From contig JASSKH010000001.1 of NCBI GenBank assembly GCA_031763025.1, positions 26,202,118 to 26,266,117 of the forward strand: a stretch of 64,000 bases of DNA. The letters run 5' to 3'. This document shows, piece after piece, positions 1 through 64,000 of the stretch; the stretch's first letter is position 1, and the number at the start of each line of letters is the position of its first letter. Both the position numbers and the translations under genes were made by a program. The notes beneath the pieces were generated by a model. It saw only the letters and a list, made by a program, of their open reading frames with translations, had not been told where the DNA came from and made no database searches. Source of the DNA: Macrocystis pyrifera (Eukaryota > Sar > Phaeophyceae > Laminariales > Laminariaceae).

Positions 1-267
1 ACACCACTTTTTTGGTTGTTGAAGAAGGTCAGGTATTAATAGTACTACTGCAGCATGCCGGTAGGCTGTTCAAGAGTTTCAGACAGCTGGCTGAGCCACC
101 AACTATTAACTATCATGTGAAGATTCCGGCCGCGACGAAGAGCTTGCTCCTACGAAGCCATACTTGAAAAATCCAGCGCGCGAGCCTTGCTTTCTTAACC
201 CTAGTTTCCGAAGTGTATGGGCCGTTTGGGACCACTATCTGTATACGGTAGAATATCGCTGTTACTA

Positions 268-379
268 TCACGGGGGGCCACAGCAATAATCAGGACCCAC
301 CGTATACACAAAAACCTATATGTTTCAGTATTCTTGCGAAGCAGATTCGGTCCTGATTTACTATTTTCCCCCCGGAGTG
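268..379 (+). mobile_element. TTACGGGGG MITE, copy 1 (degenerate)
   Basis: Decayed member of the dominant MITE. The left end reads CTA then TCACGGGGGG. The core keeps the sequence coding-like track 'cacaaaaacctatatgttt', and the right end is CCCCCCGGAGTG then TA. It is recognised by alignment with the better copies below. Confidence 0.65.
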
Positions 380-399
380 TACTCCCCACGTCGATAGGG

Positions 400-660
400 A
401 GGGCTGATTGATGGAGTCTTCTCGCGAAAAAAAATGAAAGGCACGAAGCTTTGTAGTGAGTGGGGGAAGGGGGGAGGGGGGAAGGAGAGCCTTGCTACGA
501 GTATGATGTGTTGGCCTCGGATCCGAGTTTCTTACGACTACTGTTAATATTAATATTGTAGGAGGGAGAGAGAAAAGAAAGGCGAAGGTAGTAAACAGGA
601 CGGAGAAAAGAAGAAACAAAACGAAAAAAAAAAAAAAAACGGTACACATATACAGCGTCC
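400..660. other. Intergenic low-complexity stretch
   Basis: Purine-rich sequence with a G-rich run near 460-485 and an A17 run near 624-640. It contains one TATTAATA octamer at 548-555. No gene, RNA or clear repeat boundary was recognised. Confidence 0.5.
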
Positions 661-664
661 CTAT

Positions 665-1040
665 GATACGCGCGGTCGTAAGGGTAATCGATCGATATTT
701 TATACCAGCAGGTACCCCTCTCTACAGCTCAGCAAGTAATATCCTCACAATTTGACGTCGTGGAGGACAAGGATGGATTCGAACCTCACTTCGAACGTTT
801 GTTTCATGGAAACGCTTGCGCGTTGCGGCTCTCACGGCACGCATCTCCCCGATTCCCCGGGTATTGAAACGAAGCGGGTAGGTAGAGGTCAGCGTACATG
901 CCGTACACGGTACCGACGCCCCAAAACATCCCGCCGTTCAGACGGGGGGGAAGCGTGCTATAAGGATTACCCCGGGCTGTGGGTAGTCGAACGATCTTTT
1001 ACCCCTACTCGTATACATAGCTCAGTACGCAATAACTTCA
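665..1040 (-). repeat. tRNA-related dispersed repeat, copy 1
   Basis: Shares blocks with 1285-1420, 11082-11260 and 11330-11510: GGGTAATCGATCGA, CAGCTCAGCAAGTA, GGATTCGAACCTCACTTC (a reversed tRNA B-box-like string), CCGCCGTTCAGACGGGG and AAGCGTGYTATAAGGATT. The order of the B-box-like and TGCTGAGCT blocks is not that of a normal tRNA. It is called a SINE-like or composite repeat, not a tRNA gene. Confidence 0.55.
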
Positions 1041-1284
1041 CAGCAGTACGTACGGTACCAAAGTTCGTTTTCCAATTTGAGGAGACGAGGGAACCCACAG
1101 GGAACACACACATATATACATATATGTTGATACCACGATTACCACCAACCATGGTGGTATCATAACGCATGATTTTTTAGTTTTTTAGGGATGCCTGCTT
1201 CCATGCACGCATGCGCCCCCCGCGCAGAAAGTGTTTATGGAAACTAAACAAATACATACATGAAAAACACGAAACGATGCAGCA

Positions 1285-1420
1285 GTCGGTGTAGACCCCG
1301 CCGTTCAAAGAGGGGGCGGGGGGGGGGGGGGGGGGGGGCGGGGGAAGCGTGTTATAAGGATTGCCCTGGCTGGGCTATGTGGGTAATCGATCGAAAGTTT
1401 ACCCCCTATGACAGCTCTCT
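1285..1420 (-). repeat. tRNA-related dispersed repeat, copy 2, with G21 run
   Basis: Partial copy of the repeat at 665-1040: CGCCGTTCAAAGAGGGGGCGGG, then a G run at 1318-1338, then AAGCGTGTTATAAGGATT and GGGTAATCGATCGAAA. The short G string of the other copies has grown to 21 Gs here. Confidence 0.55.
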
Positions 1421-1429
1421 GTAGTAGTA

Positions 1430-1534
1430 TTACGGGGGTCCATAGTCAATAGGACCTATGGTACACATAAAAACCTATATATTTACCTATTTTTAATGAC
1501 AATATTCGGTCCTACTTACTATGGTCCCCCGTAA
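1430..1534 (+). mobile_element. TTACGGGGG MITE, copy 2
   Basis: Near-intact 105 bp copy. TA target duplications flank it (AGTA | TTACGGGGGTCC ... GGTCCCCCGTAA | TAGT). The terminal inverted repeats (TIRs) extend about 27 bp inward and the core contains GGTACACATAAAAACC. No coding capacity, so non-autonomous. Confidence 0.9.
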
Positions 1535-1929
1535 TAGTAGGTAATGCCGCCACGACAGGACGTATATATTGGAGCCGTGCGTTCTCCCGCCATCGGCCAC
1601 AATCGACGCCGCTTGTTTGCTGTTGAAGGGGTTGCATCAAGCAGTTGATCAAGCAACCAACCCCACCATAAATCCTGGTGGTTTCTTAACAATATGGGAA
1701 ATATCTCATCGATTTATGTGTTTTCACGTTTGCAGACGCACCGCCCGTCGTTATTCGAGCAAATGGTTGAGGGTCAACCGAGGGTCAACCGCTGTGTACC
1801 GAGACGAATCACAGCAGCACAATATTGTTACTTCGAACTTCTCGTGAACCTAACGCTGAGCTAGTCAGACCCAATCAACCTTTTGGTTAGCGTTATTACC
1901 ATAAAAGCACGGCGATATTAATGCTACTA

Positions 1930-2037
1930 TTACGGGGGTCCAAAGTTAATAGGATCTATGGTATACATAAAAAAAAAGTATGTGTTTACCCATCTTTACT
2001 AACAGTATTTAGTCCTATTTCCTATGGTCCCCCGTTA
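1930..2037 (+). mobile_element. TTACGGGGG MITE, copy 3
   Basis: Flanked by CTACTA on the left and TAGTAG on the right. The left TIR is TTACGGGGGTCCAAAG and the right is TATGGTCCCCCGTTA. The core A-tract is expanded (CATAAAAAAAAAG). Confidence 0.88.
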
Positions 2038-2325
2038 TAGTAGCACGTCCCTCTGTCCTGTACACAGCAGTGCACCATCAACCATTTTCTCAAAAAAAAA
2101 GGTGCGGAGCTCTCTCTACTGGCAGGAGGAGGCTCCGTTCTCGAGATAATACCGGATTCCGACTTCGTCCTGCTGTACTGGCGCGCGTACGTGTTGTTCT
2201 TGCGTGTCAACACGGCGACACCACCCAGGAAAACATGCCAGGAGACATCTCGAGCACGGCAAAAAAAAAAACGTGCGCCCGTCAAGGATGTAGGGCCGAG
2301 TGTTCCGCGCCCGAACCCATATATA

Positions 2326-2430
2326 GCTGTGGGGACCATAGTAAATAGGACCCACGCTACACACGAAAACCTCTATATTTCGGTATTGTCACAAACAACA
2401 TTTGGTCCTATTTACTATGGTCCCCCGCAA
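2326..2430 (+). mobile_element. TTACGGGGG MITE, copy 4
   Basis: The left end is degenerate (GCTGTGGGGACCATAG). The core ACACACGAAAACCTCTATATTT and the right TIR ACTATGGTCCCCCGCAA are clear. Confidence 0.8.
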
Positions 2431-2648
2431 TGGTATTTTGGTGTCAGTCAAGGCATGCATGTCAAGGAAAAAGTTGCTGTCTGTCAAGGGGTGAAAGTGC
2501 TGTGTCCCGGCACCTTCGCCTCTCTGGGCACGACAACAAGGAAGGACCTTTCGGACGTAAACTTCAGAAAAACCAGGAGGTTCATTGCATCTAGGGTCCA
2601 GAAGGGTGCTTGCCTGGGTCCCAAGTCCCAGACGGGTTTGTAAACTAC

Positions 2649-2656
2649 TATTAATA
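2649..2656. repeat. TATTAATA scar on the TA flank of MITE copy 5
   Basis: The usual junction is CTACTA|TTACGGGG. Here it reads CTACTA TTAATA TTACGGGG, an exact 6-base TTAATA addition at the left target-site TA. See the scar finding. Confidence 0.75.
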
Positions 2657-2659
2657 TTA

Positions 2660-2703
<44 letters not shown>

Positions 2704-2795
2704 TAGTTAATAGGACCTACGGTACACACAAAAACCTTTATATTTACCCATTTTTACTAACAATATTTGGTCCTATTAACTATAGACCCCCGAAA
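2657..2795 (+). mobile_element. TTACGGGGG MITE, copy 5, with a G42 expansion inside the TIR
   Basis: The G5 of the left TIR has become a 42-base G run (2661-2702). The rest is normal: ATAGTTAATAGGACCTACGG, core, and TATAGACCCCCGAAA. The right arm keeps its short C run, so the expansion affects one arm only. Confidence 0.87.
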
Positions 2796-2940
2796 TATTT
2801 ATTATTGTTGTACGCGCCCAACGTACCGGAAATATACGTAGGGGGGGGGGGTGTATTATTAACTTGTGAGAATACAGAATAACGAAACATTGAGCATACA
2901 TTGCCCCCCCCCCGGAATCCTTTGTCGGGGAAAGGCAATA

Positions 2941-3048
2941 TTATTTCGGAGGTTCATAGTTAATAAGACCTATGGTATACATAAAAACCTTTGTATTTAC
3001 CTATTTTTACTGACAATATTCGGTCCTATTTACTATGGCCACCCGCAA
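2941..3048 (+). mobile_element. TTACGGGGG MITE, copy 6
   Basis: Left end mutated (TTATTTCGGAGGTTCATAG); core GGTATACATAAAAACC intact; right end TACTATGGCCACCCGCAA then TA. TA flanks on both sides. Confidence 0.82.
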
Positions 3049-3189
3049 TAATATTAGTAGTAATCAGGACCGAATATGGTTCATAAAAAAACCATACCGC
3101 TATGTCCCAATACATAAGGACTGTTTATCCATTGATGTTCAATGTAAACGATCTTATACCTAGGGACAGACAGGTACTACGTACGTAGG

Positions 3190-3476
3190 GGGATGCTTGT
3201 TTTTTTGGGGTGCGACGTGTGTTCTGGTTACCGTACAACGCGCAAGGAAACGAACCCCCTTCGACGGATTCACAGAGTCGGTTTCCTCGAAAACATGGGG
3301 GGCACGCACAACGAAAAATGGTAGCGTTGGAAGGGCTTCGTCGAGAAAGAAGGTTGCACGTAGAGGCGCATCGCTGGTCGTACTCGGTATGCCCTCCCCG
3401 TTGTCGAGAAACCCAGCTTTGAAAATCGTCCGACGGGGGTGTGTTATCTTATCACCCAGTGTGATAGGGTGATGCG
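3190..3476 (+). repeat. Dispersed repeat ending GGGGGTGTGTTATCTTATCACCC
   Basis: The right end, CGTCCGACGGGGGTGTGTTATCTTATCACCC, resembles the ends of the repeats at 33789-34030 and 54935-55045. The body holds an ORF-like GC-rich stretch, but no protein family was recognised. It may be a TIR element. Confidence 0.4.
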
Positions 3477-3910
3477 GTACTATGCACCCCCCGTACATAC
3501 TGTTATTAATTAATAGTAGTTGTGGCAGCAGAGTACTGCTGGAGGTAGGCACGCTTTATCTTCTCCTATTAACAACATGTTTGGCACTTTACGATACGCA
3601 CGCAGGCTGTGTACTCGTACGAGCGATTGATCGTAATTTTATTTCGTGCAAAACGTTACCGCACAGCAGAGTTGAGCCGCCGTGTACTCCTGTGACCTTT
3701 CAGGGGTGTATCAGCTGTTGTTGTACTACTGTTCGCTATTAGCCGCTATTTACCGCAGGTGCTATTATGTATACACCTACCTACCTGTGGTATGCACGTA
3801 AAGCATGATGTATACTCCGAATAGGATTACGCTTGTATGCTACGTAAGTAAGCACTCGTGCGTATACGTTGAAGAATTGAGATGCGCTCGAACAAACAAA
3901 TAAATATGTA

Positions 3911-4029
3911 TTATCAAGGGGGGCCATATTAATAGTAAATAGGACCTATGGTACACACAACAAAAAAACTAAATATTTACGTATGTTTACCGACAAATAT
4001 TTGGTCCTATTTACTATGGCCCCCCGTAA
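3911..4029 (+). mobile_element. TTACGGGGG MITE, copy 7, interrupted by a TTAATA scar
   Basis: Left end TTATCAAGGGGGGCCATA; right TIR ACTATGGCCCCCCGTAA then TAGTA. The left TIR carries an extra TTAATA at 3929-3934 compared with CCATAGTAAATAGG of the other copies. Confidence 0.83.
3927..3934. repeat. TATTAATA scar inside MITE copy 7
   Basis: Reference copies read GGCCATAGTAAATAGG. This copy reads GGCCATA TTAATA GTAAATAGG. The single difference at this place is a 6-base TTAATA insertion at a TA, a clean empty-site comparison. Confidence 0.8.
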
Positions 4030-4781
4030 TAGTATAGTTGTCTGTATATTGGAAGTATCCCAGCCGCAATGCTTGTAACTGTCGTCAACTTTTGTGTGTT
4101 GGAGGACCCGTGACGGCGGGCGCTTCAGGAAACACGAAAGGGGTTCCTGTTTCTTCGGCACCATCCAAACAAGAAAACTCGCGTCTGCTCGCAGTGAGCA
4201 TATACCATTACCAGCTATATATGTATACTTCCTGTAAGTTCTACATACGGTATAATTTTATACTGCTGCATCATACCAGTACTTTTTTGGAAAAAACAAC
4301 AACAGCAGCAGTTCGTTGTGGGATCCAAGGTTTTGTCGAAATTTCATGTTCGCGATGTGTGTGTGATTCTTCGATCGCGCGCGCCAAGGGTTTAATATGA
4401 CGGCATACAGGAGATCTATCCCTTATACTGAGGTCAAAAGCTGTGGAACTCGGTTTATGTGATCTCATGCATCATACCAGGTGCATCATTTCCATTCCTT
4501 TTCCCCCTGATCGGCTATCTACTGCATCTTCGTTCAACCCTCCTTTGCTCCTCCTGCTTCCTGCCCACGGCAGTCGCAGCCGTAGCTCCGACCCGGCGAT
4601 CACATAGCAAGCAGGCTCTCTCCTCCTCCCCCCCCCCCGCAACTACGTACTGTACTACTGTCCGCCCCTTGCTTTGTTCTGTCGAGAGAAGGGCTCACCA
4701 CTTCCTTCCCTCGTCGACTCGCGTCTCGAAACGTTTGTACCTTCGGTGGCCGCCCCGGACCCCCCTCCCCCCCTTGTTTCA

Positions 4782-5122
4782 AGGCCTGGGTTGGGTGGGC
4801 GATTGGTCAACCTTTTACCAGTAGCCCAACGGTCCAAGACCTTAACAAATGGCGTCATCGGCAGAGCACATGGGTCGTTGGGCGTGGGTTCGAATCTCAC
4901 GTCCACCATGAAATCGCTTTTTTGGTTAAAAGAGGAGTGAATTTCCTCATGTCCAGAATCTGAAAAATACTTGTGGATCCCCGGAAATTGGAACCACGTG
5001 TTGGTGGCACGCGGCGACACGCGTATCCGGTCCGTTCCAGGGGGGGGAGAGTGATGCAAGGCTTAGGTTGGGCAGGCGATTGGTTAACCCTTCACCCATA
5101 GCCCAACGGACTAAGACCTTGA
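4782..5122 (+). repeat. SINE-like repeat with ~62 bp direct terminal repeats
   Basis: Two similar blocks, 4782-4845 and 5060-5122, share GGTTGGG(T/C)(G/A)GGCGATTGGT(C/T)AACC, TAGCCCAACGG and AAGACCTT. Between them lies a tRNA-like string with a good B box (GGGTTCGAATCTCACG, about 4885-4900). No full acceptor stem can be drawn, so this is not called a tRNA gene. Confidence 0.5.
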
Positions 5123-5227
5123 CACCCTCCCCATCGCCAGCAATGTGTAGCAGTGTGTGTGTGAGGGGGGGGGTACCTTAGGCTGCGCTCACGCTAAATG
5201 TGCTCATTAACGTTTCCGTTATTTCCA

Positions 5228-5370
5228 TAGCTGTTCACGCGTTGGGCCAAACCTCGCGGGTCGGGTCGGGTCCGGTCAGGGTCCAAACCCTGACCCGACC
5301 CGTGAGATTTTGAAAACCTCCTGACCCGACCCGACCCGACCCGCGGGTCGGGTGATGGCCCGTGAAGATT
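5228..5370. repeat. GGGTC pentamer repeat, foldback form
   Basis: GTTCACGCGTTGGGCCAAACCTCGCG leads into (GGGTC)n, then the inverted form (GACCC)n, then CGGGTCGGGTGATGG. A related element lies inverted at 59545-59755. The two arms could form a hairpin. Confidence 0.6.
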
Positions 5371-6190
5371 CCTGACTATTCGGGTGTGTCTTAACTGTCT
5401 TCAAAGAGCATGGGAACCAGCGGAACGGAACGAGGCAGCTCGTGGTCATTTGTTCCGTTCCCATGTCAAAAGAAACGTGTTTGGCTCCACGCAGAATCCT
5501 GGGCCTCGCCAGCCGAATCAGAACAAACGGTAAATTTGGCACATGCCACGGCAAATTTGGTATCCACGTCCATCTCCGGTGGTGTCCATGTACCGTACAT
5601 CATATGAGATACTATTTGTTCCCGTTCGGTCGGGCCGCCGTTCGGTCCTCCCAAACAAGAAAGAGGGGTGCAACACTTCTTCTTCCTCTTCCTACAGTAG
5701 ATATACTGTTTTTCTCGGGCTGCACTGAATCTATTCGAGTTCCATGACCAAATGAGCACCAATTCATCCCGCAAAATAATGTTCCATTCGGTTCGTTCCA
5801 ATGCTCTCTGGGGGGGGTTAAGACAGGCCCTGAGCCCCCCCTTCCTTGCCCCTAACCCTCACCCCCCCCCCCGTCCACTCCCCCACTCCCCCCCCCCCCC
5901 CCCCCCTATATTATATACCTGGTGTATAAATAGGTGGGGTTAGCGTCGGTAGGCGACGACGCTGTAAAACACGCCTCTCACTGCGTGAGCTAGACAGCCA
6001 GGGTACCGTTTTTTTTTTTTGTGTTTTTTTGGCCGTGACCACGGCTGGCGGTCAAGTTAGATCATTTTTGTGCGGGGAAAACCTTTACTCCGCACAAGGG
6101 GGATGATCGTAGCACGTAGTGTGTATATGGTGAGGCACCCACGAGGCAGTTACATAGTAAACCCATTGCTGTCTCTGGAAGTGGCCATAC

Positions 6191-6445
6191 CAGAAATTAA
6201 ATCAATTCATTGAAGCTGTCATCCAGATGCAAGAAAATCAGCCTCTAAAGCGGTTCTTAGTAGGATGCAGCTCACCCCTCATGCGACTCGCCCAACAGCT
6301 CACGGCGCCTCGCGCTTGGTGCAATGTCTGCCTGGTTGGTGAAAACCCGACGTGCTCCGTCCCGGCATTGTAGGGATGCGAGGGTCTATGGTCATATGAC
6401 TAGGGCCATGCATGATAATGAGTACCCCCCCACCCCACCCCCGGA
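6191..6445 (+). mobile_element. Retrotransposon 3' end, type A, copy 1, poly(C)-tailed
   Basis: An open frame runs 6191-6373 and ends with a TAG. Its C-terminus contains LKRFLVGCSS and the cysteine cluster WCNVCLVGENPTCSVPAL. After the stop comes CATGCATGATAATGAGTA and then a C-rich tail with a few A interruptions. The same frame and tail recur at 42608-42881, so a conserved retroelement ORF terminus is likely. The family could not be assigned further. Confidence 0.65.
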
Positions 6446-6499
6446 AACGATGCGCATACAGCGCATACAAATGGAGTTAACAACACATACAGGAATACA

Positions 6500-7190
6500 G
6501 CGCACTTACTATTCAATAATATACTGTAAAGTTGACGACCCGGGCCGGATTTCTTATTTTGGGGCGTTTTTTTTTTAAATTTTGTATTCCTAATTTTGGA
6601 AAAGGGTGGCTGTCTACGCTTAACGTCAGTAGAACAGCTTCCGAAAAAAAGAGTATCAACAGGAGTGTTGATCGAGATTGGATTTCGTGTTTTGAGCAAG
6701 GGTGCGGTCTACACCGAATTCGTTACGACGGCTTCTCGCTTTCTTGTTTACTTGCCAATGTCAGCCTAGATTTCTTAGTGCTCGTTTTTTCTTAGTATTG
6801 TGCTTCGTAGATGTCCTGTACCAGGTACGTTTTTTCAAGAAATTAGTGCGTAGCTAAGAAATTTTGGCGCGCGGGCTTTTTCCACGAAAACATCATTCAC
6901 AAAAACCATTGTGCGTACTGAAGAGAGTATAGGACACTAAATAAATAGGCACCCCTGCCTCACGAAAGGAAAAGCGCCCGCCCCCCGAAACGATATTTTT
7001 ATTTAAATGCGAGTTTCTTGAATTGGTATTTTCTTAAAATATTTACCAAGGTATCTCTTAAACGATTATCGATAGTTGCTTGAATCAGGTTTTCTCAAGT
7101 GCGGGGGTTGCCATTATTTACAGCACATTTTTGGACAAAAAATGTTTCTTCCAAACCCAACATCTTGTCTGAAACAATCATATACCACAT
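6500..7190. other. AT-rich intergenic stretch
   Basis: No gene or repeat with clear ends was recognised. One TACCAGGTA motif lies near 6820. Confidence 0.45.
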
Positions 7191-7475
7191 CTCTGACAGA
7201 TCATGATCTCTATCTATCTATAGATAGATGATCTAGTTCCTCACCTACCGCTGTGAGAGTTTGTGCAGGATCTGTGCAGTACAGATCCTCCCTAGGAAAC
7301 ATGTGCTACTACTGCTGTAGATCATGCAGAGTGTACGGGTCCCACTAGGCAACATGAATGAGCTGCATGTAGATCATGCACAGATCGGGAATAGATCTGC
7401 CTTGAAAGATCTAGATCATGAACTGTGGGAATAGATGATCTGCAGAGGATCTGTCAGAAGTATTAAACAAACAGT
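7185..7475 (+). repeat. GATCT-rich TIR element, copy 1
   Basis: Starts CTGACAGATCATGATCT and ends GATGATCTGCAGAGGATCTGTCAG, so the ends are inverted. Internal landmarks shared with other copies: CGCTGTGAGAG, GTGCAGGATCTGTGCAGTAC, GGGAATAGATCTGCCTTGAA and ATCTAGATCATGAAC. No ORF. Confidence 0.7.
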
Positions 7476-8129
7476 GTTCGGTAAATGTCCACAGCAGTAC
7501 ACGTTCGTAGGCCTTGCAAACTGTTCGACGGGTTGCCGCCTTCCTTCACACTTCACACCTGGCACTTTCTAAAAAAAGTTCAGCATTTTAGGGAATTAAT
7601 TAGAAGAGGTTGAAAGAGCAGCTCTCTTGAGCGAGAGGGAGAAGCCTCAGAAAAAAAAAAAAAAAGAAAAAGAGAAAATGTTGACCCTATCATAAACGTA
7701 GCCTACCGCAGCGAGGGTCTTGTGCAATACTGAACCCTCTGGAACGAACCCCCCTAGATAGCGGCCAAACCAATGGTTGGTAACTCTGATGCTATCCACC
7801 ATCTGCGAGCAGCGTGAGGGCGCGCCCGGCATTTAAGGGTAGGATCATCTTGCGCGCGAGCCATACGACCCCCTTCAACCATTGTGTCTCGGCATCGTCC
7901 CCCCAACCATTGGCTGCTGTAAAAATCGTCTCTTCCTTGTTCTTGTTCGTCAATTGATTTTGTTTTTGTGCAGCCCCCCCAAAAGGTTAATAACTATATA
8001 CTATGATAATCAATATTAATAGTAAGAGCTACGAACGTACTTGATGTTGGTCGCCTTTTTTTTCCGGCTCGTACAGTAGTGTCCTTGCTGCCCAGGCACG
8101 CACCTAAAAAATATTTGATCTGGAACAGA

Positions 8130-8415
8130 CCATCGAATCCCTCTTTGATGATCTAGATCTTTCAAGGCAGATCTATTCCTGATCTGTATGATCTGCATGA
8201 TCTAGCTCATCATGTTGCCGCGTGGGAGCCGTATAACACGCATGGTCTGGGACAAACTTCCTGGGTTGGATTTGTACTTTCACGGATCCTGCACAGAACC
8301 CCAGAACGGCAGGTTAGGATCTGCAGCAGCAGATGATCTAGATCGTGATCTATCTGTAGATGATCTGTAGATGATCTGTAGGTCGTGATCCATCTGTCTG
8401 ACGTGATCTAGCTAC
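8130..8415 (-). repeat. GATCT-rich TIR element, copy 2
   Basis: Reverse orientation of the repeat at 7185-7475: CTAGATCTTTCAAGGCAGATCTATTCC, then CATGTTGCCGCGTGGGAGCC, ACGGATCCTGCACAG and ending GTGATCCATCTGTCTGAC. Confidence 0.65.
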
Positions 8416-8617
8416 GCCGGAACGACCGTCGCCGACACCACCGCTACACCATGGGAGCACCGTGGAAGGACGTGCATATCATATCACCCTAGAAGTCAAG
8501 CAAAATGCAAGGGAAGGGCTGCTGTTGGAGTATACTGTAAATATGAAGACGAAAAGGCCCCAACGTTACCGTCAAGGCCGCGTCAGATGTTCTGCTAGAG
8601 ATGCTTTTGGCGAAACA

Positions 8618-9010
8618 TTTGGCTTAGGCTTTTCGTTTTCGTTTTCGTTTTCCTGCTCGGTTTCGTGTTCGCTTTCGCGTTCGTGTTCGTTTTTCGTGTT
8701 CGTTTTTTCGCGTTCGTTTTCGGTTTCGTTTTTTGTGTCCGTTCGTGTTCGTGTTCGTTTTCGCGTTCGTGTTCGTGTTCTTGTACGTGTTCATTTTCGG
8801 TTTCGTTTTCGTTTTCGTTTTCGTGTTGGTGCTCGTTTTGGTGTTCGTTTTCGTTTTCGTTTTCGCTTTCGTTTTCGTTTTTACTTTCGTGTAGTCATTT
8901 TTTTTATATTTTTTTTCGCTCTCGTTTTCGTTCCGTCCTTTTCGTTCTCGTCTTCGGCTTCTCGCTTTCAGGTCTCGTTTGCGCTTTTCATCGTTTTCTT
9001 TCTCGTTTCC
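8618..9010 (+). repeat. Imperfect (GTTTTC)n hexamer array
   Basis: About 390 bp of variants of GTTTTC/GTTCGT with period six, broken by a T-rich piece near 8898-8920. The F/R/S-rich open frames here are artefacts of the period. Confidence 0.85.
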
Positions 9011-9059
9011 GTTCGTTCGCGTTATTGCATCCTGGGCTCTTGTCCGCATGACAATTGTC

Positions 9060-9300
9060 GAAACATCAGACAGATACATCACGACCTGCAGATATATCAT
9101 CTATCTGTATACCATCTAGACCCTAACTTGCCGTACTGAAGTGCTGTGCAGGATCTCTGAAGTACAGATCCAACGCAGGAAACACGCCGTAGATAGATCA
9201 TGCAGATTACGCAGATCCCACACGGCAGCATGAGACACAGATCATAGATCACGCAGAGCAGGAACCCATCTGCCCTCAAGCATCTACAACAGAAAAGGCA
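9060..9300 (+). repeat. GATCT-rich TIR element, copy 3 (partial)
   Basis: Contains GTGCAGGATCTCTGAAGTACAGATCC, AGATAGATCATGCAG and CATCTGCCCTCAA, in the same order as in 7185-7475. Confidence 0.6.
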
Positions 9301-9692
9301 GTGGGAATCAATTCTCTGCTCAAGTCGTGTAATCGTCGGAACAGCAAGAAAACGATCGGGACACGAATAGGGTTCTCCAACGGCCAACCGGCTCCCTGCT
9401 CATCACCACCATTTTTTTTCTCGACATTTTGTCGGAACTTGTCGCACCAAAAAAAACAGGAAGAAAACGAAACACGGCAGTGACCGGTGAAAAAAAAAGG
9501 CAAACAAGCAGAGAAAAAAGAAACGAAGGGGGAAACAAAAAACAAGAACACGGCTCACCATCTCCATTTTTGCTTTTGCACCTTTTTTGTTTTGGTCGCA
9601 GTTTGTTGAACAAAAAAAACACGCGAAGCGTGGCAATTAGCTGAAACAAAACGGCATCATCGGTGAAAAAAAGGAGGTCGGGGGGGGGGGGG

Positions 9693-9867
9693 TGTGCTCG
9701 ATAGGAGAGATGTACTCGATCTCATGCATGGCCGTAGTCGTATGACCAAAGACCCTCGCATCCCTACGATGCCGGGACGGAGCATTTCGGGTTTTCACCG
9801 ACCAGGCAGACATTGCTTGCACCAAGCGCGAAGCGCCGTGAGGTGTCCGGCGAGTCGCATGAAGGGT
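9693..9867 (-). mobile_element. Retrotransposon 3' end, type A, copy 2, poly(C)-tailed
   Basis: Reverse complement of the type A terminus (GTGAGGTGTCCGGCGAGTCGCATGAAGGG at the 5' side). On this strand it ends in CGAGTACATCTC...CGAGCACA and then 13 Cs (G run 9680-9692 on the plus strand). The 3' part carries a short extra segment absent from copy 1. Confidence 0.7.
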
Positions 9868-9895
9868 CGGGGGGGGGGGGGGGGGGGGGGGGGGG

Positions 9896-9924
9896 TGTAC
9901 TCATTATCGTGCATGCCCGTAGGG
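9896..9924 (-). mobile_element. Very short type A terminus between two G runs
   Basis: Only about 27 bp of the type A 3' end is present (CATGCACGATAATGAGTACA on the minus strand), followed by a 27-base C tail (9869-9895). Another C run lies on its 5' side. This looks like an extreme 5' truncation. Confidence 0.55.
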
Positions 9925-10029
9925 GGGGGGGGGGGGCGGCGGGCGGAAGAGGGAGAAACACAAACAAAAAAACCGACAACATAACATCCACCTAATATCT
10001 CTCTCCGTCTATTTTTTCTCGTTGCTATC

Positions 10030-10092
10030 ACTCTGTCCCAAAAATCTAGTGACCTCTTCTATATTAATATCTAATAAAAATGTTACCTAAAT
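10030..10092 (+). mobile_element. Stowaway-like fragment
   Basis: Starts CACTCTGTCCCAAAAATCTAG and shares TTCTATATTAATATCTAATAAAAATGTTA with the fuller copy at 15199-15277. The right terminus is missing. The TATTAATA here (10062-10069) matches internal element sequence and is not counted as a scar. Confidence 0.5.
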
Positions 10093-10277
10093 TTAGGTAC
10101 GGCGTGGAACTGTTATTTTCGCCTTTCGACAATGTTTTATGAGCGTTGAAGCTCACCCCGCACATTGTCGGGTGGCAAACGATAAAAAAAGTGACAGCCG
10201 AAATCGAAGTACATACCCGTAGACGTTTATCAGGGAGAAGGGATGCAGGAGAGGAGGGAACTAGACTTGCTTCATAA

Positions 10278-10690
10278 GTTTGTTTCCCTTTCGTTGTTCG
10301 TGGTTTTTCCTTTGCTTTTCTTCTCTCTGGGGCAGTTTCTGAGTGATCAACGTTGAAGGTACTACTGTAGTCTAATAGGCTACTGCTGTAGTCCAATAGG
10401 CTACTGCTGTAGTCCAACAGGCTACTGCTGTAGTCCAATAGGCTACTGCTGTAGTCCAACAGGCTACTGCTGTAGTCCAACAGGCTACTGCTGTAGTCCA
10501 GCAGGCTACTGCTGTAGTCCAGCAGGCTACTGCTGTAGTCCAACAGGCTACTGCTGTAGTCCAACAGGCTACTGCTGTAGTCCAACAGGCTACTACTGTA
10601 GCCTTGTCCAATAGGTTTCCTTATCTTGGTTTCCCTTGGTTTTCTTCTTCCTCTTCTTTCGTGGAATGTTTCTGAGTGGTCAACTTGAAG
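10278..10690. repeat. 21-bp minisatellite (about 12 units) between ~75 bp direct repeats
   Basis: Units of GCTACTGCTGTAGTCCAACAG occupy about 10366-10603. The flanks, 10278-10356 and 10612-10690, resemble each other (TTTCCC...GGTTTTTC...TTTCTGAGTG(A/G)TCAAC). A related unexpanded, inverted copy lies at 20436-20680. The long open frame on the minus strand follows from the 21-base period. Confidence 0.8.
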
Positions 10691-10851
10691 CGCACGGTAA
10701 ATATTGTCGGTTGCCAAACGCAATACTAACAATAAGAACTTACAGCAGTGCCTCAACCCAACAGAAGAATAGTCCTACCTTTTTCTTTCGTTTTTTTTTA
10801 ATCTTATGGCGGATTGGTAAAAATATCCTACTTAACCTCCGTAGACCTATC

Positions 10852-10882
<31 letters not shown>

Positions 10883-11081
10883 GTGCCGGCCGCTCGTCAT
10901 ATAAATATGGGGCATTTTTTTTACCCCGCCCAGGCAGGGTAAGCCTTGTACCAGGTATCACTCTGTTCGGCAATATTGATGTCCAGTAATAACGTAAGCC
11001 TCGCTGGGAGCTCGCGCCGTGTTAGCCGGTAGAAGGTGTCAGAGAAAAAAAAACAAGCAAGCTGTTGTTACTCGTATCGTC

Positions 11082-11260
11082 TTGAAGTACGTGCCACAGG
11101 AGAAACAATGTCAAGGCAGGACGCCAAACGCGAAGGTATTACCTACTGAGCTATAGGGGTAAAAGATCGACCGATTACCCAGCCCAGGGTAAAATCCTTA
11201 AAACACTCTGCCCCCCTCTGAACGGCGGGATCTTTGGGGCGTCGGTACCGTATACGCGCA
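11082..11260 (+). repeat. tRNA-related dispersed repeat, copy 3
   Basis: Contains AGGACGCC, TACCTACTGAGCTATAGGGGTAAAAGATCGACCGATTACCCAGCCC and CCTCTGAACGGCGGGATCTTTGGGGCGTC. These are the blocks of 665-1040 in the opposite orientation. Confidence 0.6.
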
Positions 11261-11329
11261 AGCGTTTTATAAATTTTGAAAATACGGCAGCTGTGAGTTC
11301 GACTGATTAAATAGTTGATACTCAACTTT

Positions 11330-11510
11330 GCAAGCTGCGTAATGCGCCTCGTCTATATTCCATTGCGTTTCTATAAAAGAAACGTTTGTCTATATTCCAT
11401 TGCGTTTCTATAAAAGAAACGTTCGAAATGAGATGGCTCGTCGACCCGTGTCCTGCCGACGACGCCAAAAGTGAAGGTGTTACTTGCTGAGCTGTAGGGG
11501 TAGAATATCT
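11330..11510 (+). repeat. tRNA-related repeat, copy 4, with a perfect ~40 bp tandem duplication
   Basis: TCTATATTCCATTGCG...AAAAGAAACGTT occurs twice in tandem (about 11352-11430). It continues through GTCCTGCCGACGACGCC and GTTACTTGCTGAGCTGTAGGGGTA. MITE copy 8 lies directly after it. Confidence 0.6.
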
Positions 11511-11511
11511 A

Positions 11512-11616
11512 TTACCGGGGTCCATAGTTAACAGGACCTATGGTATACATAAAAACCTATATATTTACATATTTTTACTAACAAATTTTGGTCCCGTTAA
11601 CTATGAACCCCCGTAA
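11512..11616 (+). mobile_element. TTACGGGGG MITE, copy 8
   Basis: TA | TTACCGGGGTCCATAG ... CTATGAACCCCCGTAA | TA, 105 bp, with the standard core. It sits at the 3' edge of the preceding repeat. Confidence 0.9.
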
Positions 11617-11995
11617 TAGCAATTACTAGGAAAAACAAGCAAAAAAACTGCTGTAGTGCATCGATTTTTTTCTCCTCGAACCTCATCTTTTTTAGGAACT
11701 GCAGTGCCCAGACACACCTGTTTACCTCTAATTCCGAAGTAAGTCGTGCCCCACGCAGGACTTCATTCGTTAAGGCCTGGAGGGGTCAAGCTTGGCGTTG
11801 ATACCCGGTTTATTTTGTTACCGCCGTGATGCCTCGGGCTGGGGTAAGGTTTTCGGTCGAACGGGGCGCGAATCCCCGGCTTTTCATTCACGAGACCTCA
11901 AAAGGGAAAAAGTGAGGCATGCCCTGTCGCCCGTGTGTACACCTGGTGTAAAAACTACAGCAAAGCTCGCTTCGCTCTCAACATAAGAATAAAGT

Positions 11996-12360
11996 CACCT
12001 GCTCACCCGCCTTGGCCAAAGCCACACAGTCCTGTAGGGAAACCTAATGCTTTAGGCAGCCGTCAATTACTACTTAACAATTTTGGAGCAACTCGCTTCG
12101 CTCAAAACACAGTAACTGCCACACCGCCTTGGCCAAAGCTACGCAGGTCTCCAGGGAAACTCAATACGTTAGGCGGCCGTCAACTACTATTTAGTACTTG
12201 GTAATTTTATATCTGGTAACTATTATGTCGATTCGCTAAAAACATAGTGACTGCCACACCGCCTTGGTCAAAGTTACGCAGGTCTTTAAGGAAGCTCAAT
12301 AATTCAGACGGTCGAATAAATTAGAGCTGTTCGCTTCGCTCAAGATAATACTAACTTCAC
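11996..12360 (-). repeat. Three decayed partial copies of the 3' end of an EndoV exon
   Basis: The last ~45 bases of the exon at 12361-12521, plus its 5' splice site, recur at about 11996-12045, 12112-12162 and 12247-12296. Shared strings are CCGCCTTGG(C/T)CAAAG(C/T) and AGTCT..AGGGAAAC (plus strand). Spacers also share GAGC..CTCGCTTCGCTC and TTAGGCGGCCGTCAA. The unit is about 112-132 bp. Confidence 0.7.
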
Positions 12361-12521
12361 CTGCCCACCGCCTTGGTCAAAGCCACGCAAGTCTCTAGGG
12401 AAACCCTGTGGCCGACTGACACGAACACTGGGTTGGTCACTGCGCAGCCCTTCCCCCCTTCCTTCGGCACGAGTGCCGTTCCCCAGATCGTTCCGGAAGC
12501 CCCGATCAGTTGCGATTCGCG
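12361..12521 (-). CDS. Endonuclease V, C-terminal core exon
   Basis: Encodes GASGTIWGTAL, then PVFVSVGHRVSLETCVAL and TKAV. This matches the C-terminal part of eukaryotic endonuclease V (G.SGT..G.AL ... P.(Y/F)(I/V)SVGHR.SL..A..L). The donor is GCAG|GTGAAG at 12360. An acceptor at GAGAG|CGC keeps phase 0 with the previous exon; an alternative acceptor starts at 12529 in another phase. On the minus strand a C-rich tract (12570-12616) precedes it, partly the poly(C) tail of a retroelement. The final exon was not found, and the frame has no stop before the donor. Confidence 0.85.
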
Positions 12522-12616
12522 CTCTCCCGCTGATAGTGAGGCGCGGACTCGCTGCAGGGTTAATGGCAAGGAGGGGAGGGGAGGGAGGGCGGAGCGGGGG
12601 GGGGGGGGGGGGGGGG

Positions 12617-12740
12617 CGCACTCATTTGTTGCTTGCCTTGCTCATTCGACCATTGACCACGCACCCCCTTCGAGATGGAGCACCGTCCCTACCTATTCCC
12701 AATAGAGACACCTCCAACATTTGTGCGCTCACTGCGTTTT
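12617..12740 (-). mobile_element. Retrotransposon 3' end, type B, copy 1, poly(C)-tailed
   Basis: On the minus strand: GTTGGAGGTGTCTCTATTGGG, CGGTGCTCCATCTCGAAGGGGGTGCGTGGTCAATGGTC and AAGCAACAAATGAGTGCG, then 21 Cs (G run 12596-12616 on plus). It matches the ends at 39031 and 56391. It lies just upstream of the EndoV exon on the same strand. Confidence 0.7.
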
Positions 12741-12747
12741 TTTTTTT

Positions 12748-12749
<2 letters not shown>

Positions 12750-12796
<47 letters not shown>
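12750..12796. repeat. G47 homopolymer
   Basis: An uninterrupted run of 47 Gs after a T11 run. No retroelement terminus was recognised next to it. Confidence 0.9.
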
Positions 12797-12798
<2 letters not shown>

Positions 12799-13217
12799 GA
12801 AGGTCGGAACACAATGTGAAGCCGATGGTATCGGCATTTACGGAAGTGGTGGTGGAAGCGGTGGGTGGTGGCGGTGGTGGTAGAAGTGGTGGGTGGTGCT
12901 CTTGTGTTGTTTGTTTTCTGTCGGTCCCAATGTTAATGCTGTCTTAGCGCTGCTGCTGCTGTGTGTGTTGTTTGCTGTTGTCGGTCTGGCGGGTTCATTG
13001 CTGTCGCTCTTATCGGTAATGGTCAATGTCTTTTCTTTTGACGGAGCAGCGGGTAAAAGTCTCGGGGAAAAAGTCAAGAACACAACATTCATACATACAC
13101 ACACACACAAAAAAAGAACGAAGCAAGGAAGAGACAAATACACCCGGTGCTCTCGCAAAGTACAGCGAGGATACAAGGTCGCGATGAACGGAGCGGGGGT
13201 GGGGGGTGGGGGGGGTG

Positions 13218-13405
13218 TACTCATGTCATGCATGGCAGCACAGTAGTCGTATGACCGTAGACTCTCGCATGCCTACAATGCCGGGAAGGGGCACGTCGGA
13301 CTTTCACCGACCTGGCAGACATTGCTCGCACCAAGCGCGAAGCGCCGTGTATGTGTTGGGCTAGTCGCATGAATGGTGAGCTGCATCGTGTCAATAACCG
13401 CCTGT
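13218..13405 (-). mobile_element. Retrotransposon 3' end, type A, copy 3, poly(C)-tailed
   Basis: Minus-strand reading: GGTTATTGACACGATGCAGCTCACC, CATTCATGCGACTAGCCC, ACGGCGCTTCGCGCTTGGTGC, the GGTCGGTGAAAGTCC block and CATGCATGACATGAGTACA. An interrupted C-rich tail follows (G-rich 13191-13217 on plus). Confidence 0.7.
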
Positions 13406-13581
13406 GAGGCGGACTTGGGGGGAGAAACGCCGGGGGAGGGCAATCGAAAATCGTGGTCGAGGTGCACACGTTGCGCGTTTTACATCCTCGTGGAAAAAAA
13501 CTGGCGAGAAATTTTAGGAGCAACGAAAACAATAGTGTTGCCGTGCGAAGTTACAATACAGCACCAGTACTAATGTTAACA

Positions 13582-13685
13582 TTACGGAGGACCATAGTAA
13601 ATGGACCAAATAGTGTTAGTAAAAATACGTGAATATATAGGTTTTTATGTATACCATAGGTCCTATTAACTGTGGACCCCCGTAA
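13582..13685 (-). mobile_element. TTACGGGGG MITE, copy 9
   Basis: Left end AACA | TTACGGAGGACCATAG; right end TGTGGACCCCCGTAA | TAGTG. The core reads TAGGTTTTTATGTATACC, so it is inverted relative to copies 1-8. Confidence 0.88.
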
Positions 13686-15198
13686 TAGTGGTCTACTACT
13701 ATTAAAATATCAATATTAATACCAGGTTTTTAATAGTGCTCGTAACAGTGGCCGATCCGCCGATCCCCACAACTTACAAGGCACGACATTTTCACGAGCA
13801 AAGATAGCAATACTGCAGCAGTGTGCTGAAAGAAGTTTCGTGAACATTTATCATCCTCGTCCTCATCAGCCACCCTGCGGTTATACGTCATAGATAAAGT
13901 CAAATCGTACGTTACAACGTATCGTAGCTCACACGAAAGTTTTTTTTTTTGTGTTTCATCGGTCGATCCGATCCGCAACGTCTATTATGAATAAAAAGAA
14001 CACCTAGGATGCCCATTTACTTGGTTTATGTTCTTCCGGGGAAAGATCGCACGCACGCGTACAAGAAAAGAGTTGTCCCACGCACTCGCGAACGAACGAA
14101 CGAACGAACGAGCGAACGCATGCACGCACGCTCTTAGCTCTCAACAGGAGCAACAACAACAACAACAACAACAGCAACAGCAGCAGCGGCAGCAGCAGCA
14201 GCAGCAACAACAACAACAACAACAGCCGGCAGGACCCCAGCCGGGGAACCCGGAATTCCGAAAAAAAAAAAAAAAAAGGAAAAAAAAAAAAAAAAGTTGT
14301 TGAGCTTGTTTAGCATGAACGACGCGACAGCAACAGAGAACTGACGGAAGGCGTCATCACAGCAGCTTGCACAGCCAAGGCTAAGGCTAATAAGTTGCGA
14401 CGTGCCGGGAAGGCGTTCTCCGGAAGGCCGGTACCTGACCGAGAATACATTTATTTCCCGTATGCTAGAGCTGTAGCCGGCACTTTCACGACTGCAGTCC
14501 CCTTTCGAGGGCAAACTTTTTTTAAGATCTGAGTGCTTCGTCCCCCGGATGGAACGGCAGCTAGTCCTGAAATGGTCAAGTCGCCAACTAATAATATTAA
14601 TAGTTATTTAACAGTCGGAATACAGTACCCAGTTATAGTTGTTTGCTGGAGGTGCCGACTATCGGACTCAACGGGTTTCCACAATTGTACGTAGGAAGGA
14701 TTATTGAATGCACCTTTCGGGAAGGACTGACTAGGCTCGCTCCGCATCGCCCGGCTTAAAGTTGGCAAGTCGGCCGACCAATCAGTTGGCTTCGCCAGCC
14801 AGCCGACTTTTGCCTACTAGGGTCAGCAAGTTGGCTAATGGCGCCTATCGATTACACGTTGGTCATGAAGTCCTGCCGAGAATCGCAGCTCTGCCGTTTG
14901 GACTCTGAAGCGAAACGTCAAACGGTCACAGCGGTAGTTGATTGTTGTGTCTGCCACCCTGTTGTTCTACAACAATGTGCAGCAGCAGCGCGAGCTTCAA
15001 CGTTGATCGCTCATATTAAAACATTGTTTTGTATTGCCGAATGCCATCGACCTATCAATTCGCTCGCGAGCTCGCTCACACACAACAACACACGCACGGC
15101 AGTAGAGCACAGCACCGCAGCGGACCTTTGTTTATACTCCGGAGTGCCCGACAAAAACCCGGCATTTGGTGAAGCTCGTACAGTCTGTAATAATCTAC

Positions 15199-15277
15199 CG
15201 CTCTGTCCCAAAATATAAGAAACTTTTTCATACTAATATTCAATAAAAAAGTTCATTATATTAATAGAGGACAGAGT
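15199..15277 (+). mobile_element. Stowaway-like MITE
   Basis: The left end CTCTGTCCCAAAATATAAG closely resembles the Stowaway (Tc1/mariner-type) consensus. The right end is GAGGACAGAG, its inverted partner. The interior is AT-rich (CAATAAAAAAGTTCATTATA). A TATTAATA at 15259-15266 breaks the right arm, and its removal improves arm symmetry only modestly. Confidence 0.65.
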
Positions 15278-15659
15278 GGCAAAACCATAGATACATACCA
15301 GCTATTTTTCAGGTCGCCAAAAAAAAAGGAGGTACAACTAGTGCGGTTTGTAGGTGTTCTCCCGCTTCCGCTGTATACAGCATGCACCATGGTTGGTTTG
15401 GCCGCGCCAGAAAATACAAAAAAAAAGTTGGGGAAGATCCCTCCTTCCTTGAAAAGTTGTCCTGTTAACTGTTGGCTGTGGACCCTACCTACTGCTGTGG
15501 TGGCATGCAGACGAGTCGCCATTCTTTTTTCGTACTACCCGTCACGAGGAGGAAACGCATGTAAAAACTTCCAAAAACGGGTTTTCGATAATTCAATCGA
15601 TCGAACTCATCTTTTGTGTGTGCGGGGGGGTACAGGATGTATGGGAGGGCGCGTGCGCC

Positions 15660-15730
15660 GGGGGGGGGGGGGGCGGGGGCAGGGCCGGGGGGGGGGGGGG
15701 GGGGGGGGCGCGCAGAAGGGGGGCGGGGGG
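15660..15730. repeat. G-rich tract
   Basis: Interrupted G runs (GGGGGGGGGG, CGGGGGCAGGGCC, G19, then GGGGCGGGGGG). No linked retroelement terminus was found. Confidence 0.6.
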
Positions 15731-16069
15731 AAGAGCAGAAGCACAACCGAATGTGTCTACGTTTCTACCTCACGAAAACAGTCGACCGGGAACATCATAG
15801 ATAGGGTAACAACGGCACCCAGCCCTGCGTGGCACACCAAACTCAACACCCGCACACCCACACCCACCAACAACGCAATCAATCGCCACCAACGAGCCGA
15901 CCAATAACCACCACCACCAACCAAAAAACGTAAATGAATCGCCACCGAGGAGCCGACCAACACCACCACCACCAACCAACAGACGCAAATCAATCGCCAC
16001 GAACGAGCCGAGCCGAGCAACCGCAACCTGCTACAATAATTTTACTACGTACCGTATTGGTTGTGTCGA

Positions 16070-16215
16070 TCCCTGTCGGCTTTCGACTTTCGGCGTTCGA
16101 TTTTCGACTTCGCGTTTGTTTTTTTTTTCAACTCCCAACTGTCCGCTTTCGATTTTCTTTGGCTTCCGAGTTTCTTCGGTTTCCGACGCTCGGCATTTTT
16201 CTTTTTGGCGGGGTT
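16070..16215 (+). repeat. TTTCGAC-type degenerate satellite
   Basis: Repeated TTTCG(A/G)C, TTCGATTTTCGAC and TTCGGTTTCCGAC units. It lies just downstream of an EndoV exon on the opposite strand and is probably intronic. Confidence 0.55.
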
Positions 16216-16227
16216 TCGGGTTATTAC

Positions 16228-16415
16228 GGCTTTCTTTAGATCTCGACTCGCCTCTCGCACGCCTGTCTTGGTCAGGCCGTCGACGTGCAGGAACGTCTTG
16301 CCCAGCCCCACCGTGCGAAGCCCGGTGGCAACGCCCAGGTGGCACGCGAGCCCCGCCCCCCGAGGGTGAAGCTTACCGTTGCCGTCTACGAAGAGGACAT
16401 CCGGCTCAAGATCTT
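16228..16415 (-). CDS. Endonuclease V, exon with the third catalytic Asp
   Basis: Encodes EDLEPDVLFVDGNGKLHPRG, then AGLACHLGVATGLRTVGLGK and TFLHVDGL. The Asp in LFVDGNG corresponds to the third metal-binding acid of EndoV (D110 in the E. coli enzyme), and the Gly/His block that follows is typical of the family. The acceptor GGGAG|AAGATC continues phase 1 of the previous exon. The donor is less certain: AAAGCC|GTAATA at 16228 keeps phase 0, while GGC|GTGCGA further upstream is an alternative. The N-terminal part of the apparent open frame, before EDLEP, is not EndoV-like and is read as intron. Confidence 0.85.
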
Positions 16416-16589
16416 CTCCCGCCCTCCAACCAGTAGCCACAGCCACAGCAGAGGGCGCGCCCGTGCGGCGGAAAATAGAGATGAAAGGAAAATGAGCGCG
16501 TGCGACGGCGAACGACAACAACAGAAGAAGAAGAAAAAGAAAAAAGGTCAGCGCTGGTTGACCAAAGAGTGAGCAAACGTGTGCGATGG

Positions 16590-16800
16590 TCGGTAGGTGG
16601 GTTGGATGGTAGGCCGGTCGGTCGGTCGGTCGGCCGGTCGATCTATCTGTCGACGGGTAGGTTGACTGGTCGGTCGGTCGGTTGGCCGGTCGATCTATCT
16701 GTCGACTGGTAGGTTGACTGGCTGGTAGGTCAGTCGGTTGGTCGGTTGGTCGGTCAGGGGGTGGGTTGGTTGAGTTATCGGTCGGTCGGAAGGTCAGTCG
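16590..16800 (+). repeat. (GGTC)n tetramer array
   Basis: About 210 bp of GGTC/GGTT units with two copies of GATCTATCTGTCGAC. It lies in the EndoV intron between 16416 and 17267. Confidence 0.8.
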
Positions 16801-17129
16801 GGGACGTAACCACCGTCGGAAAATGGTGTCACTCGTATATACGTCCTGCGGTAGGGCGAGCAAGCATACGGCCACGATGGGCGAAGCGCTTGGACGAAAC
16901 GACGATGGCGGTATGCATCAGCAAGTGGCTGCCTTCACTATCTCTGTCACTGGAAGCATGGCGTGGGGTGAGGTGGGATGGGACGAGGTGGGGCGGCGAT
17001 ATCGTCTGCATGCCGGCGGATTACGGGCAGGAGTGCGCAGCGTGGTTCGGGACTCCTGCAGGACAATGTCGGTCGTGCAGAGCAGAGTTGTAAGATACAT
17101 GCCGGAGCTACACCTATCTGCCGACGCCC

Positions 17130-17255
17130 CTTCCCCCCCCCCCCCTCTCCCCTTCCCCCCCCCTCCCTTTTGCTCTCTCCCCTCCCCCCTCCCTTCCCCT
17201 TCCCCCTCCTCTCTCCGCCCCCCCACCCCCACCCTTCCCCCGCTCTCTCCTCTCT
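17130..17255. repeat. Pyrimidine-rich (CCCCTCT)n tract
   Basis: Low-complexity C/T sequence on the plus strand, directly after the 49-base EndoV exon in transcript order, so intronic. The P/L- and G/R-rich frames here are not genes. Confidence 0.7.
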
Positions 17256-17267
17256 GCGCATATATAC

Positions 17268-17316
17268 CTGGCCGTTCTCGCCTCAGCTTCTCCACGAGTC
17301 GCACGAGGTGATCTAC
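17268..17316 (-). CDS. Endonuclease V, 49-base helix exon
   Basis: Sixteen codons plus one base encode VDHLVRLVEKLRRERP. This corresponds to the helix that follows FLAFRE in EndoV (human: VPFLLELVQQLREKEP). Clean splice sites surround it: TTTGCAG|GTAGAT and CGGCCAG|GTATAT. It enters in phase 0 and leaves in phase 1, as needed by its neighbours. Too short to be seen by ORF length alone; found by following EndoV homology. Confidence 0.85.
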
Positions 17317-17627
17317 CTGCAAACACCGACAGCACGGAACGCCGCGCGTAAGACAACCAAGTCAAAACACACACGGTACCGCTCTGTCTATCCGGGTTTA
17401 TATAAGCTACGTTTGATGCTCACAATAGAGGCCACACAGGGATGGTATTCGCTAAGCAGGGTGGCACTAGGTAGGCATGATACACATCTATCAACCTATC
17501 TAGACCACGTAACACCCAAGTACAACATACTCGGAGAAAAAAACTAACCCCCGTCTAGGGCGACCTCCCAAGCTAATTTTCTCGACAAATGGGGAGAGAA
17601 AGAGAGAGGAATTACTATTACGGGGGA

Positions 17628-17721
17628 CCATAGTAAATAGGACCAAATATTGTTGGTAAAAATAGGTAAATATATAGGTTTTATGTGTACCGTAGGTCGT
17701 AGTTACTATGGTCCCCCGTAA
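17628..17721 (-). mobile_element. TTACGGGGG MITE, copy 10
   Basis: ACTA | TTACGGGGGACCATAG ... ACTATGGTCCCCCGTAA | TAGTAGG. Slightly short (94 bp). Inserted in an EndoV intron. Confidence 0.9.
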
Positions 17722-18163
17722 TAGTAGGCAGGGGGGTTCGGGATTCTAACCCCATTGCAGCTGCGAGCATGTTTTTTTCCAGGCCAAGCTGTTAATACTT
17801 GAAATTAGAGTTGGCGTCATATTTTGTCTGTTCAATCCCATTCTAATTCCAAGTAGTTTGCCCCCCCGAAAAAAGTGGGTGTACATAGACAGTAGTTGTA
17901 TCCCACTCTACTTGTGCAAACCTAACACTCCTACCTGACCGTTGGTTATCAATGGCTATCGTGTACATCGAAAACCCTTATTTCTGTACACCTGACAGGT
18001 AGCTCCGAGGTAATGGTGTACATTTCACCACGGAAGACTACTCCTAGGAACCCGGAAGTACGTAGCTGACGGGTAATTGAGTGATTCTGGCGTGTATTGC
18101 ACACTCCCTTATTATACCCGACTGTTATCATAGCACTGTCGTTGTGGTCGTACCGTTAACCGT

Positions 18164-18256
18164 TTTTAGGGCTGTTAGGACTGCGGTCCCGGTTTGGGGA
18201 CAAACCACTCAAATTCCAAGTAGTTTGTCCCCAAAACGGGAGTGCAGCCCTAAAAG
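18164..18256. mobile_element. CTGCAGTCCCG foldback MITE, copy 1
   Basis: Palindromic: TTTTTAGGGCTG...GCGGTCCCGGTTTGGGGACAAACC...CAAGTAGTTTGTCCCCAAAACGGGAGTGCAGCCCTAAAA. It serves as the empty-site reference for the scar at 34122. Inverted flanking sequence at 18260-18310 and 18480-18530 suggests a larger foldback unit. Confidence 0.75.
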
Positions 18257-18738
18257 AGTCAAGAGCGCTGAGTTCGCGCAGGGGTGGTATCGTTTTTTTT
18301 TCAGCGGTCGATTTTTCCAAGATCGGGAAAAGGTTTTACCGTAACCGGATAACAAAGTGAAATTCGGAAGTATCTATTACCGGTCGAAAGAGATATGATA
18401 GCCTGCCGAAAATACCATGTTCGACTCTATTAGCACCCTTTATACTGTTTGTTAAGAAAGGAAAAGAAGAAAAGAAAAAGGGCCGCTGAAAAAACGACCG
18501 CAACTCTTGCGTGAACTCAACGCTCTTTCTACGGTATATATCCAACACCCTCCTATGTGTACGTGCCTCGCTCGAAGGCTAGGAATCCGGACAGGCAGTA
18601 CCGACTGCAGTGGCCATGGTGTGCATCTAACACCCTGCTACCTGACCATCAGCTCAGTCGCTACATCTACGTCCAGATGACCTACCAGTTGTAAAACCTG
18701 GCAACTACGTACGGAAGTCGATTTTTCGCGAGGTCGAG

Positions 18739-18739
<1 letters not shown>

Positions 18740-18771
<32 letters not shown>
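18740..18771. repeat. C31-32 homopolymer
   Basis: Uninterrupted C run inside an EndoV intron. No retroelement terminus recognised next to it. Confidence 0.85.
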
Positions 18772-18772
<1 letters not shown>

Positions 18773-18972
18773 AGAGGATTGTTCTTCTTCTCTTCCTTGT
18801 GCTAAAATTTGGCTGCAGAAGAAGCATGCCAGAGTCGTAGGAGTGCACCTGCGGTTGTCTGAGGCTTCTCCATTGACGAGGGCTCTTCTGTCTCACCCCA
18901 AAAAATGGGTATAAAGAGGAAAAAAAAAACGGGCACTCCTTAACCCGTCGGTCGAGCAATCCCGATACACTA

Positions 18973-19077
18973 TTACGGGGGTCCATAGTTAACGGGACCA
19001 AATTTTGTTAGTAAAAATACGTTAATATATAGGTTTTTATGTATACCATAGGTCCTATTAACTATGGACCCCCGTAA
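18973..19077 (-). mobile_element. TTACGGGGG MITE, copy 11
   Basis: CACTA | TTACGGGGGTCCATAG ... CTATGGACCCCCGTAA | TACG. The arms match almost perfectly, 105 bp. Confidence 0.92.
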
Positions 19078-19361
19078 TACGATAGAAGCGCACCCTTTTT
19101 TTTTTCGGGGCTCCCCCTCGCTTGAGGGGACTCTATCTCTCACACTCTCACACTGCATCATAATTTCGCAAAAACATGAACGCTTCTTCGCCCCAGCAAC
19201 AACTCCATGCCGCCAAGGTGTACGTGTGACGAAAATTCGGGGGGGAAAAAAACACGATTCAGATTTGGTAGCTCCTCGGTTAAGAGGGGCCCCCCCCCCC
19301 CCCGGCAGTCATGAATGTTTCGGCCAAAAAGTGCTGTAATAAGGCACCAAACCCTTTTCGT

Positions 19362-19450
19362 ACTGCACTGCACAAAAACATGTATCTTAGCTCTCATTCC
19401 GAGTAATTTTCCCCCAATTGTCCTCAAAGTGGGAGTGCAGTGCTGAAGAG
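19362..19450. mobile_element. CTGCAGTCCCG foldback MITE, decayed
   Basis: ACTGCACTGCAC...CATTCCGAGTAATTTTCCCCC...CAAAGTGGGAGTGCAGTGCT keeps the layout and right-arm end of the family. Confidence 0.4.
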
Positions 19451-19721
19451 ATTAGTTAGGGCATGCCTACTGTAGGTCTGTAACCAAAAGTATTCTAAAA
19501 ACACACGTTGTTGGGTAGCTAGTTCCTTAGGTGAGAAAGGAGCCCCCATCGACTACTTGCCTCATAAGGCATTTTTGTTATTTCCCCCTATCCTACGCTC
19601 AAAAGACGCCTTAGAAAGCGCCTACGATGGTGTGTGTGAGCACCATTCGACGCGAGTCGATAAAGAAAGTGCTCAGCTTCTTCCCTAGATAACAATGAAG
19701 GCATTCTCCATATAATGAGGA

Positions 19722-19745
19722 GGGGGGGGGGGGGGGGGGGGGGGG
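19722..19745. repeat. G24 homopolymer
   Basis: Uninterrupted G run in an EndoV intron. Confidence 0.85.
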
Positions 19746-20320
19746 AGTGCCCGCCATGTGACCCTACGGGAGAATATGAGTTTACGAAAGGAGGGGAAGT
19801 GAAAAGTAGTAAGTAGGGCAAAGACAATAGACGGGATGAAAGAAAGAGGGTTATGGTGAGTATCTTACACCATTTTGCCTGGCTTTAAGCTGACGGGTTA
19901 TTGTGTAGATCTGACACACCCTCCTCCCCCGCAACGGTATCTGGTTGCTGGCGTGTGCATCCCATGTACCTGGTATTCCGAATTTATTAATAGTACGTCA
20001 GTACGTCGGCGAGTTACTGCATCGCCCAAACTTGCATTAAGTTTCGATGTACTATCTCTGTCTCGTAATTTGTGACCGCAGAGATTATTACACCTCTCTA
20101 GGATGAAGCATCAGCTCGGACACTGGATGTGCTTCTGTAGATGCCAGTGGGTATGGAAAGAACGGATTGAAGTGAAGAAGAGACACACCTCGCAGGAGAC
20201 GTTTAGGAACCCGGACAGTAGCTTTAGGAACCCGGACAGTAGCTGGCTGTTAGCTCAGTGGTTTATGGCGTGCATCATATTTATTATTTGCTATTGCGTT
20301 TGCCATCCGACAAAGTGCTA

Positions 20321-20427
20321 TTGCAGGGGACCATAACAGCAAAAAGGACCAAATGTTGTTAGTAAAAAGGGTAACTATATAGGTTTTTGTGTGTATCGTA
20401 GGTCCTGTTTACCGTGGTCCCCCGTGA
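20321..20427 (-). mobile_element. TTACGGGGG MITE, copy 12
   Basis: GTGCTA | TTGCAGGGGACCATAA ... CCGTGGTCCCCCGTGA | TA. A TTAATA scar lies on the right target-site TA. Confidence 0.85.
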
Positions 20428-20435
20428 TATTAATA
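20428..20435. repeat. TATTAATA scar on the right TA of MITE copy 12
   Basis: The left flank of the MITE is GTGCTA, so the expected right flank is TAGC. It reads TA TTAATA GC, an exact 6-base addition. Confidence 0.7.
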
Positions 20436-20680
20436 GCATGAGCTTCAACGTTGATCACTCAGAAACATTCCCCGAAAGAAGAGGAGGAAGATAACCAAGG
20501 GAAAACCAAACAAGGAAACCTATCGGACTAGGCTACGGTAGACTATTGGGCTACATACGGTAGCGTACATGACCACAATAGCCTATGGAACTACAGTACC
20601 TTGGACGTTGACCACTCATATACATTGCCGGACAGAAGAAAACCAAGAGAAACCTCAACAGCAAGGAAACCTGTGCACGA
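20436..20680 (-). repeat. Relative of the minisatellite-bearing repeat at 10278-10690
   Basis: CAACGTTGATCACTCAGAAACATTCC, GAAGATAACCAAGGGAAAACC, then CTACGGTAG/CTATTGGGCTAC strings and GACGTTGACCACTC. This is the inverted flank sequence without the expanded 21-bp array. Confidence 0.6.
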
Positions 20681-20753
20681 AGTCTAACTCCCCCCCCCAA
20701 CAAAAACGCTCTGTCTGAACGCTAGCGTGTACATCTAACGCCGTGCCACGCAC

Positions 20754-20921
20754 CTCACGGAAGGCCAAGAAACCGGACAAGTACGGGTGCTCCATGGTCA
20801 CCCTCTGGAACGCCTCGTAGACGACTTGCAACGAAGGGAACGCCAGGACCACCAGAGACGCGCAGGCATTCTCCTCGCTACCCTTCACGAACGAAATGTC
20901 AACGCCTCCCACCAGTCGCAA
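20754..20921 (-). CDS. Endonuclease V, N-terminal catalytic exon
   Basis: Fifty-six codons, phase 0 at both ends. Reads LRLVGGVDISFVKGSEENAC, then SLVVLAFPSLQVVYEAF and HPYLSGFLAFRE. VGGVDISF holds the first catalytic Asp (D35 in E. coli), PYLSGFLAFRE holds the conserved Tyr region and the catalytic Glu (E89). Eukaryotic EndoV cuts inosine-containing nucleic acid, chiefly RNA, one nucleotide 3' of inosine. Acceptor GCGTCAG|TTG; donor CGTGAG|GTGCGT. The hexamer satellite at 20926-21272 borders the acceptor directly and probably acts as part of the intron's pyrimidine-rich 3' end. Confidence 0.92.
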
Positions 20922-20925
20922 CTGA

Positions 20926-21185
20926 CGCGGGGTCAGGGTCGGTGTCGGTGTCGGGGTCATGATCGGGGTCGTGATCGGGGTCATGGTCGGGATCAGGGTC
21001 AGGGCGGAGACTGGGGATAGGGTTGGGGTCGGTGTCGGGGTCGGGGTCGGGGTCGGGATGGAGGTCGTGGTCGGGATCAAGGTCATGGTCGGGGTCGGGG
21101 TCGGGGTCGGGTTTAGGTTTGGGGTTGGGGTCGGCGTTGGGGTCGGGGCCAGGGATGGGGTCAGGGCCAGGGTCGGGGTCAGGGC

Positions 21186-21229
<44 letters not shown>

Positions 21230-21272
21230 AGGTCGGGTTCAGGGTCAGGGTCGGGGTCGGGCGTTGGGGGCG
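20926..21272. repeat. (GGGGTC)n hexamer satellite inside the EndoV gene
   Basis: About 345 bp of GGGGTC/GGGTCA variants. On the minus strand it reads as (GACCCC)n and could be translated as Thr-Pro or Asp-Pro repeats. It separates two EndoV segments that are adjacent in homologues, and neither open frame spans both, so it is read as intronic. Confidence 0.8.
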
Positions 21273-21339
21273 GGAGTGGAGGGCGATCGGACGTGCCTCC
21301 TCCACCACCACCTCCGCCGACGCTTGCGGGCGGGTGAGA

Positions 21340-21479
21340 AGCAGCGCCTCTCGCGGCATCTTCTTCGCCGTCGACGCTTTTGTCCGTCGGGGGCGTCGCG
21401 TGGTTGGCCTCGGAGGGGTCTAGCAGCCAGGTCACGTCGTCGGTGTTGACGATGGCTCGCGCTATCCTGGTCTGCTCGA
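21340..21479 (-). CDS. Endonuclease V, N-terminal helix exon
   Basis: Encodes [18 protein letters not shown] and LDPSEANH, matching the EQARLK...W..DP segment that precedes the first catalytic Asp in eukaryotic EndoV. The acceptor is GATAAG|TCGAG, preceded on this strand by a C-rich tract (21487-21542). The 3' boundary is not fixed; an Asp/Gly-rich extension runs toward the satellite, and a phase 0 donor such as CAAGC|GTCGGC near 21331 is possible. The exon with the start codon was not found upstream. Confidence 0.7.
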
Positions 21480-21767
21480 CTTATCGACAGAGGAGGGGGG
21501 AAGGGGGGGGGGGAACGGGGGGGGGGGAGGGGGGAGGGGGAGAAGAGGGATATGAGCATACAACTCGATGTTTTCGTATAACTTTCAATTAGTAATGGTG
21601 GTATATCTGGCGGGTATTACCTGGCTCACGCACGTAGTAGTAGTGAATAGTTGATCGCATTATCATATATATATATCCTGTCTATTTTTTCTGGATTTCT
21701 TGATGGTGCAGGGGGCGGTCGTTATCGTCAACGCGGTTGTTTGTACTGCTATACTGCTGTATACGAG

Positions 21768-21870
21768 GTACATACAGGTATATATACCAGGTATATACTA
21801 CTGCTCTACGAATTACCTGTATACGAGGTACATACAGGTATATATACCAGGTATATACTACTGCTCTAAA
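21768..21870. repeat. ~60 bp tandem duplication with TACCAGGTA motifs
   Basis: TGTATACGAGGTACATACAG...TATATACCAGGTATATACTACTGCTCTA occurs twice in tandem. Confidence 0.85.
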
Positions 21871-22358
21871 AACGAATTTCCTGGCATACCTGGCATGTTT
21901 TAACATCAACTATGAATGACGGTAATTTTACGTACTCTTCACTCTGATGGAAAACAAAAATAATATCGGTACGCGAAGCTTTCATGTTCATATGTATAAC
22001 GGGTTATCACATACTCCCTGGTACACATACTGCTGTACCACACACCAGCAGTATGTATTTACATTATACCACCAGATACCAGGTACACACGTACACCAGG
22101 TGCGAGAGAGGCCGGCTGTGATGTGCGTCGGATTCTTTCGCTGCTGCTTTGCCCTTCATGCATCAAAGCAGCAGCAGCAGCAGCAGTGCCACTACGACAA
22201 TATTTGAATATTTGAAGCCATTACGAGTATCATATCGTACCACCACCAGCACCACCCACCAGTAGTATTAATAGTGTTAATATTACCTCGTTTTAAGAAA
22301 AAGACACTGAACTCCACTTACTTGTTGTGAACTCTGCGCAAACATCCCGATTTATTTA

Positions 22359-22486
22359 TTACGGGGGGGGCGGACTATAGTAAATGGGACCTACGGTACA
22401 CATTAAAACCTATATATTTACCTATTTTCACTCAAAATATTTGGTGCTATTTTTACTTCCATATAATAAAAAATGGTCCCCCGTAA
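22359..22486 (+). mobile_element. TTACGGGGG MITE, copy 13
   Basis: TA | TTACGGGGGGGGCGGACTATAG ... AAATGGTCCCCCGTAA | GAGT. The right arm is split by about 20 extra AT-rich bases. Confidence 0.82.
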
Positions 22487-22499
22487 GAGTACAGCAAAA

Positions 22500-24950
22500 A
22501 ATAATTCAGCACGTTCAACGTTTGGTACAACGCGCATGCATGCAAAATGCACTATAATACTTGTATAATATATTATGTAATTAATTGTTTGTTGCCGATC
22601 AATGTCTGTGTGTCTGTGTGTCTGTGTGTCTGTGTCTGTACCGGCGGTACAGACGAAAGTCGGTCTATCCGCTGTCCGCCGTGTCTGTTTCTCTCGGGAT
22701 TTTTTCAGGATTATTGTTTATATTTTTTGAATAAAATATTGGTACGTCGTGTTAATACGAGTATACTAGTGTATACAAATACCAGGTATTCATTTTTCTC
22801 TTTAATAGTACGTCGTTTGGTAGACTCCATGTAGTAAGTACTACTACTGCTGTAAGTGATGTTAATATTTAAGTATATTATTATTAATAGTTTACTTGCT
22901 GACTGGTATATACTTGGCTGTATACATATACACATCCTCACTCGTATACATACTCACTCTACTCGTAGTCTACAGCAGTGTATGAAATAATCGCCGTTTT
23001 CTGGTCGCGATAAACGCGCATGCATACATAAATCGAAAACCTGGGGCTGCCTCATCTTGTCAAAGTGCCAATCAAAAATCAACAAACTATTAAAAAACAA
23101 AAAAATACAGCACCAACCAGCACCAGCACCAGCACAGCGGCACCAGCACCAGCACAGCACCAGCACCAGCGGCAGCAGCAGAAAAGATGAAATAATAATG
23201 GTAGTACCGCCGGCCGCCACAGCGATAAAAACAGAGAACCCAGAACCACCACAGGGCGAGGCCCCCCTGAAAATATCAGAATATCAACCAGCCGTTCATT
23301 CTTCTTCTTCGCAGCGGAGTGACAAGGGTCGACATCTATATTCCGATGAACATAAACCCATGTCTCGGCGTGGTTGGTCTATAATCTAAAATATCCGAAA
23401 TGAGACCCTCTCTGTATCCAAAACATTATATTCGGCCGATTTCAATTTTGGCGAGATATTTTAATTGAAAAAGCACCCGCCTGATGAACGTTGTGCGCTG
23501 TGTATATATATCCAGCTCGCCTTCTTGTGTTCGTTTGTACTGCTGTGCACAAAAAATGAAGTAAAAAAAAAAATGGCCTCTACTCCCTCGCTGAGCCCTG
23601 CTATGGATACCTCGTCCTCCTCCTCCTCTTGCTCGGGCACGCCAGGGGCAGAGGTCGGCCGCCGGAGGCAGCCAACAATAATATATCCCTGCGCTCTCGG
23701 CGATCAACAACAACAACAGATAGATGATATTATTATTATTGCAGATTTTTCATCTATCTATTTTATCCAGATCTACCAGTACCTGTCTCTATGTCTCTTT
23801 GTTCTGCTTCCGCACGAGATTTCCTGTCTCAACAGAATTTAAAAGTCACGACCATATACCACCGCGCGTCGTTTCTCGTGACGTGTGACAAAATTCTTCT
23901 CCTCAAATATGGCTATCATAATCTGCTGTCTTGGTGGAAAAACTATTACCACCAGGTATATTAAAATAATAGTGATACGTGTACATACGTACTTCACCTC
24001 GTATAGTATACCTGCCAGTCAGTGCTATGTGACACGTATAAACCACTGCTGCGGTGATGGTGTGCTGCTATTATTCATAAGGTTCTGGTGTAACTAACTG
24101 CTGTTACACAGCACAGCCGTAGTGTACCTGTACAACATGCATGCATGCATGCCTGCAGCTGCATGCTCAAAAGTCAGAGAAGTGCCGTGTGGAGAAAAAC
24201 CTGATTTGCCTGCCTCCCTTTCTTTGATTGTTGTCTTTGCTTTGCCCTTTCTTTTTCTCTCATTTTTCTCTCTCTGGACTCTGTGCACTCTCTGTGCACT
24301 CTCTCACCCATCCAATGCGCTTCCAAAGTTTCTTCTTCTCGTGGCTCCTCCGACATCTTCTACTGATGATACTGCTGCTTGTGTGCAGCCTATTATATAT
24401 ACTCTAGACGAGTAATATGGTATCAGTATATCTCCCCGACCATGCGTAGTACGTACTATCTCTGTCTCTTCTCGTTTTAATTTTTCCTTGGCCGGGTACA
24501 AAATACCCTGGTTGTGCTGCGCACACCCCGCCCCTCAATCGATGCTGCTGCTCACACCAGTTGTCGTGGTTGTTGTGGTTGTTGTGGCGCCTCGGGCGAG
24601 CAGGGGCTGGCGTCGGGGGCCACAATGCTCGGAAGTGTCCGAGGCTTTCAAAAATTCGGCTCCAGGAAGCCTCCGAAGCGCAACTTACATACGGTTCCCG
24701 CCATAAAATTCCGCGAGACTGTTGTTTTGATGACATACGACCGTTTTTTTTTTTTTTGTATTTGACAATCAATGCACACACACACGCCGCTTCTGATGTA
24801 CGCCCCCCCCCCCCCCTCTCTCCCTCTCTCTCTTCTCTCTCTCACAAACACCATCATCACTACCACATCACACACGCTCTCACAGCACCGCCACAACACC
24901 ACCACAGCCGAGTAGCCCCGATCTTTCGACGATCACAGCTGTAGCGTGAC
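22500..24950. other. Region between the divergent EndoV and EsV-1-7 genes
   Basis: Holds two TATTAATA octamers, a (TGTC)n-like microsatellite near 22605-22640, a CAG/CAC-rich stretch (23108-23180) and CT-rich sequence (24810-24845). A start codon in good context at 23573 opens a short Ser-rich frame (MASTPSLSPAMDTSS) that could be an upstream exon of either gene's neighbourhood, but no donor or homology supports it. Promoters of both genes should lie here. Confidence 0.35.
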
Positions 24951-25147
24951 GAGAAGCAGGTGGTACAGCGCACTACCCGCCAACGCTGTGAGCACACACC
25001 GGGACTCTAAGCACGCGAGCTCTATCTCTCCCTCTCTTGGCTTGGCTGCTGCCTTTGGGCACCAAGTTATATCCTGCTTCTTCTGGTCTGTGTTTTTGAA
25101 GCAAGCAAGCAAGCCCCACGCACGAACATTTTTTGGAAATACCTGGT

Positions 25148-25404
25148 ATGGCTTTGGACGTAAGAACGAGGGACCAGGGTAAAGAGTACTACCAGCGCGA
25201 GCGAGGCCACGCGCGCGCCATCAGCAGCAGCGGTAGTAGCAGCAGCTGGTCAGGTGCCCTCTTGACGAGCGGCTACCCATTGCCGCAGTTTTCCGGCGGT
25301 GGCGGTGTGCGGCGGGCGACGGCTGCGGTGCCCGGAGCACTTTTGCACACGATGCGTCCTCCTCATCGTCAGCAGCAGCAAGCAACGAGCACTTTCACCG
25401 CAGG

Positions 25405-25458
<54 letters not shown>

Positions 25459-26639
25459 ACGCAAGTCTTGGCTCAAGCCGGTGTCGAGCCTCCTGCGGGG
25501 CATCCCCCAGACGAAGCGCTTCGCGGAAAAGGACTACCACGGAGCTCGTGGCGGCATGATGTCCCGCAACCACCATCACCACCACCACCACCACCACCAC
25601 CCTGCTGCAGCTGCTGCTGCTCCGGCGGTTGATTCACCTTCCCAAACACATATGGTGCCTGCACTGCTTCTGAAGGAAGCGTCCCAGTTTCCTGCTGCTC
25701 CGGTGTGGCATGAAAACGAAGTCCGCGGACCGACAACACCAACAGGCCTAAAAACCCTCCGTCAACATGACGAAGCCGGCTCCTTCCACGATGATGCGCG
25801 TCCGATGCTCATCGACGCGCCGCGTGCCTCCTACCCAGCTGTCAGGAGGGACCGAGTCGGCAGCGTTTCCCCGCGGATCGTTCGCGCACAAGATGTTTTC
25901 GAGCCTACTGGAAATTCGAGCGAGTCATACAAGGACCAGGTAGCAATGAACGATCACCGCGAGTTGTACGACCTTCCTAGTCCTGTCAAGCGACAGCACC
26001 GCGAGAATTCTACGCCCTCCCGCGCCGCCTCCGCCGCCGCTGCACAGCCCGCCGCTGGCCGCGACATGGCGACCCAGTCGGTGTATCGCAGTACCGCTGA
26101 TGCAAGGCAGGGGCCGTTCGACCCTTTCTCAGGTGGCCCTCGGCCCAACGGCGGTGGCGGCGGCGGCAGCAGCAGCAACAACATCTTCAACCGCCGTTCC
26201 GATGTGCCCCGGAGATATTTGCCGGATCCAGTTGCAGTTCCCCGAGACCTCGACAACAGCAACAATGCGTACTGTGGTCCGGCACCGACCATGCATGTCG
26301 CAGTAGCGGCGGCGGCGGCGGCGATGGGGCCGGCACCACCTGCCTTCGGCGGTGGTGCCGTCGGTGGCGGCGGTGCCAGTGGGGCGGGCGGATCTCCTGC
26401 GAGGCAGCGCAAGGTGCAATGCCTCTTCGAAGGGTGCAGCAAGCGGCCAACACACGCCCAACGCGGCGAGAAGCCGATGTTTTGCGCGGAGCACCGGACC
26501 CGAGGCATGACCGAAGTAGTCCGGCGCAACCGTTGCCTGAAGCCCGACTGCAACAATCCCCCCCCGCTACGCCCTCCCCGGGCAGAAGGCCGAGTTCTGC
26601 AGCCAGCACAAGATGGAGAACTACGTGGATGTAAAGGTG
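25148..26639 (+). CDS. EsV-1-7 domain protein, exon 1 (two repeats, apparent frameshift)
   Basis: The ATG at 25148 is the first in-frame ATG of the long frame. The N-terminal ~400 residues are low complexity: Ser-rich, poly-Gln near 25405-25455, poly-His near 25570-25600, Ala- and Gly-rich. Then two EsV-1-7 repeats follow (C-x4-C ... FC-x2-H type): one with CLFEGCSKRP and FCAEH, a second starting CLKPDC. The second repeat loses frame at a run of eight Cs (26558-26565). The downstream frame then reads EFCSQHKMENYVDVK up to a good donor AAG|GTGAGA. EsV-1-7 proteins include the Ectocarpus developmental regulator IMM; their biochemical role is not established. The C-run shift could be a sequencing error or a real lesion. 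Confidence 0.85.
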
Positions 26640-27084
26640 AGAGAGGCATACATGTAGAGAGAGCAACCCGGAGGTTATTATGTTTGTTGCTGTACTGCTG
26701 TCACCAACAACAACAGCACCAACCAGCAGTACTGCTGTATTGTATGCCAGCAGCACAGCACAACAGTAAAAAATAGCAGTAGCAGCAGCTGGAAAACGTA
26801 TTGCATACAGACGGAGTCAGTAGCCCTGGTTATATGATACAGCAGCAGAGCACTGCTGCTGCTGCTGCTGTAGTTGCAACATGATTTATTTATTGGTGAT
26901 ATCAGATGATGGTGCCGTATTTTTTTGCGGAGAATCTCCAGAATTCTTATTCAGTCAGCTGCTGCTGTACCACCGTACTGATAGATTCTCGTGTACGTAC
27001 CAGGTATATGTGTATAAAGCAGGTGTCACCACACTGACAAATTTCCTGTGTATATACTTGTACTTGTGATGTTTTCGGGCGCCT

Positions 27085-27299
27085 TTAGATCCGTTGGTTT
27101 AGGTTGAAGCTTTTTTCTACCTTGCTCCTCTTGTACATTTGCTTGCGCGGCGGGCCTTGCGGCGCATCGTACTCGCCCCGACCGCGCAGAGAGAGAGTTC
27201 TCGCCGTAGGATGCTGCTCGCCCGCTCGATATGCCGGCTGTGCGTGGAAGCAGAGCAGGTCGCCTTGGGCTTTCTTGTTGTGCCACAAGAGGCCTCCAT
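27085..27299 (-). other. Unidentified GC-rich open frame in EsV-1-7 intron 1
   Basis: Minus-strand frame with a coding-like composition (contains GDLLCFHAQPAYRAGEQHP). No family recognised and no clear splice sites. It could be a decayed exon or a chance frame. Confidence 0.2.
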
Positions 27300-27678
27300 C
27301 CAACTGTCTTATCAATTGGCGACCGGAAATTGGAAAGAAACTGAGCCGGAAACGAGAGCCTCTCGTGTTTGCTGCGTGATTTCGCGTATTTTATCATCAT
27401 GATAGAGCAGTCCTTGTAGTATTAGTAGCAGATGGTGATGCCAATCTCGCAAGTCTTTACGCTCCCTTCAATTTTGTCGCCACCTCATCACACCTCCATT
27501 CTCTCCCTTCCCGTCCCCCCCCCCTCTGTCCCCACCTCCCTCCCCCCCCCCTCTGCTCGCTCGTCTCTTATTATCCACACGCTGCCCCGGTCGGATCGCG
27601 CAATTTAATTTAAAATTCAAATTTGAATGTGTATTTTACAAATGTATCATACGTGACTGCTGTATTATATTTTTCAAG

Positions 27679-27792
27679 CACCCCCGCTGCGAGTCGGAGC
27701 TAGGATGCGTGAGGCAGCCGACGTTCGGTTGGGAGGGGGAGAAGGCTCGCTTCTGCAGCGCTCACAAGGTCGATGGAATGCTCGACGTCAAG
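27679..27792 (+). CDS. EsV-1-7 domain protein, exon 2 (one complete repeat)
   Basis: Exactly 38 codons, phase 0 on both sides. Acceptor TTTTTCAAG|CAC, donor GTCAAG|GTCAGT. The exon is one whole repeat: CESELGC (C-x5-C instead of C-x4-C), RQPTFGWEGEKARFCSAHK, then DGMLDVK. One repeat per exon with phase 0 ends is the arrangement that allows repeat number to change by exon duplication. Confidence 0.9.
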
Positions 27793-28330
27793 GTCAGTAT
27801 ACTGCTGTAGTGTTTCGTTATATACCTTGGTGCACCAACAACAGCAGGAGAGCATTTTTGTTTTTGTTTCTACGCTCTCCCCCCTCCGTCTTCCCGTTTC
27901 TTTAGTTTGGAAAAACACTTTTCATACATGGTAGATATCTATGGGCAAGGATCTGAGCGCAGCTCACAGGGTATTTATTATCCATCTCATCCATGGGCCA
28001 AAAACCTGCACGTATGTACACGTATCATTCCCAGGATCGCGAGCATTGTACGTGTACCCTACGTACGTGCGACTCAATCTGTTCTATCATACGTTCCAAC
28101 GTTGAATGAGACGCGCATGACGAGTGCGACCACGTAATATGAAGTAGGATCCACAATCCACATTGTGGACTGAAAATACGAAAGTACTATTCGCATTTTT
28201 TATTATTTTATAGAGGTGCTCGAACCTCCAGCCTCGAACGGGGCATGGAATGAACACAGAAGTGTTCAACCTTATCAATGTTTTTTTTTTTTTTTTGATC
28301 ATCACTTTCACTTTCCAGCCTAACTTGTCG

Positions 28331-28894
28331 TAGGAGGATTTACCCACACAGCACAGCGATCTTCTGGACAAGCCGTGGTCACAGGTGTCGTCCCTTCCTC
28401 CCCCCGCTACGTGCCTTTATTGTTTGTCGCGTATAGGGTTCAGCGTTCCCACTGCTCGTCGATTTTTGTCGAATGTAGCTAAGTCACGCTTTTCGCGCTT
28501 TCCCCTGATCAATTTTTGTGTGAGAAAAAGTCCCTACGAGCGTGCACTCGGTGAGACTCGAACTCACGAAGTTGATCTTGATAGGCTCGCGGACCACCTA
28601 CCAAGCCACCGGGGACGCCGTGTATTAATGATAGTCGCCAATTACTCCGCGTGCCTACGAAAACCATTTCGTGGGTTCGAGTCTCACTGAGTGCATACTC
28701 GTACAGCAGTACGAGTAGGGACTCTTCTTGGATAAAAGTGATGCCGGAAAGCGCGAGAGCGTGAGTTTGCAACGTTCGATGAAAATCGATGAACAATGGG
28801 AATGCCGAAACCCTATGCGCGATTAGGAATGAAGGGACGACACCTACCTGTGACCGCGGCTCGTCCAGAAGATCGCTGAGGGTAAAGCCTCCTA
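28331..28894. mobile_element. 565 bp foldback element with inverted tRNA-like arms
   Basis: Two ~250 bp arms are inverted copies: TAGGAGGATTTACCC...CAGCGATCTTCTGGACAAGCC on the left, GGCTCGTCCAGAAGATCGCTG...GGGTAAAGCCTCCTA on the right. Each arm holds a tRNA-like B box (GGGTTCGAGTCTCAC at ~28674-28688; its complement at ~28549-28566). The left arm read in reverse also has an A-box-like TGGCTTGGTAGG. Flanking TAs fit a TA-targeted element. It lies in EsV-1-7 intron 2. Confidence 0.75.
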
Positions 28895-28900
28895 TTAATA
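28893..28900. repeat. TATTAATA scar at the right end of the foldback element
   Basis: The left end is TA|GGAGG, so the right end should read CCTCC|TA. It continues as TATTAATA, placing an extra TTAATA on the target-site TA. Confidence 0.6.
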
Positions 28901-30360
28901 CCAGCTGTTAGTAGCTGTACGATAATAAAAATAAATACCACTGCTGTGTCCGTAAATGTAAGAGCTGCTGGAATATTCATACTAAGTTGAAACGATAGAT
29001 TTATTAGCGAACATACTGGTACATGACTACTTGCCCCCAGCCTACGTACGGTTCATCCACTACTACTGCTTTGATGATGCGTCAGTCGCTCAACTCACTT
29101 TCAGCGTCCTCAGCTTTTTTTTTCCGACGGAGACAATAAAATAAAAATGCCAGGTACCAGGTATGTCTTGTTTATCAGTACGTTTCGCATGACGTCAGTC
29201 AAGATGTAAAACTGCAAAAAAAAAAAAACGTACGAGTGTCCCGAATGTTTTTTGTTTGTTCTGAAGTTCTATGAAACGAGAACGAGAGATTACGCAGCTT
29301 TCAAAGTTGAGTATCAACTTCTTAATCAGTGGAACTCACACCTATTTAATAGCATATTTCATAAATTAAATTTACAAAAACGATTCTGCGAAAAGTAGAT
29401 GAAGTAATAATTATCATACGAAGTTAACACTCGCAGTAGGCTGTAGTAGGAGCAATATATATCGAAAATATCCAGAAAAAAAAATGAAAATATAAGCGTA
29501 TTGCCGAGAGGGTACTATTAATATAATAATTGTGCTGAATTAAACACTTCCGGGTAGATGGACATATTGGACACGTGTCACGTCACATGTGTCACGTCAT
29601 AGTGTCCTTTCATTGAGCTACTCGTTTTTTTCGGTTGTTTTTTTTTTTCTTCTTTTTCCCGGGGTCTCGGGAGTCGCACGACGTAAGAGTCGGAGACGAG
29701 AGAGCCAGCTGACGCAAGTTCTCGGCGTGTTTTCTGGGTTGGCTGGCCAGGCGCGCGCGGGGGGGGGAGGGGCGTCTTCGGTTTTGTCGTTCTGGAAATC
29801 AACACATCATCATTTCTTCGTGTTGAGATATACAATACTAGCGCTCGTACTTGCAATTGCTACTGCTACTGGTACCTTCGCGTTCCCCAGTACTGACATG
29901 CAGTACCGCAGTACCTGGTACGTAATATAGTTGGCAGCACACTTTACTTTTGTTTTGCCGCTTAAAGCTCTGTACGCAAACACCGTTGGAATCTCTGCTA
30001 AAATAGTAAAATAGTACAGGTATTTTATCTACTGCTGCTGTACGAGCATTGGTGTTTTTTGTGGCCGGCGACGCGTCGAGCGCCGAGGGCAGAGCGCCGA
30101 GGCTGGACGAATCGTTAAAAAACATACTGTACCTACTGCAGGTATATCATGTGGGACGACACCTGACTATTAATAATTGCACACCAATTGTGCAAAATTA
30201 ACTTTGCACATCCCCAACCCCCACCCTCCACCCTTCTACCGCTGGCACCCTGGTATACCTCTAGTTATATACTCGATCCCATGTTAACCTGAGCCCTCCA
30301 AACTGATCCTGGGATACACTCGTGCTGTAGTATTTGCAAAGTCAGTGTTCACTTGACCCC

Positions 30361-30443
30361 TTTTTTTCTGCAGTCCCGTTTTGGGGACAAACCAGTCAAA
30401 TTCCAAGTATTTTGTCCCCTAAACGGGACTGCAGAAAAAAAAG
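30361..30443. mobile_element. CTGCAGTCCCG foldback MITE, copy 2
   Basis: TTTTTTTCTGCAGTCCCGTTTTGGGGACAAACC...CCAAGTATTTTGTCCCCTAAACGGGACTGCAGAAAAAAAA. Near-perfect hairpin. Confidence 0.85.
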
Positions 30444-30564
30444 GTAACGTTCCGCAGGACTTCGAAGCCGTTGTACTGTAAGTTGTAACGAGGCTTGCTT
30501 TGTAGCATTTTTTTCCCAAAGGACATACGAAAAAAGCTTGTCCACGATACCAGGCGTGCCGTTA

Positions 30565-30845
30565 GTTATCGGACAGATCATGATCTATCTGATCTATCTA
30601 TAGAAAGACCATCTAGTCCCTCACGTGCCGTTGTGAGAGGTTACGCAAAAGCTGCATGCATGGCACAGGCCCAGCGCAGCAAACATGAGCTGTAAGATCG
30701 TGCGGATTTTACGGATTCCGCCTGGCAACACGAGCTAAATTATACCTGGTACAAGACTGAGAATTGATCTGCCTTGAAATATCTAGATCATGAACTTCTG
30801 TGTGTGGGAATCGATAATCTGTCCGACATGTGTTGATGAGTTGAT
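30565..30845 (+). repeat. GATCT-rich TIR element, copy 4
   Basis: Begins ATCGGACAGATCATGATCTATC and ends GGAATCGATAATCTGTCCGAC, so the ends are inverted. The interior shares CGTTGTGAGAGGTTACGC, AAACATGAGCTG and GATCTGCCTTGAAATATCTAGATCATGAAC. Confidence 0.75.
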
Positions 30846-31469
30846 AGGAGTGTTCACTAAAAAAGCAGTATGCATGTGTACGTGGGACTGCTGTCAAATA
30901 CCTGGTAGTGGTCTACTTCGGGAAGTCAAATATTCGAATACCGTATGATATGTACGATACTGCAGTGAGTAGTGAAATATCCTGCTGCTGCTGCTGGTTG
31001 TGCTGGTGTTGGTGCTGGTGCCGTGTCGTGCGCCGATCTGGTTGGTGGCGGCTGGATTGTTGGCTATAGAAATCCCGATATGAGACTACTACTGTAAAGC
31101 AGTCTGTGGGGGTTGGGGAGTGAGGGGACCGCTCGGGCCACTCGGTCGGTGATGTTCTTTGAGATTCTGAGATTTCGAGATTCTTTTGAGTTTTTTTTCC
31201 CTCCCGACAAGTATTATACCAAGTAGTCATTTCAATGAAGCCGATCACTTGACTAATTTTATAGTCGGTGAGTCGGCCAGGCAGCGGGGGCTGGACAGGC
31301 GCGTTGTCGTCCTCTCAAAAAAATTCCTCCCGGGACTCAATGTCGATCTTCCTCCCCGTCCTCGACCTCTTCCTCTTCTTGTTGATGTTGTTGATGTTGC
31401 TCTTGTTCTGCCTGCAATACACGGGTTAACCTTGAGCGAGGTACTTTTGATGCTGCTGCTTGCTGTCGT

Positions 31470-31800
31470 ATAAAAGCAGACGGACCGGACCGACCGGCTG
31501 TATAAAACCTACACACGCGCTCTCTGCTACACGTCGGTCGAGCTATATAGGTGCCCATGCCCGGGTGTGTCTACGCAACATCCCGTCTTTGATCTGGTCG
31601 ATTCGATTCAGTTGGCTGCTGCCGCTGTGGTTGGTATATTACGAGCAGACGGACCGGACCGACCGGCTGTACAAAAAACCTGCACACTCACGCTTCGTAC
31701 ACCTACGTCGGTCGACGAGCTATATAGGTGCCCAAGCCCGGGTGTGTCGTGTACGATACGCAACATCCTTTCTTTGATCCGATCGATTCGATTCAGTTGA
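31470..31800 (+). repeat. ~165 bp tandem duplication
   Basis: AGCAGACGGACCGGACCGACCGGCTGTA...GAGCTATATAGGTGCCCA(T/A)GCCCGGGTGTGT...GATTCGATTCAGTTG occurs twice. No conserved frame. Confidence 0.8.
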
Positions 31801-32716
31801 CACGAACAAGAGTCTTCCCCTCTAACCCCCACCCCCCCCCGCCTCCCCCCGATCATGAAAAAAGATACGAGAGGGTGACTTTCAATTTCCTGCCGTATGC
31901 ATATCATGGCTTCATCGTAGGTGTGATCGTGGGATTGTCCGGGCCGGGCGGGGTCTTTATCAACGCTTAGCTTGGTTTTACTCGATTAATCGTGACTTGC
32001 CCGACCGACGGTCGCACGTAACTTTTCTCTCTGATCATCTCTCTTTCTGTTCACTCTCCCTCAACCGCGTCTTCCGCCATTCCGGCCAGCAAACCGAACC
32101 ATCACCACCACCACCAGTCATGATTGTTTTATCGCTTCCACTACGAAGCCCCCCCCCCTGCCTGTCCCCTCCAAACGCTCTCCCCGAGAGCGCGTGTCGG
32201 GTCGTTGATTATATTTTTGTTAACAAGTTGTGGTTTCGAGGATATTTGTTTACTTGTTTTGTTATTTTCTCTGCTCTCCGAAAACCTCGATAACTGGTAG
32301 TCTGGAGCGAGTGTGAAAACGGAAAACAAGAGCTATAAATTCATAGCTGCAAGTCGTAACAAAGTTATTGTTTTCTTTTTCTTGCGTTCCTTCTCACTTT
32401 CCGACCGGGTTAACTGGATTCGTTAGGGCTGTGGGTGTGTTGGCTGGACTTTACGGCTAGTTTTTAGTTGTCTGGCGAAGCAAACGAACTAAGTGACTCA
32501 GGTATACGAATCCATATAAGCCCTCGCGTCGAGCTATCTACAACGCACCAGTCAGATACAACGACGGAGGAACGGGGCGCAACTAACTGGTCATACCTCG
32601 TAGCCAGCTATTAATAACTAATAGTCTGTAGTACAAAGCCAACTGAAAGCTATTATCTGGTAGTCTGTAGCACCTAGCCAACTATGAAGTAGAGAGTAGT
32701 TGGCTTCTTGACCGGC

Positions 32717-32794
32717 TAGGACTGCAGTCCATTTGGGGAACAAATTGCCTGGAATTTTAGTAGATTGTCCCCACACGGGACTACAGTAGTCCTA
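32717..32794. mobile_element. CTGCAGTCCCG foldback MITE, copy 3
   Basis: TAGGACTGCAGTCCATTTGGGGAACAAATTG...TAGATTGTCCCCACACGGGACTACAGTAGTCCTA. Confidence 0.75.
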
Positions 32795-33098
32795 CAGTAG
32801 TGTTTTGCGAGTTAACCAACTCACGCAGTCCCACCACTTACGGGATGGGTTGGCGGCCTGTCTGTGCGCGGTGCCGCGCGTTCTTGTCTTTTTCCGGCGT
32901 CGCGAAAGTGCAGAATCCAGGAGCTAGAGCTGTCATACCCTGAGTATTTTTACTTACTATTATACTGTCTGTACGTATCTATGTACCAGGTACGTATATA
33001 TATGTACGTGTGCACTATTAATACCAGTACAAGATGATAGCAGCATGTTGTTTTTTTGGTGTATGTTTAACGTTTACGGCGCGGCATGGTACTACTAA

Positions 33099-33112
33099 TA
33101 TTAATATTAATA
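33099..33112. repeat. Double scar TATTAATATTAATA
   Basis: Two overlapping octamers share one TA, as expected if an element inserted into, and left, a TA of an existing scar. Confidence 0.55.
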
Positions 33113-33788
33113 GTATTTATTCATACCGCGGTATGGCGGCACCACTATTGATGTTTTCCCTTTTTTATGGTATCCTAGGTTTCTACGTTTACGTCACGGG
33201 GTGTGTGTGTCTGTCTGTCTGTCTGTCTGTATGGTACCGCGGTAAAGTAAAGCGGCACTACTATTAATATTATGGTTTTCTCTTTGAAACTGCGCTTATT
33301 CTTTGCGAATGGCGTTCGTATTATTATGCTTGTTGATAGAATGGAATAATGGAATAACGCTCTGCAGCGGTGCTGGCGCTGACTGAAGTATGTTGCGTCG
33401 TAGGGGGTGACTCAACAAGTACAATTTTAACGGCGTTATTTTATTGGTATGTCGGTAACGCGTAAGAGTGCTGGTTATTTCAAAGAAGGGGTGCGGTCGG
33501 TTTTTCAGTGCTGGGTTTGTTTCTCGACAACAGCAGCAGTAAGAAGGACAGTAAGGACAGTAAGAAGGGCTTCGAGCTCTAATGTCGAGCAACTATGTTT
33601 TCGGATGGCTCTCGACCAGATTTTTTGCGAAAACGCCTTGTTCCCATATTGGCAAACCTTCCCGTTCTCGAAAAAACGAACGAGCGTTGAAAGACGATGC
33701 GCGCCCCTTTTCGATAACCCGCACCCTTACGGTACTCAGCGGGCAGTGTGTAGTTTATGAATGGAATGCATACATACGTTGCCAGCTA

Positions 33789-34030
33789 TGAATATCATAT
33801 CACCCGGGTGTGGTAAATAGCACACCCCCTGGGACGCATTTTCGACCCGAGATTCTCCGCGAGGTAAAGGGGGACACACCCAACCCAAACGGTGGCTTTG
33901 GAAATATCTACAGCAGACAAGATCTTTCCATTGACGCATCGCTCGGCGTTTTGCACCTTTTCCTCATCTTGGACAAAATCTGCGCTTCCAAATTCGTCCG
34001 AGGGGGTGTGATCTCTCATGACACACCTAC
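33789..34030. repeat. Possible TIR element (TATCACCCGGGTGTG...)
   Basis: The left end TATCATATCACCCGGGTGTGGTAAATAGCACACCCCC is roughly mirrored by GAGGGGGTGTGATCTCTCATGACA on the right. Related ends occur at 3190-3476 and 54935-55045. Confidence 0.5.
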
Positions 34031-34078
34031 CTGTGTGTAAGCTGTGCACCAGTACATTGTTAATAGCCAATTGTAGAA

Positions 34079-34162
34079 TTACAGCAGTCCCGTTGTGGGG
34101 ACAAGCCACTCAAATTCTAACTATTAATAGTTTGTCTCCCAAACGGGACTGCAGTCTTGAAA
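34079..34162. mobile_element. CTGCAGTCCCG foldback MITE, copy 4, interrupted by a TTAATA scar
   Basis: TTACAGCAGTCCCGTTGTGGGGACAAGCCACTCAAATTCTAAC...GTTTGTCTCCCAAACGGGACTGCAGTCTTGAA. Confidence 0.85.
34122..34129. repeat. TATTAATA scar inside the foldback MITE
   Basis: The reference at 18164 reads CCAAGTAGTTTGTCC. This copy reads CTAACTA TTAATA GTTTGTCTCC. Apart from point changes the difference is TTAATA at a TA, in a different element family from the MITE cases. Confidence 0.8.
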
Positions 34163-35370
34163 CGGTTAACCCGGAAATACTGTACCAACGTTTGACTTGC
34201 AGCGGTTGTATACCTGGTATTCCACATGGATCACCTTATACACACACCTTCGCTTTGCGCAACCCAATTAAGAATGAGGCGCGCGAAGCTAGCGCACCGA
34301 TTTTTTTTGCGTTTGTATATTCTACCCCCAGCTTCCTTCCTCCCCCACGCGATGGGTTTCTTTTTTTTTGTTTTTGTTTTGTCGATGCTTCGGCCCGGCC
34401 GGTCTAAAAAATTCTGATATTTTCTGATATTCTGACATTTTTTTGTGCGGCACGAGCGTTGCGTTGTTTTGAGTAGGTCGAGAGCTGACTGAGCTTCTCG
34501 GTCTGTGGCAAAACCAACTGTTTGCTGGATGTCTCGTGTCTTGTGAATGTTCTATATAGCCTGTATACCTACATTCAGTATATCTTGACCTGGTACGTGG
34601 TGTTTAGCCTTTTAAATCAGCATGCTTTATTTTGACTATTTTTTGTATTCAAACCTGTATGACTACCAGGTATGTATATTACGTTGAAACATTGAACGAT
34701 GTGTGCAGGTGCAAGAGGCAGCAACTGCTGTAACGATACGAATGTTGTACAGCAGTACGTGTTTACATATCATGTCTGCTCACGCGGTCTCGAGAGCTCT
34801 CCGTCACGCGCGCTCTAGCGATTGGAAACTGCGCATAAAGAAGCGGTCTTGTGGGGGGGTGGGGGGGGCTTGTGATGCTGCTGCTGTGATGCATGGTGCA
34901 TGCCGTAGTTCGTCTTTTTTGTAGCAATGGTCGTACATGTGTACATATCAACTTTGTCGTGAGGTAGGTTTTTATTTTTAGTACAATAGTGTATTCTAAA
35001 AACTAAATTCTAAATGCATGTACCAATAGTGTGAACCGCTCGATTCACCGGCAAATTACTATTACTACCGGGGGAGGGAGTGGGAAACACCCATCAAAAC
35101 CCGCGATGCACCCGAAAAACATGTCAGTCTAGTACTATAGTTACTACGCACCATACTTTACTCTGTTGTACTATTACTAATACGATAGTATGTATTGCCA
35201 TGTTCCCCCGTAGTCGTGCTGTGTTGTTTTGTTGTTTTTGCACCTGCCGCGCTCTGGAACGCACCTCAGGGTGGAAAACACTTGGAATTTGTATGGGATT
35301 ATTTTCGCAGTGTATAAAGTTAGTATAGAATAATGGAGAAAAAAAGACGCTGATAAGTGACAGCCGGCAG

Positions 35371-35523
35371 TCGCTTTGTGTCACGCCCAGACCCTCGTCG
35401 GGCGGGACGGTGACGGGACGGGTGACGCAGGGTTTTGCCGCCATCGCAACCCCCGCGGTTTGCCTTGCCATCAAGTACGACACGCCTTATGTTCTCATGT
35501 TACTCTTTCCGTCTGTGGTGAAG
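35371..35523 (+). pseudogene. Possible diverged exon in EsV-1-7 intron 2
   Basis: A phase 0, 51-codon frame between CCGGCAG| and GTGAAG|GTACAT. Its second half, AVCLAIKYDTPYV, aligns loosely with FCAAHKFDDMVDL of the exon at 36397, with the key His replaced. It may be a decayed EsV-1-7 repeat exon, or chance. Confidence 0.2.
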
Positions 35524-36280
35524 GTACATGTAGATGGTTATTGTTATTTATAGTAATATGTACCACGTACCAGATGTAATGTTTGTTCACGATATCATAC
35601 ATTCATGTGTATACATACATGCATGCATTTATGCATTTTGAAACTTATGCGAACTGTACATACATAGAGCTAACGATGATAAGCGACTTCGTCAGCCTCG
35701 CAGGCAGGCAACGCAGCAGCAGCAGCACGAATCGAAGCCCCTCCTCCCCTCCCCACGCCCGCTTCCCCCGCGACTCCCCCAAGCACCCCTGCGCGTGCAT
35801 GCCTGCCTCGGCCCCTGCCCCTGCCCCTGTCCCACGTGACTTTCCGTGTCATATGTGGTGAAATACTGCACTGCTGCTGCTGTGCTGCTGTATGATTGCA
35901 ACAAAATAGTGATCCGAAATATGATGTAGAGTGACAACAAAAAAAAAAGAAATGAAACGGGATCGAACGGTTCGACACGCATAACGTTTATTGGCAACGC
36001 ACGTTGCTTGCTTTTGGTTTCAATAGCAATAGCGGCACATGCTCGACAACGGTAACGGCACAAACGGTACGGCAAGAAAAATAGCCCACGCACGTCATGG
36101 GAACCCCCCCCCCCCCCCCAAATGGCCTCTCCGCCTCCCCACTCGCCCAACCGCCCCACCTTTTCACCAAGGCAAAAATTATATGCTATTATTAATAGTT
36201 TCATGTACAATAATTTCCCCTCTATAGCGTCTGCTTAATTACGTACCTTGTATATAGCCTTTTCGACTGTCGCAAGCTCA

Positions 36281-36358
36281 CCCCCCCCCCCCCTCCACCC
36301 CCCCCCCACCCCCCCGCCCCCAATTCCCCCGTCCCCCGTCCCCCCCCTCCCCCCCCCC
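36281..36358. repeat. C-rich tract before EsV-1-7 exon 3
   Basis: Runs of C broken by T, A or G; it ends 38 bases before the acceptor at 36396 and can serve as the polypyrimidine tract. Confidence 0.75.
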
Positions 36359-36396
36359 AACTATGACGCCTTTTCCCTTTATTTTTGTGTTTTCAG

Positions 36397-36730
36397 AACC
36401 CCCGCTGCGCGGAGCCCGGGTGCTTGAAGCGGCCGAGATATGGGGACGAAGGGGAGCGCGCGCGATTTTGCGCGGCGCACAAGTTCGATGACATGGTCGA
36501 CCTCGCCACGAGGAGGGGCGCCAAGTGCAACAGTCCCGCCAAGCGTCCGCGTGACGGACCTCGGTCTTCCGCACACGACTCCGCCGCCGTCCCTCCCGGG
36601 CCTCGCCTGTCGTTCATGCCTTCGTTTAGCCTGGGAGCGGCAGGGGGGTGGTGGTGGTGGTCGTGGTGGTGGCGGCGGTGGTTCCGTGCCCAAGAGGGGG
36701 CATACTCCGGCCCACGCAGGGGGGCACAGG
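36397..36730 (+). CDS. EsV-1-7 domain protein, exon 3 (one repeat plus low-complexity tail)
   Basis: Acceptor TTTTCAG|AAC in phase 0. A full repeat (CAEPGCLKRPRYG, then ERARFCAAHKFDDMVDL) is followed by a basic, Pro/Gly/Trp-rich stretch. The likely donor is CACAGG|GTAAGC, leaving phase 1. Only one cysteine pair plus FC-x2-H is present after the acceptor; a following CNSP could start another, unfinished repeat. Confidence 0.88.
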
Positions 36731-37197
36731 GTAAGCGATACATGAGCATGAATTTGGATGATGTCGAGAGTTGGTTTTGTGTGTGGGGGGGGGGGGGGGT
36801 TCAAGTTGGATTTGCGTTTTTTTAAGAAAAAAATGTCAACTGTTGATAGGTGTGAGTTGTAGGATTTTGGTGTTTGGAGGGAGCTGGCTGATGGTCGGAT
36901 TTTGTTTTCGGTAGATATGCTGTATACTGCGTCGGTCGTAGTGCTGTGCCTTGCTGCCTCAGCAATAGTGGCAGTAGGAATAGCAGCAGTAGTAGTGGTA
37001 GTGGTAGCAAACATCAGCGCGATTTCGTTTTTTGCTCTTGGTGTCTTTCCCATCCCCTCCCTCCCTCCGCGTTTGAATCATTCCTACTTTGCTTGGCTTC
37101 TGTATACGTTGCAGTATATATTGTACATGGTATGTATCAAGAGTACTAATGTAACTTTTCCCGATCCCCCACTACGAATGACAGCGCGCGACCTCAG

Positions 37198-37683
37198 AGA
37201 GTTGGATCGACTTCTGCCCGAAGCGCCTGTACGACACCAGCTCCAAGACCAACAACGAAGCCTGCGTCCCCCCTCCACCCCCGGGCCGAGACCTCCGCGA
37301 TGTGGCGGAAGCCAGCATACCCAGGGGCAACCGCAGCAGCGGCAACGATATCAGCCGCAGCAGTGGTGGTGGCGGTGGCGGTGGCGATCCTAGGAGCGTC
37401 AGCAAGAGTTACCACGGCGGTGCTCCGGTGGCCGCCGCGGACCACAAAGTCGCCTTCCATGGTGGTGGCGATGCGGTGGACGATAGGGACCACAAAGTCG
37501 CCTTCCACGGTGGTGGCGGTGCGGTGGACGACAGGGACCACAAAGTCGCCTTCCACGGTGGTGGTGGTGGTGGTGGTGGTGGTGGTGGCGGTGGTGGTGG
37601 CGGCGGTAGTCGCGGTGGTGGCGGGGGCGACGGTGGTAGCGTCAACATCGCTGCGATAGGGGGAGAGCTGGACAACGCTTCTC
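37198..37683 (+). CDS. EsV-1-7 domain protein, exon 4, running into the gap
   Basis: An acceptor ACCTCAG|AGAGTTGG fits phase 1 from exon 3 and opens ESWIDFCPKRLYDTSSK. Next come a Pro-rich stretch, Gly-rich stretches and three tandem copies of a 16-20 residue unit (DHKVAFHGGG.AVDDR, about 37440-37560). Poly-Gly follows until the assembly gap. No stop codon is seen before the gap, so the C-terminus is unknown. The low-complexity GGT repeats probably caused the gap. Confidence 0.65.
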
Positions 37684-37783
37684 NNNNNNNNNNNNNNNNN
37701 NNNNNNNNNNNNNNNNNNNNNNNNNNNNNNNNNNNNNNNNNNNNNNNNNNNNNNNNNNNNNNNNNNNNNNNNNNNNNNNNNNN
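37684..37783. other. Assembly gap (100 N)
   Basis: Exactly 100 Ns, the usual placeholder for a gap of unknown size. It interrupts the EsV-1-7 gene. Confidence 0.99.
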
Positions 37784-37929
37784 GTATATGGTTAAAAACA
37801 TCTCGTGTGGAGAAGATTATCCAAAGAGCCACCGCGCACCCCCAAAACGTTTTGGAAAATCAAAAACAAAAAACAACTGGGCTTCGGAAAATCGTCCCAG
37901 TAGCGGGGGGGGGGGGGGGGGGGGGGGCG

Positions 37930-38128
37930 GGGGGGGTGTCCTCGATAGGAAATATGTACTCGATCTCATGCATGGCCGTAGTCGTATGACCGTAGACCCT
38001 CGCATCCCTGCAATTGCCGGAACGGAGCACGTCGGGTTTTCACCGACCAGGCGGACATTGCTTCTTGCACCAAGCCTTGCGAAGCGCCGTGAGGTGTTGG
38101 GCGAGTCGCATGAAGGGTGAGCTGCATC
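37930..38128 (-). mobile_element. Retrotransposon 3' end, type A, copy 4, poly(C)-tailed
   Basis: Minus strand: GATGCAGCTCACCCTTCATGCGACTCGCCC, ACGGCGCTTCGCAAGGCTTGGTGC, GGTCGGTGAAAACCCGACGTGC and GCATGAGATCGAGTACATAT, then GACACC and a C tail (G run 37905-37927 on plus). It shares the extra CGAGTACAT segment with copy 2 at 9693. Confidence 0.75.
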
Positions 38129-38159
38129 CTACCAAGAGCTACACGGGGCGGGGGGTTAA

Positions 38160-39031
38160 AGAGAAGAGATAGGGATAACACCGTATTGTTCACGAGGCAA
38201 ATGGACTAAGCGAAAACGCTGAAACCGCGACTTCGTGTAGGCGACCTGGACCTGCCAGAAAAAAAGAAAGAGGTATACCGGTAGCCTGGAGGAGGAGGAA
38301 GTAGATGCACAGATGTGCCCCCTGTGGCAAAAGCAATAGATATTACGGGGAGACCATAGGCAAATAGGACCTACGTTACACACAAAAACCTACTGGTATG
38401 TATTTGCCTATTTCTACAAACAATACTTGGTCCTACTTACTATGGTCCCCCCGTAATGTTGATGGCACTATAGAGTGGCAGAATGTGAAATGCACAAGGA
38501 GGAACGGGTTGTGTTGGAGAAGATGATGAAAACGGATGAATGTGACATGGAGGAGCTTGGTGCACTATTAATACTGCAGAAGAGAGCAGCGAGAAAGCGA
38601 TGGCTATCCTAGGAGATAGGTGGTGGTGCCACAGGCCGCGAAAGAGGAAGGGGGACAATATTCGGTACAACTTTCTGCGTATGTGATACATGGACACAAC
38701 ACAATGAGCGGAGGTGTCTCTATTCTTTCGAGTAGGAAGGGTGCTCCGTCTCGAAAGGGATGCCTGGTCAGTGGCCATACGACTAAGAAAGAAAGGCAAG
38801 ATCGCTATCCTAGGAGATAGATGGTGGCCACAGGAGGCCGAACAGGAAGGGGATAAGATTAGCAAAAAGTTTCTATTTAATTTATGGAAACAACGTAATG
38901 AGCGCCCAATTGTTGGAGGTGTCTCTATTAGGAGTAGGAACGGTGCTCCGTCTCGAAAGGGATGCGTGGTCAATGGTCAAATGACTAAGGCAAGCAACAA
39001 AATGAGTACGCCCCCCCCCCCCCCCCCCCCC
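38160..39031 (+). mobile_element. Non-LTR-type retrotransposon remnant, type B, copy 2, poly(C)-tailed
   Basis: Rearranged remains of a reverse-transcriptase C-terminal region. Fragments similar to RVGDLDLPE and a CPCGKA-type zinc motif are followed by AILGDRWWP-type segments, which appear twice (38600 and 38790). It ends GGTGCTCCGTCTCGAAAGGGATGCGTGGTC...AACAAAATGAGTACG and then 21 Cs. MITE copy 14 and a TATTAATA (38566) interrupt it. Confidence 0.7.
38343..38456 (+). mobile_element. TTACGGGGG MITE, copy 14
   Basis: GATA | TTACGGGGAGACCATAGG ... CTATGGTCCCCCCGTAA | TGTT. Inserted in the type B retroelement: the related copy at 39470 continues CAATAGAGAGCAG without it. Confidence 0.88.
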
Positions 39032-39289
39032 TGTTTGGTGGGACTTGAGGACAAAAAGGGTCGAAAAAAAACTCACCTCTTGCTGTTGCATCGGCCACAA
39101 AAAACAGCCATTGCTTGCTCCTTACAGAAGAGACTGCCGTATTACACGCATGATGTCACCCCCCCCCCTCATAGATAACCCCCCCCCCCCCCCCCCCCCC
39201 TATAGACGGCAGAAGTAAAAGAAAAGGTAGAAAGAAGGGAAAGGCTAGCTAGCGCTAAGAAACAAGGTGGAATCGGAAAAACGCTTAGA

Positions 39290-39815
39290 GACACAAGGGG
39301 ATAGAGGAAAGGCATTGGAATGAAAACGTATTTGCATGGCCCAATGGACTTCGCGAAAACGCTGAAACTGCGCTTTCGTGTAGGGGACCTGGACCTGCCA
39401 GAAAGAAGAAAGAGGTATACCAGTAGCCGGGAGAAGACGAAGTAGATGCACAGAAGATGTGCCCGTGTGGCAAAGCAATAGAGAGCAGAACTCACGTAGT
39501 AGGAGAATGTGAAATATTCAAGGAGGAACGGGATGTGTTAGAAGAGATGAGGGAAATAGACGAATGTGACACGGAGGAGTTTGATACAATGAATAGCAGC
39601 GAGAAAACGATCGCTATCCTAGGAGACAGATGGTGGCCACAGGCTGCTAGACAACAAGGGATAAGATTAGCAAAACGTTTGTATGTTATATATGGAAACA
39701 AACGCAAAGAGCGCCCAATTGTTGGAGGTGTCTCTACTAGGAGTAGGAACGGTCGCCCGCAGCACCGTGTTCTGAGTGCACGCACGCGCACGAAACGAAA
39801 TAAAATGTCTTCTTG
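39290..39815 (+). mobile_element. Non-LTR-type retrotransposon remnant, type B, copy 3
   Basis: The cleanest frame of the family runs 39457-39816: MCPCGKAIESRTHVVGECE (C-x-C-x7-H-x4-C, a zinc motif typical after the reverse transcriptase of non-LTR elements), then AILGDRWWPQAARQQGIRLA and GVSTRSRNG. It ends without a recognisable poly(C) tail. Upstream, FRVGDLDLPERRKRYTSSR is encoded in another frame. Endonuclease and RT core domains were not found. Confidence 0.7.
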
Positions 39816-40404
39816 ACTCGTATTTATCTGGTATGTTCGTATGAACGAGTACAAGAAGGCGCTTCTATTAACGAACGCGGTTTTTGTTCGAAAATATAAG
39901 CTGTACCGGGACATTGCTTTTTTGCCAGAAAACGGTATAAACCTTGACATAAAACGTCATATAACTTGAGTTTGGTGTGCCCTGATCACCTCGTTTTACT
40001 TTATCGTACCGTAAACTGGAAAAAATACGATGGTGTACCGTTTTTTTTTTTTGGCATTTTCGCATGTGAGACGGACGGACATGGATGTTTTCGCCATAAA
40101 ACGGTATACCTTGACAGAAAAATTCTTACCTAGATATACAACAAGCCGGAAGCCTTCCCTCAGAAAGCACATCCGTGTTGGAGGGACTCCTTTTTTGCAG
40201 ACAAATATATTAGAACGAGATCAAGTATAGATCGAGGAGTGCGTCGGTGTGCAAACGCGACGACATGTGGCACAACACGTATTATCTCGAATACTGCTGT
40301 ATGTGACGCCAATTGGCAAATGCCTCACCAATATGTGCAACTCCCTGCAAACGTAGTAAAGGTAAAAAAAGCAAAGCTGCTTGCTGCACTACGAGTACAA
40401 ACTA

Positions 40405-40510
40405 TTACGGGGTCCATAGTTAACGGGACCAATTTTTGTTGAGTAAAAATAGGTAAATATATAGGTTTTTATATGTACCATAGGTCCTACTAACTATGTA
40501 CCCCCCGTAA
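40405..40510 (-). mobile_element. TTACGGGGG MITE, copy 15
   Basis: ACTA | TTACGGGGTCCATAG ... CTATGTACCCCCCGTAA | TAAC. Confidence 0.9.
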
Positions 40511-40529
40511 TAACAGCCACACGTATAAA

Positions 40530-40805
40530 CCTAGTAAAAGTGTGAGAAGGAGCGAAAAAAACAAGACGCCATCCTTACCGTGGCGGTGTGAGGAGGAAGG
40601 AGTTCAAAAAATAAGACGCCATCCCTACATGTACACCGTGGCAGTCTTAGGAGCCAAAAACGTAAAAAGGTCATCATCGCGCTTTAGACCGTGCCAGCGA
40701 GAGGAGCGAAAAATATAAGACGCTATCCCTACTATCTACCTTGGCAGCGCGAGGAGCTAAACAACTAAGACGTCATCCCTATATACCGTAGCACTGCTCC
40801 TAAAA
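40530..40805 (+). repeat. ~60 bp degenerate tandem repeat, about 5 units
   Basis: Units of AGGAGCGAAAAATATAAGACGC(C/T)ATCCCTAC...ACCGTGGCAG(C/T)G(C/T)GAGGAG. No reading frame is kept across units. Confidence 0.7.
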
Positions 40806-41499
40806 GGGAGGATACTACAGCATCGCGGCCACACCGAGCATCCCGGGCTGCTTGGGCAGGAGATGTGCTCCAAGTGTAACAAAGGAAGATAGGTGTACGT
40901 ACGGTACGATCCGCGCGAATCGCGGTGGTTCTTGTACTGCTGCTGCTGCTGCTGCTGCTGCTGAGACGGGTGCTGAGACAGGCTCTCCCTAGACGGGGGA
41001 TAGAGAAAAAACGCAAAATAACTTTGTCTTTCTTTTGGGCGGCCAGACTTTTGGGTCTCGAGGGCAAAAAATGACTATATGAAGTGTCAACACTCCGAGT
41101 TAAGCAAAGCGCGCCCCCTCCCCTGATCTACACTTACTACTGCAGCCAATCGACGTGTTGGAAACATAAAAACAAAACAAAGTAAAGTGCTTCCATAATT
41201 CCATGCTCTCTCCCGACCATGCATATCATCATATTTATCCTCTCTCACTGTTTTTCGTCCCTCTTCAGAAATTATAGATTTTTCGCTGTTAAAAAATAAC
41301 AGGTCCTGCCCATCGCCCACCGCACCCTCCGCTCGCGCCAAGCGCCCACCACCTACGAGAACTTGGTACTGCTAGTGTAATATTCGACACCACTATCAAG
41401 CCGGCAACGGCCATCCTTTGGGCTGACCGCGATGTAATGGCGCGCTGGCGGCGATTTTCGCGCAACGCGTAGAGAGGGCATCAGCCGCGGTCGCATAAC

Positions 41500-41772
41500 G
41501 AACCGAACCGGATTGACACAAAATGATCAAAACAGAGTTGATTCGAAACAAAACGATCCGACCCGATTCGACGTCGGTTCGACTCCAAATCAAAAACCGA
41601 ATCGCAACGAATCGCGAAACAAAATCGAACAGAACCGAACCGACCCCACCCGACCCGAGCTCAACTGAACCGACCTCTCCCGAGGCCGGTAGCACAACCC
41701 AACGGAATCGAATCGAACTCAACCGAACTGGTTTCAAACCGCACCGAATTAAACCGCACCGAACCATCTTTC
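41500..41772. repeat. AACCG/AACCGA pentamer-like repeat
   Basis: Degenerate CGAACCGA, ACCCGA and AACCGCACC units. This is the complementary type of the GGTTC repeat at 62700-63080. Confidence 0.65.
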
Positions 41773-42159
41773 GGTCGCCTTATTAAGGAACAACCAGACT
41801 GCGCGGGGGCGAAAAACGGATTTATGCCATGCAGCATCACTCCACAAATCATGTTACACCATGCGGCACCATGGACGCACTTCTTCCTCTTCTCCGCTGT
41901 TGCCCAAGCAACCGACCACTACAAGGTCCAATCCTCGCAGGAGATAACAATACGCTCTTCTCCCAGAACCCAGCAAAGTCCTTGCGCAACCCTTACCACT
42001 GTCCGCTATTATACTGTACCGGAACTCTCTCCACTAAATCAACACAGGCGCAGCAGCCAATAGCAGCGACGGTCGGTCGGCACGGCAGCTGCCCTTGCTT
42101 TTTTTTTTTTCCGTTGACTACACTCCAGCCATCTCCCTCTCTCCCCCCCCGCTCCCTCG

Positions 42160-42325
42160 CCCTTGATGCGACTCGCCCGAGACACCTCACGGCACTTCGC
42201 GCGTGGTGCAAAGCACAGCAAAAGAAAAGCAAACGTCTGTCTGGTCGGTGAAAATTCGACCTACTCCGTCCACGCATTGTAGGGACGCGAGGGTCATATG
42301 TTCACACAGCCATGCATGACATGAG

Positions 42326-42395
<70 letters not shown>
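42160..42395 (+). mobile_element. Retrotransposon 3' end, type A, copy 5, with a C70 tail
   Basis: CTTGATGCGACTCGCCC, GCACTTCGCGCGTGGTGCAA, GGTCGGTGAAAATTCGACC and GCCATGCATGACATGAG, then 70 uninterrupted Cs (42326-42395). Confidence 0.78.
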
Positions 42396-42607
42396 ACCCC
42401 CCTGCGTAGGACCGTTTTCATCGAACAAAAGTGAGAAACGACAGTCACAGCCACGGGACCGATCGAGTCATCTTTCTCGCGCCGCTTCGACCCCCGACGT
42501 GTGGACTCCATGCATGCTAACAACACCTCGGGATTCCTTCGCCCCCACTCGGAATACCCTAATGCTACTGCCCCCCTCCCCCTCCCCCCCCCACCCCCCT
42601 TCTCCAC

Positions 42608-42844
42608 CAGAAATTAAATCTATTCATTGATGTTGTCATCCATATACAAGAAAATCCGCCTCTAAAGCGGTTCTTAGTAGGATGCAGCTCACCCTTCATG
42701 CGACTCGCCCAACACCTCACGGCGCTTCGCGCCAGGTGCAAGCAATGTCTGCCTGGTCGGCGAAAACCCGGCGTGTTCCGTCCCGGCATTGTAGGAATGC
42801 GAGGCTCTATGGTCATACGACTACGGCCATGCATGATAATGGGT

Positions 42845-42881
<37 letters not shown>
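42608..42881 (+). mobile_element. Retrotransposon 3' end, type A, copy 6, with a C36 tail
   Basis: Begins with the coding end seen in copy 1 (frame LKRFLVGCSSPFMRLAQHL), then GGTCGGCGAAAACCCGGCGTG and GCCATGCATGATAATGGGTA, then 36 Cs (42846-42881). The frame is shifted near the C-terminus relative to copy 1. Confidence 0.78.
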
Positions 42882-42884
<3 letters not shown>

Positions 42885-43099
42885 CGCTCCTCCTCCCCCC
42901 GTCTGCACCATCGCCATCCACCTCGACTCCGAATGCTCTAACGCTCTTGCCCCCCGCCCCCCCCCCCCCCCCGCCTCCCCCTACCGCCATCACCGTGATG
43001 CGCCCAATGCTGCTACTACTGCCCGCCCCTTGCCCCCCCCCCCCCTCCATGATGGCGATGTTCGCATGCGCCAGTGCGCCAGGCGCTCCCACGACCCAA

Positions 43100-43249
43100 T
43101 CACCGGGAGCGAGAGCGAGACCTTCCGCGGTAGGAGTCGCGGGGCGGGGGGGAACGGGACCTCGATCGGCGGCGCTCACGCTCCCGGCGCGGGGGGGAGC
43201 GGCTCCTGGATCGGCTGCGGCTCTGCACGCTGTCGCGGTGAGGCAGCAC
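43100..43249 (-). CDS. SR splicing factor, last exon (RS domain)
   Basis: Fifty codons including a TGA stop. The acceptor TTGCCAG|GTGCTG supplies the Val expected at the end of RRM2, followed by VLPHRDSVQ, SRSRSRSRSPPRR, RSRSRSPPPRDS and GRSRSRSR then stop. This is a short arginine/serine domain, the protein-interaction and nuclear-speckle module of SR proteins, phosphorylated by SRPK/CLK kinases in other eukaryotes. A second acceptor at 43222 is also in frame and would only shorten the start. Confidence 0.87.
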   Translation of the reverse strand: MLPHRDSVQSRSRSRSRSPPRRERERRRSRSRSPPPRDSYRGRSRSRSR

Positions 43250-43339
43250 CTGGCAAGTTCAAACGCGATTTTCAAGCGGGGCCAAGCAAGCGGTGTCAAG
43301 AAAAATATGCTATAAACTCTTTTACCAAAAGTACTTCCT

Positions 43340-43428
43340 GCACCGCACTGTACAGAAACCTTTTGAATCTGAGTTTAATTTCAAGTGTTTGGGTCCCCGC
43401 AGAGAGAGAGAGTGCAGTCCTAAACAGG
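43340..43428. mobile_element. CTGCAGTCCCG foldback MITE, decayed
   Basis: CTGCACCGCACTGTACAGAAACC...TTTCAAGTGTTTGGGTCCCCGC...GAGTGCAGTCCTAAA keeps the layout of the family. Lies in the last SR intron. Confidence 0.4.
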
Positions 43429-43860
43429 TGAATTGATCACCGATTATTTTGATTGCGTCGGGGCCTTCTTCACAAGCCTTGTAATTTTAGCCAGCCTAGG
43501 CTCGGAGGAGGCTAGGGGGCTGGGGGATGGAGTCAAGGAGGTACGAAAAACGCCATCTTCTATTATCCGAGCAGAGCATGTTGCGTAAAAATCAAGTGGG
43601 GTCAGGTCGAGACAAGGAAGGTCGGGGGGGGGGGGGGGGGGGCGTCAAGGCGATAACACTCTTCGTATGGGCGCCAAGCGAGTTCAGCGGTGTCAAGCAA
43701 ACAAGCTGAAATTGGGCGCGACAAAGCCCGTGTGCGAGGCCCACATACACCGTAGTAGTTTCAAGTCTGGACGGTCGCCCCGTCACAGGCCTAAACTGGC
43801 GTTTACTAGGGACAAAAATGCTGAGCAACCCAACGCACACGTATAATACCAGTCCAGCAC

Positions 43861-44001
43861 CTGGATGATCGCGTTGTCGTATCTGTTGGAGAACTCCGAG
43901 CCGTCGAGCTTGCGGAGGGCGTAATCCATGCCTTCTCTGTTGCTGAAGTGCACCACGCCCCCGCCCCTGTGGTCCACGTCGGCGTAGTTCACATCTCCGG
44001 C
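43861..44001 (-). CDS. SR splicing factor, exon with the second half of RRM2
   Basis: Forty-seven codons, phase 0 at both ends: AGDVNYADVDHRGGG, VVHFSNREGMDYALRKLDG and SEFSNRYDNAIIQ. This is the C-terminal half of the pseudo-RRM of SRSF1/SR34 proteins (family pattern AGDV.YADV ... G.V.F....DM.YA.RKLD). Acceptor CTACAG|GCC; donor ATCCAG|GTGCTG. The intron upstream is A-rich on the plus strand (44030-44370), that is T-rich in the transcript. Confidence 0.93.
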
Positions 44002-44467
44002 CTGTAGTACAGAGTCGACACCGAGGGCGAGGAAAACAAATAAAGAAACAAACGAAGGAACAGACAGAGAAAATAAACGAATAAACAAAGAAACAGAGGA
44101 CCAAGGGAATAGAGAAACAAAGAAACAGAAACAAAGAAAAGAAAAAAAGAAATAAACAAACAAACAAACAAAACGACTATTATAGATAAATAGACCAACA
44201 CGTGTGGCAGAAACAAGAGATAAAAAGAGACAAAAGAAAAGCAACGAAAGCATTGGCGAAGTAACTATTAAAAATAAATAAAAAAGTCAACAAAAAATGA
44301 CAAAAAATAGAATATAAAATAAATCGCGTAACAAAATTGCAAAAATTGAGTTCACATAAAAAAATAAAAAAAAAAAAACGTCTTCAGATCGGCGGTGATG
44401 AGGCCTTACCGGTGACGGCATCGGCAAAACGGGTACGTTAAGGTGGACACTACTGTATTTAATATCA

Positions 44468-44573
44468 TTACGGGAGACCATAGTAAATGGGACCAAATTT
44501 TCTCAGTAAATATAGGGAAAAATATTGGTTTTTGAGTGTTACCGTAGGTGCGATTTACTATGGACCCCCGTAA
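44468..44573 (-). mobile_element. TTACGGGGG MITE, copy 16
   Basis: TATCA | TTACGGGAGACCATAG ... CTATGGACCCCCGTAA | CAATG. Both flanking dinucleotides are CA instead of TA. Confidence 0.87.
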
Positions 44574-44915
44574 CAATGATCACCCCATCACGTTGGGTTG
44601 TCACCCTCGCCGCTGATTGGACAAAAACACACTGCGTAACACCTACAGTACCTGCCTGGCATAACAATCACGTTCCGAAAGACAGAAGACAATCGAACCC
44701 ACAGCCGACACCAATCGACACCAACATACAAAACACCACACAAAACTAGGGGCGACAAAAACGAAGGCGATGATCGTCGGACGAACTCGCGAGCGCACCG
44801 CACCACAAAAACAGGAAACCTACTCTCTTCCATTCAACAGGGACACAAACGCTACCGCAGCACCTACGCACGTACAGCAGTACAACCATTCTTGAAAGAC
44901 CGAGCACACAAACTA

Positions 44916-45034
44916 TTACGGGGGACCATAGTAAATAGGACCAAATACTGTCAGTAAAATTTGGCAGGCGAGCATATAGGTTTTGTTTTGTGTGTACCGT
45001 TACCGTAGGTCTTATTTACTATAGTCCCCCGAAA
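44916..45034 (-). mobile_element. TTACGGGGG MITE, copy 17
   Basis: ACTA | TTACGGGGGACCATAG ... CTATAGTCCCCCGAAA | TG. The core is slightly longer (GTTTTGTTTTGTGTGTACCGTTACC). Confidence 0.88.
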
Positions 45035-45845
45035 TGTTAATACAACGTATGTAATGGTATGATACCAGTTATTAATAGCACGGCACCTGGTACCCTGACA
45101 TATACAATACGGAACGTACACTTTCGTCACGCAAGGGCATTCCACAAACAAAAGCGGCGGCGACTTCAACGCTCACTGCAGAGAGATCCAACAGCAGTGG
45201 CGCCGGCGATAGAGGCGGCGACACTTGCAACACCAACAAACCACACTACGCACAGCAGGCTTGCTCCAGAAAAGGAGGGTATGGTTGATACACATCAATC
45301 GTAGCACGATACTGCTGCAGCTTGCTTGATACAGCGATAGCTTAGCTTACCACGTATTCGAGGAAAATGGTTGAGGGTAACTGCTGCTGTGTAAAAGAGA
45401 GACGAAATACAGCAGTAGAACTTCCCCTGACCCTGAGCCAAATCCCAATCCAACCATTGTCACAAGTCGTGCGCGCGTGTGTGCCAACCATTTTCTCGAA
45501 CGAATGGCAAGCTCTTGCATTCAGATCCAGCGCATATCACACGCCACGCCGCGACAATACACACAAGCCACTGATCCAAGCACGCCCCGACCGTGAAAGA
45601 ACGATCCGAACACACCGATCGCGCCATCCGTCTGTCCAACAAATTTCCCCCCCCCGATTTTTTTTTTTTTTTCTGCCGAAAAAATTTCCCAGAATCTGCC
45701 AAGAAGTTCCCAGACACAAAATACGCCCATTTGCAATAAAAGCGGCTTTCCTTGCAGGCGGCATTACCGTACGGACCGGCCCGACGGAAAAAAAAAAATA
45801 AAACGCGCACCAGATACGAGGACTATCGATATCAATCTTTTTAGT

Positions 45846-45918
45846 ACTGCACTTGTACACGCGCACCTGAATTGACACTAACGCCAACAGCTTTGTCTCC
45901 AAAACAGGAGTGCAGTCC
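45846..45918. mobile_element. CTGCAGTCCCG foldback MITE, decayed
   Basis: Only the right arm is clear: CTTTGTCTCCAAAACAGGAGTGCAGTCC. Confidence 0.4.
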
Positions 45919-46322
45919 ACTGTTCTGAGTACGTGGACTATATACCTGGTACGCACTCTTCGCTTTTTTTTTTTTTCGTACGATATTCCATCTATTTTTT
46001 CTTATTGTGCTCGTCCATCGCTTGTTCCAGTCGAATCATCAGCAGCATCAGAAGCATCAGCAGCTGCATCATCGTCGAGAGCCCCTTTATGGGGACCATC
46101 TCTGCTCCTTGTTTGCGGGCTAGGATCCATTCCTGGTCGGAGCGAGGTACGGGTCTAGACCCAACCCAAGCCCTATAACCCTAACTCTACCCCTGACCCC
46201 AAATCAGACCCAAAGCGGCCCGGAAGGCGGGCGAGAAACGCCCAAAGGCGGGCGAGAAACGCGGCTGCGCCGCCTCTGCGTTCTTTTTGTTTTATTTACT
46301 CCAAAACCTGCGGACCACGATT

Positions 46323-46323
<1 letters not shown>

Positions 46324-46393
<70 letters not shown>
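46324..46393. repeat. C70 homopolymer
   Basis: Seventy Cs in the SR intron. The preceding bases (GGACCACGATTT) do not match the type A or B termini. Confidence 0.9.
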
Positions 46394-46541
46394 ACGTATC
46401 ATTATTATTAATAGTGAGTGCCGGCTTCCGGCAAAATTACCACAAGTATCCTACAGGATGAAATGTGAATACTCGTACTACTGCTGTGTCCAGATACATC
46501 AGCACCAGGCAGGTGTATGGGCTACATAAAAACACAAACCT

Positions 46542-46645
46542 CAAGTATTCATACAGGTATAACTTACACTAGGTACGCGCTAATTTCAGGAAATGTCAAG
46601 CATTCATACAGGTATACACCAGGTACGTGCTAATTTCAGGAATAT
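46542..46645 (+). repeat. ~62 bp tandem duplication
   Basis: AAG(T/C)ATTCATACAGGTATA...AGGTACG(C/T)GCTAATTTCAGGAA occurs twice. Confidence 0.8.
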
Positions 46646-47054
46646 ACAAATACAGCGCAAATGCCTGCGCTGTTTTGTTTACCTCGGCGGGCTATATGAT
46701 TACACACACGCACATCTCTCGCCTCAAGCTCAAGCCCAAGCCCCCCCCCCCAAAAAAAAAAAAAAAAAAAAAATCCATTGATTGACACGATAACCAGCCC
46801 CGCTAGCTCCTCCTGTACGCGGTGCGACTTATCAATAAACCAGTGCACCAGTAGACGACTTCGGCCCAGCTCGGAAAAAAGGTTGATCACTTCGACAAAA
46901 TGGTTGACAGCTTGGACAAAATCGATGATGGCTTGGACACTATGGTTGATACGTCGCGCACACAACTTTCTGATTGCAGATTCACCTACGACAACCATTG
47001 ACAACCATCCCCCCCACCCTCCGTCCCCAACAAGAGGTACGTAGCAGGAGGCAG

Positions 47055-47245
47055 CAAACCCTGCACGCGACTCGCTTCACACCTTACGGCGTTTCGTCGC
47101 GCGCTTGGTGTAAGCAATGCAATGTCCGCCTGGTCGGTGAAAACTCGACGTGCTCCGTCTCGGCATGGTAGGGATGCGAGGGTCTATGGTCATACCACTA
47201 CGGTCATGAATGGGCGTGAGTACCCCCCCCCCCCCCCCCCCCCCC
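47055..47245 (+). mobile_element. Retrotransposon 3' end, type A, copy 7, with a C23 tail
   Basis: CGCGACTCGCTTCACACC, GCGCGCTTGGTGTAAGCAATG, GGTCGGTGAAAACTCGACGTGC and GGGCGTGAGTA, then 23 Cs (47223-47245). It lies 60 bases downstream of an SR exon in plus coordinates, in the intron that follows it. Confidence 0.75.
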
Positions 47246-47305
47246 AGCCCCCACCCTCCCCCTTCCCGTAAAAGGTCCTGTCTCCCCTCCTCTCCCTCTC
47301 CTCAC

Positions 47306-47389
47306 CTTGCGCATGTGGTCTTTAAGGTCCTGCCAGCTAGCGCTCTGGGGCAATCCCGTCACCACCGTTCGGTATTCCCGTTTGGCGTC
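47306..47389 (-). CDS. SR splicing factor, exon with the first half of RRM2
   Basis: Twenty-eight codons, phase 0 at both ends: [20 protein letters not shown] and [18 protein letters not shown] is the diagnostic heptapeptide region of the SRSF1-type second RRM (SWQDLKD), which contacts RNA and SRPK1 in characterised homologues. Acceptor TTTGTAG|GACGCC; donor CGCAAG|GTGAGG. A C-rich tract (47415-47430 as G on plus) lies upstream of the acceptor. It joins the next exon to give ...HMRK-AGDVNYADV without a gap. Confidence 0.95.
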
Positions 47390-47863
47390 CTACAAAATGA
47401 TAAAGAAGGAGGAAGGGGGGGGGGGGGGGTACTAGGCATGAGGTATCAGGCACGTAAATCCACGGTACTAAATCGTAGATCATCATTGGCCCCAGGCGAT
47501 AAGCAGGAGAATTCTGGAAGAAGTCTGCGGTCACGTTGCCGGTCCGCTGATACATGTATGTAGCGTCCGCCAACAAGCACCAGAAGACGACACCGCCGTG
47601 ACAACGCTGGGCCCCGGAAAACAATCTACTGCGCGCCGCGGCGTTAAAAAGACCTTCCGGAATCGGGTCACCAAAACCATGTCGCGGGAGCGGGGGGGGC
47701 AGAGGGCGACCAAAAATACACCTGGCAATACATACCTGGTACATGCCACTTATGTGCCGAAATATAATCATCGTTCGGCTGGTGATATGATTACCCAAAC
47801 GGGCCTTACATTTCCGGACAGAGTGATGCCATATCAAAATATGCTAGGCGAGGGAAGGAACGA

Positions 47864-47902
<39 letters not shown>

Positions 47903-47908
47903 GGGGGG

Positions 47909-48003
47909 TGTAAGCATGTTATGCATAGCCGTGGTCGTACGACCATAGACCTTTGCATCCCCGCAACGCCGGGACGGAGCACGTCGGGTTTTCACCGATC
48001 ACG
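47909..48003 (-). mobile_element. Retrotransposon 3' end, type A, copy 8, with a C-rich tail
   Basis: Short copy: GGTGAAAACCCGACGTGCTCCGTCCC on the minus strand, then GCTATGCATAACATGCTTACA, six Cs, T and 36 Cs (G run 47866-47901 on plus). Confidence 0.7.
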
Positions 48004-48498
48004 GAGGGCGGGGGGGGCGGGGGGGGTATACACGACGAACGGCGGCACACGTAAGACCGTTCGTTCGTCCGTTCGTCCGATAGTCCGTCCTTTTGTTTGA
48101 TCGAGGACAAAGGCGGGAATAACCACTATAGGGAGTAGTACTCCATAGGGCGGCACGGCCGGCACAACAACACGAGAAAAAAAAAACATTCACAAGCACC
48201 CATCCATCGGACAAGGAAAAACAAGAGAACGAGCAAAAAAAAACAAAAAACAAATCAATCTCCCCTCCCTTCTCGAACAAGTCACGATGACTTTGCGAGA
48301 GCGGGAAGCGGCGGGTCTGTTTCTTTCGTCCGCCTATCCTCCCACCGCACAAGCATTCTTGTAACATATATGCACGTAAAGGCGGGGAGAAAACAGCAGC
48401 AAGCACGCGACAGCACAGTGACACCACAGATAGAAATCTCTTTCACCTGTGCCGAAAAGCCAGCACTCCAAAACTCTCAGAGCACCACACCCATTCCA

Positions 48499-48499
<1 letters not shown>

Positions 48500-48563
<64 letters not shown>
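48500..48563. repeat. C64 homopolymer
   Basis: Sixty-four Cs after CACCCATTCCAT. No retroelement terminus recognised. Confidence 0.9.
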
Positions 48564-48574
<11 letters not shown>

Positions 48575-49169
48575 CACCATTCCCGGAGTGTGTGCGAGAG
48601 AGCCAGCCGGGAGCTGCGAATGCTTTTTCCGTCCCACCTCACACGCAAACCAAGCAGGTAGCAGCAGCGGTTGCGTTTTATTTGCCCCTGCCTCTCGCTG
48701 CCTGCCCTTGGCCCCAGCTAGCAGCGTTTGCGTTTTATTTGCCCTTGCCTCTCTCTGCCTGCCCAAGGCCCTGCATCTCTCTGCCTCTGCCCTTGCTTTG
48801 CCTCGCTCAACGCTTTCTTTTTTGCTCTCTTCTCATTTTTTCTCGGGACGAAAAAAAACTCGAAAGTTGCTCGCAGCCTATAGCCAAAAAGGCATGCGTC
48901 ACCCGCCCACGTCCCGGTTTATTCCAGCCACTTTTAGCGTTATGATGGGATAAGCTTGGGGCGTCACCGGCCAAAAACAACGAGCCACGTCAGCGTGTGG
49001 TTCTTTGCGGTCAGCGGACGCAAAAGGGCGCGTGGTTCCGTCCCATCAGCGGAAGAACATAGGTCCCCCCCCCCGGCCCAACCCATCTTCCCCTCCCGTC
49101 ACAAAGAGAAAGCTAGCAGGTAGAGGTTGCTTATGCCCTCGAGTCCTCCCCTAGCGTCCTTACAGCAGT

Positions 49170-49565
49170 GCAGGCTCTCCAACCAAGCTAAACCCCTTTT
49201 CCAGCCAAGCTAAGCAAATGTCCAGCCAAGATAAAAGCACGGTCCATCCCAGCTAAGCTCTGTCCCGCCCAGCTAAGCAATGCCCAGCCAAGACAAAAAG
49301 CACCGTCCATCCAAGTTAAGCTCATGCCCGGTCAAGCTAAGCGCTGTCCCCAGCCAAGCTAAACCCTTTCCAGTCACGTCAAGCCCCCGCTACAGCCACA
49401 CCAAGCTAAGCACTGCCCATCCGAGCTAAAAGCACTTTTCCAGCCAAGATTAGCACCGTCCATCCGAGCGATAGCACTGCTGTCGAGCCAAGATAAAGCA
49501 TTGTCGTCGAGCCAAGCTAAGCCCAGTCCCGCCAAGTTAAGCAATTTCCAGCCAAGCTAGGTCTC
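49170..49565 (+). repeat. CCAGCCAAGCTAAGC minisatellite
   Basis: Many imperfect copies of (T)CCAGCCAAG(C/A)TAA(G/A)GC with variable spacers such as CACTGTCCATCC. No open frame. In an SR intron. Confidence 0.8.
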
Positions 49566-50544
49566 GTTAGCGAGCAAGCAGCAGCAGCAGCAGTGTCGAG
49601 GCAGACATTGTGTGTGTTTTCTCTTTCTCTCTTCCCGAGAAAGTAAAAGGTTTCCCCTGCTGGCTGGCTGCTCAGTCCAACATGCGTACCACTTCGGTTC
49701 CCCGGGGTTTCACAGCCATGGCGAGGGGGCTGCCGGGTGGGGTATGGGAGGGCGTGGAAAAAATGTACGTATAAGAAAACAGGTTAATAGCGGCAAGGGA
49801 CAAGACAAAACAAAACCACACAGAACAACACATACGGACACTAACACACAGAGACACACCGAACACACACGCACAAACGGAAGCGAGAAAAAAAACAATA
49901 AGAGACAAAAATAGATGAGCAAGGCCACCAGAATCCTTTCCCTCTCCGGTTCAGCCCTTTCCTCACGCTCTCTCCCTCCGCCCCTCCCCCTCTCCTTCCA
50001 TCCTTGCAAAGTTCCCATCGTGGTGTTCGTCCATCCTTTGGCAACTAAACTTCGCGATGGGCGCCAGCATCCCCCTCATCACCCCTCTCGGTACAGCCCA
50101 CGCCGAAAGTAACCCAAGCTCCCGCCGCCCTCCCCTCCCCGGCGCGCGCTGGCGTTCTCTCCTGATTCCTCTCGAACGAACCCGAACAGTCCATGACCGA
50201 AGCAACTGCTGAAAGTCTAAGCTCCCCCCGCCGCGTCCCGCCCCCGTTCCCGCGCGCGCCAGTATGCCTCCTGTCCACTCCAAAAAGCGCATACCCGAAG
50301 CGATCAAGCACAAGCCCGCCCCCGCCCCCGCCTGCGTGCCAGCATCCGTTCTTCTTTCCTCGATACAACCCATGCCAAAAGCGACCGGAAGACCCGCTTG
50401 GGCGAGCGAGTGGAGAACACGGCCATCCCACGTTCTTTTTTCTTCTTCAAGTTTTAGGAAACAAGGCCGACCCTCGCACCAACTCCCCCCCCCACCCCCC
50501 ACAAAAAAAAGCCTCGCTGGTGACCGTAGAAAAGCAGCAACGGC

Positions 50545-50629
50545 AGCAGCCGCCCCTCCACCCTCCGAAAAAGAAGCCTCCGCATCTCGTCAACGCCAAG
50601 CGCTGCGGTGGTTACAGAGAGTAGCTGCT

Positions 50630-50662
<33 letters not shown>

Positions 50663-50925
50663 GCAGCAGCCGCAGCAGAAGTCCTTCCCCCCTTCTAAAA
50701 ATCAGCCTGTACATCTCGTCAACGCCAAGCGCCGCAACAGCGTGGATGAAGTAGCAGCTGCCGTTGCTGCTTTAGTTGGTGGCCAGGTAGGGAGGAGGTT
50801 CCCAACCCCTCCCGCCTCCCAAAAATCACGCCTGGGCACGTCTCATCAACGTCGAGCCACAGCGATTCCGGTAGAGCAGCGGCTGTTGTTGTTGTTGCGA
50901 CCGACCTCGACCAGGTAGGCGGGCC
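50545..50925 (+). repeat. Triplicated GC-rich module with CAG array
   Basis: Three related blocks: CCTCCGAAAAAGAAGCCTCCGCATCTCGTCAACGCCAAGCG (50565), CTTCTAAAAATCAGCCTGTACATCTCGTCAACGCCAAGCG (50690) and CTCCCAAAAATCACGCCTGGGCACGTCTCATCAACGTCGAGC (50815). Blocks 2 and 3 end in CCAGGTAGG(G/C)GGG. Read on plus they give PPHLVNAKR-type peptides, which could be exons of an unknown gene; they lie in the SR intron, so a plain tandem repeat is as likely. Confidence 0.5.
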
Positions 50926-51368
50926 GCAAGCGGCTGAAGCTAGCGAACCCAACGATAACGATGGCAACAGCGGGGCCTAAAAAGACGAAAACAAACACAC
51001 ACACCAAGCAGGGGGCACGGCAACTCCGCACGGAAGGCACACCTCGAAAGAGAGAGAGCAAAAAAAAAAAAACAGGGAGACAAAAGCCGAGACAGATAAA
51101 GCACAAAAAACAAGGCACGACAAGAAAAGCAACAACAAAAACACAAGCCCGAAAAAAACAAACAAACAAACAAACAAACAAACAAACAAGGCAAGGCAAG
51201 AAAAACACATACAACACACGTACACAATACATACACGCCAAAACACTACCAAAAAAGTACAGATAAACATGGTTCTCGTCCAGCTCTAAACTGGACACCT
51301 ATGATACACGAAAAAAGGCAAGAAACCACATTCCGATTAAAAAAAAAAAAAAAAAAAAGAGTGCTCAC

Positions 51369-51655
51369 CGCCACCGAAGCCACCTCCGCCACCACGAGGT
51401 GGACCCATACCGCCTCCGCCGAAACCCCCACCCCCGCCACCATATCCGCCCCCGCCTCCACCATAACTTCCACCCCCGCCACCATAGCCTCCGCCGCCGC
51501 CACCATAGCCTCCGCCACCGCCACCATAGCCTCCGCCACCGCCACCGCCACCGCCACCGTAGCCGCCACCGCCGAAGCCGCCCCCGGCTCCGAACTCGCG
51601 CTTGCCGCGGGACATCTCGACGCGCAGTCGGTGCCCGTCGAAGTCATACCCGTCC
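51369..51655 (-). CDS. SR splicing factor, end of RRM1 plus glycine-rich linker
   Basis: Acceptor TGTGGCAG|GGACGGG completes Arg from exon 1 and reads DGYDFDGHRLRVEMSRGKRE, the classic end of the first RRM in SRSF1/SR34 proteins. Then comes a long FGGGG/YGGGG linker to MGPPRGGGGG. The donor is GGTGGCG|GTGAGC in phase 1. The next recognised exon starts in phase 0, so a small exon of length 3n+2 is missing between 51368 and 47390. Upstream in the transcript is a (TCC)n tract of about 165 bases, a large polypyrimidine stretch. Confidence 0.92.
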
Positions 51656-51702
51656 CTGCCACAGTCGTCGACACGCGCGAGAAGTCGAAGAGGATAAGGA
51701 GG

Positions 51703-51868
51703 GGGAGGAGGAGGAGGAGGAGGAGGAGGAGGAGGAGGAGGAGGAGGAGGAGAGGAGGAGGAGAAGGAGGAGGAGGAGGAGGAGGAGGAGGAGGAGGAGG
51801 AGGAGGAGGAGGAGGAGGAGGAGGAGGAGAAGGAGGAGGAGGAGGAGGAGGAGGAGGAAGAGGAGGAG
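51703..51868 (+). repeat. (GGA)n microsatellite
   Basis: About 165 bp of GGA with rare GAA/AGA changes. In the SR transcript it is (TCC)n about 50 bases before an acceptor. The Glu/Arg/Ser homopolymer frames are not genes. Confidence 0.9.
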
Positions 51869-52599
51869 GCGGTTTGAGTTTTTCTTTCGTCAGACCTTTG
51901 TTTCTTGTCTACCTGGTATATGATATGATATGTATCTGATGGAAAACACTTTCGCTGGAAAGTGTGCCATATGTGTAAATGTACACGTACATACCTGGTA
52001 CATATATGCTCGTACTCATACATATTGTACGTCGTTGCATTCTTTTTCGACGCGACAACTTTAGTTTCCGTACATGATACAGGATGTACGAATACTCGTA
52101 CTATTATATTGATATCAAGTGTTGGGATTACAGGGTTTTCCAAGTTTAGAAACATACATCCTCACCCCCCCCAAAAATGAAACAGCCAAAAACCGTGTAC
52201 TATGAATACATTAATACACCTTGGGAGGCATGCTTTCGGGTTGTCCAAACCTATATATATATATATTTGCATACCCGGCGGGTAACTAGGCTTGCCCCCA
52301 AAACAGCCACCCCTCCTATGGCCTCAGTGGTACTTGATACAAACCGCGCGCTTGGTGGGAGGATTGAATCTCATCGTGTCACCATGTTTTTTCGACGGAT
52401 TTTCATGTATTCATGGCCGTTCTAGCGCCTGCATCTCTCGTCCGGAAAAAATAATCACCGTTTCGAACTCACCACGAAAACCAAAAAGGTCCTTACGTTT
52501 CCCGACAGACTGGTGCTGGTCAATCTTCCCAAGCGTTCACGCATGGGACGTACCACGATCTAAACCAGCAGGTCATTTAATAGATAGCAGATAGATGCT

Positions 52600-53215
52600 A
52601 TATCTGCCGTCATGACATGCTGTGTACTATAGCTCCCATCAAACCAAGCTGTGCAGGATCTGTGCCGTGTAGATCCAGCCCGAGAAACGTGTATGCTACG
52701 AATCCGTCAGCTGTGACATGACGAATCAATCAATATGGTCAACAATGTTCCCAAGCTTTTCGAAAATCGGAAGAATCATGATCTACGACATCAGCAGCAC
52801 AAAATCTATAGTACAGCAGTAGATCGTATTTAAAAATTGCGGGTACGAGATGCTGAGCAAGATCTGTACGGTACAGTTCCAACTCACGAGACATGTGCTA
52901 GTGCACGCACAACGCACGGCTCCCACCTGGCAACATGATCTACTTGTACGTACATACCTGGTATCTATGTACCACGCAGATCATATGCATCACGCAGATA
53001 GATATTCTGAAGATCATATAAATCATGCAGACCATACAGATCGTGCAGATAATAAATAGCATGAAGATAATAAATAGCATGAAGATCATCTATTAAACAG
53101 ACCACGCAGAACACATAGATCACGCGGATAAAAAAATAATCGTGCAGGTCATGCCGCTCACACAGATCACACAGATCATGCACCCTATACATATATCATG
53201 CAGATCGTAGACTCA
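52600..53215 (+). repeat. GATCT-rich element, copy 5, with expanded CATGCAGAT-type units
   Basis: GCTGTGCAGGATCTGTGCCGTGTAGATCC and GACATGTGCTAGTGC...CAACATGATCTAC match the other copies. From 52970 onward it runs through many (AGATCATGCAG / AGATCACGCAG) units. Confidence 0.65.
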
Positions 53216-53930
53216 GTTATAGATATAATTCTGCTGAGGTGCTCGCTTGGTACATCCCTGGCCTCTCAAGAGCTCCCACTTGGACACCGTCTCCTCCAAG
53301 TACTTGCCGGTGAGAGCCTTTTGGGTTTGTATGTTAAGTGTGCATGCGTAAACCCAGAGCACGGCACCGCGGGAAAGCGCGGCGCCGTCGCGGGTGTCGG
53401 CGGGCGCTGGCGGGTAGAGGGGGGGTTGGAAGGAGCGCGGTCGCCGTTTTCGTGGCTAGGCATTGCGTGTGCATCAAGACACGAGGGAAGCACGAATGGG
53501 CTCTTGTCTGGCCTCCTGGTGTCAGTTGAAGATGATTGTACCAGTATGAGTCTGCAAGGGTCGTTTTGGGTTACAAAATACCCAAGCCGTGTCATTTTGG
53601 CGACCAAGCTGAATTTCAGAGAGAGCATCGCAGTCTGAGCACCAACATTGTCGAGCAGGCGAACGAGGGCCATGTTGAGTACCAGGCTTCACGCGAGGCG
53701 CGCGACGGGGCTCACCGGGGCAGAGGGAGGAAAGCTTTACCCGGACCCAATCGGCGGCGAGGTGGTCGCGAGAGGGGCAGGCAGCGTACGCGGCTGAGAG
53801 AAGTTCTGCTGTTCGACGTTTTTTTTTTTCCGACCGGCGCAAGGTGTTCCAATCAGGCAGGGAATAATTACATCACACAGGACGTTTTTTTTCTTTCTTT
53901 TTGATTCAATTTTCGTTTTCATTTTCATTG
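53216..53930. other. GC-rich stretch with unidentified open frames in SR intron 1
   Basis: Overlapping frames on both strands, coding-like composition, no family recognised. It could be retroelement-derived. Confidence 0.3.
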
Positions 53931-54164
53931 CTTTTTCGATGCCGTGCCGTGCTGTGCTCGCTCTTTCGTACATATCAAACGAAGATAAGGATGTACGTGC
54001 GTATACGCATGCGGCGTCCGGGTTGTTTTCCTTGGTAAATCATGGAGCTCTCGGAATTTGCAAGCCGCCTGTTTGCACCTATAACTGTTTGGAGCGTCTG
54101 CTCCGTTCCGTTCTTCCTTGTGAGCGAGCGCAACAGGCGGAACCGCCCGCTACGCGAAGCGCTT

Positions 54165-54255
54165 GTACACATCACGCAGACCACCTACATCATGCAGATC
54201 ACACAGGTCACATAGACCATGCAGCTCACATACATCACACAGATCATGCACGCAT
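54165..54255 (+). repeat. CATGCAGATCA-type units
   Basis: ACATCACGCAGACC, ACATCATGCAGATCACACAG and ATCACACAGATCATGCA: the same unit as at 52970-53210. Confidence 0.65.
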
Positions 54256-54659
54256 CTTCCCGAAATACGAGCAAGCTTTGAAGCGAGGTTATGAGCGAAA
54301 AGCCCCGAGCCTACCAAACGTCGGGTACGCGGGTTTGAATTTTCAGGTGCGACAATTTCGGCATCCACTTTTTTTTTTTTTTGGCAATTTAGATACACTA
54401 TTAATAGCGTACGTACTTCGTACCGGTACCAGGTACAGACAGTATCAACTGGCCGTGAATGTAATCACCCGTTTGGAGTACGATGTCAATACCAAACGGG
54501 TGTTATATTTCAAGACAAAATAGTGGAAGTATGTTTCCGTGTCCATTTCACTTGCTCTCTCCCACGGCTTCGGACGCTCGTCTACCTTCCGGACAAGCCC
54601 AGGCGCCACAGGCGCCCCTCCACCCCCCCCGACCCGACACCGTATGAACACCCAAAATA

Positions 54660-54661
<2 letters not shown>

Positions 54662-54699
<38 letters not shown>
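54662..54699. repeat. C38 homopolymer
   Basis: Follows ACACCCAAAATATG. The type A and B terminal sequences are not recognisable. Confidence 0.9.
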
Positions 54700-54701
<2 letters not shown>

Positions 54702-54934
54702 GGCTATTTTTCTCCATAACGCGGAGGGTGCAAACGTCGCGATCGATGTGTCTGCGGAAAAACATCTCGACAAGATCCGTAGCGAGGTCTCTACAAGAGA
54801 TCTGCGGAAAAAAAAAAAACCCATCGAGATCTGTGGAGAAAGATCTCGACACGAGATCTCGACAAGATCTTTTTCGAAAACCACCATTTTCGCTGTTGGT
54901 GCACGCCGCCCTTGGTTTCGAGCAAAACGCCTCG

Positions 54935-55045
54935 AAAATTCATCCCAGGGGGTGTGCTATCTTACCACACGGGTGATAGGGCCGGGGGTGTTGCCTTTAT
55001 CACACGGGTGATAGGGGGAGTGTTATCTTATCACGCGTATGATAC
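54935..55045. repeat. Tandem TATC-ACNCGGGTGATAG units
   Basis: GGGGGTGTGCTATCTTACCACACGGGTGATAGGG, then two further versions ending ATCACGCGTATGATAC. Related to the ends at 3476 and 33789. Confidence 0.5.
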
Positions 55046-55795
55046 ACGCCTTTCTGATAACCACGCATTGGGGGCTAGCACTTGCACCGTATGTACAGGG
55101 GGGAGAAAGGAGCCCAACGAGCAGAAGGTTCAGTATTCCCACCGTAAGTGGTGGAGGAGGGAGAGACGCCTGCTACTACACACGGCAGGGGGGGGGGGGT
55201 TCCCTCCACAACCCCGGTAGAATCGCTTGGCACAGATGGGGATTAACCAGAGTGCGGAGGTGTGCGGAATAATGCCCCGGTGTATTGGCCTTGCAAATAC
55301 CGGCAACATAGAAGGACCGCTGTTGTATCCGCCATCTGCATGTGACCCTGGATCTGAGTCACGAGAGGAAGGAGGCCTGGAGAAACAACGGCAAAGGTAA
55401 CATGAGAATACCTGATACCGAATGGGATTGGGGAAACAAAGAAAAACAAAACAAAAACTGCGACGGATCGACCGACGTTCGTCGAATCGTGCCAACCTTC
55501 CGTATGTGGGCTCATGTGGGCTATGTATGACCCTGCTGCCTATAAAAAATCAAAACTACGGAGGCCGCAACCGACGCTCTGGCGCGTTCAACGACGGAGG
55601 AAGAAATTTTCCCCGTCCATCAAACATCAAAGCCCCAAACTTCCGTCAGCAGGCACGGATGGCAATCTATTAATAGTTGTAGTCCCCCCGACCCCGCTTG
55701 CACTCATAAAAATACCTGGTACCTCGTATACACCGATACACCAACAAAGACGTTACTGGCACATGCCTTCTCCCCGCTTTTCTACAGCAATACTA

Positions 55796-55904
55796 TTTTA
55801 CGGGGGTCCATAGTTAACGGGACCAAATTTTGTTAGTAAAAATAGGTAAATATATAGGTTTTTATATAAACCAAAGGTCCTATTAACTATGGACCCCCGT
55901 AAAA
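55796..55904 (-). mobile_element. TTACGGGGG MITE, copy 18, with symmetric TT/AA extension
   Basis: ACTA | TTTTACGGGGGTCCATAG ... CTATGGACCCCCGTAAAA | TAGT. Both termini carry two extra bases (TT left, AA right) between the TA and the usual TTACGGGGG end. Confidence 0.9.
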
Positions 55905-56390
55905 TAGTTGCAAAGCTGAGGTGGCCATAAAATAAATACCCCGACAAAAAAAAAAACCCCGTTGCGTTGGTTCTGCATTCTCCCAGGTAAACCAGCAACC
56001 ACAACAGAGTATTATAGCATCACGTGTACCTGGAATAACACAGCGGTAAAATAACACATAATACCTGGTGTATCACAGGTACGAGAATACATACCTGGTC
56101 CACCTACAACAGTGTATCATACCGGTACAATAGTACACCAGTAAAATACCCGTACGTACGTGAAACAGAGAGAAAACAACGTAACCTGACGCTAAATATA
56201 CTAAGACTATACATACCAGCGGATAAAACAGCAACTGAAACATCAGACTTGAAAGCGCCTCACACTAAGGCGGACAGAGAGGGAGGGTCTCTAGAGGTAC
56301 AGCAGTATGATACCCTAGCAATTGGTAAGGGCCCACGGGCAAGCAACAACCCAGCGAGAAACCGAGGCCAACATGTTTCGGGGGGGGGGG

Positions 56391-56462
56391 AGGCGTACTC
56401 ATTTGTTGGTTGCCTTAGTCATTTGACCATTGACCACGCATCCCTTTCGAGACGGAGCACCG
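56391..56462 (-). mobile_element. Retrotransposon 3' end, type B, copy 4, poly(C)-tailed
   Basis: Minus strand: GGTGCTCCGTCTCGAAAGGGATGCGTGG, TCAAATGACTAAGGCAACC and AACAAATGAGTACGCCT, then 10 Cs. C-rich sequence also borders the truncated 5' side. Confidence 0.7.
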
Positions 56463-57575
56463 GGGGGGGGTGGGGGGGGGCGCAAGAAAATATAGCCAAG
56501 AAATCACAACCAGTGTCAGGCGCTCAAGCAAACCCACGTGTAAGAGCATCTGCATCACCTATATCTACAGCAGCACATGTTTCTTTGGTGCCATATGTAC
56601 TATACTGTACTTACTATATTTTTTTTTCTTCAATCCTCCGGCGGATTGGTAAAAATGAAGCTTTAAGCTCAACGACACTTCCACGTCCAAATTTTTTGTG
56701 TCGTGCGTCAAATCTATACCGATTCACGCGCAAGATCTCAAAACGGCAGATTAGGATCTACATATAATAGATGATCTATCTGATCTTTCCGATGCGTGCA
56801 AGGTTTTCGCCTTTCGCTCAGGGTACGTATGACACAACAGGAAAAAAAAGTTTCTGGGTGGCAGGTCCATACTGTATGATGATACCCAATGCTGTAGGCG
56901 GAAATTATAGTATCTCTCGTGCCTTTTCAAAATATCATCGCGGCGCAGGTTGCGTGTGTGCGAGCGACATCGCGACATGCGCTCGCACACGGCGGATCAG
57001 GGTCCTCGTCGACACGAAGGCCGTGTCTTCTGTTTCTACAAAAAGGTACTGGGTCAGCCGTTGGCGTCCGCACATTCGCGGTGGGTTGTGTGCTATTGCT
57101 GTACGGTAGTTGATTGCTACAATCTCAAGGGAGTGAGCGATTCGTCGGCGACCGTACGCACATCCGTGGTGGCCATGTGTTACTGTTGTGCTTCTCGCCT
57201 TACAGCTCACTGCCATAATCTACTGTAGCGCACGATCGGTCACAAATAAAAGCACGCAAGGAAGGCCGGAAAACAAAAACAAACACCTCATTCGGGGGGG
57301 GCACCAGAGTGCATACATACAGCAGTAGTGGTCTGGTCCCTCTATAGTGCCGTTTGAGCAGTGCCGGCCTCCCGCTTTGGTGGCGGCGATATTCGCTTGG
57401 TATATACGTGCGGGACAAACCAGCGTGGCAAGGTGCCGGGTAGTGCCGATTGCCGCTATTAATACCAAACATGTATATTTATAAAAATTATAAAAAACAA
57501 CAACAACAGATGTGAGATCGAGCATTTGTTTGAAGCTCATCGTTGCAAGCTGTGTGTTATACTCTAATATTACTA

Positions 57576-57680
57576 TTACGGGGGACCATAGTAAATAGGA
57601 CCAAATATTGTCAGAAAAAATTGGTAAATATATAGGTTTTTATGTAGACCATAGGTCCTATGAACTATGGACCCCCATAA
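57576..57680 (-). mobile_element. TTACGGGGG MITE, copy 19
   Basis: ACTA | TTACGGGGGACCATAG ... CTATGGACCCCCATAA | CAGT. The right-arm CpG has changed to CA. Confidence 0.9.
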
Positions 57681-58947
57681 CAGTGATACTTGGATCGCGC
57701 GTGCCACGGGTTTAACATACAGCATTCTCATGCAGGAAGTACAGTCCGTACATGAGGCAAGACACAATCTGAAGCTGCAGAATTCAAGGAGTGGTTGTCG
57801 TCCATATTTTGGGAAACAATAAAAATATACATACGAAGTGCCGGTATTGTTTGTTGACTGGCGCATACCGGCACGATAGATGCGGATCACTTTGGGAGGT
57901 GGAAACCACATCACGATCACTGCTACCGGCACTGAAAAATAGTCTGAAAATGTTGCACGACGTCTTTGATCGCCAGGGGACATCTTGAGGGCTTCCCCGG
58001 GTAAGGGGATGTAGTGTACATAGATCACCCCGCAGCGGGTAACCGACAACGCCGCAATATAATTACGAGCACAATCGTGGCTGTATCCCAGTGCTAAAAA
58101 ATAAAACCATGCATGATTTTCTCATTTCACCACCGAAACAGCAACGGGCGCGATACTCTAAAATTTGATGACTTGAATCCTTCTTCCACTTCCGTCATCC
58201 GTTGAACTGGTCCCCCACCCTTCCAACCAGAGGCCGATGAGACGCACGAACACAACAGCACCTCAGAGCGCTATTTTTTTTTTTTGCTTCTCGTTTTTTC
58301 GGTGACCAGTATGTTTCCGTATTTTTCCCCGTCATTCCACCCCATGCTATTTACTGTCTTCCTTACCTGGTACCTTATATCGGTAACTGGTACCTGGTAC
58401 TACACTAGCATCAATATGGCCTTTCACGTTAACTCTGCAGTTGCCGTAGAGCTATGATACCTATACACGTGTGACTTGCTGGCATCATGCCTCTTCGCCA
58501 CAGCTGTTTTCGATAAACAAAAACCTCCAGACACCAAAAAACGCACACAGTAGAGCACCACAGGTACACGCGGTACCAAGGGCGACTGACAGGGAAAACA
58601 GAGCTCCGACGCACAAGCTACACGTACAGCAAAAGTAGCGCACCGCTCGATGCGTCCAACATCAAACATGCCACACCACACAACCGCAGCAGTACCAAGC
58701 AGCAAAACCAAGAAATGCGACGTCACAATTATTCGTACGACATCAAAACCGCAATATACACGTGCGGCGATATACGTAGAGGTAAGTAATACCGTCTGGC
58801 CGGAATATTCGTCACCGGGACGGAGCTCCTCCACTGCCGAGGAAACCACCCGGTGACCACCCGATAACATACCTCCATTTGTGCTGCACAGGTACTTTTC
58901 GTCAGCACCTACTCGACCCTTCTATCCCCTTCTATTTTACGAGTAGT

Positions 58948-59016
58948 GCTGTAGTCCCGTTTTGGGGACAATCGACTAACAATTTGACTGCTTCGTCCCC
59001 CAAAACGGGACTAGTA
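58948..59016. mobile_element. CTGCAGTCCCG foldback MITE, copy 5
   Basis: GCTGTAGTCCCGTTTTGGGGACAATCG...TTGACTGCTTCGTCCCCCAAAACGGGACTAGTA. MITE copy 20 inserted at its right end. Confidence 0.8.
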
Positions 59017-59121
59017 TTACGCGGGCCCATAGTAAATAGGACCTATGGTACACACAAAAACCTACATATTTCCCTATTTTTACTAACAAAATTTGGTCCC
59101 ATTTACTGTGGTCCCCCGTAA
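59017..59121 (+). mobile_element. TTACGGGGG MITE, copy 20
   Basis: CTAGTA | TTACGCGGGCCCATAG ... CTGTGGTCCCCCGTAA | TAGG. Nested in the foldback MITE. Confidence 0.9.
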
Positions 59122-59161
59122 TAGGAATTTGACTGGTTCGTCCCCAAAAACGGGACTACTA
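59122..59161. mobile_element. Second half-copy of the foldback MITE
   Basis: GGAATTTGACTGGTTCGTCCCCAAAAACGGGACTAC repeats the right arm at 58981-59012. This suggests duplication of the right arm, or insertion of two MITEs in two tandem arms. Confidence 0.65.
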
Positions 59162-59266
59162 TTACGGGGGGACCATAGTAAATAGGACCAATTATTGTTA
59201 GTAAAATAGCAAAATATATAGGTTTTTGTGTCTACCGTAGGTCCTATTTAATACGGCCCCCCGTAA
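59162..59266 (-). mobile_element. TTACGGGGG MITE, copy 21
   Basis: CTACTA | TTACGGGGGGACCATAG ... ATACGGCCCCCCGTAA | TAAA. Opposite orientation to copy 20, 40 bp away. Confidence 0.9.
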
Positions 59267-59283
59267 TAAAAGGGTTAACTCGA

Positions 59284-59335
59284 CCCTTTTAGGACTGCAG
59301 TCCCGTTCAGGGGACACAACACTTGGAATTACAGT
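59284..59335. mobile_element. CTGCAGTCCCG foldback MITE, left arm only
   Basis: CCCTTTTAGGACTGCAGTCCCGTTCAGGGGACACAACACTTGGAATT. Confidence 0.6.
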
Positions 59336-59544
59336 GAGATAATAGAGGCACATGAACAGCAGTGCAGTACGACAAAGGATTGATGAAGGGCCATGGGATC
59401 GTTCATCGGAACGAGCGCACATATTACTTTCATCACAGCCAGCCAATATTTCCGAATGTTCAGACAGATAGATAATCGATTCCCAAAGCATGATCAAGAC
59501 GTTTCAAGGAAAGACATATATTCCCGATGTTTGTACTTTACATA

Positions 59545-59755
59545 TTAGAGGGCTCTTCACGAGTCATAACCCGGCCCACGGATCGGGTCACAAGAACTTT
59601 CTGACATATCACAGTTCGGGTCGATTCGGGTCAGGTCTCGGGTCTGGTCAGGTCAGTAGGTTTTCAAACTCTCAGGGGTCGGGTTGGGTCAACCTTACCC
59701 CACCCAACCCGACCTGACGCGCGAGGCTTGACCCGACCCGTGAACAGCCCTCATG
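59545..59755. repeat. GGGTC pentamer repeat, second copy
   Basis: GGATCGGGTCAC ... (GGGTC)n ... GGTTTTCAAACTCTC ... CCCGACC...GACGCGCGAGGCTTGACCCGACCCGTGAACAGCC. An inverted relative of 5228-5370, which has AAACCTCGCGGGTCGGG and TTTTGAAAACCTC. Confidence 0.6.
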
Positions 59756-59764
59756 GTATTCCCT

Positions 59765-59962
59765 ACTCGTAGATCATGTTACCCGGTGGGAGCCGTGTAG
59801 TCTGCACCATCTATTAACTGTGTAGCACATATTTCCTGTCTTGGATCTGTACTATGAATACACAGATCCTGCACACCATATCATAACGACATGCTGGGAT
59901 CTATTAATAGGTGGTCTACAGATAGATCATGATCTGTCTCATCTGTCTGTCCGACGTGGTGG
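59765..59962 (-). repeat. GATCT-rich TIR element, copy 6 (partial)
   Basis: TAGATCATGTTACCCGGTGGGAGCCGTG, ACAGATCCTGCACACC and GATAGATCATGATCTGTCTC...GTCTGTCCGAC. It abuts SR exon 1, starting within 25 bases of the donor. A TATTAATA lies at 59902. Confidence 0.65.
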
Positions 59963-59987
59963 TGGCTTACACCTGCTTCTTTCTTAC

Positions 59988-60166
59988 CTAGCCCTCACGG
60001 CCTCATCCGCGTCCCTGGAGTCCTCGAACGTGACGAACCCGAACGCCGGGGGCCGCTCGGGCATCTTGAGCTGCATGTCGGTAATCTTTCCGTACTTGTA
60101 GAAGATATCCTCAAGGTCTTTCTCCTTCATGTCCATGGGCAGGTTGCCGATGTAGAGCCGAGACAT
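59988..60166 (-). CDS. SR splicing factor, exon 1 (start and most of RRM1)
   Basis: Fifty-nine codons plus two bases. Starts MSRLYIGNLPMDMKEKDLED and contains the RNP2 motif (LYIGNLP) and RNP1 motif (AFGFVTFED) of a canonical RRM, then DADEAVRAR. The start is the first Met and fits the usual start of SRSF1/SR34 proteins. The donor GCTAG|GTAAGA is in phase 2 and joins the exon at 51655 to give AVRARDGYDFDGHRLRV. SR proteins of this type bind exonic enhancers and select splice sites. The intron that follows is about 8.3 kb. The whole gene spans about 17 kb for roughly 250 codons. Confidence 0.96.
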
Positions 60167-60339
60167 GTTCGCTTTGGTCTTGTTGGTGGTGGGTGGGTGG
60201 TGGTAGGTGCTAGGAGGCGACTCGACCAGGCTGCTGCTGTCGTTGCGCTTCTTCCTTTCTTTCTCTCCTTCCCTCGGTGCTGGTGTCTGTCTGCTAGCGG
60301 CTGCATTTTTTCGTTTTATTTGGGGAGGGGAGGGAGGGA

Positions 60340-60366
60340 GGGGAGGGGGGGGGGGGGGGGGGGGGT
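60340..60366. repeat. G-rich homopolymer
   Basis: AGGGGAGGGG followed by about 21 Gs, upstream of the SR start codon on the plus strand. Confidence 0.7.
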
Positions 60367-61259
60367 TGGAGATGCTAGAGGTAATTAATTTACCGGGACA
60401 TGTATGAATATTATTACACTTAGCGACGGTAAAAATACTGCACTTGTCGACCTTGTTTTCGTTCAGTAAAATATCCTACATGAGAGATGTGGCTAAGAGA
60501 TACCAGGCAATCCATGATTGATACCAAGTATCTGGTACGTACCAGCTACTACGGACAGACAGCAGCATGGCTAATACCTGGTCAATACGAGGTACGTCAA
60601 TACCAGGTAAATATTGTTGTTTCTGGTATACTGGTCACACTCATGATACCAGGTACGTGATACTATAATAAACATACTTAAAAGAAAGAACGAATCATAC
60701 GTACAAGATGTCTGTGTTTAAATAAATGTTCAGACAAAATTCAGTCCGACCAATGTATGTGCTGTAGTCCATACTTGGCGCAAACATGTACGAGGTACAC
60801 ACATGTATGACGAAACACTACGCAATAATTTTCTCTGTGGTCTATCGATGCACCGGTACTAACAAGTACAGGCCGCCATTACAGCTACAGAGTACTAAAC
60901 GCACAGCAGCATCTTGGGAACAATCTCGGTCCCGGTAAAGCAGCAACGGGGACGGCAAGGAATCGGGAGCAATACGTATGGTGTACCCACGACGGGAACA
61001 TTTTCCTGGGGACATGCACTATTAATATCAACAGTATTAAGAAGAGCAGCAACGAAAGGATGCCATCAAAGTTTCGCAACTACCGCCTCGCTCAGACCAT
61101 ACTTCGTACATTCTTCACGAGGTCAAATACAGCAGAAAAAAAAACACTACTGTATTATTAGGAGCACGCGCGATCGAAACATCACACGGCACCTGCGAAA
61201 ATATGGAGGTTTCTTCCCCCACGCTCGCTAAATATTTCATACTTCCGACATACCCTCGG

Positions 61260-61610
61260 TCCCTACGTACGTACTTGATCTACTGTGGATACTTCAGGGC
61301 AGACCGATAGATATGTCCCTGGTATAGATAGATCCCTGATGTGTACTATCTACGTAGCTCATGTTTAATACATGGTGGAAGAGGTGTAATTGCATCGTAA
61401 GATGGATCCCTGATCTGCACTAGCTATATGTAGCTCATGTTGTTTTATGGGTGGAAGAGGTGTAATCTGCATCATCCATGCTTAGATCTACCGCTGCTGC
61501 TGTAACTACACAGATCTGGCACAGCATCTCGCAAAAGGCAAGGCGGGATCCAGATGAGCTACAGCAGTACTGCTCTGTAGACAGCTACATACTACAGTAG
61601 TGATCTGGCC
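61260..61610 (+). repeat. GATCT-rich element, copy 7, with ~80 bp tandem duplication
   Basis: GATCCCTGAT(G/C)TG(T/C)ACTA...GTAGCTCATGTT...GGTGGAAGAGGTGTAAT occurs twice (61320-61470), followed by CATCCATGCTTAGATCTACCGC and ACACAGATCTGGCACAGC. Confidence 0.55.
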
Positions 61611-61995
61611 GGATGAGTGAAACCTCTACTCGGCAACAAAGGAACGCCGAGTCTGCTGTCCTTGTCTGCTGGTGCGTTGCTCGCTTTGGGCTGTGCGCAT
61701 GAAAAATAGACCTGCGGGGAGCTTGATCGTTGTCGGACCGAACAAACTCGTGCATCCTGGTCGTGCTGTGCGCTTCTCTCACGGCGTGGCACACCGAGAG
61801 AGGACTGACCACCTACCGTAACGAGCATTTCAGTCCGCAAACCAGGGGTGCGATTCGTTTCTCAGCGCGCGCTTTTTCTACAGGACGGGAGCGTTGCCAA
61901 CACCGAACGAAACTCAACAATTTTCCGGAAAAAAAATATTTGGTCCAGAGAGATCCTTCCGAAAACAAAACGTTCGAAATTATTAGCACCCTTAA

Positions 61996-62090
61996 CTCTT
62001 TTAGAACTACAGTCCCGTTTTCGAGGAGAAACCATTCAAGTTCCAAGCAATCCGCCCCCCAAACGGGACTGCAGTCTTAAAAAAGGGTAA
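61996..62090. mobile_element. CTGCAGTCCCG foldback MITE, copy 6
   Basis: CTCTTTTAGAACTACAGTCCCGTTTTCGAGGAGAAACC...CCAAGCAATCCGCCCCCCAAACGGGACTGCAGTCTTAAAAAAGGG. Confidence 0.8.
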
Positions 62091-62769
62091 AAAACGATCG
62101 CATCCCTGTGCGAACTCAATGCTGCTGTTTACGGTAATCCCCGTTCGGACTGTGATATGTAGTATGCGCATCAAACGGGCATAATACTCCTTGTCCAAAG
62201 TGGCGCCGTGTAACTGTCAACATCAACTGCCGCACGTACGCGACAGCAGCTAACAATCTCCTATATTTGGCTCGAGGCTCGCGGTTTATTGTCAAGTCAA
62301 CGTTGAGCGCAGGCGCTTGAAAGGCTACTATATATTCCCTGGTAGAATTCAGAGTAGCATCCTCGATGGGCACAAAATGCTTAGCTGTAAAAAACCTTGC
62401 CTGAAAAAAACGACTATTTCAGCCTGATATTTTTCACTACCAAACCCTCAACACCAACACCTGTCGCGCACTGCAAATGTACCAAGAACCATCGCGTGTG
62501 AACATACAAGGCAGTACTTGTGGTGCCAACATTTACAGCGAGTACCAAGACATGACAAGCCTTGTCGCACGCACCCGTGCCAATTTGGCACGAGTTATAC
62601 CACAGTATACGCATACCTGGTAGCAGGTACTACACATGGGTGTGTCGTAGTGCATATCAGGGTATTGAGCAGGACTGTTCACGGCTCCGAACCGCACGGC
62701 GACGGCCGGGTTGGTTCGTTTTTCCTTGGACATTCCGAGAGTTCGGGCTGGTTCTGAAAATTAAGTTAT

Positions 62770-63080
62770 CCTACGCTCCGGTCCGGTCCGGTTCGATCCG
62801 GTCTGGTCTGGTTCGACTCTGTCTGGTCCGGTTGTTTGGTTCGGTTTCGTGCACTCGAGTATTGTACGAACTGCTTCGTTTCGAAACCGTCGCCGCGGCT
62901 AGGTCCGGTCCGGTCCGGTTCGGTTCGGTTCGGTTCGGTTCGGTTCGGTTCGGTTCGGTTCGGTTCGGTTCGGTTCGGTTCGGTTCGGTTCGGTTCGGCT
63001 TGGCTCGGTTCGGCTCGGTTCGGCTCTGGGTTTTCAGCATTTGCACGGATCGGTCCGGTTTGGAACCGTCTCTTTGACAT
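62770..63080. repeat. (GGTTC)n pentamer satellite
   Basis: The core 62905-63020 is nearly pure CGGTT, flanked by degenerate GGTCCGGTC units. All six frames stay open through the array; none is a gene. Confidence 0.85.
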
Positions 63081-63572
63081 TCCTACGAATCGGATCTGTT
63101 TCCAGACCCGTAGCATTGCGGTTCTTCTGCGGTCAGTTATTCGAGGTTCGTAGATGAAACCGCGGTCCCCCGGAATGGACAGTGCATGCGAACCGTGTTA
63201 TCCAGTAGAACCGTATCAGCACCGAGACATAAATCTAAAGGTTCAAAATTCACAAGTAAGAAAAAAAGGTATGACACGTGTAAGACGTGACCATCACTAC
63301 AACACCACAGCAACAAAGGTCCCAGGTATATATCAGCGCCCTTTCGCTCCTTTTGCCTACGAAATGTCGACAAGCATGTTTTTCACACTCGTTTTTCCTC
63401 TTCGACCCCACGAATCGTGGTACAGGGCGGCCGAATCAAGCTTCCACGTGAACGGGAGATCAAGAAAGGCGGGCACGCACGCGTCCGTTCTCCTGGCGCA
63501 GGTAAACTAGCAAGGCGCGTGCCGCAGGACGACGACACACCGCCGCGCGGGCTGCGACCATCTTTCACATCT

Positions 63573-63925
63573 CAGACGGATCATCTATTCCCACATTATG
63601 ATCTACCAGTACAACCCCCCAAGTATAAGAGACGTTTATATTGAATATTAATGTATAAACGGTCCTTATAATTCGGGACACAGATGCAGCTAATTTCATG
63701 GCAGATCTACTGTATAGATCTTTCAAGGCAGATCCACTATGTATATATTCCCGATCTTGCATGATCTACATACATACAGCTCGTGTTGCCGGGTGGGACC
63801 CGTAAAATCTCCAAATATTTCCGGGGTTGGATATGTACTACACACGCAGATCCCGCGCAAAGCCTCACAACGGCAGCTCAGGAACTGCGAGATGATCTGT
63901 AGATAGATCATGTATCCGTCCGAGC
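63573..63925 (-). repeat. GATCT-rich TIR element, copy 8
   Basis: TCTCAGACGGATCATCTATTCCCAC on the left and GTAGATAGATCATGTATCCGTCCGAGC on the right form inverted ends. The interior has GATCTTTCAAGGCAGATCC, TCGTGTTGCCGGGTGGGACCCG and ACGGCAGCTCAGGA. A Stowaway-like fragment lies inside (63615-63685). Confidence 0.75.
63615..63685. mobile_element. Stowaway-like MITE, degenerate, nested
   Basis: AAGTATAAGAGACGTTTATATTGAATATTAATG...TCCTTATAATTCGGGACACAGATG; the right end is the inverse of CTCTGTCCCAAAATATAAG with changes. Confidence 0.5.
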
Positions 63926-63958
63926 TAAGACAACCGAGTCCAACCGCCTACGGTATAC

Positions 63959-64000
63959 CACTCTGTCCCAAAATATAATAAGCATTTTTATTGAATATTA
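63959..64000 (+). mobile_element. Stowaway-like MITE, cut by the window end
   Basis: CACTCTGTCCCAAAATATAATAAGCATTTTTATTGAATATTA matches the left half of 15199-15277. Confidence 0.6.

Follow-up and report, generated by a model that had tools for sequence, protein, structure and literature searches.

Results

The window (the whole 64-kb stretch of kelp DNA analysed) contains many copies of a short MITE and of the octamer TATTAATA (Table 1). The MITE is approximately 105 bp long with terminal inverted repeats TTACGGGGG...CCCCCGTAA. Its copies in a larger sample (314 kb), considered beside the window and the genome of one haploid assembly, were compared by blastn. The target duplication is TA, which was present on both sides of 28 of 42 near-full copies, with 10 of the remaining 14 being one base off. 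In a search of the 314 kb, the TTACGGGGG family far outnumbered every other TA-flanked inverted repeat. A TA duplication, a short length with inverted repeats and a footprint of terminal bases plus TA (+TTAATA) are all features of a Tc1/mariner-type MITE. The ends do not match an inverted repeat beginning CTCCCTC, as tested for Stowaway. A PIF/Harbinger MITE, with a direct 3-bp TWA duplication, was rejected, as the 3-bp flanks would be TTA and TAA, which are inverted and not direct.

The initial annotation had counted the octamer by eye; all 31 of its positions are exact and the window holds no further copies. Its rough expectation of one or two by chance is borne out by 100 dinucleotide shuffles of the window (mean 0.88, maximum 5). 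The enrichment extends genome-wide, with 94,130 copies in 537.4 Mb vs 7,522 of the reversed word, which served as the control in place of shuffles and is thus 12.5 times rarer. The density is 0.48 per kb in the window (31 in 64 kb) and lower, 0.175 per kb, in the genome. The suggestion that no scar falls in an exon held for the three ORFs with recognised domains, which contain 0 octamers; as a broader claim it was not established.

Table 1. Octamers and element copies within the window. Every octamer is an exact match.
Feature	Position	Remark
TATTAATA octamer	34..41	putative scar
TATTAATA octamer	548..555	putative scar
TATTAATA octamer	2649..2656	right TA is flank of MITE starting at 2657
TATTAATA octamer	3927..3934	within MITE copy, +TTAATA at site-1 TA; 18 empty paralogues in sample
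TATTAATA octamer	8014..8021	putative scar
TATTAATA octamer	10062..10069	candidate part of another element (initial annotation)
TATTAATA octamer	13714..13721	putative scar
TATTAATA octamer	14595..14602	putative scar
TATTAATA octamer	15259..15266	origin less certain, AT-rich context; perhaps another element (initial annotation)
TATTAATA octamer	19985..19992	putative scar
TATTAATA octamer	20428..20435	right TA flank of MITE at 20321
TATTAATA octamer	22266..22273	putative scar
TATTAATA octamer	22882..22889	putative scar
TATTAATA octamer	28893..28900	right TA flank of 560-bp TA-flanked inverted-repeat element (28333-28892)
TATTAATA octamer	29516..29523	putative scar
TATTAATA octamer	30168..30175	putative scar
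TATTAATA octamer	32609..32616	putative scar
TATTAATA octamer	33016..33023	putative scar
Stack	33093..33112	decayed TACTAATA (33093) and octamers 33099, 33105, TAs in common
TATTAATA octamer	33262..33269	putative scar
TATTAATA octamer	34122..34129	within second repeat family (GGGACAAAC-TA-); 2 empty paralogues in sample
TATTAATA octamer	36190..36197	putative scar
TATTAATA octamer	38566..38573	putative scar
TATTAATA octamer	45070..45077	putative scar
TATTAATA octamer	46406..46413	putative scar
TATTAATA octamer	54399..54406	putative scar
TATTAATA octamer	55668..55675	putative scar
TATTAATA octamer	57457..57464	putative scar
TATTAATA octamer	59902..59909	putative scar
TATTAATA octamer	61020..61027	putative scar
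MITE copy	270..372	old, 75.7% to consensus; aligned part
TTACGGGGG MITE copy	1430..1534	
TTACGGGGG MITE copy	1930..2035	
MITE copy	2331..2430	aligned part
MITE copy	2657..2795	G run expanded; begins at octamer 2649-2656
MITE copy	2944..3048	
MITE copy	3932..4029	scar 3927-3934 near one end; aligned part only
MITE copy	11512..11616	
MITE copy	13582..13685	
MITE copy	17618..17721	CTA/TAG flanks
MITE copy	18973..19077	
MITE copy	20321..20427	octamer 20428 as right flank
MITE copy	22359..22486	longer variant
MITE copy	38343..38456	+TACCAG insert at a TA
MITE copy	40405..40510	
MITE copy	44468..44573	
MITE copy	44916..45034	
MITE copy	55798..55902	flanks TATT and AATA, not TA
MITE copy	57576..57680	
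MITE copy	59017..59121	
MITE copy	59162..59266	

Octamers were also reported on the TA flanks of elements. Those at 2649 and 20428 do adjoin MITE ends, and that at 28893 adjoins the 560-bp element, which has GGAGGATTTACCC ends. The stack at 33093 may record as many as three excisions from a single site.

Alignment of repeat families showed one and the same TA to be empty (TA), occupied by a MITE (TA-MITE) or scarred (TATTAATA) in different copies. As proposed, relatives differing by TTAATA exist: the octamer at 3927 has 18 ungapped TA-only paralogues, all MITE copies, and that at 34122 has 2. The extra TTAATA lies exactly at a TA and recurs at the same TA across many repeat copies. At site 1 of the MITE, exact 20-mers identified 62 scars and 77 MITE insertions at one TA, with 0 for the reversed controls; among 100 of its 569 insertions listed, TTAATA makes up 7 of the 12 six-bp inserts. 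At site 2 it accounts for 43 among 100 of 118 insertions listed and, on 35 scaffolds, for 24 of the 34 six-bp inserts listed, a further 9 being one substitution away. The insert was absent (0/30) from a non-TA site and formed 1 of 6 inserts in a second repeat family. These in-MITE counts are not all independent, because some may reflect the copying of an already scarred MITE. Of the 43 TTAATA listed for site 2, 19 come from unplaced contigs. At least two of these contigs, C4 and C5, are paralogous; an allelic reading of the pair was rejected, and by blastn they are 94.9% identical. They differ by one +CAGTA at a TA adjoining an octamer.

Among small indels that distinguish repeats in the sample, 14 of the 37 six-base ones have the form TA-X-TA, with TTAA in 3 rows (2 sites). 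Compared with the consensus, 62 MITE copies carry 14 inserts of at least 3 bases; 6 are six-base, one of them at an octamer (L021:3768). An unbiased empty-paralogue test weakly singles out TTAA (3/69, vs 28/1636 for all other X4; ATAG 5/64). Some of the matches in this test come from tandem repeats or represent a single insert read in shifted register.

Could the octamer be an AT-rich simple repeat or mutational product, such as slippage of TTAATA units? The still greater enrichment of TATATATA and ATATATAT and the occurrence of tandem octamers (3 TATTAATATTAATA in 314 kb) would fit such an origin. Against this, 29 of the 31 octamers in the window lie outside tandems with differing flanks, TATTATTA runs lack the C at -1, the reversed word is rare and the non-TA site yielded no insert. 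A microsatellite origin was rejected on these grounds, and we regard it as highly improbable. Just as hard to credit is a TTAA target, or its remnant, of piggyBac or Kolobok type: TATTAATA does contain TTAA, and piggyBac families are described in Ectocarpus (PMC12477816), but empty paralogues show TA and not TTAA, the MITE duplicates TA, a scar amounts to a TA with 6 extra bp, and piggyBac excision is reported to be footprint-free (PMC3878927).

The CTA/TAG flank ascribed to both octamers and MITEs is indeed common to them and extends to TAC|TA. The frequencies of T, A and C are.50,.59 and.47 for the octamer (n=144) and.57,.68 and.64 for the MITE (n=69). Scored by AUC, the TAC|TA preference reaches 0.769 for the octamer and 0.83 for MITEs, vs 0.472-0.642 for nine other word sets. 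Among the seven footprints possible from a TTAC...GTAA element, the AC-flanked share is highest for TTAA (40/144, background 5.6%). Annealing of the MITE ends to a one-copy product was rejected, TT/AA being AC-flanked in only 23/528 and TTA/TAA in 11/138, near background. AC flanks were found at 5/26 TTAC/GTAA words and 174/1758 T/A words, and therefore other minor products may also occur.

One-substitution variants of the octamer are in excess (87, of which 69 are transitions), as ageing would give. Four one-substitution words show only a weak flank bias (T.45, A.37, C.31, n=95). At site 2, +TAATA appears 4 times among the 100 listed insertions with its mirror form absent, and we tentatively read it as scar decay. 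Two other inserts were not taken as scars: +TGTA (15 of 100 listed, site 1) may be explained as a duplication of TATG, since its mirror +CATA does not occur, and +TTACTA (3 of 100 listed) is a tandem duplication. In the 314 kb, 68 intact scars were counted vs 77 MITE copies; corrected for decay, the ratio of scars to copies is very roughly 3 to 1. Across 10-kb loci, the number of octamers is weakly correlated with that of MITEs (rho 0.34, p 0.10).

Lastly, profile and end searches for a transposase of an element with TTACGGGGG ends, a check proposed in the initial annotation, linked none. DDE_3 gave 0 matches and Transposase_1 gave 0, its controls also being silent. DDE_1 gave 39; around the one copy read, 4.5 kb contained no exact MITE end. 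A search of the 314-kb sample for a long autonomous element with MITE ends found 12 orphan ends of 139 and no convincing pair.

Discussion

Taken together, the enrichment, the recurrence at the same TA, the 0/30 at a non-TA site and the agreement of the flanks support the proposal that the octamers are scars. We conclude, at a probability of roughly 0.86, that TATTAATA is what excision of the abundant TTACGGGGG MITE, or of elements with the same ends, leaves behind. An unlikely alternative is that most of the octamers are footprints of a different element with a TA target, whether extinct or autonomous, that also ends TT...AA. The same word would be expected from any such element, the searches run connected no transposase with the MITE, and one TA-flanked TTTGCG... 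inverted repeat was found (L009). However, the TTACGGGGG family dominates the TA-flanked inverted repeats of the 314 kb, the octamer shares the MITE's flank preference, and MITEs and scars occupy the same TA.

For excision of the MITE, the following steps are envisaged. A Tc1/mariner-type transposase would insert it at TAC-TA-GTA-like sites. On excision the cuts would fall at the element tip on the transferred strand and two bases further in on the other, so that each flank ends in TATT-3'. End joining would then fill in and keep both overhangs, because TT cannot pair with TT, giving TA-TT-AA-TA. Excisions mended in this manner would have accumulated; our methods are blind to precise excisions and deletions, if any.

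Tc1/mariner footprints described previously include C(A/T)GTA for Sleeping Beauty and T(T/A)A for Hsmar1 (PMC3878927). The kelp case resembles these in its TA target and in the few terminal bases plus TA left after excision, and site 1 also carries +CAGTA (6) and +CTGTA (7) among the 100 insertions listed. It departs from them in that the TTAA scar would keep both 2-nt ends and not one annealed overhang, and in its genome-scale copy number. In Triticeae, Stowaway MITE footprints retain 1-4 bp from the inverted-repeat ends, enclosed by the TA duplications (PMC1925063), and the kelp scar is likewise made of MITE end bases between TA duplications; five putative footprints in one intron are described there, whereas in kelp one word occurs ~94,000 times. 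A rice study of DNA transposons (PMC4423477) also compared excision with insertion and included short mariner elements, whose inverted repeats begin CTCCCTC and not TTACGGGGG. Of 94 rice excisions, 8 were perfect and the remainder had deletions or filler. Unlike in rice, one 6-bp insert leads at kelp site 2 (43 of 100 listed), though not at site 1 (7 of 100), the kelp approach being blind to deletions. Ectocarpus TcMar families provide high-copy brown-algal Mariner-Tc1 MITEs, as in kelp (PMC12477816); the words 'footprint' and 'excision' are absent from the main text of that paper.

Other TA-X-TA words (CAG, CCAGG, CGAG) suggest further scar classes, and the genome seems to carry several where the initial annotation saw one. 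We tentatively raise the possibility, at somewhat less than even odds, that the kelp genome is a multi-lineage excision fossil record, in which TTAA, C(A/T)G, CG, CC(A/T)GG, CGAG and CAGCAG are scars of different lineages, some now gone. The word would be set by the pairing of cut ends: overhangs that pair would leave a single copy whose central mismatch is resolved, and TT, which does not pair, would be kept on both sides. If so, per-lineage excision-to-insertion ratios and ages would be readable from one genome.

Footprint studies such as PMC1925063 and PMC4423477 had as their scope one locus or a two-species comparison. If the octamers are MITE scars, one haploid genome would offer tens of thousands of stereotyped scars that can be counted, dated by decay and compared with surviving copies, and would thus be a countable record of the former sites of an abundant short jumping gene. 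How often elements depart, and how they still multiply, would be directly measurable. The scars would also show how breaks whose 3' ends do not pair are joined in brown algae, and kelp breeding and population studies could use them as presence/absence markers.

Octamer enrichment and the local MITE

The all-A/T palindrome TA-TT-AA-TA (the octamer) had been listed at 31 window positions and read as the excision scar of an abundant MITE; all 31 positions proved exact and the list complete. Dinucleotide shuffles of the window gave a mean of 0.88 octamers and a maximum of 5 (100 shuffles). The enrichment extends to the whole assembly (537,376,219 bases, 223 contigs), with 94,130 octamers versus 7,522 occurrences of the reversed word. 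This giant kelp assembly is described as 537 Mb in 35 scaffolds and 188 contigs, the largest contig being 26 Mb long, at a GC content of 50.37% (PMC10498591). In 264 kb of sequence, the octamer was found 20 times above first-order expectation and, among 8-base palindromes seen at least 20 times, was outranked by ATATATAT and TATATATA alone. Two window ORFs contain the EsV-1-7 cysteine motif (PF19114), which is typical of brown algae.

Repeated 12-mers in the sample came chiefly from the MITE, an element of ~105 bp with inverted ends. Its mark, TTACGGGGG, occurs 40,983 + 41,200 times genome-wide (reversed, 2,094 + 2,018). There were 21 copies in the window and 77 in a 314-kb sample, with a mean divergence of 9.7% from two consensus strings made by eye, and TA flanked both ends in 28 of 42 near-full copies. 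Coordinates of these and other features are collected in the table.

Features of the window and of sampled loci (L, locus; C, contig; G000, assembly; bare numbers, window positions)
Feature	Position	Remark
Window	G000:C189:26202118-26266117	on contig of 26,510,325 bases
Inverted-repeat element, TA-flanked, 560 bp, ends GGAGGATTTACCC	28333-28892	right TA bears octamer
MITE	55798-55902	flanks TATT and AATA, as if set mid-octamer or ends two bases longer
MITE	2657	G run expanded to >40 bases
Long G or C homopolymers	2661-2702, 42326-42395, 46324-46393	
TACCAGGTA/TACCTGGTA	6819, 10949, 19967, 21785, 21845 and 23 more	28 in window
Tandem array	10380-10600	~21-bp units holding TACTGCTGTA
100 N in a row	37684-37783	probably assembly gap
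Octamer site	L021:3768	25 ungapped empty paralogues
+CAGTA at TA beside octamer	L035:5128 vs L034:5091	difference between paralogous contigs C4/C5 (94.9%); Sleeping Beauty-like footprint
Pogo-like transposon	L036 (C202:8064900-8069400)	DDE_1 and nearby CENP-B_N ORFs; no ends seen

TTAATA is inserted at TA sites

Octamer flanks were joined at a single TA and ungapped matches sought in a 304-kb sample, yielding empty paralogues for 3 of 69 octamer sites. The initial annotation had matched the octamers at 3927 and 34122 to relatives that differ by exactly TTAATA at a TA, and these were recovered as 18 and 2 ungapped TA-only paralogues, respectively. For all other four-base X pooled, empty paralogues were found at 28/1636 sites, with ATAG the highest (5/64), and this test alone therefore picks out TTAA only weakly.

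A genome-wide insertion test is stronger. At one TA within the MITE (site 1, ACTA^TGG), 569 insertions of 1-30 bases were found (reversed control, 0), and among the 100 listed TTAATA accounted for 7 of 12 six-base inserts. Exact 20-mers identified 62 scars and 77 MITE insertions at this same TA, with no match to either reversed control. Of 118 insertions at a second TA (site 2, TTGTTA^GTAA), 100 were listed, and 43 of these were TTAATA; on the 35 scaffolds TTAATA made up 24/73 listed insertions and 24/34 six-base inserts, with 9 further six-base inserts one base off. None of 30 insertions at a non-TA site (TAGG^ACC) was TTAATA; many were local duplications or short slips, and a few were different inserts of 4 to 9 bases. 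Uninterrupted copies in the sample numbered 8, 1 and 5 for site 1, site 2 and the non-TA site, so this shortage does not come merely from scarce targets. In the second repeat family, to which 34122 belongs, TTAATA and CAGTA each made up 1 of 6 insertions.

Scar counts within MITEs may include copied scars, and some site-2 scars on unplaced contigs may likewise be copies. Some unplaced contigs (C1-C188) have large repeats in common, e.g. C4/C5, and word positions suggest a 120-kb internal repeat in C3.

Octamers and MITEs share a target preference

The proposed common flank preference was borne out: before the TA, octamers (144 flanks) had T.50 A.59 C.47 and MITE ends (69) had T.57 A.68 C.64, with a background over all TAs of T.29 A.28 C.20. 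In four one-substitution words the bias was only weak (T.45 A.37 C.31, n=95). A matrix trained on MITE flanks and scored against random TAs gave an AUC of 0.769 +- 0.018 for octamer flanks and 0.83 for MITE flanks (leave-one-out). Other sets gave 0.475 (CCAGG), 0.488 (CGAG), 0.549 (CAGCAG), 0.572 (CAG), 0.472 (CG), 0.562 (TT), 0.579 (TTA), 0.528 (AATT control) and 0.642 (TATTATTA). Among seven possible footprints of a TTAC...GTAA element, the AC-flanked share was highest for TTAA (40/144, background 5.6%), the others being TTAC/GTAA (5/26), T/A (174/1758), TTA/TAA (11/138), TT/AA (23/528), TA (16/564) and TTATAA (0/2).

Possible excision mechanism and other TA-X-TA words

In Tc1/mariner excision, the footprint derives from the 3' overhangs of 2 or 3 nt that are left behind (PMC7827188, PMC3878927). 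Were the TT...AA ends cut two bases inside, both flanks would carry TATT-3'. As TT cannot anneal to TT, we infer that both overhangs would be kept and filled, joining as TATTAATA; this product differs from the T(T/A)A reported for Hsmar1 (PMC3878927). Searches with DDE_3 (0 matches), Transposase_1 (0 matches, controls likewise silent) and DDE_1 (39 matches genome-wide) found no transposase tied to the MITE, and no exact MITE end lay within 4.5 kb of the one DDE_1 copy read. Among the matches listed from mostly open-access literature, none was recognised, by title or abstract start, as dealing with TA-X-TA scars across the genome of kelp or any other organism.

Other TA-X-TA words were also in large excess in the 304-kb sample: TACCAGGTA/TACCTGGTA (75 bins vs 2.1 expected), TACGAGTA/TACTCGTA (51 vs 6.4), TACAGCAGTA/TACTGCTGTA (32 vs 0.4) and TACAGTA/TACTGTA (79 vs 29). 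Genome-wide, TACCTGGTA occurs 60,614 + 60,665 times (control, 1,182 + 1,239), and the pair TACCAGGTA/TACCTGGTA, at 121,279 or 50 times the reversed control, may be a scar of five bases from an element that was not seen. CGAG resembles the Minos footprint. No abundant source element for CCAGG, CGAG or CAGCAG was seen in the sample, and their scar status is therefore a lead. The 100 inserts listed at site 1 included +CTGTA (7), +CAGTA (6), +CGTA (5), +CCAGGTA (1) and +CCTGGTA (1); +CAGTA and +CTGTA match C(A/T)GTA, the Sleeping Beauty footprint (PMC3878927).

Ageing and repeated use of sites

One-substitution variants of the octamer outnumbered their reversed controls by 87, and 69 of this excess were transitions (68 intact sites, 314 kb). 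The excess corresponds to a change of ~14% per base and to ~223 scars in the 314-kb sample, roughly, as reversed words are an imperfect null. The decay-corrected ratio of scars to MITE copies (223 vs 77) is thus about 3 to 1, again rough, and contrasts with the ratios from intact scars (68 to 77) and from site 1 (62 to 77). Of 69 MITE ends, 3 lay on the edge of an octamer (~0.3 expected from the TA-edge share). At 33093-33112 one site has visibly been used in succession.
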